Source of the DNA: Camellia lanceoleosa
Taxonomy: Eukaryota; Streptophyta; Magnoliopsida; Ericales; Theaceae
NCBI GenBank assembly: GCA_025200525.1
Contig: CM045770.1
Coordinates: 128,988,200 to 129,052,199, forward strand
Reading direction: 5' to 3'
Length of the DNA stretch: 64,000 nucleotides
The notes under the pieces are model-generated. The model searched no databases and was not told the DNA's origin. It worked only from the letters and a program-made list of their open reading frames with translations. This document shows positions 1 through 64,000 of this stretch, in pieces. Both the position numbers and the translations under genes were made by a program. How positions within the stretch are numbered: the first letter of the stretch is position 1; every line of letters begins with the position of its first letter.

Positions 1-82
1 TTCGTAAAGAAAAAGAACGGTACGATGAGATTATGTATCGATTATCGAGAATTGAATAAGGTTACCCTCAAGAATCGATACC
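1..82 (+). pseudogene. Ty3/gypsy reverse transcriptase fragment, left part
   Basis: Frame 1 reads as the palm entry of a Ty3/gypsy reverse transcriptase, with VKKKNGTMRLCIDYRELNK followed by VTLKNRY. This is the conserved block that leads into the PLPRID segment in chromovirus-like elements. The frame is broken at 83 by a solo LTR and resumes at 4493, where the expected LPRI..LFD.L.GA..FSK block continues. When one copy of the 5-bp duplication ATACC is removed, the two parts are in frame. The fragment starts at the window edge, so the rest of the host element lies to the left. Only about 45 codons survive in the window. The lineage is probably chromovirus, from motif wording only. Confidence 0.85.
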
Positions 83-1164
83 TGTAGACGCGCCCCGAGG
101 GCCTCATGCTATAGTTCGGACTCAAATTGTCACGGTTCTTAATCTGATCTCACAATGTGCAATGTGAGATTGATAAATCACCAAAGAGTCCAAATCCGGC
201 AAATCGTTTTGGAAAACTGATTTTTAAGAAAGAAGTGCCAAACATGGACGGCTTTGCCAGATACAGAGCCGCCACTTAAATATTTTATTTTGGGGAAATT
301 TAGGAAACCTTGACTCGTTGCCTAAGGCCACGTGTCTGTCATCACGAAAGTTGCCTCGGCTCGGGAACTTGGGTACGATTGGAGAAGGTCAGCTATGAGC
401 ACCCCCGCTCGCCCAATCAAAGATCGGCCACTACTAAACATGATATCTAGTTTTTGAAAATACATGTGTTCTTATTCTGGTTAATTAGCCAGAATTACTA
501 TGTGATGTGCACAGCAAAACAAGTATAGACTAGATCGCCTCATTTGGAACAAAGCATCGCATATCCGTTTGTTTGGAAAATGATTTGAAAGTTGCTACTC
601 GTAAGTAGGCTAAAATGCGGATTTCAATGAATTGTTCCAATTCAAGCAATCCAACCTTCACCCACAGGCATTCAGGCAGTTAAACACTTAAGCAAATAGC
701 CTCATGGCAAACATGCTATCATGGCAACACACACACACATGCAGTATGCTAAAGCATAAAAGCTTACCTAGTACTCCGAGCCAAAACAAAGAACTAGCTA
801 GAAATCAATGCATGATCCTAGTTCATGTTAAGATGACTAATGCAACGCATGCAAGATGCAACTAGAAATAGGCTCGGCTATTCTAAGATGACATATGAGA
901 TGCGATAATTGATACATGTATTCAACTTGGTATCGAATTATAATGCAGTTAGTATGATGCGCCCAGCCCGGTGCATGCAATGTAGATTAATGATGCAAAC
1001 ATGCAAACATAAGTATGTTAGACAGATGAATGGATGCAAACATGCAGAGCATAAGTATGCTAATTTGAAACATGACCTAAAACTAACCAACGAAAGCAGG
1101 AAGTAAAAGGGAGAAAGACGTGGGTTTGGAAGACATGCACGCACGCACACTTATTACAAAATTG

Positions 1165-1182
1165 GCCCTCTCGACGGAGGGT
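1165..1182 (-). other. Conserved LTR hairpin (copy in LTR a)
   Basis: Minus strand reads ACCCTCCGTCGAGAGGGC, a stem of 5-6 pairs with a TCG-containing loop. On the minus strand it is followed by TTGTAATAAG and a GT-rich stretch, as in the other copies. Confidence 0.5.
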
Positions 1183-3961
1183 CCGAATAAATAATACATG
1201 CCGGCTAATCAACTAACTAACAAGCTAATTAATTATTACATAACCAAATTGAATAACTAGCTACAACTAATTATTACAAAACTTAATTAATTAACAAATT
1301 AACTAATTATTACAAATTGATGCTAACTAACAAGTAAGCATGAAAAACAAGCTACTCCAGCTCTGTTCGAAGAAGGAGAGGATGCATGCTCGGATGCCGC
1401 CCCGAAAAGCTCTCCGGTTGCTCTTTAGAGGCTCTGTCTGCAGGGTGTCCTGAAGGAATTCCTGCTAGACCTTACCAAAAACATGCTGGGGAGTGCATCA
1501 GTGGCCTGCCGATCATGGAGAGCCACTGCCGACCAAAAATGAAGGGGTGCCGGCCAACAACAAGGCACTGCCGGCCATCTGCAAGACACTACCGGCCACT
1601 GATGTGCTGGGACACCAAGCTGCAGTAGAGCACAAAACAGAGAACATGAAGGGTCTCCCAAGGATATGTGCGCACTATGCCACCCCATATCATCTCAAAA
1701 CATCAAGGGAGTGGCGTAGTCGGATCTACAACCATCAATCACGCATCCCAATGCATGATGGCTAAAGATCCAACTTGTGCAAATCAATATGACATGAATG
1801 CACAAATAAACACATAAAGCCTAAAACTCTATCATGAATCATCAAGAGCGTCAGCGATCGAGAATTGTTCATCACTTGAAGTATGAAACGCCCATCGTTC
1901 CTCGTGCTCAGATTAACACTTTACTCCAAACAACAATGCAAAACAAGCATGGCAAACATGCAATATGACTTAAGCATGCAAACATGCAATGCAATAACCT
2001 GAGCATGCAACAAGCATATAAGCATGATGTGAGGTAACAACCTTAAATAACATGATAAAATGCAACATGAACATACAAATATGCAAGGCATGTGATGGTG
2101 GACAAGTATGCAACAACATATGAAATGGGACAAGCATGTGACAACATGGTAAGATGGGCTTACACTAAAGATGGATAGGCCTCAGCCATGCCTAAAATCG
2201 GGCCATAGTGATGAATTGATAGTATGAAAAGCATGAAAAGGCAAGGCAAACATGCATGCCAATTGGCTCAAGGATTAAGGCACAAAGATGCAACTCTTAA
2301 GCACACTTAAAGAGTGACAAGCATGGATATGTGACAACAAGGCAAGCTCTGAAATCTCATGTAAATTGATACCAAATCAACTAAACAAAGCAAGCATAGC
2401 ATGTTAGAAAGCTCAAAGCTAGAAACTAACAAAGGGACTTAAGCCATGGCCATGCAAGACAAGCCCCAAAGGGCTAAGGGAACCTAAAACAATCCCAAGG
2501 TAGGTCCAAACAAGACCAAAAACAAGCTCGAAGCTAGCCAACACGGGCTGGAACAAGAGGCCAAAAACAAGGAGCATGCAAGGCTACAAAAGAGGCAATG
2601 CACTACACCTATTGAAACCAAACATGGCACAACTTGGACAGCATAAAATAGAGTTACATCATTGTATAACAAGACCAAAAATGCACTGATATGATGAGCC
2701 AAAGGCTTAGGCTTAATGGCATGCACAAAAGTTCATTCTTGAGGCATAAAAAGCCAAGGCTCCAAGGCATTAAAAGCATGGCAAATGCAAGTGTATGGCC
2801 ACATTTCATGGACTGAAATAACACTTAGAATGATGGCAAAGCATGCAAACATCACATGTATGGCATGGTAGGGGCCTCAAAACCCAAGACTAGCCTAAGC
2901 ATTTACACTATAGCTATACAAAGCATGAGTGATATGGCCATGGCAGTCCAAAATAGTCCAAGAACAGCCCAAAATAAGAACAAAATCATGCTGGAGCAAA
3001 GCCAAAATATGCTAGGATGATGAGTCAAAACATCATGCACATAAAGCTAGTAAGCAAGATTTGTTCTACAAGTATATGGAGCATGCAAAGGATGACCAAA
3101 CCAGCTATGGAAAGAGTCATGAAATGGAAAAACATCACCAAAAACATGCTCAAATAGACTCAACATAAGCTAGGATAACATGCTAAAGTAAGAAGCATAT
3201 AAAGCTAGTTTATGAGATTTACACTACAAGTGTATCATACATGCATGGAGTGACAAAACCAACCCAAAAAAGATCTAAGGCATGGTAAAACATCACCAAA
3301 AACCTACTGAAATGGACTCAACACAAGCTAGGCAAACATTCTACTTTGATGAGCTACAAATGGGATTACACTACACATACAAGATGCATGCAAAAGGTGA
3401 CCAAACCAGCCATGGAAAGAGCCAAGGAAGGTCCTAAAAGTCACAAAAAAGGGCCTGAACCAAGCCTCAAAAATACAGAGAGGCATGCTCCTTTGGAAGG
3501 CCAAAAATGCAAGCAAACAAAAACCAAAAGAGAGGGGGTCACCCCCTCTGATTTGAGGCCTCAAAACCACATGCCTACCACTAAAAATCCACTGGATTTC
3601 AGTGGTTAGAAGGCCAAAACAAGGCCAAACAAGGCCAACAAGAGGGTTGAAGACCATCAACAGCCAAAAGACCTTAAACAACCACCAAAATCACTTAAAA
3701 ACAAGACTTTTTTTTAGTTGAAAGAAAGGCGTAAAACAATATGTAAGGATGGCCAAAATGAGGTACAAAAAAATGCTAAAAAGGGAAAGAAACTCACCCT
3801 TGAAGATCAACTTCGAAACCAGCAACTTCAGAGGGTAAAACCTCACTTTTAGAGCTCAAGAAGTCCTCCCAAGAACCTCAATCCAAAGATGGTGGTGTAT
3901 CTCTAAGTGTTGTAGTGTAAAAGTGCAAGGAAAATGGACTTCAAGGCACAAATTAACAACA

Positions 3962-3962
<1 letters not shown>

Positions 3963-3999
<37 letters not shown>

Positions 4000-4051
4000 C
4001 TTCTCAAAATGCTGAACCTCTACTAAGGAGAGAGGCTCTCTCCTTATATAG
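3963..4051 (-). promoter_or_regulatory. LTR a core promoter: TATA box plus CT tract
   Basis: On the minus strand CTATATAAGG (4051-4042) is followed about 40 bp downstream by an uninterrupted CT dinucleotide tract (about 4000-3963). The same order recurs in the other LTR copies. It lies about 440 bp inside the LTR start, which would make U3 about 400 bp long. Confidence 0.6.
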
Positions 4052-4492
4052 AAGAAAAGCAATGCAAAGCTTCTTCAAGAAGCTTGGCAAGAGCTTCATC
4101 CCCTGTACACGTGTATGGAGGGCAGATAAAAGGATTCTAGCTGGCTTAAAAGATCTGGAGTGAAACCTGCTGAGACAGGGGTGCTGTCGGCCATTAGGGA
4201 TGGCCGGCGGTGGCTCATTGATGGCCGGCATGCTCAATCAATGGCCGGCAGCAACAAAGTGGGGGCCGACAGGTCCAAAAGGGAGTCGGCAGTGCACCAA
4301 GAAACACATTCTGAAAGGACCAAGTCATGGTCCAAGAATGGGGCAGAAAGGATATAGGGTCTGGAAAGCTCAAACCTGTGACGTTCTGCCGCAAAAGTTG
4401 AATGCCCGACGAGCAATCGAACTTGTGTCCGGATGTACCTGCAAGCACAACCGAGTCTTGAGGACGGTCAAAAATGGGGTGTCTATAATACC

Positions 4493-4547
4493 CTTTGCCG
4501 CGAATTAATGAATTATTTGATGAACTTCAAGGCGCTGAAGTATTTTC
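4493..4547 (+). pseudogene. Ty3/gypsy reverse transcriptase fragment, right part
   Basis: This continues the RT of positions 1-82 after the solo LTR and reads LPRINELFDELQGAEVFSK. The next expected block (IDLRSGYHQ) is missing because the sequence changes abruptly at about 4548 into the truncated 5' LTR of element I. The junction has no TSD, so it looks like a deletion or illegitimate join and not a clean insertion. Confidence 0.85.
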
Positions 4548-4873
4548 GAAGGAAGCATTGCTAGAGGATGTTGTAAGCTTGTTTTGTTGCTTGAAATTGC
4601 TTTTTCTCTTCAAGAGGTATAAGGCTCTACCTATTTGCTTGCTTTCTCTACTTTCTTTCTTATTGTTTTTCCACTATTTTGGGCCGTCAAAACTCTGTGT
4701 TTTTTGGGTCGAAGGAAGCATTGCTAGAGGATGTTGTAAGCTTGTTTTGTTGCTTGAAATTGCTTCTTCTCTTCAAGAGGTATAAGGCTCTACCTATTTG
4801 CTTGCTTTCTCTACTTTCTTTCTTATTGTTTTTCCACTATTTTGGGCCGTCAAAACTCTGTGTTTTTTGGGTT
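4548..4873 (+). repeat. Tandem duplication of a 163-bp LTR segment
   Basis: 4548-4710 and 4711-4873 are near-identical direct copies, each beginning GAAGGAAGCATTGC and ending TTTTTTGGGTY. The 3' LTR has only one copy (around 26195-26345). The duplication sits exactly at the truncated edge of the LTR, so it probably arose with the junction to the RT fragment. Confidence 0.85.
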
Positions 4874-6426
4874 GAAGCTTGGGTTTAAGGCCATCAAAGG
4901 TTGAGGGGTTGATAGTCCTTCTTTATACCTTGTTTAGAAGACCTTTTCCCTTGTGTTTCCCACCCTTTTACTATCTTTTTTCAAGCTTTTAAACACTGAT
5001 TTTTAGAACTTTTTCAGTGGCCAAAATCATGTTTTGAAGTTCAAATTTGGAGGGGTTAACCTCCCCTTCTTGTGTCTTGCTTACTAGCGTAGTTGGTGCC
5101 ATGTTTTAGCATTTTAATCTAACATTTTTTAGCTCAATTCCAGCATGTTTTAAGACTTGTTTTTAACTTGCTTTAGCACTATTTTGGGTTGTTGTTTGCA
5201 TTTGAGCTTTGCTTTGCATGCTTCTATTGTAATAGTCCTCATAAGCTTGATGTTTTAGGTCTTAGACATCACTTATTTGAGTTGATAGCACCTATTTTGG
5301 GCTTTTCATACTTCATTTCAACACTAAAAATCTCTGCGACCTCCCTCAATTCTTGGCTTTTTATTTTGCTTTGAAAGTGGTTTGAAGTCACTAGCTTGCC
5401 CAAGTATGAAATAAAGGTTTCATACTTAATGGTTTAATCCCTGAGGGGGTTCATTACCAACGGTATGATACTTCTTTCATGCCCAAAGCAACTTGTGTTT
5501 TGAACCCTCTTTCCATTACAGGAATTTAATTCACCATTGGACTTAATTGGATTAAAGAATGGTTGGTAAATTAAAATGAGTAACTAAAACTTGGGACTAA
5601 AAGTGAGAAAGATAATAATTTGGTTGTGTTCAATCGGACGTTAATTGAACATATGGAAATTCGAACCATTTCATACTTGTTAGTGATGAAATGATTCAAG
5701 TCTCCAAGGTCAACTTCTTTCCTTGATCATTCATCAAATGGAGGAGGTTTGTGTCTTGTTTTGCATTTATTGAAATTGCATTTTTTGAGTCACAAGCCAT
5801 CATGCAATGAAATTGCTTGAGTTGGTGGTTTGTGGCTTAAGTACACCACTCCTTGGATTTGTCCATGAAAAGGAGGGGTGAGTTGTGCAAAAAACCTTGG
5901 AAATACCCTGTATATGCTCTGTTTGTTCTCTATTGCAGTAAGATGAACCTGTGCATCAGTGGCCAGCAGGCCACTGTCCATGGCTAGCAGGTGGCCAGTT
6001 GATGGTCGGTAACCTCCATCATTGGCCAGCCGGCCATTGGTGTAAAATTCAACAGTGAGTTTGTAAGGCAGACTAGAGTGAGCAGCAGTGTTGGTGTTCA
6101 ACTGTGCAAATAGAGGCATTCGAAAGTAAAACAACTGTGTTTTCGGGTAGAAACCGAGCATGCGCATGAACATTCCTCGTTTTTTGAGGTGGAGTAGCTA
6201 GTTGTATAGTTTAATTACTTATTTTAATTGCACTTGTGTTGTAATTATTTAATTAGTTAAGTAGTTAGCTAGTTATGATGTAATTATTTTAATTAGCTAG
6301 ATTAGTTAATTAACTAGTTCATTTGTTGTTGTAATAAATTAGTTAAGTAGTTTAACTAATTTCATTTGTTTTGTAATAATTAGTTAATTAGCTTAGTTAG
6401 TTAATTAGCCTAGTTTATTCATTCTG

Positions 6427-6444
6427 ACTCTCCTTCGTGAGAGC
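6427..6444 (+). other. Conserved LTR hairpin (copy in LTR b)
   Basis: ACTCTCCTTCGTGAGAGC, followed by AATGTAATAATGTGTG. The third pair is T-A here and C-G in LTRs a, d, g and h. Confidence 0.5.
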
Positions 6445-7468
6445 GCAATGTAATAATGTGTGTCTTTCAACCCCATGTCTTTCTCCCTTTTATTTACTAG
6501 CTTATGATGGTTAGTTTAGGGACATCATGGTTCAATTAGCATTCTTCATGTCTGCATCTATTCATATTGCATGCACTGAGGCTCTGTTCATCATTGTAAC
6601 TGCATTGTCGTTTGAATACTTCTTTGAATACGTGCTTAGATGACATACTATTTAATTGATTCATATGCCATGTTTAGTAGCCAAGCCTATTTAAATTGAA
6701 TATCGCATGTGTTGCATTAGTCATATTGCATAAGTTAGGAATCATGCATTTTTCTAACTCTTTTGTTTATTTTGGCTTGGAGTACTAGGTGAGCCTTTTA
6801 CTTGCTTTAGCATCTTGCATGAGTGTTGATGTTGCCATGTTTAGCATGCTTGCCATGAGGTTAAGTGCTTAATTGCTTCAAATTGCTTGAATGCCTGTGG
6901 ATGAATTTGAGTAATGTTCATATGCAATCACTTTTTCAAGTGATACATATTCGAAACAATTTCCAAAACAAACATGACTCGGAATGTTCCAATTCTTGCA
7001 AGTTAGTCTATACTTGTATGTGCGTGCATCACATAGAAATGCTAGCCTAATAAACCGAAACAAACGCATATAATGTTGATAAAACTCATATCATGATTAG
7101 TAGAGGCAGATCTTTGATCGGGCGAGCGGGGGTGCTCAATTCATGACCTTCCTTTCTCGTATCTAAGTTCCCAAGCCGAGACAATCTTAGTGATGACAGA
7201 CACATGGCCTTTGGCATGAGTCATGGGTTTCCTAAATTTCCTCAAAAATAAAATATTTAGGTGGTGACTTTGTATCTAGCAAAGCAATCCAATTTTGGCA
7301 TTTTTGATTCAAAATCAATTTTCCAAAAGATTTGCTGGATTTGGACTCTTTGGTGTTTATCAATTTCACATTGCACTTGTGAGATTAGATTCAAAACTAT
7401 GGGAGTCCGAACTGTAGGGCTTACTTTAAACCTCTGAAAGGGGGCGCAAAAAGTCGAGCTACAGTTTC

Positions 7469-7486
7469 TGGCGACTGCGCTGGGGA
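7469..7486 (+). promoter_or_regulatory. Primer binding site of element I
   Basis: TGGCGACTGCGCTGGGGA lies 5 bp after the LTR end (CTACA at 7463). TGGCGACTCCGCTGGGGA-like sequences are the usual PBS of TAT/Ogre elements, reported as complementary to a tRNA-Arg 3' end. The one internal difference is probably decay. Confidence 0.75.
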
Positions 7487-8260
7487 AATTAGAGAACTTG
7501 ACTCGAACTCATGATATGAAATTTTATTTACACTTATATGTTTCTTTGCATTGCATTTCCATTGGTGCCCTTAAGTCACTGTGTTTGCCATTTGCTATTC
7601 CTGGACGGTTTACCGGAGGCTTACTTAAAAAGCTTGCCAAAAGGCTGACCGGTCACGGGCTCTGCCACAATGGGAACACAACCTTTGGATCTAGACTATC
7701 GTTGTACTGCTTGATTCGCCTTTCACATCTCGGTGTTGGGTGGGGAGGGATATTAGGTAGTCTTACTGAGGTACCCTTTTTGTCCATTTGGTCTAGTTGC
7801 ATATCGAAAGCCATACAGACTGTTCCAAACTAGAACATGATGCTTACCCAAATGTAGGATTGCGTGAAACCGTTTTGTTTAACTAGTGAACCCTAGTTCC
7901 TGATGAAACTAGGACATGGTAACCCTACCCTCTCATAGGGGTATTTTGGATCTCACTTAACTAGTATGTGCTTTACAGTGAAACTGTATAGGAACATGCA
8001 TATTAGTTTCAAGTTGGGTATCAGTTTTGGGGGTAGAATTTAGTATTGAGTGCAGTCCTATTAGCTTTGATTACATCTGTGTGTTGTTAACATCTGAGCT
8101 GAGGCGCTATGCGGTTTCTGATTATTGCTTTCTTTTTACTTTATTTCTTTTTGCTAGGTAGTGAAACATCATTGCTTCGGACAATTCAAATATCCGTTAA
8201 GCGCTTTGGACTCGTGTCAGGAGGCTTTACAGATCCGGAGATCTTGCTAGGGGACAACTA
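7487..8260 (+). other. Element I untranslated leader
   Basis: This stretch lies between the PBS and the gag-like frames. A 111-codon frame at 7498-7833 has no recognisable motif. I see no sense-strand ORF1 of the Ogre type; a DUF7745-like relic is found antisense, downstream of pol. Confidence 0.5.
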
Positions 8261-9290
8261 GTGTTTGCTTCGCTCCCTCTAGTTACTAGACGAAGAAGAG
8301 TTAGGCATAATTCACCAGTCCAGCAGTCACCCTTCATTTCACCTGCATCTAGTCAGGGACAGTTTTCTCCATCCAGTCCAACAAGAAATTACTTACTAAT
8401 TCCAATGGCACAATACCCTTCAGTTAGTATGGAGGACTTGATCTGTCATCTCTAGCAAACAGTGGAAACCATGCAGCAAGATGCTGCTCAACAGGCTGAA
8501 GTCACAGCCACAGCCACAGCCGACAGCGGCTTCTCCGTCTCATGCATCTCATACGAATATCCCAGCACCCACAGCCATAGTCCATATCGCTAATGCCCAA
8601 GTTGAGAATCAGGGCAACCCAGCAGAGCTAATCCCACCACAAGCCTCCAAAGCACCCCTGTACCAAACCGAGGCTCTGTTTGAATTTGAAGTTGACTCGA
8701 CTGTACTTAAGGTCAACAAGCTGGAGAAGCTTTTCAAGTGGGCACAAGGTGTTAACTCAATCCTCGATATCGAAGACGGATAAACTGACTCTACGGTGAC
8801 ATTGCCAGACCGGTTCAAAATGCCGCATATCGATAGATTCGATGGCTCTGGAGACCCTATGGTTCACCTTCGGCTGTTTTCAGATATTCTACGACTGATG
8901 GGCCTGACCAGATTGCAGAAGCTCTCACTCTTTGGCCAAACCCTGTTTGGTATAGTAGCTACCTGGTATGCGAAGTTGGAGGATTCTGTGAAGCATAGTT
9001 GGGAGGAAATGGCTGAGGCCTTTATTGCACAGTACTCCTACAACACCCAAATCGAGGTCACAACTCGTGATCTTGAGGCAACGCACCAGGAGCCAAATGA
9101 GGGCTTCTCAAAATTCATGATGAGGTAGAGGGAAAAAGCTTTAATGATGACTACACGACCTTTAAAGAAAGACCAGATAAGAATGGTAGTTCGCAATTTG
9201 TATAGGAAATTGCTGCAGAAAATGATAGTCCTACCTTTGTTCACATTCACTAAGCTCCATGAGATGGGTGCCAGATTGAAGACGCCATGA
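8261..9290 (+). pseudogene. gag: Element I gag, capsid-like region
   Basis: The core frame at 8481-9286 contains LPDRFKMPHIDRFDGSGDP, then LFGQTLFGIVATWY and WEEMAEAFIAQY, the standard order of the plant retrotransposon gag domain: start block, W.....L motif and the aromatic tail. Gag forms the virus-like particle that packages element RNA. The N-terminal part is in another frame (8261-8455, proline/serine/glutamine-rich), so there is a frameshift near 8500. In-frame stops occur at 8781 and 9126, and a second frameshift lies near 9265, after which QIEDAMK and LITDENN continue. It is a decayed gene that is still easily recognised. Confidence 0.8.
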
Positions 9291-10760
9291 AATAGGGGTT
9301 GATCACTGATGAAAATAACAAGCCAAGAGGCCTTTTGTGCGCAGTTTCAATGCAACCACTAGTGGAAGCACAGCTGCGTGACCATCTGATGTGAGTGTTG
9401 TCACCACCACAACCAAGACTGTCTCTTCCTTTGCTAGCATAACTCCACAAACTTCAAACAACCAGGCCTGATCCCAGAGGACCTTTACCCCACTCTATAT
9501 GCCTTTATCCCAAGCCATAAGGTTGTTGATCAAAAAGGGGCACCTCAAGCCATTAGAGCCTCACTTATTACTCGATCTTCTCCCACCGAAACACAACCCA
9601 GCCAAGTACTGTGTATTTCACCAGCAGCACGGTCATGACACTGACTAATGCTTTAGGCTGCGTCATGAGATTCAAGACCTCATCGACAACAAGGTGATCG
9701 CACCACCCCAAAAGCCAAATGTAACTACCAACCCTCTCCCGGTCCACAATCAAGTTCACTTGCCTTGGAACCTAAACCTAATCCATACATTGGTCTTCCC
9801 CTACGACCCCAGCGTATATATTACCCCTTCCCACCTATCCAGACTAACGGTGTTCATTCCTGAAAGTACGAACTTGTGCATGATGGACATGTCCACACTT
9901 CAACCTGAACCTGTGGTGGTGACAGTGGCAAAAGGAGAAAGGTTGTCCTTAGAGAAGAGTATGAGTCCATTACCAAGGTGCTTTGAGGACTTGTCTAAAG
10001 GGGTGTATAATCCATGCTGCTACATTGTGCTAGTTGATCAGGCCAGGCCACAAGTGGTATTGCCAACAATAGTGGAGGTCAATATGGTTAGAGAGGATGG
10101 CCCGAGCCAAGGTGTAGATGATTTGATGGAGCTAAAGGAGGACTTAGACAATCTATAGTTCTATGACGAACAAGATCACGGGGATATGCAGATTAACTGG
10201 TTCGATTTGAATGGGTCGACGGACAACTCTAGGTGGTTAAGTGATGATCCTGACAGGGAGGAGGGAACTGAAACAAAACCATAAGAAAGGAAACAAGAAT
10301 AGTTGTAGTAGCCGGAATGGCTGATGAAAAGGGGAAACTGCTAGAGAGCACCGGTGTCGAGAATTTAGCTCAAGAATTGGGCACTGTGAGTACTACAGAC
10401 ACAAAACAGGAAGCTGCGTTGAAGCAGTTTGAACAAGAAAGGGTTGAAGACACCGAGAAAGCTAGAAAAGCCCAACACCCTGTGGGGGGATACTTCTGAT
10501 GTGGAAATGATCAGAACGGAAGCGGACAATTGTTTGTCAGTTGTCGAAGGTGTATGGGAGGAGGATGATGATCTACATCTGGCCCACACTGATAAAGACT
10601 GGGATGAGTCCCTGCCAGACAACACCTGGTACGCTGAAGAGATAGACCATATGACTAGAAGTGGGCGGTATTTCAAATCACCGCACTTAGACCAAGGTGA
10701 GGCATTCGAGAAAGAGAGAGAGAGGTGAAGAAGCAGAAAGAGAAGCGGTTGGAGGAAAAG
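9291..10760 (+). pseudogene. Element I gag C-terminus and gag-protease linker
   Basis: Around 9480-9690 a broken frame reads PLEPHLLLDLLPPKHNPAKY followed by CVFHQQHGHDTD and CFRLRHEIQDLID. The C.FH...GH.T..C pattern is the metal-binding, nucleic-acid-binding motif of TAT/Ogre gag; one position before its last Cys is now a stop. Downstream frames (9694-10158 and 10429-10728) are acidic and proline-rich and end near DHMTRSGRYFKSPHLDQ, which resembles the TRSGR..KP linker often found ahead of the protease. At least three frames are used, so translation is not possible. Confidence 0.65.
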
Positions 10761-10899
10761 GTAGTGTTGAAACAACTGAAAAAAATCTAAGCCAATATCT
10801 TAATTTGGGGGTTGCTCATGGCTTCTTGAGTGCATCGACAGGCTGTATTATCAACAATGGGCAAAGCCAAACTGTCCATTGACACTACCCTTGAACAGC

Positions 10900-11790
10900 T
10901 TGTGGGATTAGTTTTCCCAGGTAGTGCCAGCCTAACCCTAACCTTTCCAAGAAAGAACTCCCACTAGAAGGCTCAGCACACAACAAACCTTTGTACATAT
11001 CTGTTGAGTGTAGAGAAAAATAGGTGACAGTGGTTTTGGTTGACACCGGGTTAGCTATCAATGTCTGTCCTTCCCGCACAGCTGATGCCATCAGCCTAAA
11101 ACTAGCAAACTTCGTGCCTACAGCCTAAGTGATTCGGGCATATGATAATACCAGCAGAGAAGTGATGGGCACAATGCAAATCAGAGTTCAAGTGGGCCCA
11201 GCTCAACAGGATGTCAAGTTCTATGTCCTAGATGTGCCGACCACTTTCAACATATTGCTAGGGAGGCCCTAGCTGCACCTTGTGAAAGCAGTCTCTTTTA
11301 CCCTCCACCAGATGCTGAAATACCCTTATGGGAAGAAGTGCATTTGTTGTGTTCGGGAATTTGGCCATGCATTCTTCGCCAAGGTAACTACACTGGTGCT
11401 GGAAATTGTTCATGGTGAAGAGGATGTTTTTCTTCGCCAAGGATGTTTACTCTAGCTGAGGCTCGGGCAATGCAGACTATCTTGGCAGTTGATAAGGGCA
11501 TATATGTCAGTGCACAATCAGTTTATTTCATGAACAAACTCCAACACATGCCAGGAATGAGACTAGGAAGAAGTGGCCAGAAAGGCGTCACAGCATTGGC
11601 TGATGTACCGCATAATCTTCATGCCTTTGGTATTGGCTATGTGCCCACCAAAGAGGATTGGGTAAGCAAAATAGAAGAGATGGCAGGCAGAGCTAGAGCC
11701 AAGAAGGCCGAGAAACTCTATGAGCTTGTTCGCAGGCCGATTCGGGGAACGTTGAATGGCCACTTTTTTTGGGAAAGGTAGAGATTTCCC
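10900..11790 (+). pseudogene. Element I aspartic protease and linker
   Basis: VLVDTGLAINVCPSRTADA carries the catalytic DTG triad (11042-11050), followed by IRAYDNTSREVMGTMQIRV and FNILLGRP, the flap and the ILGR-like strand of retropepsins. The protease cleaves the Gag-Pol polyprotein. Stops interrupt it at about 11021, 11126 and 11269. Downstream, 11443-11781 is open and includes FGIGYVPTKEDW and LYELVRRPIRGTLNG, a segment that usually follows the protease in TAT elements. The catalytic triad survives but the frame does not. Confidence 0.75.
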
Positions 11791-12433
11791 ATTTTGTGAC
11801 TTTCCCTAGCCCCGGATAAATTCTACAAAGTAGTGTGTTCCTGGCTTGGAAATTTTCTTTGACTTGTAGCTGTAAGATAGTGATGCCGGAGAAAAGGCTG
11901 AACTGAGTATTGAAACTAAACAGAGCGTGGAAAATGATTCAGACAGCAATGAGCTGGGAGTAGGGGCAGCATTGGCATGTCTCCTTATAGATCCTCCGGC
12001 CGACTCAGAGAGCTTGGGGGATAACCTGACCATATCCATGATCGGGGACAAACCGGGTGTGAACCTATCTAGTAGCATTTTGGATGCATCTGAAGCACCA
12101 TCTCTTGTTTGGCAGCTGAAGGAGGGCTACTTCTCTAGTTCTGAGTTGGATAATGAGTCAGAATTTGATTCCATAGAGTCTATGGAGTTGGAATCAGATT
12201 CTCGTTCTTTTGAGTCTAAGTTCGGTATTCTTGGGGGTGATAACCCGGATGCCAAGGTCTTGTCCAGGTCCTCTTTTTCTTTTGCTTTTGAGTTGGTTGT
12301 AACCGAAGAGCTAGATGAGCTGGACTTTATGAATGAGAACGTTCTTGATTCTGAGTATTTCTCTATGCCGCTTGTTTATTGCATTGACCAAGATTTTTAG
12401 AATTTTAATGAAAACGAAGAGGAAGGAATTCCT
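11791..12433 (+). pseudogene. Element I acidic linker before RT
   Basis: A frame at 11927-12400 is strongly acidic and serine-rich (many E, D and S) and is in the same frame as the RT start at 12434, with one stop at 12398. No domain is recognised. In Ogre elements the protease and RT parts are separated and may be joined by splicing; I cannot show a splice site here. Confidence 0.5.
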
Positions 12434-13420
12434 TTGGTTTTGAAAAACTTGATTAATCGAGGAGGAAAGGTTTACAAAACCCTTCTTGATGAAATCATTG
12501 TTTTTAATATGGGTACTGGAAAGGATTCGCGTCTGGTCCAGATCAGGTCCACGTTGTCTTCCGAAAAGCGCGAGCGCTTAGTCACTTTATTAAAAGATTT
12601 CAAAGGTGTTTTCATGTGGTCCTACGAAGACATGCCCGGAATTGATCCTGAGATTTATGCAGATCGATCCTCTTGACCTCGAGGCCAGACCCGTCAAGCA
12701 GAAGTTGCAGAGAATACGTTCAGATTGGGCTTTGAAGATTAAGGAAGAAGTTACCAAATAGATTGAGGCAGATTTCTTGCTTGTGTCTGAGTATCCAACG
12801 TGGTTGGCCAATATTGTTCCAGTCCCAAAGAAGGATGGAAGAATCAGAGTCTATGTCGACTTCAAGGATCTGAATAAGGCTAGTTGAAGGATGATTTTTC
12901 CCTACCGTACATCAATGAGTTAGTAGATTTCATTACGGGCCATACATTGCTCTCCTTCATGGATGGATTTTCGGAGTATAACCAGATTCTGATGGCGCTC
13001 GAGGACAGAGAGAAAATTGCATTTACTACACCGTGAGGAACTAACTATTACAGGGTGATGCCGATTGGGCTGAAGAATACCGGGGCTACATATCAAAGGG
13101 TTGCAACCACTATTCTACATGATGTGATCCATAAAGAGGTCGAGGTGTACGTGGACGACATGATTGTCAAGTCCAAAGAAAGAGAGGGCCACTACACCGC
13201 CTTGAAGAAATTCTTTCAACGAATAAGAGAATATAGACTGAGGTTGAATCCACAAAAGTGTACTTTCAACAGAATAACAGGAAAATGATGGGCTTCTTGA
13301 TCACCTGAGAGGACATCGAGGTAGTTCTTTCCAAAGTCAAGGCCATCCTAGAAATGCCACTACCAAGGACTGAAAATGAGGTGCGAGGCTTTCTGGGTAA
13401 AGTGCAATTCATAAGACGGG
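12434..13420 (+). pseudogene. Element I reverse transcriptase
   Basis: The frame opens with STLSSEKRERLVTLLKDF and WSYEDMPGIDPEI, the usual entry to TAT RT. After a frameshift near 12665 come NIVPVPKKDGRIRVYVDF, then SFMDGFSEYNQILMALEDRE, YYRVMPIGLKNTGATYQR and VEVYVDDMIVKSKEREGH, ending with LRLNPQKCTFN. The catalytic YVDD (13148-13159) is intact. At least two frameshifts and several stops (for example near 12761, 12886, 13034 and 13286) disable it. RT copies element RNA to cDNA in the particle, primed from the PBS at 7469. Confidence 0.85.
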
Positions 13421-13965
13421 TTATTTCCAAATTAAGCTTGACTTGTGAACCATTATTTTGTCTCTTGAAGAAATGAAAGAAATTACAATGGGATGATTGA
13501 TGTCAATTCGCTTTTGAGAAGATTATGTAGTACCTTTAGAATCCGCCTGTGTTGTCGCCGCTAAAGCCTTTGATTCTGTATCTATCAGTAACAGACACCA
13601 TAATGGGATGCATGCTTCCTCAGGAATCTGAGGATAGGGTGGAGAAAGCTATCTATTATTTGAGCAAGAAAATGTTGGAATACGAGACCCGCTACACTCC
13701 GTTGGAGAAAGCTTTCTTAGCCTTGGTATGGGGCTACTAGGAAGTTGATGCACTACTTGTTAGCTCACTCCACAATTCTGCCTTCGAGATTAGATCCCAT
13801 CAAATATCTCTTTGAAAAACCAGCGTTGATGGGTAGGCTAGCCCGTTGGTTGTTTCTCCTCTTTGAATTTGATCTGAAGTATGTTACCTGCAAGTCGGTC
13901 AAGGGGAGAGCTGTAGCAGAGTTCCTAGTAGATCATCCAGTGGAAGGGGATGTAGCGGTGAAATA
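13421..13965 (+). pseudogene. Element I first (gypsy-type) RNase H and connection
   Basis: LILYLSVTDTIMGCMLPQ, IYYLSKKMLEYETRYTPLEK, FLALVWGY and LDPIKYLFEKPALMGRLARW give the D, E and D residues of the gypsy RNase H fold in order. A stop at 13738 and a frame change precede the second half. The segment ends near AVAEFLVDHP, the usual boundary to the second RNase H in TAT elements. RNase H removes the RNA template strand during cDNA synthesis. Confidence 0.75.
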
Positions 13966-14390
13966 CTTGTTCCCAGATGAAGCCATTCTGCAAGTCGAGG
14001 AAGAGACTTGGACAATGCACTTTGATGGAGCGTCCAATCAATATGGTTATGGGATAGGTGTGTTACTGATAGCACTCGACAATTCTTATATACCTAAAGC
14101 CTTCAAACTCCATTTCAGGTATCCAATAACGAGGCAGAGTACGAGGCGTGTATTGTTAGTTTGGAAGTTGCCCTGGAACTAAAGGCAAAAAGGTTGGACG
14201 TTATCGGGGACTCGAACCTAGTTATTTCTGAAGCAAATGGAGACTGGAAAGTTAAGGAAGGAAAGATGAAGGTTTATCACCAGACCCTAGATGTTCTGAT
14301 TCCTAGGTTTGAAAAGTTGACTTTCACGCATCTACTAAGAGAGAACAACAAGTTCACTGACACTTTATTAACTCTATCTTCCATGATAAA
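13966..14390 (+). pseudogene. Element I second (archaeal-type) RNase H
   Basis: WTMHFDGASNQYGYGIGVLL, then after a frameshift near 14122 NEAEYEACIVSLEVALE and LDVIGDSNLVI, then FTHLLRENNKFTDTLLTL. The order FDGA, EAEYEA, DS and the RE.N..AD-like end matches the archaeal-type RNase H that TAT elements acquired in addition to their own. It is strong evidence for the TAT branch. One frameshift and a partly altered terminal motif (FTDTL where AD.LA is usual) mark decay. Confidence 0.8.
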
Positions 14391-15778
14391 CATCCTGCTT
14401 GGAGTTCGGATGTGTCTGATTATCATTGAGCAGAGATACGTGCCAGCCTATGAGACTATCGCCGCAATAGACAAAGCACAAGATCAAAACCCTTGGTATT
14501 ACGATATTTGGAAATTCTTGGAAAAGGAGATTTACCCACCAGGGGCGAATGCCAAGGACAAAAGGGCAATACAGCGAATGGCCATCCAATTTATCATCTG
14601 CGGAGGTAAACTATACAAGAGAGGTCATCTGGGAATGCACAAGTTGTGTCTTGAAGAAGAGGAATCAAAGCGCCTGATGGAGGCCATCCATGGAGGGGAG
14701 TGCAGAGCGCACATGAAAGGAGTAATGTTAGCCCAAAAGATTCTCAGGCAAGGTTACTACTGGTCCACCATGGAGGAGGATTGTATTGGTTTTGTTCAAC
14801 GATGCCACAAATGCAAAATTCATGCAAATCGCATGAACATCCCGTCGTCGAAACTGTACAAGATGACTTCGCCATGGCCTTTCTCAGTCTGGGGAATCGA
14901 TCTCATCGGCGTAGTCACACCAAAAGGGTCGAATGGGCATGAATATATTCTAGTGACAATTGATTACTTTACAAAGTGGGTGGAAGCTCAGTCCTATGTA
15001 GTGTTGAAACCATCGCATGTGGCTAAGTTCATCCGAAATAACATCATTTGCCAGTATAGGGTCCCAAACGAGATCATTTCAGATAATGCATCCCACTTCA
15101 AGAAAGAAGTGATAGACTTGTTAGAGAAATACAACGTGGCTTTTCATAAGTCATTTACTTACCGTCTACAAACCAACAGAGCTATTGAGGCCACCAACAA
15201 GAACATCAAGCATATTCTGCAGAAGGTGGTTGAGACTTACAAGAATTGGCCAGATAAATTACCATTCGCACTTAGGGGATATAGAATTTCAATCCGGATG
15301 TCTACAGGGGCAACTCCTTATTCTCTCATCTATGGGATGAAAGCTATTCTGCTAATTGAAATAGAAGTCCTGTCGCTGCGGGTTATGGCTGAGTGTCAGA
15401 TAGCGAGGCGGTATGTAGCAAGCAAGTTCAAGAACTGATCTATTTGATGAGATAAGCGAAAGGATTGTACTATGTTCAGGGCTATCAATGCAGGATTGAT
15501 AGGGTGTTTAAATAAGAAAGTTAAGTCCCGGAATCTCAAAGAGGGAGATATGGTGCTAAAAGACAACCGAACTCTTATCCATGACCCTAGGGGCAAGTTT
15601 AGACCTAATTGCACTGGTCTTTACATCATCAAAACTATTTGGTCAGGTAGAGATATCATTCTCATAGACCTGGATGGCCTGGAATTTTCACAACCGATCA
15701 ACATGGACAAGTTGAAGAAATACTATCCTAAGAGGCTCGCTAGTCTGGAAACCCGAAAGGGCAACCTACGCAAAAGTT
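14391..15778 (+). pseudogene. Element I integrase, nearly open
   Basis: A 425-codon open frame (14161-15438) holds the H..H..C..C zinc finger around 14670-14820, then WPFSVWGIDLIG with the first catalytic Asp at 14899-14901, IISDNASHF with the second Asp at 15082-15084, and RAIEATNKNIK with the Glu at 15187-15189. The second Asp and the Glu are 34 residues apart, as in other TAT integrases. A stop at 15436 and a frame change precede the C-terminal part (15472-15778), with NLKEGDMVLKDNRT and RPNCTGLYIIKTI, the GPY-type module with one Gly-Pro change. Integrase inserts the cDNA. The catalytic core has all three acidic residues, making it the best preserved part of the element. Confidence 0.85.
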
Positions 15779-16073
15779 AGAGCATAAAAAATTAGAAATA
15801 AAGAAAAACTGAGCTCGCAAGGTTGAAAACCCTAAAGGGTAGCCTTGGCAAAAGTTAGAGCGCAAAAGAAAAGTGTTAATCCTAGAGTGAACATGAACCG
15901 AACTACGTAAGGCCTGATTCTCATCTTTGGGATATGTAGGCAACTTCATCCTGAAGTTCGACCGTAATCACCTCTAAATCAACTGTCCCGTCCATGTGTC
16001 TGATCAGATCATCTTTGTCTGTTCTTCACTTAAGAGTTCGGTTGCGATCTTTACTCTGAGAGAATAGCTGGTT
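15779..16073 (+). other. Element I region just after pol, with CTACG/CGTAG stem
   Basis: Non-coding. It contains CTACGT (15903-15908) facing ATGTAG (15934-15939), followed by GGCAAC. The same arrangement appears at 25500-25535 next to the polypurine tract. The next feature, a solo LTR, starts at 16079 after the target duplication ACTAC (16074-16078). Confidence 0.5.
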
Positions 16074-16618
16074 ACTACTGTCATGACCCAAACCTTGCCC
16101 CTGCAAGTTTGAGCATGATCGGCCCGACCTTAGGCCTTAAGTTTAAAATATCTTAAAGTTTATTCAACATTGGGGCCTAAACAGAAGCAAAAATAATAGA
16201 AGAATAAAACATTCATTGAGCTGTGTCTAAATGCCAGGATCTTATCGCATTACCAAACATACATAGCATTCCATGCACATTTCCATTATTGAGTGTAAAA
16301 GGAAAATAACCCAAAAGTTAAGTGTTGTCAATATCTATATACATGTCTATTTTTCCCAATTATAACAAAACATGCCATCATAGAAATTATCCAAAAAAAA
16401 ACAAAAGAGTCACTTCGGGTGACTAAGCAAAATGGGTCTAGCAAAAGGCTTCTGGGTTGTCCTAAGGTTGACCCGCGGCCTGATTACCTACAAAACATTC
16501 ATAAAAGTAAAGTGAGCAAGGCTCAGTGAATGATAATAGTATGAACAAAGTGAGATACGAGCATAAGTTAACAATACAAATTCTTAAACCGTAATCTTAT
16601 TTGTTTCTCTTTTCTAAA

Positions 16619-16810
16619 TGGCCTCAGGCCCACATAAGACAGAATGGCCTTAGGTCCATTGTGACATAGAACGGTCTTAGGCCCATTCTGATACAGAACG
16701 GCCTTTGGCCCATTATAATAGTAAAACGGCCTTAGGCCCATTATAATAGCAAAGCAGCCTTAGGCCCATTATAATAGCAAAACGGCCTTAGGCCCATTAT
16801 AATAGCAAAT
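16619..16810. repeat. About 28-bp minisatellite with GGCC-TTA-GGCC core
   Basis: About seven units follow the pattern AACGGCCTTAGGCCCATTAT plus AATAGCA. The first units are degenerate (GGTCCATTGTGACATAG) and the last three nearly identical, which suggests array growth at the right-hand side. It lies inside solo LTR k. Confidence 0.85.
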
Positions 16811-17194
16811 AGAACGACTTCGGGTCTATATTTCACATGTCAAAGTTCAAACATATATTCGACATATTGCACACAATATAAGGTATGCACTAAGAGGGAA
16901 GAAGGTCTCAAATAACATATACCAACACAAAATGTGAACAGGGCATGATATTACGCTACTATCACTCAGTGTGATACGGGTGAACGATGGTCCCCTCCTG
17001 TAGATGCCCTACACATAGCACATAACTTGTAAGTACATCAAATATGCCATTTTTCTTTAATTTTCTTTTATTTCTCAAATGTCCGATTTGTTAAGTTACA
17101 GGTAATTAAACGTATCAAAGAAATATTAAACGGATATTTAGACACATTTGGAGGATTAAATAGAACAAGAGAAGATTACAAAATTTTCTGGCTT

Positions 17195-17380
17195 AGGCCG
17201 CACGTACGGAAGTCCCCACCGTGCGTCTTGGCGGTGCATCGCTGCGTCACAGCCACATGTGCCTTTTTATGCAGTGTAATCCCACTCCTCACCCCTGTTT
17301 TCCGCACGTGCAGCTGTGAGCCCCGCACGTACGGCCGTGCATCCCGCACGTGCGGCCATGGGCCCAGCACGTGCGGTCGT
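17195..17380. promoter_or_regulatory. Cluster of CCGCACGTRCGG palindromes (G-box cores)
   Basis: Five copies of CCGCACGTGCGG or one-base variants (about 17199, 17292, 17321, 17346 and 17367) lie within 180 bp, each with an ACGT core and three with CACGTG. Such G-boxes are binding sites of plant bZIP and bHLH factors. They lie about 0.9-1.1 kb downstream of the LTR k start. Function is inferred. Confidence 0.45.
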
Positions 17381-17961
17381 TTACCCTATTTTTTTGTCCG
17401 AAACTTCAGCAACTCTAAGTTCACAAGGGGTAGCCACATAGCCAAAATCAAGGTAGATTTACACTAAAAACATAGCATATAAATATATAAACATGTAATT
17501 CTAGCTCTTTGGCCTTTACTCCTCAAAGTTTCCATGTTCTCACTATGTAGATTTACATGTACAAATGCCTAGTTATTTATTTATGTGAATTCAAACATAC
17601 AGAAGAGTGAGATTAGGCAAAACATATAGAGATCAAGTGATTGAGTTTCCCATCACACACATTCAAGAGGTACATGACCATTTATGAGATTCAATTATTC
17701 CCGATCACAACCCTGGCTTTCATGGAGGGAGAATACTTCAATTCAAAGCTTAATTCAAACTAATTGAAGAGGAATTGAGAGTTTACTAATGATCTATACT
17801 CACTTTAAGTTGGATTTTTCAATTTTTCCCTAGCAAGGTCTTCAATCTCTACCAAATCTCCAAATCTTGTTGACGTCCCTTTTCTCCCTTTCTTTCTCTC
17901 TTCTTCAAGCTTCTCTAGATTTTTCCACTCAACATATGTTAAGAGATGAGTTCAAAAGGGA

Positions 17962-17969
17962 CTTATATA
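17962..17969 (-). promoter_or_regulatory. TATA box of solo LTR k
   Basis: TATATAAG on the minus strand, about 320 bp from the LTR start. A purine-rich leader and a GTGAGT-like sequence follow downstream. Confidence 0.5.
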
Positions 17970-18599
17970 ACACATATATAGGTCTTTAGCTTCTAGGCTT
18001 GCCAAACGAGCCTTAGTGAAGCAGACCAAATAAGTTTTCAATTAAACTTCCCAAAAGGCTCTAAAAATTCCTACTAACATGTTCACATACTCAATTTCAG
18101 TTTATCGCGCCTCTACGACTCTAAATTTCCAAGTTAACATCTTAATTTTAATAGATGTGTTCCAATAATCAACAGATTTGAAAACATGATCAAACAATTC
18201 ACACATGTAAGCATAACTCGCATGAAATTTCATATTAAGCATGTAATTTCTCATAGAACTAAGCATATAAGAGGGTCGGTTATTACAACTACACTGAGCA
18301 ATGTGTTCAATCAAGGGGCAATTTGTGATCTTTTGATTCGGAGTTGTACATTTCAAGGATTGATTCTGTGCGTGTCCAAGGATGATCCTTTTAGAAAATG
18401 GTTTTGGAAAGTTTTAATAAAAGTTGATTTTGTTCAAATTTTACCTTTTACAACTTAGACCATTTTTGGACCAAAAAGAAAAATTTTCAGTGCTTACAAC
18501 TCTAATTTCATTGATTTCAATACAAAGTTCTCCAACTCTCTAATACAAATCAAAGTTGCTTTTATTAGAATGAAAAGACTTGAAAAGAAAGATCAAAGC

Positions 18600-20014
18600 A
18601 ATAAACTAGGGGCATAGATGAGTCAGGTACTCCTGTGTCCCCCGCTCGTGCATACGGAAGCTTCTGATGCCAAATTGGGCCCAATTTATGCCTCATCTTC
18701 GAGCCAAGCTAGGCACTCGCCAGAAAGGGTGTAACTGAAACTAGAGGCAGGGGCCAGAAACTCTCCCGTCCTCCAAGCAGTGAGGTACCGAGCCAAATGT
18801 GAACCATATGTGGGGAATGAAACTAGGTACTCTACCCCCTCCTCTAGGCTAATCTGATCATGCCCAAACTGATGTCGGAACTAGATAGGAAAGTAAAACA
18901 CACAGTGTGTGAGGCCAATCAGTTGAATGCCAGGTTGTTGAGCCATGCGATAGCTCATCTTCGTCAGAATAAGCCAGAGGCAGTGCCAAGCTATGTCAGT
19001 AGTAGACCTGTTGTATATCCGTTTGCACCACCGCTCCTCATTTGGGAAATCCACCAGTCGGTGATGGAAGAAATAGCCTTGAGCTGAGTACTCAGGGCAA
19101 GAGTCCACTACCTTCAGTTTATCCATAAGCCACACCTGGGAAGGGATGAAAGAAAAGAGAGATTAAAGAATAGAGAGATGTATGTTGAGAGAAAAGTGAG
19201 AAAGGGCTTTGAGAGGAAAAAAAAAAATAGAGCACGAGTGCCGAGTGAAGTGAGAAACACATATGATAAAAGGTTGGGAAACATTACCTGAAGAAGTAGT
19301 GGACTTCCCGCAAAACTGGTAGTCTTTCGCCGATGGAAGCCATCTAAACCCATTAAAGTCTTAGCCAGCGCCAAACCAATACAACTCTTGCTTTCTTTCA
19401 TGCCTTGTGCCACTTCGATTAAGCGAATGCTAGATCCTCCAAAACTAGGGGCAAGAAGGAAATGAGCAAGCATGCATAAGCAGAGGGCATACTGTCGAAA
19501 ACCCCGCCAAAGACGATTGCTACGGTCATCGACATCGGAAAAATGATGAATCGTCCAGTTCTCTGTTGTGGGCCAGAGATCGAGCCTTATGTATTGTAAG
19601 CCCACACATCCATCCCAAAGCTTGGGCGTGACCAAAACGGGGTTGAGGCATGATTTCCTCATCGCGCTGGGATTCCATTAGTACCTGAAATTCTTCAATT
19701 GTTGGGCACATTTCTTGTCCCCCGAAGCTAAAGACGTGTGTAATCAGGTCCCAGCACCTAGCCGCGGCATGAAAGAACGGAAAACAAAGTGGAGTTTAGC
19801 TCAACGAAAAAAGTGCATTTATGCCGAAACCCCATAAATTTACCTTTTCCGAGTAGTCCAAATTTGTTATCCAATTTGAGAGTCTTTTGGCGAAAAATGA
19901 CTCCATTTGTGAAGAATTTGTAGCTGAAATGAAGAATTCACGAAGCTCTACCTTTTGTAGAAGATAAGGCAGTGAGTAGAAGCCAACTGTCAAGAATTTA
20001 GAGGTTCTGGACAT
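18600..20014 (-). pseudogene. Antisense DUF7745-like / TAT additional-ORF relic
   Basis: Read on the minus strand, 20014-19843 begins MSRTSKFLTVGFYSLPYLL and ends NLDYSEK at a GTAAAT donor-like site. The next block has AARCWDLITHVFSFGGQEM and CPTIEEFQVLM, then after a frameshift near 19545 RQYALCLCMLAHFLLAPSF and LMGLDGFHRR...GSPLLLQ, ending at a GTAATG donor-like site near 19289. The last block (19135-18600) reads WLMDKLKVVDS, FPNEERWCKR, IQLIGLTHCVFYFP and GVEYLVSFPTYGS. This order matches the DUF7745 family of plant TE-derived proteins of unknown function, as I recall the family. At least two frameshifts or stops break it. It lies antisense to element I, 3' of the plant-mobile-domain relic on the same strand. 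The start choice is tentative. Confidence 0.6.
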
Positions 20015-20019
20015 TGATG

Positions 20020-20110
20020 GTCGACAGGTGGCTAGCAGGACATCTCTTATGGTCAGCAGGTGACCGACAAGCTTCCTCTCTGGCCGGCAACCTTTCTCTT
20101 AGGCCTACTG
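20020..20110. repeat. GGCC/CCGGC cluster upstream of the DUF7745-like ORF
   Basis: It contains GGTCGACAGGTGGCTAGCAG, GGTCAGCAGGTGACCGACAAG and TGGCCGGCAACC, degenerate units of the kind seen in every TAT-family LTR copy. Here they sit directly upstream of the minus-strand ATG at 20014. Confidence 0.5.
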
Positions 20111-20225
20111 TCCACCTTTGTGCTAAACAATGTTGAAAGCATGGGTTTTGTTCTATTTTTTGTGTGTTTTAAGGTCTTGTTTTGAGTCCTTTTGGTTTAG
20201 CAAGTTTGTTGAGTTATAGTTGTTT

Positions 20226-20733
20226 TGTTTTGTTTATCGAGTTGTTATTGTGTTGTTTATCAAGTTGTATATTGCATTTTGTATTTTGTTTGTTGGTCGG
20301 TTCATTACCCGATTAAGAATTTTATTTCAATCAAGTGCTCTGTTGGCCAATTCGATTCCATGTCCATTCCCGTGCATATACGGTGTTCATGATGCAAAAA
20401 TAACAACACACTTTTTATAAAAAATCACTGTGAGGTTTTATTCCAATCATAGCTTTTTACAAAAGAAGAGTACAAGTTTTGTTTTGTTTATCGAGTTGTT
20501 ATTGTGTTGTTTATCAAGTTGTATATTGCATTTTGTATTTTGTTTGTTGGTCGGTTCATTACCCGATTAAGAATTTTATTTCAATCAAGTGCTCTGTTGG
20601 CCAATTCGATTCCATGTCCATTCCCATGCATATACGGTGTTCATGATGCAAAAATAACAACACACTTTTTATAAAAAACCACTGTGAGGTTTTATTCCAA
20701 TCATAGCTTTTTACAAAAGAAGAGTACAAGTTT
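20226..20733. repeat. 254-bp tandem duplication
   Basis: 20226-20479 and 20480-20733 are direct copies beginning TGTTTTGTTTATCGAG and ending AGAGTACAAGTTT. I count only a few differences (for example CCCGTGC versus CCCATGC), so the duplication is recent relative to its surroundings. It lies just 3' of the antisense plant-mobile-domain relic and may be its former 3' flank. Confidence 0.85.
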
Positions 20734-20825
20734 TAAAGCAAAATGAAACCTATTTGGAGCTATACATGTGCTAATGCTACTAGTAAAAAGAAACTAAGTA
20801 AAAAAAAAAATCAACGCCGGTCACC

Positions 20826-23693
20826 TCATGCTCTAGAGGCCCTCTTCATTCTCTTCCACGGAGAAGAAGACTCTGGGGCACTATCTCTATCAGCTCTGCT
20901 ATCTAAAGCAGTCTTTGAGCCGGAACCAGCACCGGCATCGTCTCCACTCTTTGCTCTAGAGCCCTCCTCAACGTCGTCGCCTTTGCTCTCAGAACCCGAG
21001 CCAGCATCATTATTTCCGTTCTTAGACGACCCAGAGTGCTGACTCGCTGCCTCCTCCGAGCCACTTGTCTCAACATCGTCATCCCTCAAGATGGGCTCGA
21101 GAGGGCTACTTCGGACTTGGGTACTCTTGTCTCTGCTTCTCCTCCCTACTGTTGGAGGAGGTACTGCTGCTGCTGGTGTTGTTGCTGCTGGAGCCATCGG
21201 TATGTGCAGGATCTGAAAAGGACAGTTGTCACATATCAGTTTCAGTGTGTGTATCAGATGCAAGCATAGTATGCGTGTTAGACGCAAGCGTGCAATACAT
21301 AATAAGTGTATGCAAAAGTCAGAAATAGTATGTAAGTACAGCGTGTGAATGCAGTATGCCAATGCATTGCATCATTGCAGTTTGGAATAGACTATAGTTG
21401 AAATGATAGTGCATCGGTGGAAATTTGATAGCATAAAATGCAAACTAAAGAAATTACTGGGATGTCGTGGAGACCAAGCAACGTCTCCCTCCTCGGTACC
21501 ATGCCCATCAAGGAGGCTATTAGCTCAAGAGCACTCCCTGTGTACTTAATGGATGCCTGCAAATGTATTTGGATGATCAGTGTTCACAGTGAATATATCT
21601 GAAGTGAAATGTGGGGTGCAAGTGGTAAAGAGTGGTCCATACCTTAGTTGGGCCTCTAACCCCGACAAGCTCGTGTCTAGCTGGTACAAGCTCAATCGGG
21701 ACCTGGCAAGGATCCCTGGTATACCGCCAGCATGTTAGTGCAGTGGGAAGCTCTAGCCAACTGGTCCTCTATCTCGCCCGGGAAGCACGGGCCCTGGTGG
21801 CCCTGGTCACTCTAGATGCCTCTCTCGCTTCCTCATCTCCACAAGCACCAGTCAAAGGTGGCATGAGATGTGTCTAGATGAAAGTCGCATAGTCACCCTC
21901 TACTCGGAAAATAATCAAGATCTGTGCCCACCATAAACTGAATAACCTCATCAATGGATAGGCTATTTGCTGATCGCTTGGACTCTGGCGGCGCCATCGG
22001 AATGATCGGGTCAAGCATGCCCACAGTTTGGCGCATGAACCGCTCGCTCAGAAACTAAGCCCGATTGACTAGGCCCTCAAGTAGAATGCGTAAGTGAGAA
22101 GTCGTCCAAGCCCTGACATACTGGTCCCAAATCCCGGTCAGTATCATGGCCCATGGCTGCCACATAATTTGGAAGTAGAGGTTGTACAGATTACTAGTTG
22201 CTGTCAGTTGCTAAATGTGAATCAGAACAACTGTAAAACAAAAATGACTGTGTTTTGGGTTACCACATGAGCAGCTACGGTGTTGATGTAATGTTGGAAG
22301 ATTGTGAAGGTCTCACAGGTCCTGCGTTGGAGCCGGCCGTTATATCTCCATGAATAAGGGATTGCCAATAAGAGCTCCTCTATGGGCTCTGGTGCCAGAG
22401 TCGAAAAATATTCATACACCCATAGCTATGGGGAAAATGCAGTGATATGTGTCAGCACAATGGATGAACAGATACAAAAATCGCAAAGTAGAAAGCACAA
22501 TGTATGAACAGATACAGAAAGTACAAAGCAGAAAGCACAAGCGTTGAATAGATATAAAGTAAAAAATGTAAAGCAGAAAATGTAAAGTACAAAGAGGGAA
22601 CTGAGATGCATAACTCCCAGGCTTGCCAATAGCCTCCGATCAAGTCTTCGTTTAGACGGGAAGTCGAGCTTATATATCTATATAGGGTGGCAAGACCGGC
22701 TTCGTCCCAATCATATAAGCGGACTCGAGAAAGGGTCACCAGAGTGCTCAGCAGATACAAGCTTATAGTATTCCACCTGTTCGAAAACAAGGTGGTACCG
22801 AAGATGAATATCAGAAAACCTCTAGCGTACTGCTCCATCTCCTTTACGGTCTCGGGCTTGCTCCCTCTGAACTGCTCTACAAACCACGTATATCTGACCA
22901 TGCCTGTTCGGTATATGGGTGGACATGCTCCCAATAGCTCAACCCAGGCCGCCTCCTACTCTCCTATGTCTGTATCAAATGAGATCGGGTCACCCCTTAC
23001 ATCTAAGCCAGTGATCATAGAGAAGTCATAGGGAGTCATCATCATTTCCCCTGTAGTGGAAAAGTGGAAGGAGTTGGTGGTGTCTCACCACCTCTCTACA
23101 AGTGGGCCGAAAAGAGGACAGCTCACGATAACTCGTTTTAGGCCAGAGCGGAATAAGCCGAAGCCGATTTCATCTACGATGTCGCGAACTCCTGCGGGGA
23201 GCTCGCCGTACCAGTCTCAGGCGGTAGTAGCTCCGTATCCTTTAAAGGCACGAGACTCACCCTGTGGTAAAGAATAGACGCATCAGATATGGTAGTGATG
23301 AAAGTACAATCAGAAAATGCAGTACAAGAAATGTAAGTAAAGACGGACCGGAATGCATGATAACAGAGCTCATACCTCAACTGCGACAGATGACCAATGA
23401 GAAGCCGGCTCCCTTAGTAGGAGATCCTCCAGTACACCGAGAATGAAGTCGCTGAAGCACCTAATGCCACCAGGTAACAAGATATGTGTCTAAGGATGGT
23501 ACCTCTCTGGATCAAATGGTTGTACTCTCACTGGTAGTGGCTCTGGCATGGGCTCAGGCTCGAACTCTGCCTCAAGGTCAGCCTCAATACCTCCAGCCGC
23601 CTCGGTAACAACTGGCTCATCCGCCTCAAGAGCAGGTGGAAATACGTAAGGAATCTCTGAAGGGGTCCCTTCGTGTGGTAAACCATTCGCCAT
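20826..23693 (-). pseudogene. Plant mobile domain (PMD) gene, antisense in element I, multi-exon
   Basis: Minus-strand exons are recognisable. Exon 1 (23693-23376) starts MANGLPHEGTPSEIPYVF, acidic and proline-rich. Exon 2 (23261-22614) contains DEIGFGLFRSGLKRVIVSCP, MTPYDFSMITGLDVRGDPI, EQYARGFLIFIFGTTLF and YDWDEAGLATLYRYIS. Exon 3 (22425-22264) contains YEYFSTLAPEP and PYSWRYNGR. Exon 4 (about 22212-21870) has MWQPWAMILTGIWDQYVRAW. A short exon (21558-21462) and a last exon ending at 20826 follow, the latter with a long Ser/Asp/Gly-rich tail and basic KRMKR. Junctions have GT/AG signals at most borders (the exon 2 donor is weak). This is the aminotransferase-like plant mobile domain fold (PF10536) found in MAIN/MAIL proteins and spread by TEs. 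Stops in exons 1, 2 and 4 and one frameshift make it a pseudogene. Confidence 0.75.
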
Positions 23694-23977
23694 CTGAAGA
23701 ATGGGTGAAAATAATGAAAAATGAAGAAAAGAGGGTAAACTTGGAAAAAGTCAACCCTAGGAGAGAGAAAATGAAGGAAAAAGTCAAAGCCAGGAAAAGT
23801 GCACAGAACTCGAGAGACTCTAGGGGAACAAGCCTAGAAGGGTGGAAATGAGGAAAAAAGTGTCGAAATCAACTTTCAATCGGTTCAAAGTGAAGAGGGC
23901 TAAGGGGGTTTAGTGAATAAAGTTTACGTAGGACATTGGAAAACATGTAAAAAGCCTGAATCTAGAGAGAAAGAGCA

Positions 23978-24195
23978 GCTAGAGAGAGAGAGAGAGAGAT
24001 AGGAGATTTTCGGACATGGGGTTGTGAGGAAATGAGCCCTAGTGGCTTATATTTAAAGACTTGAGGGTGAAATCCCCAAATTGCCCCGAATTGCCATCGG
24101 TGGCCGACAGGGGGCCAGCAAGGCACATTGGTGGTCAGCAAGGCTGTGCAGTGGCCGGCAGCCTCCACCTGTGGCTGGCGAATGGCCGGTGGCCT
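23978..24195 (-). promoter_or_regulatory. Promoter of the antisense PMD gene, with LTR-like layout
   Basis: Reading leftwards on the minus strand there is a GGCC/CCGGC cluster (24195-24090), then TTTAAATATAAG (about 24058-24047) as TATA box, then a CT dinucleotide tract (about 24000-23978), then about 290 bp to the ATG at 23693. GGCC cluster, TATA, CT tract is the same order as in the U3 of the TAT-family LTRs, although the intervening sequence is different. Confidence 0.6.
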
Positions 24196-24423
24196 CCCTT
24201 TAAGTCCTGATGCTATTTTATGTCTTTGTTTCCCCAAAGTTACAAGGAAAGTTCGCTGTTGGCTCTAGATTGTCTCTATGGAAGCTTAAAACTGTGTTTT
24301 CGGTGCACGATGTTCGTTGCTTGTCAACATGAACGAGGTGTATCCTTTTTAAACATATTGTCATATTGTAAATTTTCTGAGAGGTAAATTAGAAGTTGCT
24401 ACTGAATTTGTTTTTGTCGAATT

Positions 24424-24650
24424 ACGCTTTTATTCCTTGCATAGAATATGCATTTTGTTTTGTTGCTTAAAATATGTATTTCATGTTGTTGCTTAGAATA
24501 TGCATTTCACTTCACGTATGTATTGCACGTGCGTCTTGCATCAGTTATGAGTCACGCATAGAATATGCATGTTGTTTCACGCATAAGAATATGCCTTCAA
24601 TTAGCATTGTCTTTCGGTTGTTGGTCTCGCATAGAACATGCATCTTTACT
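24424..24650. repeat. Degenerate repeat of CGCATAGAATATGCAT-type units
   Basis: About six units contain AGAATATGCAT or close variants, many preceded by CACGCAT or TTGCTT. This is the first of three minisatellite blocks before the polypurine tract. Confidence 0.6.
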
Positions 24651-24724
24651 GTATTGTACTTGTTAAGTTCTTTACTTTTTTCCTTTGCCAGCATAGGCAA
24701 ACGATATTATATGTACAGTTCATT

Positions 24725-24880
24725 TATTTTGTGCGTCTATCGCATTTGTTCACTTTGTGCATCTATCGCATTTGTTCACTTTGTGCATCTATTGCACTTG
24801 TTCATTTTATGCATCTATCACACTTGTTTATTTTGTGCATCTATCGCACTTGTTCACTTTCGTGCATCTATCACACACAA
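24725..24880. repeat. About 27-bp minisatellite, GCATCTATCGCATTTGTTCA type
   Basis: About six units of GCATCTATCGCACTTGTTCA plus CTTTGT, with single-base changes between units. It is the second block before the polypurine tract of element I. Confidence 0.85.
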
Positions 24881-24889
24881 CTCTCATGT

Positions 24890-25315
24890 ACCTCGGGACG
24901 GGTGAAACACGGCCCCAAGTGGTTTTTGTTTCTCAGGACGCATGAAATGCAGCCCTGGGCGGGTTTTACCTCGGGACGTGCGAAGCACGTGCCCGAGCAA
25001 TTGTTTATCTCAGAACGCATGACACGCAACCCTGGGGGGTTTCATTTCGGGACGCATGAAATGTGAACCCAAGCGGCTTTTTTTATCTTCTCACAATTTT
25101 AGCATGATTAGAGTTTCTCAGGATGCGTGACATGCGACCCTGGGCGGGTTTCATCTTCGGACGGGTGAAACGTGACCCCAAATAGTTTTCTTTTTATCTC
25201 AGGATGCGAGAAACGCGACCCCGAGCGATTTCTCTTATTTTGTGGGATGTGTGAAACATGACCCCAAGTGGTTTTCTCAGTTTGTTAGGGTGTGTAAAAC
25301 GCAACCTTGGATGGT
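24890..25315. repeat. About 40-bp minisatellite, each unit with a small dyad
   Basis: About ten units begin CTCGGGACGCRTGAAAYGCG or similar and end ACCCCGAGCGGTTTT-like, spaced about 35-50 bp with one longer gap near 25080-25115. Most units contain an inverted repeat around GAA, such as CGTGC-GAA-GCACG and GCAT-GAA-ATGC. Short tandem repeats between pol and the 3' LTR are known as a hypervariable feature of Ogre/TAT elements. Confidence 0.8.
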
Positions 25316-25499
25316 ATTTTCTTTCCTCATCTCTTGTTTTGGCATGGTTAGAGTGCGGTTTTATCTTCTTGTATGGAAACCTGTGTTGGTTTTAAGCTTG
25401 ATGCTGCTCATTCATATGTTGTTATTTTGCTTATTGTATTCATTCTTGCTTATCGTATTTGTTCTTGCTTAATGCATCATCTTGCATTTTGCCCCATAA

Positions 25500-25535
25500 C
25501 TACGCTGGGTCAATTCCTTATAAAGGGATACGTAG
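25500..25535 (+). other. Stem-loop near the 3' end of element I
   Basis: An outer stem CTACG (25500-25504) with CGTAG (25531-25535) encloses an inner stem TTCCTT (25514-25519) with AAGGGA (25523-25528). GGATACGTAGGYAGCC is a phrase I recognise from many TAT-type elements near their 3' end. A related copy at 15903-15939 keeps the outer stem with G-T wobble. Confidence 0.55.
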
Positions 25536-25662
25536 GTAGCCCACGGGCACAATCATTTTGTTTCTGACTTGATTGTTTGTCCAAGCCTTACAGCCTTGTC
25601 AAAATGGATCGTCTTCGGGCTTTGGCATTCACTCACGTCATTTCATGACTTCGAGTTCTGTC

Positions 25663-25675
25663 AAAGAGGGGCAAC
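25663..25675 (+). promoter_or_regulatory. Polypurine tract of element I
   Basis: AAAGAGGGGCAAC lies directly before TGTAGACACCC, the 3' LTR start. It primes plus-strand cDNA synthesis in this element class. Confidence 0.8.
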
Positions 25676-26010
25676 TGTAGACACCCTATTTTTGACGGCC
25701 CTTACAACTTCGACTTCTTTACACGCACACCCGATGATGAGATTATATACTCACCAAGTGCTCGAAGTCCTTAGTGGAATGCCACAACTTTGAGCCTTTC
25801 AAACCCTGTACCTTTCTTGTCCCAGTTTTGGACCAAGCCTAGCTTTTCCAGCCTACAGCCTCTAGTAGCTTGTCGGCCATTGGTGTGGCTTGTCGGCTAC
25901 CAGTGTATTTGGCAGATATTTTATGCCAGCTGTGCCAGCTATTTGCATAGATGCATGCATCTTCACCAACGTGTAGGGCTGGATGTTTTTCAGGGAATTG
26001 CTTGGTTCTC

Positions 26011-26100
26011 TATAAATAGAAGACCTCTCATATTGTTTTGAAGGTTAGAAAATTTTGAGCTTAAAAATTTTCCTCTCTCTACAATTCTCTCTCTCTACCA
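26011..26100 (+). promoter_or_regulatory. LTR c core promoter
   Basis: TATAAATA at 26011-26018, about 335 bp after the LTR start, is followed by CCTCTCTCTACAATTCTCTC (from about 26070). The same order occurs in LTRs a, d, g and h. Confidence 0.6.
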
Positions 26101-27878
26101 AATATCTACACTTTAGCCTACAATTCCTCATGCCCTGCCTATAGACCCTTAACCAAAACTCTTAACCTTGAGTGAGGTACTTTTTGAGCTTGGTTTGAGC
26201 TCTAGAGGGTGTTGTTTGCTTGTTTTGTTGCTTGGAATTGCTTCTTCTCTTCAAGAGGTATAAGGCTCTACCTATTTGCTTTCTTTCTCTACTTTCTTTC
26301 TTACTATTTTTCCATTGTTTTGGGCTATCAAAACTCTGTGTTTTTTGGGCTGAGGGGTTGTTAGCCCTTCTTTGTACCTTGTTTTGGAGACCTTTGCCCC
26401 TGTGTTTCCCACCTTTTTGCTATCTTTTTTTCAAGATTTTAACCACTGATTTTTAGAGCTTTTTCATTGGCCAAAATCATGTTTTGAAGTTCAAATTTGG
26501 AGGGGTTAGTCTCTTCTCCTTGTGTCTTGCTTACTAGCCCAGTTGGTGCCATGTTTTAGCATTTTAATCTAACATTTTTTAGCTCAATTCCAGCATGTTT
26601 TCAGACTTGTTTTAACCTATTTTAGCACTGTTTTGGGCTGTTGTTTTCATTTGAGCTTTGCTTTGCATGCTTCTAGTGTAATAGTCCTCATAAGCTTGAT
26701 GTTTTAGGTCTTAGACATCACTTATTTGAGTTGATAGCACTTACTTTGGGCTTTTTATACTTCATTTTAGCACTAAAAATCTCTGCAACCTTCCTCCATT
26801 CTTGGCTTTTTATTTTGCTTTGAAAGTGGTTTCAAGTCACTAGCTTGCCCAAGTATGAAATTGAGGTTTCATACTTAATGGTTTAATCCCTTAAGGGGTT
26901 CATTACCAATGGTATGATACTTCTTTTATGTCCAAAGCAACTTGTGTTTTGAACCCTCTTTCCATTAGAGGACTTTAATTCACCATTGGACTTAATTGGA
27001 TTAAAGAATGGTTGGTAAATTAAAATGAGTAACTAAAACTTGGGACAAAAAGTGAGAAAGAAGATAATTTGGCTGTGTTTTATTGGATATTAATTGAACA
27101 TATGGAAACTTAAACCATTTCATACTTGTTAGTGATGAAATGATTCAAGTCTCCAAGGTCAACTTCTTTCCTTGATCATTCATGAAATGGAGGAGGTTTG
27201 TGTCTTGTTTTGCATTTATTGAAATTGCATGTCTTGAGTCACAAGCCACCATGTAATGAAATTGCTTGAGTTGGTGGTTTGTGGCTTAAGTACACCACTC
27301 CTTGGATTTGTCCATGAAAATGAGGGGTGAGTTGTGCAAAAAACCTTGGAAATACCCTGTTTATGCTCTCTTTGTCCTCTATTGCAGCAAGATAAACCTG
27401 TGCATCAGTGGCCGGCAGGCCGCTTTCCATGGCTAGCAGGTGGCCAGCAAACCACCATCCATGGCCAGCTGATGGTCGGCAACCTCCATCATTGGTCGGT
27501 TGGCCACTGGTGCAAAATTCAGTAGTGAGTTTGTAAGGCAGAGAAGAGTGAGCAGCAGTGTTGGTGTTCAACTGTGCGAACAGAGGCTTTGGAAGCAAAA
27601 CAGGGGCGTTTTCGGGTAGAAACCGAGCATGCGCATGAACATTCCTCATTTCCCGACGCAGAGTAGCTAGTTGTATAGTTTAATTACTTATTTTAATTGC
27701 ACTTGTGTTGTAATTATTTAATTAGTTAAGTAGTTAACTGGTTATGATGTAATTATTTTAATTAACTAGATTAGTTAATTAATTAGTTCATTTGCTGTTG
27801 TAAGAAATTAGTTAAGTAATTTTGCTAATTTCATTTGTTTTGTAATAATTAGTTAATTAGCCTAGTTTATTCATTCGG

Positions 27879-27896
27879 ACTTTCCTTCGTGAGAGT
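27879..27896 (+). other. Conserved LTR hairpin (copy in LTR c)
   Basis: ACTTTCCTTCGTGAGAGT; the six-pair stem includes one T-G wobble. It is followed by GCAATGTAATAATGTGT. Confidence 0.5.
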
Positions 27897-28942
27897 GCAA
27901 TGTAATAATGTGTATGTCTTCCAACCCCACGTCTTTCTCCTTTTTATTTACTATCTTATGATGGTTAGTTTAGGAACATCATGTTTTAATTAGCATTCTT
28001 CATGTTTGCATCCATTCATATTACATGCACCGAGGCTCGGTTCATCATTGTAACTGCATTGTCATTTGAATACTTCTTTCAATACGTGTTTAGACCGCAT
28101 GCTATTTAATTGATTCATATGCCATGTCTAGGAGCCAAGCCTATTTAAATTGCATATCGCATTTGTTGCATTATTCATATTGTATAAGTCAGAAATCATG
28201 CATTTTTTAAACTCTTTTGTTTATTTTGGCTTGGAGTACTAGGTGAGCCTTTTACTTGCTTTAGTATCTTGCATGACTGTTGTTGTTGCCATATTTAGCA
28301 TGCTTGCCATGAGGCTAAGTGCTTAACTGCTATAAACTGCTTGAATGCCTGTGGATGAAGGCTTATTGCTTGAATTGGAATAATATGAGTAATGTTCATA
28401 TGCGATCACTTTTTCAAATGATACATATTTGAAACAATTTCCAAAACAAACATGACTCGGAATGTTCCAATTCTTGCAAGTTAGTCTATACTTGTATGTG
28501 CGTGCATCACATAGTAATGCTAGCCTAATAAACCAGAATAAGAGCATATAATGTTGATAAAACTCATATCATGATTTGTAGAGGCCGATCTTTGATCGGG
28601 CGAGCGGGGGTGCTCAATTCATGACCTTCATTTCTCGTACCTAAGTTCTCAAGCCGAGACAATCTTGGTGATGACAGACACGTGGCCTTTGGCATGAGTC
28701 ATGGGTTTCATAAATTTCTCCAAAAATAAAATATTTAGGTGGCGACTCTGTATCTAGCAAAGCAGTCCAATTTTGGCATTTTTGATTCAAAATCAATTTT
28801 CCAGAAGATTTGCCGGATTTGGATTCTTTGGTGTTTATCAATTTCATATTGCACTTGTGAGATTAGATTCAGAACTACAGAAGTCCGAATTGTAGGGCTT
28901 ACTTCAAACCTCCGAAAGGGGGTGCGAAAAAGCCGAGCTACA

Positions 28943-29093
28943 TCAATATACCCCGACTAAAAAAAAAATTAGTAGCTAACTCTTGTACTTTTGCTGACTA
29001 ATATAATTTTTCGTCGCCAATTCCACAATTTTTGGCAACTAATTGTTTTTTAGTCACCAAATTTGGTCACTAAAAGTGTAATTTCATGTAGTG
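28943..29093. mobile_element. CACTA terminal fragment cut by element I
   Basis: The minus strand starts CACTACATGAAATTAC (29093) and continues with TTAGTGACCAAA and GGCGACGAAAAA motifs, the subterminal repeat style of dicot CACTA elements. The left side stops at the element I 3' LTR. It is a different copy from the large CACTA at 30160, with different terminal wording. Confidence 0.6.
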
Positions 29094-29219
29094 TTTGTGT
29101 GAATGTAAAGATCTATTGGCACTGTACTTGACTAAATTTGGTTTTATATAAATCTAGAGATGTACTTATTAGCACCATAATAGACTAAATTTTTGTTTGC
29201 ATATGGTTTGATGATCTTA

Positions 29220-29451
29220 GGTGTTGTTTAGCAATTGGGTTTGGTTGGTTTTTTTGTTAAATTAGTCGCAATAAGCAAAATAGGAAAAAAAAAAAGTTAA
29301 TAAGATAAAATGTCACATTCAAATCATAATCATTTTATTTTTGCTCTCACAAAGATAAAAAAAGTTTAAAAAGTGAATCCAAACAAACTTTTTAACCTAA
29401 ACTAAAATAGCTAAAAAGTCAAAAAATCAACCCAACTTTCTGAACGAAGCC
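29220..29451. mobile_element. Tourist/PIF-Harbinger-like MITE
   Basis: A 232-bp element with imperfect terminal inverted repeats (GGTGTTGTTTAG at the left; GGCTTCGTTCAG on the other strand at the right), flanked by TTA on both sides (29217-29219 and 29452-29454). TTA target duplications are typical of PIF/Harbinger. The interior is AT-rich and non-coding. The rest of 29094-29635 shows nothing recognisable. Confidence 0.55.
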
Positions 29452-29635
29452 TTAGTATCATTATTGTTTGTCATTGTTAATTGTTACAATTAAATAGTAA
29501 GTAATACACTTTTACTTCAACACTTCAGTGGTTGGGAACATCTAAATTAGTCACACTTTCTTATGAACTTTTTTTTTCTTTAATGATCTTTTCTTTTTTT
29601 AAATAATGTTGAAATTTTTTAACTTTTTAATTAGT

Positions 29636-30159
29636 TGTAACGCCCCTGAATAATTACAATAAAATCATCTACAATATTAACAAATAATTATATCATTTTT
29701 AATACAGTGCCCCTTCCATTCCATATGGTCTTGTAGTACAAAAGATAACACATGCGGTTATACATTTATAAGCCCTAACCCTAAATCTATACCATGTGTT
29801 GTATGTTAAAGATATGAAATACAAGTTAAACAATTAAGAAATGCCCTAAGGACTTACAACTTTGCAAGACAATGCTTGGTTACAACAAAATGGATTTTAA
29901 ATCCAATATAGTTAAAGCCTTAGACTTGTACAAAACAAACACAACAAATTAAACAAAATGAAGCTCTTGCTTCCAAGTCCTCCCAAGCTATTGCCTCAGC
30001 GGAGGCATATCATCAGTAGCTGAAAATGGTTTTCTCGCATAGGCTGAGCCAAAGCTCAGTAGAAATAATCCAACACAGTTCATGAATCTTAACAAAGATA
30101 TAAGGTGAATGCATATGCAATGCTCGTGCCAAAACATTTTCATTTCTCTTTCCAAAAAC
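29636..30159 (-). mobile_element. Distal part of the gypsy II 3' LTR
   Basis: On the minus strand it ends GGGGCGTTACA and is collinear with 56957-57455, the 5' LTR of the same element type that is followed by a PBS. My count is about 55 differences over 500 bp, mostly transitions. No PBS follows on the outer side, so this is the outer end of a 3' LTR. It stops exactly where the CACTA terminus begins at 30160. Its inner part is found at 49157-50700. Confidence 0.7.
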
Positions 30160-31080
30160 CACTATAACAAAAAAGGTCTCTGGTGACAAACTAATTTTTG
30201 TCTCTAAACATCAAATTTTCGTCACCAAAGTGATCTACAACGAAATAATTTTGTCACAACGTTTGTCACCTATACGTTCTCGCTAAAAGTAGCTATTGAT
30301 GTAAAATCGTTTCATTGCCTATTTTTTAGCGATGAAATTTTTCATCTCTAAAAGTTATATTTTTCGTCCTCTATAACATCAATTTTGTCACTAGAATTAG
30401 TTAATATTTTGTTTTAATTGTTTTGGCCACGAAATATTTTGTCACCAAATATGAAGATAGAGATTTTAGTGACAAAAATATTCGTCACAAAAATAAGCAC
30501 AAAACAAAATTCTTCAATGGCAAAAAACATTTTGTCGCCAAATATTTCAATTTAGCGATGACATATTCAACAAATGTGACAAAATTATTTGTTTAGAACT
30601 ATATCATTAGTGACAAAATTGTTCGTTATGTTTTTTGAAAACTAATAGCGATGGTTTTTTTTTTTATTTCGTCACTAATAATAATTAAATTTTTTAAAAA
30701 TGAGGGTAATATTTTCAATTTTTCTTTTCACTAAATATTCACTACGCATTTTAATAACATGTTTAAAAAAATATCTATTACAGATCAATACAACAATCTG
30801 TTCATTTTCATAAACACCGCTATCGAAATGTCTCATAATATCCACAAAAATACAAGATCAATTACGGATTACCAAACACATCTCCTAATATCCTCAAAAA
30901 TATTATATCAAGTGCGGATTACCAAACATGTCCCCTAATACCCACAAAAATATAAAATTTACAATGCAACCAAAATACATGTAAGGTAATATAAACAAAA
31001 ACACAAAATGAGCAAGCTTTTGCTCCCCAAATTACCAAACACGCCTATATCTAATCTCCAATCTGCAACAAAACAAAAAA
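30160..31080 (-). other. CACTA 3' terminus and subterminal repeats
   Basis: The terminus CACTATAACAAAAAAGGTCT resembles CACTACCACAAAAAGAGTCT at 50701. About 500 bp follow with repeated TTTTGTCACC, GTGACAAAAT and GCGATGAAAT motifs, the kind of sites bound by the TNPA-type protein in this superfamily. 30700-31080 is AT-rich with no feature I can name. Confidence 0.6.
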
Positions 31081-31149
31081 AAAAAAAGAAAAAGAAAAAA
31101 GAAAGAAAAAGGAAGACAATTATTATCTTATCAATCAAATATACAATTT

Positions 31150-32500
31150 AACATTTTCAAACCTAAGTGTTGAAAAAGTGTATTTTTCGACATAGTTTTC
31201 AAACCGGGAATCCCTTGTTAGTTCTGTAAATTTCCAAAACTTACATTGGCCCCTTCTGAGGTGCTTCAAGGTGTTTCACGATTTTGGCTCCCGATGGCCT
31301 ATTTTCAAGCCTAAGAGTTGGAAAAGTGTATTTTTAAAACCGGGAGTCCCGTGCTAGTTCCATAAGTTCCCACAACTTACATTAGTCTCTCTTGAGGTGT
31401 TCAAGGTGTTCCCCAGGCCTTCTTGTGGCTGTTAAACGGTTTTTGCCCTCGATGGCCTATTTTTAAGTCTAAGAGTTAGAAAAGTGTTTTTTTTGACTTA
31501 GTTTTCAAAGTAGGAGTCACGTGCTAGTTTTGTAAGTTTTCACAAGTTACAATGGTTCCTTCCGAGGTGTTTGAGGTGTTCCCCAGACATTCTCATGGTT
31601 GTTTCATGATTTTGGCCGTCGATGGCCTATTTTGAAGCTTATGTGTTGGAAAAATGCATTTTTCGACTTAGTTTTCAACTGAGTCCCGTGCTAGTTTTGT
31701 AAGTTTCCAAAACTTACATTGGTCCCTCCCAAGGTGTTTGGGCTGTTCCTTAGGCCTTCTCGAGGTTGTTTCACGATTTTGGCCCTTGACAGCCTACTTT
31801 CAAGCCTAAGTGTTAGAAAAGTGCATTTTTAGACTTTGTTCTCAAACCAGGAGTCCCGTGCTAGTTTCGTAAGTTTTCACAACTTACATTGGTCCCTCCT
31901 GAGGTGTTCATGGTGTTCCCCGAGCCTTTTCATGGCCGTTTTAGAATTTTGGCCCTTGATGGACTATTTTCAAGCTTGAGTGTTGGAAAAGTGCATTTTC
32001 CAAGCCAAGAGCCTTGTGCTAGTTTCGTAAGTTTTCACAACTTACATTGGTCACTCCCGAGGTGTTCAGGGTGGTCCCCATGCCTTCTTCTGGCCGTTAC
32101 ATGATTTTAGCCCCCGATGGCCTATTTTTCAAGCCTAAGTGTTGAAAAAGTGCATTTTTTTATTTAGCTTTCAAACCGGGAGTTTCGTGCTAGATCTATA
32201 CATTTTCACGACTTACAATGGTCCCTTCCAAGGTGTTTGTGATGTTCCGTAGGCCTTCTCATGGTTGTTTCACGATTTTGGCCCGCGATGGCCCATTTTC
32301 TAGCCTAAGTGTTGGAAAAGTACATTTTTTGACTTAGTTTTGTGCCTAAGTGTTGAAATAGTGAAAATTTTGAAGTAATTTTCAAATCAGGAGCCATGTT
32401 ATTATTTCGTAAGTTTGCACAAATTATGTTGCTCTGTCTCAAGGTGTTTGTGATGTTTCCCGAGCCTTTACATGCATATTTCACTATTTTTCCAAGACCA
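31150..32500. repeat. Tandem array of eight ~167-bp units in the CACTA element
   Basis: Each unit runs from CCTAAGTGTTGGAAAAGTGC through CGGGAGTCCCGTGCTAG and AACTTACATTGGTCCCTCC to GATGGCCTATTTTCAAG. The GTGCTAG anchor recurs near 31351, 31521, 31688, 31857, 32014, 32188 and more degenerate near 32398, with a short first unit near 31217. Spacing is about 157-174 bp in the core. The array lies between the TNPA-like gene and the 3' terminus. It has no conserved open frame. Confidence 0.85.
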
Positions 32501-32986
32501 TTCACGCTTAAATGTCAAAGTAGTTTTTTCTTCTACCCTAGTTGAAGAAGAAATTTTCTACTAAATTAACATAGAAACATAATATACTAACCAAGAAGCT
32601 TGTCCATCAGAATTTGAACTTTCCTCACTCTCAAAATTTCCTGTGATACCTTTATGCCTCAAACACTGTATGATACTTTGTATCTTCTTGCTTTATTTCT
32701 TCTCTGACTTTTGAAACCTTGCAATTTGTTCATTTTGCTGTGTTATTTGCATCTTAAGGCGTTGAACATAGTTACTATTTTTAGCAGGTGAAACAGTTGT
32801 ATTCATAGAAAAAGGAGGCCTCATGTTGAGTCATTTCACATTGCTTGACCTTTACTTCAGCACCTTGATTGACAACTCCTCTAGGGTCAAAGGGATCTCA
32901 CCAGTCTACGAGAGGTGTTCTGCTTGCGTCTGCATCATGTTGTCCTATTAATTTGAAATAAATCAAACAATTATGAGTTATTCTAC

Positions 32987-35900
32987 TCTCTCAGTAGACC
33001 ACTTAAACTCTCAAGGCTACCCTATTTTGGAGAGGGCGAATTAGGTTCTAGCTACTACATTCAACTCTGTCACGGCTCAATCTAATCTCACAAAGTGCAA
33101 TGTAAGACTAATAAATCACCAAAGAGTCCAAATCCGGCAAATCGCTTTGGAAAATCGATTTTAATCAAAAAGCGCCAAACATGGACTGCTTTGCCAGATT
33201 TCAGAGTCACCACCTAAATATTTTGTTTTGGAAAATTTAGGAAATCCTGACTTGTGCCAAAGGCCACATGTCCATCATCACCAAAGTTGCCTCGGCTTGG
33301 GAACTTGGGTACGAGGGGGGAAGGTCATGAAATGAGCACCCCTGCTCGCCCGATCAAAGAATCGGCCTTTACTAAACATGATATGTTATTTTGAAAACAC
33401 ATGTGTTCTTCTTTCAGTTTATTAGCTAACCTTACTATGTGATGCGCACAGCATACAAGTATAGACTCAATCATGTGGATTGGAACAAAATAACTCGTGT
33501 TTGTTTTTTGAAAATGGTTTGAAAGTGCTACTCGCAAGTAGGTTAAAGTGCGAATTTGCCACCCTCAAGTGGGCTTAAAACTCACAATCATCGAGTTGTT
33601 CCAATTCAAGCAATCAAGCCTTCATCCACAGACATTCATGCAGTTAATCACTTAAGCAAATAGCCTCATGTCAAGCATGCTATCATGGCAACACTCACAC
33701 TCATGCAAGGATGCTAAAGCATAAACACTTACAGTGTACTCCAAGCCAAAATAGAAAACTAGTTGGAAATCAATGCATGATCCTAATTATGTTAAAATGC
33801 CTATGCAATACATGCAAAATGCATTTAATAGGCTCGGCTATCTAAGATGGCATATGAATGCAACACTTGATAACATGCTTTGAAAACGTATTCAAGTAAG
33901 CGTATTGAAATACAATGCGGTTTGAATGATGCACCGAGCCCGGTGCATGCAAGACAAATGAGTGATGCAAACATGCAAAGCATAAGGTATGCTAATCAAA
34001 ACGTGCCCTAAAACTAACCATCGAAAGTGGTAAGTAAAAGGGAGAAAGAAATGGGGTTGGAAGACATGCACACACACACGTACCCTTATTACAACATTTT
34101 GCCCTCTCGACGGAGGGTCCGAATGAAAGCTAAGCTAATCAACTACTCTAATTAAGCTAATTAGACTAATTATTACAAACCAATCAAATAACTAGTAAAC
34201 TACTTACTAATTATTACAACACCTTAACTAACTAACAAATTAATTAAAGCACAAATTCAGATGTTAACTAACAAATAAAACTTTAAACTATGCTGCCTCA
34301 GCTCTGTTGAAGAAGTTGAACATGAATGCTCGCATTTGGTTTCTCGCCCTGAAAAGCTCTCCAGTTTGCTCTCTTGAGGCTCTGTCTGCAGGGTGTCTTC
34401 AAGATCTTGTTGCTGAAACTTACCAAAACAGTGCTGGGGAGTGCACCAGTGGCCTACCAGCTATGAAAGGTGGTTGCTGGCCCCCTGCTGGCCAAGAGTG
34501 GGCCTCTGCCGGCCAAGGATAGAAGGGTGTTGGCCATCAATGTGGCATTGCCGGCCACTGGTGTGCTGTGACACCATTCTGCAACAGAGCACAAAAACAG
34601 AGAAAATGAAAGGATCTCCCAAGGGTATGTACGTACTATGCCACTCCATATGACCTCAAAACATCAAGGGAGAGGCATCATTGGATTTAAGACCATCAAT
34701 CAAGCATCGCAATGCATGATGGCCAAAGATCTAACTTGCACAAATTCGATGAATGCACAACAAACAAGACGCTAAGACCACGACCTTATCATAAGTGATC
34801 AAAGGCAATGGAGACAAAGGGGATTGGCTCACTTTCATCACTTTGAGTATGAAGTGGGCCAATCCACCTTGTGTTCAACATAACATCCGGTTGAACACGA
34901 TGCAATGCAAACAACATGCTCATCATGGCATGAAATGCAAGACTCTAACATGCAAACAACGCATGCACAACATGTTAAGAGACTTAAGCATTAAAGCTAG
35001 TGAAGGATACAACACTAGGATCATGTAATACAATGCTCAATGGACTAAACCAGCCCCAAGCAGGACCTCATGCATGCCAAAATAGTGGCCAAAATGATCT
35101 GAAATGATAGCATGAAAGGCAAGAAAATGATGTTCATGCATTGACTCACAAACAAGGCATAAGGCTCAACTCTCAAACACAATTAAAGAGTGATAAACAT
35201 GAGAGTATAACAAGGCTATATGCTCTAAAATTATGTGTTAAGTGATGCCATATCACATAAACATCACAAATAAGGCATGCCAGAAGACCTAAAACACAAG
35301 GCTAGTAAAGAGCACTACCCAAGAAGTATGCAATACATAGCCCAAACAACCAAACCAGCTCTAGATACAGCTCAACCATGCCAAATCAAAGGCCAAAACA
35401 TGCTGAAATGATAGCCCAAAAGCTTAGACAAGCATACATACGTATTGGCTCACAAACAAGGCATGAGGCACATCTCTCAAAAGCATTGAAAGAGTGGAAT
35501 ATGTGAGTGTGACTATGCTATATACACTAAAATCATGTGAGAAATAAGGCTAAGGCATGCAATCATCACATTCAAAGCATGCTAGGGACCTCAAACACAA
35601 AGCTAGTGAAGCCCAACTACACTATAGCTATACAAAGCTAAGCATATATGACCAAGACCACTTAAAACAGACCTCAAGCATGTTAAATCAGTGGCAAAAA
35701 TGTGCTGGAGTGTAGCCAAAATAAGCTAGAATGGTGGGTTAAAGCATCAAGCATGTTAGGCCAATTAGCGAAATTACACCACAAGTGTAAGAAGCATGCA
35801 AGCAATAGCCAAACCAGCCTAAAAAAGAGTTATGGCAGGTCTAAAAGGTCACAAAAAAAATGCTTGAACAAAGCCACAAAAAAGTAGAAACACATGCTCA

Positions 35901-36944
35901 TTTGGTAGGCCAACAACACAAGCAAGCAAGGCATGAGGAGAGGGGACCACCCCCTCCCATTTTGGACCTCAAAACCACCTTTCCACCGCTGAAATTCCTC
36001 TGAGTTTCAGTGGTAGGAAGGCCAGGCAAAGGCAATTACAAAAGCTTTAAAGGATGGCTCAAAAGCTTAACAAATAAGGCATACAAGGGGGGAAACACCC
36101 CCAACTTCCACAAGGACTCAAACAACCATTTTTAACACTTAAAAATAAATCTTTTTGTAGTTGAAAGCTAGGCCTAAAACAACATGAAAAGGTGGCTAAT
36201 ATGGTATACAAACATAAGCTTAAAAGGGGAATATACTCACCCTTGAAGCACAGTAGCCAGAGGACAACTTCTGAGCCCAAAAACCAACCTTTTGAACTCC
36301 AAACAAACCTTCAAGGACCTCAGCTCCAAGGTAGTGGTGTTTGACTAGGTGTTCCTTTGCAAAAATGTGAAGACAACACACTTTAAGGCACTATTAAGCA
36401 CAATATATATAGAGAGAGAGAGTGTGAGAATTCTAGAGAGAGGGATATTTTGTCACCAAACTTTTTTTTGAACCCTTGGAGAGAGAGAGGAGCCTCCCCT
36501 TATATAAGCAATGCAAGCAAAAGCTTGCTTGACAAGTTTGAAACTTGCCTTCATCCATCCATACACGTGTATGGAGGATGGCTCAGTGAGCCACAACTGG
36601 CTCAAAATATCTAAAATATATCTGTTGAAATAATGGTGGTTGGCAGGGCCTTATTGATGGCTGGTAGGGCCTTATTGATGGCTGGCAGGGCCTATCTGTG
36701 GCCGGCAGGGCAAATACCATGGCCGATAGCCCTTGATCATAGCCGGCAGTGCACTAAAACAAGCACTAGGGAGGGACCAAAGCATGGTCCAAAAATGGAG
36801 TGGAAATGAAACAGGGTTTGGAAAGCTCAAACCTGTGACGTTCTGCTGCAAAATTCGAGTGCTCGACGAACAATCAAACTTGTGATTGGATGTCCCTGCA
36901 AGCATATCCAAGTCTTGAGGACGGTCAAAAATGGGGTGTCTACA
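32987..36944 (-). mobile_element. Solo LTR d of the TAT family, in the last intron of the TNPA-like gene
   Basis: The right end is GGGGTGTCTACA (36944), the reverse complement of the family start, followed by TCTAC. A TCTAC copy also lies at 32982-32986, but between it and AGTAGACC (32993) there is TCTCTC, so the left border is between 32987 and 32993 and the terminal base appears changed. Both flanks are intron sequence of the same CACTA gene, which independently supports insertion. It keeps both GGCC clusters (36760-36645 and 34560-34445), a TATA box (36508-36499, minus), GA tracts near 36410-36490, and the hairpin (34101-34118). Confidence 0.8.
34101..34118 (-). other. Conserved LTR hairpin (copy in LTR d)
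   Basis: Minus strand ACCCTCCGTCGAGAGGGC, identical to the LTR a copy. Confidence 0.5.
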
Positions 36945-39634
36945 TCTACACAGTAAAATAAATAATTTTATCAAAATTAATATGCATTGTCTTGTACATA
37001 CAAAATTAACTTGGCTCTTCAACGAAATCCATTCATGCCTGTCCGAATTATAGTGGATGGACTTGTAAAATTTTGCCAAATCGGGCACTTTTCCATTTGC
37101 AATTATCTAATTAATTTGTTTTTGAATGCTATTTCAAATATTTGATGCACCAAGCTGTATACCCTGACCAGGATTGATTTTGATCCACATTGATATTTTG
37201 TTTTCATTTACATCGTATTATTCACATTAGTTAGTGATTGTTCCCACACAATTGAAAGACCAATAAAAATAAGAAAACTTAACATTAGTAAGAAGAAACT
37301 TAAATTTTGACAATTAACATAAAACATTTTACCTTGAATTTTTAACTATTCCACTTGTCAATAATAGATGTCCACTGATTAAGAGCAACACTTGCAGGTG
37401 GGTAGCTTCTCACGTACTCCTCCCCTTTTGCATCCTTAAGTTGCTTGTATTGTTTGTGCAACTTGTAGGTGAAGCCACTCATTCGCCGACCAAACTATGT
37501 GTCTAAAGCCTTTGCTACATCACTCTGATTGCCTTGTAGATCAAACTGATCTTGCCAAAAAAAAAAAAAAAACACTAGAGCCTAACAACTAAACAACACT
37601 GTCCACCAAACAAAAGAAAACTAATACAAAATAGACATTAAAGAAATACAAACTAAAAAACCAAGAGTGCGGCTTAAAAACAGGGGCCCACAAAAAGAAA
37701 ACACAGTTTGCATTACCAAACCAACCAGATCTACTGCCTATAATAATAAAAAGATAGCAACTAACCACGAAGTTGTTACAAAAAGGAATCACAATAGAGG
37801 TGAAAGAACACAACAATCAGCATGGGCTGTAGCCAGCAGGGTGGAGGCCTAACCTTCAGAAGTCTGAGACTACAAATGTTAATTTAAAAACTATCTTACC
37901 AATTCCTGAAGGGCATTTCCCTATTAAGTATTCGGGAGTCCCTCTTATATCTACAAGGTTAACCTCGCAGGACTTTGAATTCTCAAGTAAGAAAGCTGAT
38001 TATAGTAACACCTTGAACACACACATAGCTCATTATAAAATAATTAAAAGAAAAGAGACAAAACATAAAAAGATAAATGATCCAGTACTACTTGTAAATA
38101 TGAAAACCATAACTAATTAATTCATTAAAAAGGGAAAAACAGAGATGCTTATCTGATTCAGGGTTGCCATATCTAATCATCCAAAACAATATGTTCAAAC
38201 TTTTATAAATCAAGAAATAAACAGTCATATCTTTTTAGATTATTGAATATGCTAAACATGATAAAGGAAAAATGGGGGCAGATGAGAAAATCCTATAGTT
38301 TCTTTACCGCCAAGCATTGCATCATCAGCTCCTTATCAGCATCATTCACCTTTTTTTATCTACGAACGCTCAGGTTTGGTAACTGCGTTTGAACCTCTAT
38401 ACCAATCTTGGAGACTAGCTTAGAGGTGTTATCTTCTACTGGCATACGAAACTGTTCAGGTATAGTAACTAACATCTTCTCATCCTTATCAACAAGCGAT
38501 GGGCCTGTATGTCGCGTATCGGGCAACGACTACGTCTATCATGTGATGTTGTAAGGACATAATATTAATTGAGTTAGTAAGTAAACAAACGCAAGTTAAA
38601 CCTTAAAAACAAGTTTGCAAACTTACCAATTGTAGCTCGGCTTTTTGTGCCCCCTTTCAAAAAAATGAATAGCCCGTACAGTTCGGACTCCACTTATTGG
38701 TTTTGAATTTGATTTCACAAGTGCAATGTGAAACAGTGGAAACACAAAAAGAGTCCAAATCCGGCAATTTCTTTTTGGAAAATCAATGTTTGAATCAAAT
38801 GCCAAAAATGGACTGCTTTGCCAGGTTTCAGAGTCGCCAGCTAAATATTTATTTTGAGAAATTTAGGAAACCTGTGACTCATGCCAAAGGCCATTAGTCC
38901 GTCGTTACCAAAGTGTCATGATTCGAGAACTTAGGTATGAGAGGGGAAGGTCATTAATTGAGCACCCCACTCATCCGATCAAAGATCGGCCTCTACTAAT
39001 CATGATGTGATTCTTATGTACAATATATATTCTCATTCTAATTATTAGGCTAACTTTACTATGTGATGCATACAAGTATAGACTAATTTTGCAAACATTG
39101 GAACACTTGAATCATGTTTGTTTTGAAAAAGTGGTCGCATATGGACATTATTCGAATTATTCCAATTTAAGCAAATAGCCTTCATCCATAAGCATTCAAG
39201 CAGTTTATCAATTAAGCATTTAGCCTCATGGTAGTATGTTTGATATGACAGCAATCACACTTATGCAATATGCTAAAGCATAAAAACTTACCTCATACTC
39301 CAAGCCAAAAGAGAAACTAGCTAGAAAAATGCATGATCCTAACTATGCAACATGACCAATGCAACACATACAATGTACAAGTAATAAGTTTGACTACTAG
39401 CATGGTATGTGAGTTAATTCAAGGCATGTGATAGCGCACGTATTCAAGTAAAGAGGTTGAATTTGGCATTCGAGTAATATGACGAGTCGAACTTTTATGC
39501 ATGTAAAATGAATGGAGGTAAGTCATGGAAATGTTAATTTGAAAATATGATGTCCCTATACTAACCATCATAAGCAGATAAATAAAAGGGGGGAAGAATG
39601 GGGGTTGGAGGACATACAACTTATTACATATTTG

Positions 39635-39650
39635 TCCTCGCGAATGAGGG
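39635..39650 (-). other. Conserved LTR hairpin (copy in LTR e)
   Basis: Minus strand CCCTCATTCGCGAGGA; four of five stem pairs are kept. Confidence 0.4.
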
Positions 39651-41957
39651 TCCGAATGTCCAAGTGTCCGAATAAATAATTATTACAAATTCAAATGAAT
39701 AATAACTAAAAGGGGCTGTCTAATTTATTATAACAAATATGCAATGATTGCGCGATGCTCCTTAGGAATTACTCTGTCTGCCTTGTTGAGAACTATTTTA
39801 TTTCACCCTATCATTGCTTTTAACCAAAAAGTGTATTGTATGCAATTTATTGGTGCCTTGCTGATCCAAAATACGACTCAGCCGAACCCTAAACAAATCC
39901 AATCATACCTTGTTTTCTTTTGAAAATCTATTTTTTTGTGCCTGAGGTGAAACAGTGCAGACAGGGTATTCCTAGCCATGTTTGTCTCTTCTACCCTTCT
40001 CTATCATAGAAAATACTCAAGAGAGGAGCAAACTCAGTTCCCCAAACCATCTATGGTTGCAAGTTGATTTGCAAGATGATTTTGGACACGATAGAACAAA
40101 GATCAATAAATACAATGCATAAAAACCACCCCTCCCTCCTATCATGAAGTGAATTCAAGAAGGGAACTAGAGACGATTCAAGGTTCATCAAAATATCATG
40201 AATTAATGTAAGACAAGCCTTGATACAATAGACTCCAAAGATAACGTCGTCAGAAAGACACTTCAAGATTCATCAAAACATCATGAATTGATGTAAGACA
40301 AGCCTTGACACAATAAACTCGGTATAATGTTCGACCGAATTCAATCAATCATATTGGTTCTTTATGTCGGCTGTAATCTAATTAACCAATTTTATTAGCC
40401 TTTTTTATTACCTTTCCCTTTCTTTATCTTTTCTCATTTTTGTTCAAAAGTGATATTTATGTACACTAAGTCCAAAACATAATAAAGAGAAATAAGCATC
40501 AACTTAGCCCGAGAAAACAGACCTTATTTTTTTCAGGGGAAATTACAAAGGAAGAGTCAACCTCATTTACCAGCAATAAGGGATTTCAAGTCAAACCCAA
40601 GATATGCAACAAGGACTAGTCAAACTCAAAAGAGTGATAATGACTTCGGAAAAACCCAAAGTGAGCGATAATGACTTTAAATCCAAACTTAATAATAAGC
40701 TATAATGACACTTTCCTTGGTGATTTCCAAGGGTTTAACTAGGAAGTTAGTTCCTTAAAAGTAAATACACCGGTGATAAAAAGAAATAAAAAAAATTAAA
40801 GATTGGCTTTAGTATAAGAAAGATGTATGCCTTTCGTAATGAACCTCCGAAGAGATTAAACCATTAAGCATGGAAAATTTTCTTTCTTATACTTGAATAA
40901 CAATCTCAAATTTTCACAACTTTTAATTGAAATAAGCAAAGAATGGAGGAAGGTTGCAGAGATGATTATGTGAAGTTGATTAATTGGTAAATATAACACA
41001 AACATAATATTAAAATAAAAATTATTGACATAAATTAAATAGCCCCTAATAGCATGATTTAAGCTAGAAAAAGGTGAATAAATTCAAGCTAGTAAATAAA
41101 TTTAAGGAAGGGTGGCTAACCCGTCCCCCCCCCCCCCAAGCACACACACACTTTTATAACTTCAAATCACATATTTTAGATGTTGAAAAACAGCCCCAAA
41201 TCAGTCCCAAATCAGCCCCAAAAAAGTGGCAAAAGTTAGAGAAATCAAGTGGGAAACACAAGGATAAAAGCTTGAAATAAGGTTCAAGCAAGGGTGATTA
41301 AACCCTCCACCTTTGGGTAGCTTTTAATCACAAGTTTCAGCCCTTAAAATAGTCCCAAAATAGTATGAAAACACAAGAATGAGGTGAACAAAGATTTAAA
41401 TAAAACAAAGGAGTCTTTACCTCTTGTAGAGAAGGTGTTCTTGTTATAAACCAAACTTGTGTTCTTGTTATCAAGAGTTTGAGTTATGATCTTCAAGCCT
41501 CAAATCAAATTCCAAGTTCAAGCTCTTGTATGGTATGTATGGATGATATGAGGGCTTCAAGGCCGATATGAAAGCTTATGGAAGGACAAAGATGAAGTAG
41601 CTCTAATATTTTTTGGATATTTCTAAGATATTTCTAAACTCTTGATATTGTTTCTTTCTCTTTAACTCTTAATCTTGTTTTTTTTTCACCTTTGATACAA
41701 CAGGATGAGCCCTGTATTTATAGAACTTAAGCTAGTGCCCAAAATATCTATAGAATTGGGGAGCTAGCAGATTGCTGTACAAATTGCCTGAAAAGTCAAG
41801 AGGTCCGGCTGGAACTTGGTGTCTCTGGCCGGAGGTCACTGATGTACGGCTGGAGGTCAATGTATGCCCACTGTTCCTCACTTTCAGGTTCAATACAGGT
41901 ACAAAACTGACTTTCTGGGGTAGAAATACAATGGGTATGGCAGGTTGGAATTGTTTA

Positions 41958-42445
41958 CGCTATGTTTGGTAACTTAGGAGAGAAAAGAAAAGAAATGATT
42001 ACTTAAGTAATAAGAGAAAAGAAAAGAAAAGAAATAATTGTAATTTCTCTCCTTTTTGTTTGGATAAGTAAGAAATAAAAGAAAAGAAATGATTGTGATT
42101 TCTCTCCTTGTTTGGTTAGATTTCATTAAGAGAAAAGAAAAGAAATTATTTTATGTTATATTACCAAAATAACCTTTTTATATTTTCAATCATTTTATTT
42201 CTTTTATTTTTATAGGGGTAAAATTGGTATTATGAAAATATAAACATTTGTGGGTTTCTTTTCTCTCCCAATCTCTCCACTTTTGGGAAGATTGAAAATA
42301 AGGGTTATGAGAGAAATGAGTTTCTCTCCATTTCTTTCTATTTCTCACCATTTCTCTCCACTTAAGATAACCAAACAAGGAAGAGAAATACATTTCTCTC
42401 TATTTCTTTTCTTTTCTCTCCAAATCCCTCAATCCAAACACAGTG
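41958..42445. mobile_element. MITE inside solo LTR e
   Basis: Terminal inverted repeats CGCTATGTTTGG and CACTGTGTTTGG (other strand) continue into the purine-rich inverted arms AGAGAAAAGAAAAGAAAT and their complement. TTA flanks both sides (41955-41957 and 42446-42448). The interior repeats the same purine/pyrimidine units. PIF/Harbinger-like origin is inferred from the TTA duplications; the family is not identified. Confidence 0.65.
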
Positions 42446-43291
42446 TTAGAGCTCGAACTCGGATTCTTTTATTGAGAATTAAAACCACGTACACAATATA
42501 ATCATCATCATCAAGTGCCCGGAATAAAGCGCCTAAGTCTTACGAGAGGTCAAAATTGGGGTGTCTACACCAACGATGCTAGATGCAGTCACCTCGTGCT
42601 TAGGTTGCACATTATAAGGTGGTAAGGGTTGTGTACCAACCTCTTGACTCGGGGGGGATCCATCATTTCCTCTAGGGTGGGAATTAATGGCCTTGAATGA
42701 GATTGTAAAGGGAGTCCTGGTGGCATCCCTTATTCCTGAAATAACATAATCAAATAGTAAAAAAGATATTTAGCACAATTAAAATATATTTAAAAAAATA
42801 CATGATGTTTAAGATATGTGAAAAAAGATATGTAAATAGTAAAAGACATGTTCACACACAAATATAAAATAATGTATATAATACCTCATGGTCAAAGGAA
42901 CCCAATGACTCATCATCATCATCTACCTCAACCCTAATTCCCTTTTCCTTTGCATTTGCACATTTGGGCTAAATCGTACTCACCAAAGAATTTGTAATAT
43001 TCTTCACTCCAAGATTGTTCATTATCTCACAGTTCTCCTTGATTCTCTTATTTCTTTGTTTCTCATATTCTGTTAGCTTCTTAGTTCTCAAATCACCTGG
43101 TTTTAGCCATTGTTTTTTGCCTTGGACCATTTTCTACAACTATATAACATAATTCAACTTTAATTGAAAAATATAGACAATGTAATTATGCACCATTAAA
43201 TAAAAGAAGAAAAACAAAGTAACATAAACATATAAAGTAAAAATTACATTAATTAATAACATATGTTCAGAAATAAAGTATAAAATAAAAA

Positions 43292-43912
43292 TTACATATC
43301 ATAATCCATATCAAGATCCATATCAACATTAGGAATGTTATGTTCTTCATCTTCTTCATCATCTCTATTCTCTTCCATTATCTCATCTAATGATCCTACT
43401 ATCGAAATAACATTGAATTCAACATCATCCCTACAATATCGAACAATTGGGTCAATGTCAATTGGAACAACATCAGTAGTGTTTTCTTGTTGGAACACAT
43501 CATTATTTTCTAAAGGATCCAGTAATTCTCCATCACTTGCTTCTAGAACATCAAAGACACCCCTATGTTGCACCCTTTGTATGACATTCCAAGGTTCACC
43601 CAATTTGGTATCATTCAGATAGAAGACTTGCTTAGCTTGACTAGGTAGGATAAATGGGTTAGATTGGTACCACTGACTGTTCACGTCAATGCTTGTGCAA
43701 TACGTATCAAATCGTATTGTTCTGTTTTTACCAGTGTTACCAGTGGTGTACCATTCACCTTTGGAACAAAACAACCTTTTTATCACATATGTAGTCAAAT
43801 TCCAAAACCTTGCACAAGTGACCATAGAAGTCATGCAATTTTCCTTTGTGATCTCCTTGTGTAAGCAAACCACTACTTTGACTCGTACAACAGTTGTCTA
43901 GATCTCAAGTAT
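43292..43912 (-). pseudogene. CACTA tnp2 transposase C-terminus (DUF4216 region)
   Basis: The minus-strand start at 43912 reads TSQSSGLLTQGDHKGKLHDF and VLEFDYICDKKVVLFQ, then after a frameshift near 43765 TTGNTGKNRTIRFDTYCTS, SQWYQSNPFILPSQAKQVFY and GEPWNVIQRVQHRGVFDVLE, ending in a very acidic tail (EEDEEHNIPNVDMDLDMDYD) and a stop at 43292. This is the C-terminal part of the CACTA transposase, ahead of the TNPA-like gene on the same strand, the usual order. The upstream catalytic part is absent at this site and is found inverted at 53980-56568. Confidence 0.8.
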
Positions 43913-44264
43913 GGAACCGTCTCCTATTGATTATGCAACCTGAGTACTCTTTTACTAGCAAATTAGGACCATTTAGATAACATGCTTATGTGACTAGATG
44001 GGTATGGAATTTATTTTCTAAGATATTGATTGGGTCTATGAGTTTCTAGAAGTCCTATTACAAGAGCACTTGATCACTGTTATTTTTAACTAGAACTCTA
44101 GTAGCACCGCGGAACAATCATTATCTAGAAAGGAAGTTTGTATGTGTTTATGTGATTATTGGCTTATGTAGAATGAATTAATTGTTGTCCATCGCTTTAG
44201 GACACAAGTGAATTAGCTTCGGCACATTTGTAAATGTGCTAATCTTCAGTGTTACTTTCATTAG
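43913..44264 (+). other. Gypsy II leader, 3' part, at an inversion breakpoint
   Basis: AT-rich non-coding sequence directly before the gag start at 44265. No LTR or PBS precedes it; instead it abuts tnp2 at 43912. The missing upstream leader and PBS are at 56640-56953 in the opposite orientation. Confidence 0.5.
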
Positions 44265-45529
44265 GATGTTAGGACGTGAACGTGGTGGTAATAGACGTGG
44301 CAGACCTAGATGACAGGAGGTGCCACTATCGGATAAAATTTCTGCGTAGGAGGAAGGAGTAGGTCAGGCCAATGTGGCTGAACCGGTTGGTAAGCTAGCC
44401 ATGGGTGCTTTGGCCCGTGAAATGGCTGGAGGTTTGCGAGAATCCATGGACATTCTCAGGGTTAAGACTCAAGTCCAGGCCCATGTTATTAAGACAGTGC
44501 CATCTTTCTTGAAGAGGAAGTTCTTCCTGTCTAATCCTGACGAGTTTTTGGGAGATCCTAAAGAGCCTTTGTAAGCGATGAATGGCTCGAGCAAATGGTT
44601 AAAACATTCGAAATGCTTGGCATAGAGGATGATGAGCTAAGAGTGACCTTGGCATCCTTCCAGCTGAAGGGAAATACGGGTCAGTGGTGGAAGTTTGTGA
44701 GGAGGCGCGTCGGGGTGACTTGGGAGGCCTTTGTTAACACCTTCCAGGACAAGTTTTAGCCTCCCACTATTAGGGAGAAGTTGAGGGAGTAGTTCTTGAA
44801 GCTCAAACAGTTGAATACATCGGTGGCCGAGTTTAAGGCTACCTTCACGAGTTTGTTGAGGTTTGCACCGAAGTTGGTAGCAACAAAGGAATGCCATTGC
44901 TTGGAGTTTGAGAAGAGATTGAGGACCGAACTCCTTTTCAAGGTGGTCGCATCCATGATCAGGGATTACGATCGTCTTATTGAGGCGGTAGCTCACTTAG
45001 AGACCGTGATTTAGACTGATGAGGAGAGGATGAGAGGCTCCAGGCAGAGGAGTCAGGAGGTTCAGGAAGAGACTCGGGATAGTAAAAGACAGAAGAGTTC
45101 TAATCCACAGCACTCCCAGGGAGTACAATCTAGGTCCACTTTTCCTATATCAAGTTCTAGGACGAGGAGAGGTGGTTAGGGGAGGATCACTTGTTTCGAG
45201 TGACCAAGCGGGTCACAAGTCAGTGGTTTGCCCGCAGAAGGAAGGAGGGCAATAGTCTGCACCGTCGACAGCTCGTTCTTAAAGCCAAAGTCAAGGGAGA
45301 GGGTAGCTGCCTACTTGTTATCAGTGCAGGCAATCAGGGCATGTAAGGAGGTATTGCCCTCAATCAGGTGGTACATCTGGTGCGTTTGGCCAGAGGCAAA
45401 CATAGAGCCATCAGCCTGCACAGTCAGCTCAGGCCTCGAGGGCCAATCAGGGGAGCCTTTTCGGCTCAATCCATGCATCAGATTTATGCTCCAAGGGTTG
45501 AGTAGGTAAAGCAGAGACGTACAAGGCAT
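44265..45529 (+). pseudogene. gag: Gypsy II gag
   Basis: It starts MLGRERGGNRRGRPR, runs through FLKRKFFLSNPDEFLGDPKE, then in a shifted frame DEWLEQMVKTFEMLG, LRVTLASFQLKGNTGQWWK, VTWEAFVNTFQDKF, LNTSVAEFKATFTSLLRFAP and AVAHLETVI. This is the gag domain of plant chromoviruses such as Tekay/Del. A basic, serine-rich tail follows with a degenerate zinc-knuckle region (CFE, GH.S..CP-like) near 45190-45235. Stops and a frameshift near 44570 break it. Confidence 0.8.
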
Positions 45530-45539
45530 GCGTATGTTG

Positions 45540-46105
45540 TTACAATGCCAGATTTAGTGCCAACGCCTTCGATAGTGAGAGATAGCTTCTCGTCATGTAA
45601 TTCTATTGCCAATGTATTGATTAATATGAATGCATCGCATTTTTTTTTTATCTCGTCTACATTGGCATTGGCATTGGGGTTAGAAGTGGCTTGGTTAGCA
45701 TCTCCACTTAGGGTAAAGTCACCGGTTGGTGAAGAGGTTGTATTGGACCAGGGGTATCGGGTTTGTGAAATAGAGGTTGGCGATCGCCGACTCCCTTTTA
45801 TATTTATGTTGATTGATTTGTTGAGCTTTGATGTTATATTGGGCATGGATTGGTTGTCATCTTACTAGGCTGTTATAGACTGTTACCGTCAAAGAGTTAC
45901 TGTATGTACCTTGAGTGGTGATTATTTTTATTTCTTGGGAGATCGAGTTGATAGAGACTTGTTGCTAGTGTGTGATCTGCGTGATTGGGGTGAGCTTAGT
46001 CTCCTTCTTGCTACATTTTTGGAAGTTGAGAGTGATGCGATCCGAGTTGAGTTGCTGAGGGTAGTTTATGAATACCTGGGCGTCTTTCCTGAGACCTCAC
46101 AGTGA
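45540..46105 (+). pseudogene. Gypsy II aspartic protease, catalytic triad lost
   Basis: The frame at 45545-45868 reads VLINMNASHFFFISSTLALA, LGLEVAWLASPLRV and FDVILGMDWLSSY. In related elements the first block is V.IDTGASHSF; here the triad codons (45623-45631) give Asn-Met-Asn, so the catalytic Asp is gone. After a stop, 45911-46105 continues with the RD..LL..R segment and [10 protein letters not shown], the approach to RT. Confidence 0.8.
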
Positions 46106-46106
46106 G

Positions 46107-46990
46107 ATAGAGTTCTTTATTGATCTAGTGCCTGGCACGACACTGATTTCTATGGCACCATATAGATTTGCACCCCTCGAGTTGATTGAGTTAAAGGTTC
46201 AACTCCAGGAATTGTTAGATAAGAGTTTTAACCACCCTAGTACATCACTTTAGGGAGCACCGACTGTCTATGCCAAGAAGAAGGATGGGACACTGCGACT
46301 TTGTATCGATTATTGCAAATTGAGCCTGGTAACTGTTAAGAACAAGTACCCAATGCCTCGTATAGATGATTTGTTTGACCAGTTGAAGCGGTCTTGTTGC
46401 TTTTCTAAGATAGACTTGAGATCGAATTATCACTAATTGAGGGTAAAAGAGGAAGATATCCAGAAAATGGCATTTTGTACGTGGTATGCCCATTATGAGT
46501 TCCTAGTGATGCCTTTTGGGTTAACCAATACACCAGCCTTGTTTATGGATTTGATGAATCATATTTTTCATGAGTTCTTAGACTATTTTGTGGTTGTCTT
46601 CGTTGTTGACATCTTGATTTGCTCACCCTCTGAGAAGGAACATGAGAAACACTTGCGAGTGGTGCTTGAGTTGCTTAGAGCCCACAAATTGTATGCTAAG
46701 TTTAGGAAGTGTGAATTCTGGATGAAAGAAGTGAAGTTATTAGGCATGTGGTATCCGAGAAAGGGGTAATTGTAGACTCTTCCAAGATAGAAGCAATACA
46801 AGATTGGAAACAACCTAAGAATGCCTTTGAGATTCATAGTTTCTTGCCAGCTGGCAAGATTATTACCATAGTTTTGAGAAAGGTTTCTAAGTTAGCCTTA
46901 CCTTTAACTAGACCCGAAAGGGAATCAAGTTTATGTGGAATGAGACTTGTGAGAAGTCGTTCCAAGAGCTTATTGTTAGAAACGGCTCGG
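46107..46990 (+). pseudogene. Gypsy II reverse transcriptase, active site mutated
   Basis: It reads [82 protein letters not shown] and [20 protein letters not shown]. The active-site F(V/I)DD is FVVD (46599-46610), losing the first Asp, while the earlier KIDLRS Asp remains. Stops lie near 46251 and 46435, and the connection to RNase H (46770-46990) is frameshifted. Chromovirus-type RT. Confidence 0.85.
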
Positions 46991-47400
46991 TGTTGATTAT
47001 TTAGGAGAGGGTTTGGGCTATTATGTCTATTGTGATGCACCACAAGAAGGCTTGGGTTGTGTCTTGATAAAAGAAAGGAAGGTAGTAGCTTATGGCTCAC
47101 TTCAATTGAAAACACATGAGAGAAACTATCCTACTCATGATCTAGAGATAGTAGCAGTGATCTTTACCCTAAAGATTTGGAGACATTACTTGTATGGTGA
47201 GAGATTTGAGGTATTTTCCGATCACAAGAGTTTGAAGTACTTGTTTTCACAAAAAGATTTGAATATAAGGCAGAGAAGGTGGATGGAGTTTATGAACGAT
47301 TATGATTTTGAATTGCATTATCATCCGGGGAAGGTCAATGTGGTGGCCGATGCCTTGAGTAGGAAATCCTTTAGCAGTGTAGCTAATATTTCCATTCAAA
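46991..47400 (+). pseudogene. Gypsy II RNase H
   Basis: [77 protein letters not shown] and VADALSRK give the D, E and D residues of the gypsy RNase H in order. It lies at the start of a 237-codon open frame (47013-47726) that ends in the integrase zinc-finger region. Confidence 0.8.
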
Positions 47401-48925
47401 AATGGGATATGTTGGGTGTTAATGGCGAGTTCGACTTGCATCTTGGCGAGTTTGTTGAGTCGGCAACTTTGTTTACAATAGTTGCACAATCTACATTGGT
47501 GAGCAAAGTTATGGAGGCACAGAGGGGTGATCACGAGGTAGAAACCCTTCAGGATAAGATCTCTAGTGGGAAGATAGAGAAGGGCTTGACTGTGTATTTT
47601 GACTCGAGTGTCAGATACCTTGATCGTCTTTTCGTGTCGGAGTCTTGTAAAGGAAATACTTCGAGAGTTTCACTATTCACGCCTTGCGGTGCACCCGGGA
47701 GGCACAAAGATGTATCACGACCTTAGTCATTAGTTTTGGTGGAAAGGGATGAAGAAAGATGTAGTCGTGTTTGTATCAAGGTGCTTTACTTGTCAGCAAG
47801 TGAAAATTGAGCATCAGAGGCCAACGGGTTTGTTGCAACCCCTGCCTATAGCCGAGTGCAAGTGGGAGCATGTCACGATGGATTTTGTTGTGGGTCTTCC
47901 GAGGACTGAATGGGGGTAATGATGCCATTTGGGTGATAGTTGATCGATTAACTAAGTCAACGCACTTTGTACCTATGCGCAGGAGTGAGTCGGTAGATTT
48001 TCTTGCTGACCTTTATGTTAGGGACATTGTTCGACTTCACGGGGTCCATGTGATTATTGTTTTGGATAGAGATCCACGTTTCATGGCTTGATTGTAATAT
48101 AGCCTACAGAACGCCTTTGGCACTAAGTTGACTTTTAGCACCGCTTATCATCCTCACACTGACGGGTAGTCAGAGTGTACCATTCAAATCCTTGAGGATA
48201 TGCTTAAGGGTTATGTTCTTGACTTTAAGGGGTCGTAGGAGAGGCACTTGCCCTTAGCGGAGTCTGCCTATAACAATAGCTTCCAAGCAAGCATTGGCAT
48301 GGCATCTTTCAAGGCCTTGTATGGTCGACTGTGTAGATCTCCTATGTATTGGGCCGAGGTGGGTGATGCATCTATAATAGGTCCTAAGTTAGTTAGGGAA
48401 ACGATGGAGAATGTTACGTTTATTTGTAAGAGGTTAGTCACGGCTTAGAGTCGCCGAAAGAGCTATGTCGACTGTATGAGGAGACCGCTGTCCTTTGAGG
48501 TAGGAGATCATGTCTTTTTGAAAATATTACCTAGATGGGGTTTGATGAGGTTTGGGAAGAATGAGAAGTTGTCTCCTAGATTTATTGGGCCTTTTTAGAA
48601 CCTAGAGCGGATTGGGGAGGTAGTTTATCGTTTGGCCTTGCCGCCATAGCTTTCTAGGGTTCATGACATGTTTCATATCTGTATGCTCCAGAAGTATGAG
48701 CCAAATCCATCACATGTGTTGGATTGGACTGAGTTAGAGGTTGATGAGGACGCCTCGCATGAGGAGAGACCGGTTAGAATTTTAGCCACTCGAGACCAAG
48801 TCTTGCTTGGCAAGGCAATTCCTTTGGTAAAGGTGTTGTGGAGACATCATGGGATTGAGGAAGCAACTTGGGCATGTGAGTTAGAAGTCCTTGAGAAATA
48901 TTCAAACCTATTTGTTGATGTTTGA
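47401..48925 (+). pseudogene. Gypsy II integrase and chromodomain
   Basis: After a frameshift near 47645 the zinc finger reads [15 protein letters not shown] and RCFTCQQVK. The core has [40 protein letters not shown] (second Asp) and SECTIQILEDMLKGY (Glu). LPLAESAYNNSFQASIGMA and YGRLCRSPMYW follow. The C-terminal 85 codons (48668-48925) are open and read RPVRILATRDQVLLGKAI, PLVKVLWRHHGIEEATWACE, a chromodomain-like module of the Tekay type. It would target insertion to heterochromatin in intact relatives. At least six stops disable the integrase. Confidence 0.8.
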
Positions 48926-49144
48926 ATATGTATTGAAACTTTTGCTATGTCGATTTAATATTAACATTGTATATGTTTTGGAAATGTGAATTGTATATTT
49001 AATAATGAGCATGTATTTATCATAGTGATGAGAATGAATGACAGGTGGATGGGTCATGGTATTAAATTCAATTTACTATCATTGTTGTAATTGATTTAAT
49101 CATGATTTTGTCGTTGATTTAAAATTTCGACGACGAAATTCCTT

Positions 49145-49156
49145 AAGGGAGGGAGG
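49145..49156 (+). promoter_or_regulatory. Polypurine tract of gypsy II
   Basis: AAGGGAGGGAGG follows TTCGACGACGAAATTCC, the usual tail phrase of Tekay-type elements, and precedes the LTR start TTATAACAATTCTGG, probably TGTAAC originally. Confidence 0.7.
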
Positions 49157-50700
49157 TTATAACAATTCTGGTTTAGACTCGATTTGTTGATGTTTTGGAT
49201 CCAGATTTCATTGTCTTATATGGTTGTTTTTGTCTGGTTTCACTTTTTCCACATTGAGTTTGGCTATTGGAGTGCTTTGGTTATGTTTGGAACAGGTTGG
49301 TAGCTTATTGGTCCAAATTGTTTTTGCCTAGATTTTGGCTTCTTCGCTTGAGCGTCACTTCTTGCACTCAAGCGGTAATTGTAAACTCTCAGTACTTTTG
49401 TAGGCCTACAGAGATATTGGGAGTTCGCATTCTTCGCTCAAGCGACACTTTTTGCGCCCGAGCAGCGTTGGCTCAAGCAACCTTTGTCAAGCTCGAGCGG
49501 TGGTCTTCTGTCTGCAAAACTTCTTGGAGTTTGTATTCTTTGCTCAAGTAGTAATTTCTATGCTCAAGCGGTCCCATGTTTTTGTGTCTAGATGCTTGAG
49601 CGACACTTTTTGTGCTTGAGCAGTCTGCACATATATCAATTCGTAAAAATCACTTTTTACATCACTTTTTCATCTTTTTCTCTCTTTAAACATTTCAAAA
49701 ACCCTAAGTTGAGAGTCTCTCTCTCGAAAACTGACATTCTCTCCACAAATACACCTAGATCCATTGGTTTCTCTACCCTTGTGCCTTTGAGAAAAAGGTA
49801 GAGCACGTCTAGAGCCTCGTTCTAATCAGAAAAAGTTTGGATTTCGGCTTTGTTGTGGTTTCTCCATTCTTTCTCTCGTCTTCTAAGCTTGAGGTAGGGA
49901 TTCTTCGCACTCTTTTATGATTTTTAACCTAGTTATTTGTTATTTTTAAAAACAATATTGTGATTTAGGGATTTTTGAACAAAGCTAAGGTTTTGGGTTA
50001 AAAATGAAATGAGGGGTTTTCAAATGGATTTTTGAAAATGGTTGTGGGATTTGAAATGAGGTTGAATTGTGATAAAATGGTTGGTTTTGATACTTGGAAT
50101 CGGGTTTGGAAGAAAATGGGGTTTTGCCCTAAATATATCAAATGTTGATTTTTCTATAAATAATGGAATTGATGTTGGAAATATGACATTGGATTGATAT
50201 TGATGAGGATGGTGAAGTTGGGTATGTATTACCCCTCACATCTTAAAATTTGAAAAGTTCATATTTATGGAAATTAATTATTTGTTTAGAGATATCTATT
50301 TTGGGCTATCGGTGGAGGATAACTATGATTGTTGTAGAAATTGCATGAGAATTAAGAGAATTGAAACTATTTTCTCATCCATTGCATTGTGCATTGTTGC
50401 ATATTAACATATTGAAAATGTTGTTGTTTTGAGAAAAATAGGTAAATACTTTGGTGAATCTATGTTGGAGTGTAATGGTGGTATTAAGTTGGCCTGCGTG
50501 TTCTTGGTGAAAGTTTTTTAACCCACGCGGTTAAGTGTCGAGCCTTCCAGTTAATACTGGTAAAAATGACAATTTGGTAAGGCTTGTAACCTACTTACAG
50601 GCACATCCTAGAGATTCACAGTGTTGTATTCATTGCCCTCTTTTCTATTGTAAAGGAAATAGTATCATGATTTGAGATATATGTTTGACATTGCACAATT
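49157..50700 (+). mobile_element. Gypsy II 3' LTR, proximal part
   Basis: It begins directly after the polypurine tract and runs to the CACTA terminus at 50701. It includes a U3 with repeated GCTYRAGCR motifs, a CT-rich leader (49670-49745) and a long GT/A-rich tail. The end of this LTR (GGGGCGTTACA type) is missing here and is found inverted at 30159-29636. Adding both parts gives about 2.07 kb. Confidence 0.7.
49318..49625. promoter_or_regulatory. Array of GCTCRAGCG near-palindromes in the gypsy II LTR
   Basis: About ten copies of CGCTCAAGCG, GCTCGAGCG, GCTTGAGCG or one-base variants lie within 310 bp, several followed by RCACTTTTTGYGC. The core CTYRAG is self-complementary. It lies in the presumed U3, ahead of the CT-rich leader, so a cis-regulatory role is plausible but inferred. 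Confidence 0.5.
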
Positions 50701-53700
50701 CACTACCACAAAAAGAGTCTTTGGAGACGAAAACTAATGACAAAAATAAATTTTGTCATGAAAGACTTACCTTTTAGTGAAGAAAATAATATTTCGTCTC
50801 CAAATGTGCCATTTTTAGAGAGAAAAATAAAATTTTGTCACCAATGTACATACATAAAAATTTAGGTGATGAAATTATTTTTCATCATTATTTTTATTTT
50901 TTTCGTAATGAAATTTTTTTTCCCACCATTAAAAATTTTGGAGGGAATTATGCCACCAAATTAGTGGCAAAAAATTTCGTCTCCATTAAAAATATTATTA
51001 GTGAGGATAAATATTTTGTTACCAAATATTTCAATATACAAAATTATATAGTTTTGTGTTTTGGAGAGAAAATCTATTCCTCACCAAATCCATTCTCTTA
51101 ACCCAAATAATCAGTTTCCCTTTCATTTCACACACACACACGCAGGCAGACTACATCAAAACCCTTCGTTTCTCTCTCGCACCACCGTCCAACTTGCAGA
51201 CAAACACCGTCCAACTCGCAGCACCATCTACGAATTCCAAGTTAGTTGCTATCTCGACATCTCTTTCTCTACCCCTCTTTTTATTCGGGTCTCTCGTTTC
51301 TCATTTGCTACCCTTACTCTGCCTTTAGACGCATATGGGTCAAGATAAGATTAAAGCCATTCCATTCATTGCTTCTAACATTTCTATAACTTCTCTACTT
51401 TGAAGGGTACCATGAACAACTTGAATGATTTAATTTGAGAAAAAAATAACGAAAATATAATGATTCACATGTTCTATATTCTGATTATGATATTCATATT
51501 TTAACCAATATAATCATTGAATTGAATGGATTGTTGTTGATTCTACACACAATAAAGTCTCATGATATTCTGATTGTGTTTGCTTGGTGTTTGATAAAAT
51601 GCCACAATGGCTAGTTTTTTCGTTATTGTTTTGTATTTTTTTTGGGGACAAACTTCTTAGATCTCTCGCATGGAGTTTATGGCTTGTGATAGTAATCAAC
51701 TTCAACCCAAATTTCAGTATGTCAGTGTTGTGTTAATTAAATCCTCTAAATTCAAAAAAAGGTACTTTTTTCTATGGGCCTTGACATATGATAAAGTTCT
51801 CTTTCTCTGAATGTTCCCATATGTTGTTTACTGATCAGATTAGTTGAATGAACAAACTGAAGCTCATATTGGGTGGAGGATCTTTATAATTTATTGAAGG
51901 GAGACTAAAGAAAGTGTTGTCAACTATTAATGGGATATAAGGATTTATTTTATTTAGTATTTAGTATTTCTGCTCAAATGATAGAAGAGTAACTTTCCCG
52001 TTTGTCTACCCATTTTTTAAAAAATTCTCAACCTTTACCATCTGAGATGTTTTGGGCTGACCAGCCTAGCCCCATAGCACTTAAATAAAAATTTGTGACT
52101 AAATATAAGTAAATGGCCTATAGACACTGATTTCATTCCCCTTCATTAGTGCTTGTCGTTAGTATGTTCAATAAATTTGAATGGTGTTCTTCATTTGCAA
52201 ATAATTTGCTGATTCTATTTTGATTAATTCTATATCTACTTGTGTTACCTTGCTAACCTTTATTCATTTTATTTTTGCCTAGGTTTCTTGTACCCTCGCA
52301 CTTGATTATTCCCCTTGGTAAGCAGAGGCAATATACAAGTACCGAAGGCATGTATTGAATTATTTCCTCTTCTAGTTGTTCTGAAATATGTGAAAAATGA
52401 CTTCCATGAAAATTTAAAGATATAGTGATTGAAAAAATGCATTATGGGTTTTGTTCTATGCTTGTTATTTACAAATGTTAGGTCTTTGGAATTTAGAAGA
52501 TATTTCTTTGGAGTTCAATATTTTTTACTTTTTATAAGCTAATTCCTTGATAAATAATTTATTTTATAAACAGATTTCATTTTTTAATAAGAAAGGAGTA
52601 TAGCTACAAACTATAACATAGGGCACCTAAAAACCCTTAAGAACACCAACTTAATATATTAGGAAGCTCTAAATACAAAACTTCTTCAACCTATAAAGAA
52701 GTGGAACTGAAATAAAGGAGTTCCAATTAGGGAGTCATGTTTTGTATTCTTTGCTGTCACTGGCAAAGATAAATTTCAATGGGTATATATTGTTTGTTTA
52801 TATGAGATACATAAGTGAATTGAATTGGGTTTTCTATTTGTTACTAGGATAAAAACCACAAGTTCCATGAATTTATATATATTTATATGTTAAACAAATT
52901 TGCAAATTAATTGAATTGGGTTTTGGATTCTTTGCTGGGGAGACTTGTATTATATGTATATATATATATATGTAAATCATTTGAATTGTGTTTTTTTTCA
53001 TTTGCTAAAAAGAAAAATAAGAAAGTTCAAGTATGCAATGAATTTTGAATTTTTTTTTTTTATTTTCATTTGTTTTCTCAACAACTTAATGCTTTCTTAT
53101 TTATTGGTTTCTATTCAACTATGTACATGTTGGTAGTAAACAGTGAGAGGGTGATATGGAATTCTGTAGGGATCTAGTGTTTTGGTGGTGAACAAAACAT
53201 ATTTTGTAATTGATTCAAATAGTGGGATTTTCTATTTAAATCAATCTATTACACTTTAAATAGGACCTAATATTTAAACCTATTATGCTATTTCAATCAA
53301 TCACAGAGTGTGTTTTTGTTCACCTACTAGCTTGAATTAATTGTCCATCAAATGGGTGTGGCAAAATGTTGCTATGCCTAGTCAAAATTGACTATTGTTA
53401 GGGAACCTAAAATATGATTTTGTCAATATGTTATAAAACAAATATAATGATGGGTCAAGTGGTTAGTGATCAATAGGAGAGTTGATGTTTAATTTTGATT
53501 CATCTAATGTTTTTGCTTTTGTTTTGTTTTGGTTTTGTTTGTTTGTTTGTTTGTCTGGTGTCCTTTTTTTTTTTTTGTGGTTGGTTTTGTCGAAATATTG
53601 GTACTTACCTTATGTACACATTAGTTTGTATGGACATTATGTCTAATCTTTACAATTGAATCAAAATTCACTTTTTTTTTTTTTATTTCTTTTAAACAAA

Positions 53701-53979
53701 AAAAAAAAAATATATTAAAGATGTGTAGACATGTGGTAATTTTTGTTGATTTTTAATGATCTTTTTTGTTAAAGATGTGTTAAAATTATTAATGACCATT
53801 TTTTTTTTAGTTTTTATTCCTTACTTGCATATAACCTTGGAACTTGTATAAAAGTCTTTATTAAAGATCTGTACATATATTTGGTGAAGCTCTTATTGAA
53901 TTTTTCAATTTAAATAGTTTATAAATACATAAGTCTATATTATACTATATTGTTCCTAATCTTTCATTTGTGATTAGAC
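50701..53979 (+). other. CACTA 5' subterminal region and leader
   Basis: 50701-51060 has about eight TTTCGTC/GACGAAA or TTTTGTCACC motifs in both orientations. 51100-51330 is a CT/CA-rich leader-like stretch (TTTCATTTCACACACACACA). 51350-53979 is AT-rich with microsatellites (TA near 52950-52970, TTTG near 53535-53560) and a small inverted-repeat element; it is probably intronic leader. I see no coding evidence in it. Confidence 0.5.
53187..53324. mobile_element. Small inverted-repeat element in the CACTA leader
   Basis: GGTGAACAAAACA at the left and its complement TGTTTTTGTTCACC at the right enclose 138 bp of AT-rich sequence with TAAATAGGACCTAA and similar. No clear target duplication. It could be a MITE or a simple stem-loop. 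Confidence 0.4.
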
Positions 53980-56568
53980 ATGGATAAAAGTTAGATTACC
54001 CCAAGTAGGACGACTGATTGATGGATGAGTAAACTATATAATAATGGGGTCAAGTTATTTCTTCAATTTGCAATGGGAGTTTTTTTACCAGAATGGTAAT
54101 ATTTTGTGTCCGTGTATAAAGTGTGTGAATGTTTGTAGACAAAATCTTCAAAATGTGGACATTCATTTGCTCCAATATAGGATTATGCAAACTTACACTA
54201 TATGGCACCAACACAGGGAACCTCTTGTTTCAAACAAGGCTTATCATGATGACGAGAAGCGATTTGATGGTGCTGAAATTTTAGGTGGTATTGATGCCTT
54301 AGTGGAAGATCGAATAAGAGGGGAATTGATAGATATAACACAAGGGGAAGAAGTGAGAACTTTTGATAAGTTGTTGATTGATGCCAAGTGTGAGGTGTTC
54401 CCGAATTGTACAAATTATACTTTGTTGAAGTTTGTGATCGACGTGCTTAATATGAAGGTAACAAATCATTGGAGCAATAAGTCAGTTGACATGATGCTAG
54501 AGTTTTTAAGTAGACTTTTATCGAAAGAAAATTTGGTTCCAGTTTATGAAGCCAAGAAAATACTAGCTTGTCATATGAGCTCATTGATGCTTGCATAAAT
54601 GATTGTGTATTATTTCTTGATGGAGAATGCAACACTAGATAAATGTCCGACTTGTAAAACATCTAGATACAAGATCAATCGTAGAAGGGGTAAGAAGATT
54701 CCCTATAAAGTATTGCGATACTTTCCTTTGATACTAAGGTTGAAAAGACTGTACATGTCAAGGAAGAGGGCTAAGGACATGAGATGGTACAAAGATAAAC
54801 AAGTGGACGATGAGATATTAAGGCATCCTGCTGACAAGGGATGAGTGGAAGGAATTCAAAGCACAACATCCTGAGTTTGCCTTGGAGCCTCGAAATGTGA
54901 GGCTAGGGTTGGTCGTTGATGGGTTTAAACCTTTTGGGAACATGAATGACTCTTATAATTTGTGGCCCGTCATACTCATTCCATACAACTTGCCATCTTG
55001 GTTGGTTATGAAGGATCCATTTTGTTTGATGTCATCACTTATTCCTGGAGAATCGCAACCAGGGATTGACATTGACATCTACATGCAACCATTGGTGGAT
55101 GAGTTGAATGAGTTATGGACAAATGGTGCACTAACTTACGATGCCTCCACCAATGAGACTTTTCGAATGCATGCAGCTTTGTTGTGGACAATACACGATT
55201 GGCCTGTATTTGGTGACATATCTGGGTAGAGAACAAAGGGTCATTATTCTTGTTACACTTGCAATGATGAACAATATTTTGAATCTTTGAGAAGTAAGAT
55301 TGGGTACACTAAACATCGATGTTACTTGCCTGAGGACCACCCAAAAGGAAAAAGAATAGGGCTTACAATGGTAAGATTGAGAAACGGAAGAGATTTTTGG
55401 AGTTGTCGGTGGAAAAGATACAAGAGTAGTTGGACAGCGTGACAGGTGTCATACATGGAAAGCATCCAAGTAATAGAAAAAGGCCTTGTCAAGCACCTAA
55501 TTGGACGAAGGTAAGCATCTTGTATAAGCTACCCTATTGGAAGAAGCAAAAACTTTGACACAACATTGATGTCATGCATGTGGAGAAAAATTTTAGTGAA
55601 AATGTTTTCGGAACTATGTTAGGCGTTGATGGAAAGAACAAGGACACAGACAAGGCATGGTTGGACTTGAAAGATATGGGTATAAGGAAAGAGTTATGGC
55701 TAACACAACGACCCAATGGGTCATATGTCAAGCCTTGAGCAAGCTTTTCATTGACACCTGCAGAGAGGAAGGGTTTCTTTGAATTCTAAAAAAACTGCCA
55801 AGTATCTAGATGGGTATACAGAAAACATATCCAAGTCAGTGAATACAAGAAATGGAAAACTAACAGGCCTAAAAAGCCACGGCTGCCATGTACTTATACA
55901 AAGAATTCTTCCAATTAGAATGCGTGGTTACGTGGATAAAAAATTAGCACAACACTTTTTGAGTTAATTTCTTCCAAGACCTATGCTCTAGGACACTAAG
56001 ACAGAGTGAACTAGAGAAATTAGAGGAACGTATAATACACATTTCATGCAAGCTGGAAAAGATCTTTCCTGCAGCCTTCTTCGATGTGATGATCCACTTG
56101 GTTGTTCATTTGTCTCGTGAGGCTATTCCTGTGCAATATCGATGGATGTACCCAATTGAAAGGTATTTTTTACACTTATACTTGTAAATGAGATTTGCAT
56201 AAGTGCGCTACATGTGTAACTATACTCCTAATTTGTTCTTTCTTGAAGGTTTCTTGTAGTATTATAAAAATATGTGACAAACTAAGCTCGACCAGAAGGC
56301 TCAATTGCCGAGGCTTACATTGTTGTAGAGTGCATTACTTTGTTTAATGTATGTTGACGGGAATGAAACCTTGCATAATCGACCAGAATATAATGAAGAT
56401 CATGGTGAACGTCAACAAGGGTTGACATTATTCATAGAAACTATAGGTCCAATAAGTCTAATCACACGGGATACTGAAATGTCTCAAGAAATTCGTGATA
56501 TTGCTCATTGGTTTGTGTTATACAATAGCCCAGAGATAGAGAAGTATTTGGAATATGTGTTTCATTGA
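53980..56568 (+). pseudogene. CACTA tnp2 transposase, N-terminal and catalytic part
   Basis: The start ATG at 53980 leads into a transposase-associated domain (NGNILCPCIKCVNVCRQNLQ, YTIWHQHREPL). The tnp2 domain follows with SVDMMLEFLSRLLSKENLVP, CPTCKTSRYK, MRWYKDKQ, EPRNVRLGLVVDGFKPFGNM, NLWPVILIPYNLPSWLVMKD and WPVFGDISG, then HNIDVMHVEKNFSENVFGTM and LDLKDMGIRKELW. DUF4218 is present at 56000-56330 (LEKLEERIIHISCKLEK, AAFFDVMIHLVVHLSREAIP, YRWMYPIER). The last block (56347-56568) ends VLYNSPEIEKYLE. This enzyme cuts and moves CACTA ends in the nucleus. Stops near 54596, 54842, 55227 and 55736 and several frame changes make it a pseudogene. Confidence 0.8.
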
Positions 56569-56941
56569 ATTATGTTTATGCTTAGCTTTTTTATTAGTAA
56601 ATGCGTAGTAATCACTTCTTTTTTTTTTTTAAGTAGGGAACACAAAAATCTATTACAAACTCGAAATGGACATGACATCACCCATATACAACAACAAGAA
56701 TTTCCCATGTGTTTCAAAAGAGTGTAAAACATTTATAATTTTTCGACATTTACAACCTAAACAAAATTAAAATTTTATAAAACTTCGTTATTTATAAATT
56801 ATTTACTTATTATTTGTTACATGTAATTGTAGATAAATAGATTGAGAGTGGTCATTAGCATACAAACATCTCTATCAAGTGGGATAAACCCGTTGTGGTA
56901 AAAAACCCTTCCCACGTACCCAAAGTATTCAAACCCAGTAC
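56569..56941. other. Inversion breakpoint zone and gypsy II 5' leader (minus)
   Basis: The CACTA similarity ends after 56568. A T-run at 56620-56631 is followed by sequence that on the minus strand leads from the PBS (56953-56942) into an AT-rich leader. The breakpoint lies between these, about 56570-56640. Confidence 0.5.
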
Positions 56942-56953
56942 GCTTTGATACCA
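56942..56953 (-). promoter_or_regulatory. Primer binding site of gypsy II
   Basis: Minus strand TGGTATCAAAGC lies 3 bp after the LTR end GGGGCGTTACA. It matches the initiator-Met tRNA PBS (TGGTATCAGAGC) with one change. Its orientation is opposite to the gypsy II gag-pol at 44265-48925. Confidence 0.75.
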
Positions 56954-56956
56954 AGT

Positions 56957-57455
56957 TGTAACGCCCCAGAATAATTACAAGAAAACCATCCACAATATTA
57001 ATAAATAATCATATAATTCTAAATACAGTGCCCCTTCCATTCCATATGGTCTCATTGTGCAAAAGATAACACATACGGTTATACATTCCTAAACCCTAAC
57101 CTTGAATCTATATCATGTGTTGCATGTTAAAGATATGAAATACAAGTTAAACAATTAAGGAATTCCCTAAAGGCTTACAACTTTCCAAGACAATGCTTGG
57201 TTGCAACATAATGGATTTTAAATCCAATACAGTTAAAGCCCTATGCTTGTACAAAACAAATACAACAAATTAAACAAAATGAAGCTCTTGCTTCTAGGTC
57301 CTCCCAAGCTATTGCCTTGGCGAAGGCTTATCATCAGCATCTGAAAATGATTTTCCCACATAGGGCGAGTCAAAACCTAGTAGAAATAATTCAACATCGT
57401 TCATGGATCTTAACAAAGATATAAGGTGAATGCATATGCAATGCTTGTGCCAAAA
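56957..57455 (-). mobile_element. Gypsy II 5' LTR, distal part
   Basis: Collinear with 29636-30135. Because a PBS follows its end, this is a 5' LTR read on the minus strand. It is interrupted at 57456 by TAT-family LTR f, with CAAAA (57451-57455) as the presumed target duplication; the other side is outside the window. Confidence 0.75.
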
Positions 57456-57668
57456 TGTAGACACCTCATTTTTGACCGCCTTTATGACTTGGACGTCATC
57501 TCTTGCACACCCAATGCTGAGTGTATATGCTTATCAAGTGCTCGAAGTCCTCAGTGAAATGCCACAGCTTTGAGCCCTCCAAACCTTGCACCGCTGTTGC
57601 CTTGTTTTTGAACCAAAACCTTGGATCAAGCCTGCAACCTCTGGTGGCCTACCGGTCATTGTTATGGG
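57456..57668 (+). mobile_element. LTR f of the TAT family, cut by LTR g
   Basis: It starts TGTAGACACCTCATTTTTG and matches the beginning of LTR c (CAAGTGCTCGAAGTCCT and later TGCAACCTCTGGTGGCC). After 213 bp it is interrupted by a second TGTAGACACC start at 57669. Confidence 0.8.
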
Positions 57669-58088
57669 TGTAGACACCCCATTTTTGACTGTCCTCAAGA
57701 CTTGGACGTCATCATTTGAACACTCGATGGTTATCCTTGTTGTGTTCATTTTGAACGCCCGAAGTTCTTGGCGGAGTGCTTTGCCTTTGAGCCTGTGAAA
57801 CTTATCTGTTTTGTGCTTGGTTGTGGACCAAGGGCTTTTTGCTTCAAGTCTGGAGCAGAGGGTGGCTTGTCGGCCATCCCTACAACCCATTGGCCCGGGC
57901 TTGCTCCCATCGGCCATCAGTAGTGGTCGGTCAGCTACACTGATGGCTGGTCGGCTTCATTGATGGCCAACGACCATTTTTCTCATTTTTTAGATATTTC
58001 TTTGCCAGCTGTGCCAGCTGTTGATCACTGATGCTCATCTCCATACACGTGTATGGAGGGATGCATGCAAGCCTTTGGCTTGTAATTC

Positions 58089-58162
58089 TATATAATGGGG
58101 GGTCTCTCCCCCATTTTTGAGGTTAGAAAATTTTGTGAGCAAATTTCCTCTCTCTCTCTAGA

Positions 58163-58195
<33 letters not shown>
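58089..58195 (+). promoter_or_regulatory. LTR g core promoter
   Basis: TATATAA at 58089-58095 is followed by CT dinucleotide tracts at 58147-58195, about 420 bp after the LTR start. Confidence 0.6.
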
Positions 58196-58197
<2 letters not shown>

Positions 58198-60329
58198 ATT
58201 TTGTGCTTGAAAGTGTGAATTCTTTACACATTTGCACTAAGACCCTTAACCAAACATCTTCATCTTGGAGTTGAGGTTCTTTGAGGCTTATTTGGAGCTC
58301 CTAAGGTTGGTTTGAGCTTAGATTTGGACTTGTTTAAGTGCTGTGCTTCAAAGGTATAAGAGTTCCTTTATAAGATTTATTTTAGTTGCTTCCTTTGCCA
58401 TCTTTTTACACTATTTTTGGCCTGGTTTTCAACTACAAAGGACTGTGATTTTTAGGCTTTAACATGTTGGTTTGAAGTTATTTTATGCGAAGGGGTTGGC
58501 TACCCCTTTTGTTGTTTGTTTGTGTGAGCTTTTGTGTCATCTTCTAGCATATTAAAGTCAAACCTTTTGGCCCTTTAAACCACTGAGATTCAGAGTTATT
58601 TCAATAGTAAAAAGTGTGTTTTGAAGTCCAAAATAGGAGGGGGTGGCCTCCCCTCCTTGTGTCTTGTTTACAAGTGTAGATGGCCTAACATGTGAACATG
58701 CTTTTCTACCTTTCTGTGACTTAATCTTAGCATGCTTGAGCTACTGATTTGGCATGATTTAACTCTGTTTTGAGTTGTCTTGGTCATATGAGCCTTGTCT
58801 TGCATAGTTGTAGTGCAAATGCCTTCACTAGCTTAGTGTTTTAAGGCCTCTAACATGTTTTGCATGAGATGATTGCATGTTGTAGCATTGTTTAATATGT
58901 GATTTCAATGTATATAGCTCTGTCACACTCTCACTTATTTCACTCTTTCATTGCTTTTGAGAGTTGTGCTTTGAGCCTTGTTTGTATGCTAACATGCGAG
59001 CATGTTTTTCTAGCTTTTTATGCTTTAATTTCAGCATGCTTAGGCCACTATTTTGGCATGTTTTAACTCTGCCCAGAGCTGGTTTGATTAGTTGAGCTTT
59101 GTATTGCATGCCTCTAGTGTAGTGCTCTTCACTAGTTTAGTGTTTTTGGCTTTTGAGCATGTATTGCATGTGTTGCTTGCATGATTTTTAGGGTCTTTTT
59201 GCATGCCATATCAGCACTGAAAGTTTGCAACCTCTCTATTCTTCACTTTTTAATTTGTTTTGAAAGTGACCTTAAGCCCCTTGTTGGCTTGAGTTTGAAT
59301 TTGAGGCTCTCGTGCCTAATGATTTTAATCCTCTCTTGAGGGTTTCTACTAACCAATAGCATGAGGCCTCTTTCATGCTCAAGGCACTTGTGGCTTAGGC
59401 CATTTTTCCAATTAGAGGACTTCCACTTTGGACTTAATCAGTTAAAGAACTAATAGGTAATGTAAAATGTGTAAACAAAATATGACCAGTAAAACTTGAG
59501 CAAGTTAAGCATGTTAAGTTGCATTACATGTGTTTGGATCGGACGTTTATCCAAACACAAGAAATGTGGGGCGTTTCATACTCAAAGTGATGAAACGTGC
59601 CACTTTTCTTAGTCATCGACACCCTTGATCATGCATGATAGGGTGGCGGTCCTTCGAGTCTTATTTGTGCATTCATGAAACTTGTACAAGCTTGACTCTT
59701 TGGCCATCATGCATTGAAAATGCTTGATTGGTGGCTTGAGAGCCAAGTGCCATACTCCTTTGAGCTTGAGAAATGATAAGGAGAGTGGCAATACACACAT
59801 TCCTTGAAAAATACATTGCTTTGCCTCTGTTGCGGCAAAAATAGAAGTTTCGAAAAAGGGGTGGCCAATCAACCACCTGAGGTAGCCAACCGACCAGTGT
59901 AGGTGGCCAACCGGCCAGTTGTGGTGGCCGACAACCACATTATGTGGCCGACTGGCTAGAAGAGAAAATTTGTTCAAAAGTGTTCCTGTGTTGGAGCAGA
60001 AGCAATCTAGAAGTTGGTACAATGTTCAGAGATCCAATGAATGCAAACAGATGCATCCGATGGCAAGGCAATGGATTTTCAGCCGGAGCAATCGAGCATG
60101 CATGCATCCCTTGCCCCGAGGGCCATTTAATTTCTTTTAATTGCTTGGAATTGTAGCTAATTCATACAAGTGTTGTAATTAATTAGCTTAATCTGTTTTG
60201 TAATATTTAGCTAGCTTAGAATAGTTAGTTAATTTATTTCAAATGTTGTAATAATTAGCTTAGAATAGTTAATTAGTTTCATTTTGTACTAATTAGCTTA
60301 GCTTAGTGTAGCTTAGCTTATTTACTCGG

Positions 60330-60347
60330 ACCCTCTTTCGCGAGGGT
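60330..60347 (+). other. Conserved LTR hairpin (copy in LTR g)
   Basis: ACCCTCTTTCGCGAGGGT, a perfect six-pair stem, followed by GCAATGTTATAATAAACG and a GT-rich stretch. Confidence 0.55.
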
Positions 60348-60695
60348 GCAATGTTATAATAAACGTGCGTGTGTGTGCATGTCTTCCAATCCCTCGTCTT
60401 TCTCTGTTTTATTTATTCGCTTTCGATGGTTTGATTAGGGATCATATTTCGATTAACATATCTTATGCTTGCATGTTTGCATCATTCATTTGTCTTGCAT
60501 GCACCGAGGCTCGGCGCATCATTCAAACTGCATCGTATTTCAAATACACTTCTTTGAATACGTGTATCAAATTGTTGCATTCATATGCCATCTTAGGTAG
60601 CCAAACCTATTAATTGCATTATTAAATGTGTTGCATTAGGCATATAATATAGTTAGGATCATGCATTGTTTTTAACTAGCTTTTGTTTTGGCTTG

Positions 60696-63600
60696 TGTAG
60701 ACACCCCATTTTTGACCGTCCTCAAGACTTGGACATCATCGTTTGAACACTCGATGATCATCCATGCTCGTGTTCATTTTGAGTTCTCGGAGGTCTCGCC
60801 ACGCCTTGCCTCAAGATCTCTCAACTTGTCTGTTTTTTGCTTGGTTGTGGACCAAACACTTGTGGTTTTGCTTTTGAGGGAAGAGGGTGGCTTGGTTGCC
60901 ATCCCCTAAACCCATCGACCAAGGCTTGAAGCCATCGACCCCTTTTTCTTGCCATCGGCCAAGGGTGTTGGCCGATCGACACTGTTTTTGGTCGACCGGC
61001 CACCTATGTTGGTCGATCGGCCATATTTCTCGGCCAACCCCTTTTCATCTGCTTTTGGCAGATATTTTATGCCAGCTGTCACAGCTGGCATGCACAATTC
61101 TTTCCCTCCATACACATGTATGGAGGGATTTCCACCTAGTGTTAGCTTCTCCAAGAAGCCTTGGAATTGGATTCCTATAAGAAGGGAGCTCCTCCTCCCT
61201 TCTCAGGGTTAGAAAATCTAAGGAGAAGTGATATATATCTATCTATCTCTCTCTATATATATCTCTACATTTGTGTGTGCATTTGTGTTCTAAAGTGCAT
61301 TTTGTCCATACTTTTGCACTAGAACACCTAGAGTTACACCATCCTTGTGTGTTGAAGTACTAGGAGGTTGGTTTTAAGGTTCTTGAGCTGGTTTTGATCA
61401 GAGAGAGTTGTTGATCTTGTGTTCTTGAAGTTGTTCTTCAAAGGTGAGATTCTAAACTTTAGATACCCCATTCTTGTTTAAGATTTTGCACATACTTCTA
61501 TATTGTTTCAAGCTTGACTCTAAACTACAAAAAGTTCTGATTTTGTATGCTTGTTTTTGTGCCTTTACTTTTGAGCTTTGGGATCATCTTATTTTGACCT
61601 TCCCACCACTGAAATCCAAAGGATTTTCAGTGGTGGAGAAGTGGTTATGGAGTCTTGTATAGGAGAGGGACACCCCCTTCTCCTTGTCTCTCATTTGCTA
61701 GCACAAATGGTTCATAATGTTAGCGTGTTTAATTAGCATGTCTTGGTTCTATTTTAGCACTTTTTGGTGACTTTTAAGACCTACCTTAGCTCTATTCCAT
61801 GTTGGTTTGATGGCATCTTGCATGCTTCACATACTTGTAGAGTAATCTTGCATGTTTGCATAACATGCATCTTGTGTTTGGACCACTATTCTTGCATGTT
61901 TTGTCTTGACTCCAAGGAGCTTTCCCTCATGTTTTACCATGATTAAACTCTGTTCGGTGTTGTCTTGGTCGTGCATGCATTGTTTTGCATAGCCTTGGTT
62001 CATTCTAGCTTGTAAGCTTTGTGCCTTAAGTTCACTAACATGTGTTACTTGAAGTATTTTCATGATTTGGCATCATGTAATATGTAATTTTAGTCCATGT
62101 TTCATGGCCACACACTTGCATTTATCACCCATTCCACACTTTGGATAGTTTGTGTTTCATGCCTTAAGAATAGGTCATTGTGCATGCCATCATTCTTAGG
62201 CCTTTGGGATGCCATCTAAGTGGGTTTTTGGGCTCATTCTAACATGTTATAACTCTGATTTTATTGGCCTAAGTCATGCCATGTTTGGTTGTAATAGGTG
62301 TAGTGCAATTGCCCCTTTTGGCCTTGTATGCGTCTTGTTTTGTGCTCACCTTTCTAGCATATTTTGGCCTCATCCCGTGCATGTTCTAGCCTTGTTTTGG
62401 TCTTCTTTGGGATTGTTTTGGGTCACCTTGGTCCTTTGGGGCTTGGTTGACATGGCCATGGTTCAAGTCCCTTGGCTAGCTTTGAACTTGAAGTCCATTA
62501 GCATGCCTTGCTTGTGTTATGTGTTTGATTTGGCATCACTCTTAACATAATTTCAGAGCTTATGGCATCATCATACTATCATGATTGTCACCCCTTGCTC
62601 ATGTTTAGGTGTTGTGACCTTATGCCTTACTTCTTGGACCATTGCATGTGCATGCTCATTGTGTATTTCATTTTATCAGTTCATCATTTTGGCCACTGTT
62701 TTGGTATGGCTGAGGCCTATCCATCTTCAGTGTAAGTCCATGGATCATGTGGTTTGTGTGTTGATTGCATGCTTATCGCATTGCATGTTGTTGCATGCTT
62801 GTTGTTGGTATAGTTGTTGCATGCCTATCGCACCATATGCTTGGGTTGCATTTTGCATGCTTGCTAGCTCGCATTCTATCACATTGTTTGTTTAGGTTGC
62901 ATTGCATTTGGCATGCTTGTTACCTTAGCCTCGTGTGCATATTTGAGCCCTATTGCATTTGGCATGCTTAGGTCGCATAGCATTGCACTTCCATGTTGAA
63001 TTGTACTTGGTTGCATGCATTGCATTGTGTTTGGTTTGGGGTGTCAAATCAAACACGAGGAGCGAGGAACGTTCGTACTTCAAACGTTCGTACTTGAAGT
63101 GACGAAACGTGCCTCAATCCTTAATCGCCGACGCTCTTGATCCAACATGATAGAGTGTGATGCCTTCATGTGTTTTGTGCATTCATTCCACATTGATTTG
63201 CATACTCGGCTCCTTTGGCCATCATGCATTGAAATGCGTGATTGATGGCCCGAGGGTCGAGAACCATACTCCCTTGAGTTCATGACATGATAGGGAGGAT
63301 GTTTGTGCACACATTGCCTTGAAAATGCATTGCCATGCGTTGTTTGTCCTCTACTACAGCAAAACAGCATTCTGCAAGAAGACATGGCCGGCCATCTTGA
63401 TCTAATCGGCTAAACATTGTAGGCCGAGAGCCTAAATTTTGGTCGATGACCAGTTTTCCTTGGCCGATGACCCTATCTTTTGGCCGGTGGACTCTCAGCA
63501 TGTCCCCAAGGTAATTCAATAGTGTCACAGAAGTTGGCACAATTTGCAGAGGTATGAAACAGTGCAAACAGAGGCAACATGAGGCATGGCAACAGATTTC

Positions 63601-64000
63601 TGAGTGAAGCCGACCGAGCATGCATTCGTCCCTCTCCCCAAGGCCTCATTACTGTTTTTCGTAGCTTAATTGATTTGTTAATTATTTAAGCATTGTAATA
63701 ATTAGTTGTAGCTAGTTATTCATTTGATTGTGTAATGATTAATTAGCTTGTTAGTTAGTTAATTAGTTGATTTGTATTATTCTTTCGGACCCTCTGTCGA
63801 GAGGGCCAATTGTTGTAATAAGCGTGCGTGTGTGTGATGCATGTCTTCCAACCCCACGTCTTTCTCCCTTTTACTTAACCTGCTTTCAGTGGTTAGTTCT
63901 AGGGCACGTTTCATTTAGCATCCTTATGCTCGCATGTTTGCATCCATCCATTTGTATTGCATGTACCAGGCTCAGCGCATCATACTAACTGCATCGTATT
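60696..64000 (+). mobile_element. LTR h of the TAT family, incomplete at window end
   Basis: It starts TGTAGACACCCCATTTTTG inside LTR g, with GCTTG (60691-60695) as the presumed target duplication. GGCC clusters lie at 60915-61050 and 63385-63490, a TATA-like CCTATAAGAAG at 61173, ATCT/CTCT microsatellite at 61230-61270, dense TGCATG/GCATGC motifs at 62740-63020, a TTAATTAG tract (63665-63775) and the hairpin (63789-63806). 3.3 kb are visible; by comparison with LTR a about 1 kb of U5 should lie beyond the window. Confidence 0.85.
63789..63806 (+). other. Conserved LTR hairpin (copy in LTR h)
   Basis: ACCCTCTGTCGAGAGGGC, followed by CAATTGTTGTAATAAG and GTGCGTGTGTGTG. Confidence 0.55.

Follow-up and report, generated by a model that had tools for sequence, protein, structure and literature searches.

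The 64,000-nucleotide stretch of Camellia lanceoleosa DNA analysed here (the window, C13:128988200-129052199) very probably holds a Ty3-type, and probably chromoviral, retroelement with a CACTA element in its 3' LTR, both of them cut by one inversion of about 12.89 kb (Table 1). A single inversion had been proposed in the initial annotation, and this part of the proposal stands; the length of about 12.7 kb given there has been corrected from the breakpoints seen in sister copies. All of these sister copies are other positions in the same genome (2,999,249,670 bases in 790 contigs), not the window locus in another haplotype.

Table 1. Parts of the two elements along the window, as interpreted here
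Feature	Position	Strand	Basis
Outer (3'-terminal) part of retroelement 3' LTR, beyond the CACTA insertion	29636-30159	-	89% copy of 56957-57455; continues 50700 in 20 of 29 sister loci
CACTA 3' half: terminus at 30160, TNPA-like matches, tnp2 C-terminal part (DUF4216), other nested repeats	30160-43974	-	43974 meets 56860 in six sister copies
Proposed inverted segment, ~12.89 kb	43975-56860	.	Both breakpoints set from sister copies
Inverted retroelement part: remaining leader, gag-pol, inner part of 3' LTR	43976-50700	+	
CACTA target duplication copy, ATT	50698-50700	+	Partner copy GTT, minus strand, 30157-30159
CACTA 5' half: terminus at 50701, tnp2 N-terminal part	50701-56860	+	
Retroelement leader, PBS side	56859-56956	-	Within 60 bases of the piece from 43976 onward, same orientation, in 26 of 29 sister loci
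3'-terminal part of retroelement 5' LTR; rest of LTR missing	56957-57455	-	

The two elements

Using Pfam, the Transpos_assoc (in 54029-54595, E 2.4e-10), Transposase_21/tnp2 (in 54822-55226, E 3.7e-58) and DUF4218 (in 55963-56184, E 2.3e-24) domains of the CACTA transposase have been detected on the plus strand and DUF4216 (in 43295-43897, E 6.9e-13) on the minus strand. The earlier description of two CACTA halves lying head-on is borne out by this division of tnp2 between the strands (plus at 54.0-56.2 kb, minus at 43.3-43.9 kb). TNP2 has 366 protein matches at E <= 0.001; among the best 120 of these, the best-scoring come from Vaccinium, Rhododendron and Camellia, and the top identities, 72-73%, are to Camellia sinensis. 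The termini at 30160 and 50701 are alike at 23 of their first 30 bases, while the next-best candidate among 132 CACTA words on both strands reaches 17 of 30. The first 300 bases of the two ends have more 8- and 9-mers in common than all 484 control placements, in both orientations; the same is true of 10-mers in the direct orientation, and the reverse value is reached by 34 of the 484 controls. Across the whole genome there are 3856 forward and 3765 reverse occurrences of the 13-base CACTA-type terminus CACTACAAGAAAA, against 92 and 81 for a reversed control.

A TNPA-like protein, P0040 (PF03004), matches the minus strand in 38496-37002 and 43133-42885 and also, weakly (E 0.001), at 32902-32744; Pfam gave no match for a 47-aa piece of the TNPA-like region. 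Comparison of the window with itself places nested repeats in the minus CACTA half at about 33.07-36.94 and 38.63-39.70 kb. These two stretches (33068-36944 and 38628-39699) are related to repeats elsewhere in the window and are flanked by TNPA-like matches. Since both sit between such matches, the CACTA element itself has probably been struck by at least two insertions. The whole of 33.07-39.70 kb was also considered as one LTR element older than its host; the TNPA-like matches between its supposed ends speak instead for separate nested repeats, at least two in number. Close to the CACTA 3' end lies a tandem array (31124-32490) with units of about 160-170 bp, whose copies are 60-89% alike. 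In its CACTA termini, 3-bp target duplication, shared subterminal words, TNPA-like matches and a TNP2 with Transpos_assoc, Transposase_21, DUF4218 and DUF4216, the window element resembles other CACTA (En/Spm-type) elements, for which a 3-bp duplication is tabulated (PMC4423477, in excerpt); unlike them, this copy is broken by the inversion and has stops, frameshifts and further nested repeats.

The coding region of the retroelement lies on the plus strand, with Pfam matches to gag (E 0.00067, under Pfam's cut-off), RVP_2 (3.2e-21), RT (4.9e-19), RNase H (8.4e-30), the integrase zinc finger (7.4e-8) and, weakly, the integrase core (0.036); when pieces of 45.5-47.9 kb were searched apart, the order protease, RT, RNase H, integrase was found. 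No Pfam match to a chromodomain was seen in 48650-48922 or in two sub-pieces of it; a PDB sequence search for one gave a best match at E 0.26, and PHROGs gave nothing firm. The integrase-end piece is closest to metagenome proteins and to proteins of Camellia sinensis, and among its 30 homologs a single one, P0145, with 50% identity across 97% of this piece, has a Chromo domain (PF00385). The element is thus probably a chromovirus, a label that draws on the domain order and on this one homolog. Like Ty3 chromoviruses it has the order protease, RT, RNase H, integrase, an LTR that would be about 2 kb long, and a C-terminal piece akin to proteins of Camellia and to one Chromo-domain protein; unlike them, the window copy is split in opposite orientations, is truncated in its 5' LTR at 57455, contains many stops and has no Chromo match by Pfam.

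The outer parts of its two LTRs (29633-30134 and 56954-57455) form a direct repeat in the window self-comparison, 89.0% identical over 502 bp; over 499 aligned positions there are 41 transitions and 14 transversions, for a K2P divergence of 0.121. The 3' LTR appears to start at about 49158, where the match also ends in two sister loci, L013 and L030. In both (L013:1-60 and L030:3237-3294) the LTR start, from 49158 to about 49217, is inverted directly beside LTR position 49892, which suggests a further small rearrangement; the two loci lie about 370 kb apart on contig C8. A PBS-like stretch was spotted by eye at about 56940-56954, by comparison with an initiator-tRNA motif. The 5' LTR breaks off at 57455, next to the start of another repeat; in the 110 kb that follow the window on its right-hand side, neither the outer remainder of this LTR nor the element's 5' end was matched. 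That neighbouring repeat starts with TGTAGACACC and abuts the truncated LTR at 57456; these ten bases recur at 25676, 57669 and 60696, with reverse copies at 36935 and 42560, and they may be the end marks of a nested-element family common in the window. Stops and frameshifts are present in both elements away from the junctions; as read from their sequence, both are dead, and nothing here is predicted to function.

Junctions in sister copies

A search of the genome with a tnp2 query starting at 43973 returned the window and 39 sister matches, at 89-92% identity (40 scored of 265 candidates). In all six sister CACTA copies whose upstream bases were read, 56860 meets 43974 with a 1-bp overlap, and therefore tnp2 lost nothing at the join; the rejoining of tnp2 proposed earlier is contiguous in each of these copies. 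The piece at 56848-56860 is a 13-base exact match there (E 0.013 taken alone), and the longer piece that ends just before it matches at E 4e-66 or better. In tblastn alignments of 10 TNP2 homologs the plus half extends to 56718-56733 in eight and ends at 56430 and 56553 in the remaining two, and the minus half begins at 43973 in nine of 10 (43970 in one); the residues that start at 43973 are preceded in homologs by two short stretches, which the window encodes at 56833-56860. Some 80 codons had been left unaccounted for at this join; apart from the small deletion described below, their coding sequence is present, at about 56560-56860 (with two inferred introns) and at 43913-43973. The breakpoints, first put at 43913 and about 56600, have likewise been moved, the sister copies placing them at 43974/43976 and 56859/56860. 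Just upstream of 56851 there is a separate deletion of about 30 bp between short direct repeats, which is absent from the six sister copies.

For the retroelement, the query consisted of the 300 bases of leader and gag start that follow the left breakpoint. Its 41 matches in the genome (40 candidates scored of 4998) led to the extraction of 30 loci, comprising the window itself and 29 sisters. Of the 29 sister loci, 27 contain the PBS-side leader piece, and in 26 it shares the orientation of the gag-side piece and lies no more than 60 bases upstream of it; L011 and L018 lack the PBS-side piece, and in L013 the match stops short. From the furthest-reaching alignments the leader edges lie at 56858-56860 and 43976, with about 15 bases between them that are absent from the window. 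The LTR part ending at 50700 continues, within 60 bases, into the part starting at 30159 in 20 of the 29 sister loci (21 have both parts); of the nine exceptions, eight are without one of the pieces at the cut-off used. The retroelement had been described as split in opposite orientations, with the leader rejoining its PBS and the 3' LTR closing around the CACTA element once the segment is turned back, and the sister loci, in most of which these leader and LTR pieces adjoin, agree with this on each point.

The CACTA insertion site can also be read in this set. Two sister loci, L014 and L024, are 84-86% identical to the window at this point and hold a single GTT where the window has ATT...GTT. 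The flanking triplets, previously interpreted as a 3-bp target duplication, are therefore a real one. As these two empty sites resemble each other and come from one contig, at a distance of about 320 kb, a shared history is possible and they are perhaps not independent.

The possibility that the two CACTA halves come from different subfamilies, named at the outset as an observation that would count against a single inverted element, was examined through homolog identities, trees and the sister copies, and was not seen. Identities to the two tnp2 halves correlate (Spearman 0.66; 34 homologs usable for both, of 120 listed). The 12 proteins nearest to the window are the same in the N-half and C-half trees; their order differs, with P0003 the nearest in the first and P0001 in the second, and in the C-half tree support near the window is low (0.67, 0.20, 0.44). 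Contiguity of both sides of the join in the six sister CACTA copies settles the common origin more firmly than do the correlation and the trees, and halves of different subfamilies were rejected.

Origin of the inversion

In the sequence of events proposed here, the retroelement would have inserted in the minus orientation, and the CACTA element would then have entered its 3' LTR, duplicating GTT. Two double-strand breaks would later have hit tnp2 of the CACTA element and, between the PBS and gag, the leader of the retroelement, and the ends would have been rejoined with the intervening piece of about 12.89 kb turned round. The order retroelement, CACTA, inversion follows from the nesting and from the fact that the inversion cuts both elements. 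The inversion would be younger than the LTR pair, whose divergence of 0.121 sets an upper bound on its age of about 5 to 9 million years, at substitution rates of 1.3e-8 to 6.5e-9 per site per year.

At the right junction the two sides have two bases in common, and at the left one base is unassigned; nothing was lost on the CACTA side and about 15 bp on the leader side. No inverted homology beyond chance was found between the 200-bp flanks of 43976 and 56851 (the latter a provisional right breakpoint, nine bases off the final one): the longest match is 9 bp, and 60 random pairs gave a mean of 9.0 and a maximum of 14. From their sequences, the junctions appear to fit end-joining of two breaks without long homology. 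Repair of breaks by end-joining is one of two mechanisms given in a review of plant inversions (PMC7093584, in excerpt), and a pangenome study of Brassica napus is reported to find that, of the element families in inversions and at their breakpoints, Copia and Gypsy LTR elements are the most abundant (PMC12599057). As in other small end-joining inversions of plants, there are two breaks, a reversed rejoining, little or no homology and small losses; unlike in those, both breakpoints lie inside multi-copy elements, so that sister copies within one genome reveal the sequence before the inversion, with no need of a second genome.

Three other accounts of the arrangement have been weighed. The assembler or scaffolder might have flipped a 12.9-kb piece or made two chimeric joins, and both families are indeed repeated (4998 first-look candidates for the leader, 265 for tnp2), which is where assemblers err. 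However, the window is free of ambiguous bases, its breakpoints carry no above-chance inverted repeat that could mislead an assembler, and the two junctions mirror each other almost base for base, with the small losses that are usual in repair; we consider an artefact of this kind very unlikely. Still harder to credit are two separate head-on insertions of one CACTA family, each truncated, beside unrelated retroelement fragments. The family is certainly common, as the 39 sister matches among 40 scored candidates indicate, but the tnp2 parts meet with a 1-bp overlap and nothing missing, the LTR parts meet at the CACTA empty site, and the leader parts come within about 15 bp of each other. As each of these three junctions matches up, independent insertion would need three coincidences, and it is contradicted by the continuity of tnp2, LTR and leader in the sister copies.

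It is equally far-fetched that the CACTA transposase produced the inversion by acting on the ends of the element. The ends of Ac/Ds yield rearrangements by such alternative transposition (PMC3470690, in excerpt), and one CACTA end does lie inside the inverted segment. Neither breakpoint is at a CACTA terminus (50701 or 30160), however, and it is their position, in tnp2 and in the leader, that disfavours alternative transposition and has led us to reject it. Inversion by rejoining of two breaks is thus the reading adopted here.

Wider context and other repeats

The locus is clearly a well-resolved instance of a known process, in dead elements, and as a single dead locus it has little direct importance. 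Its value is that of a clean example, in which the insertion order, the target duplication and the bases lost at both breaks are all readable in one genome. The combination used here, a conflict of orientation within an element together with continuity in its sister copies, could be applied genome-wide to gauge how frequent such inversions are. Among the matches listed, and in the portions of text these gave, no such arrangement was recognised in the literature on plant or transposon inversions or on tea CACTA/Tekay. It is possible, if rather doubtful, that clean inversions are frequent within the transposon nests of large plant genomes and go unnoticed, their pieces being annotated as unrelated fragments; if so, high-copy families would give base-level breakpoints, and a rate of such events, within a single genome.

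Elsewhere in the window, the self-comparison also finds two copies of a stretch of about 2.7 kb, at 4724-7463 and 26202-28942, which have the same orientation and are 89.5% identical to each other.
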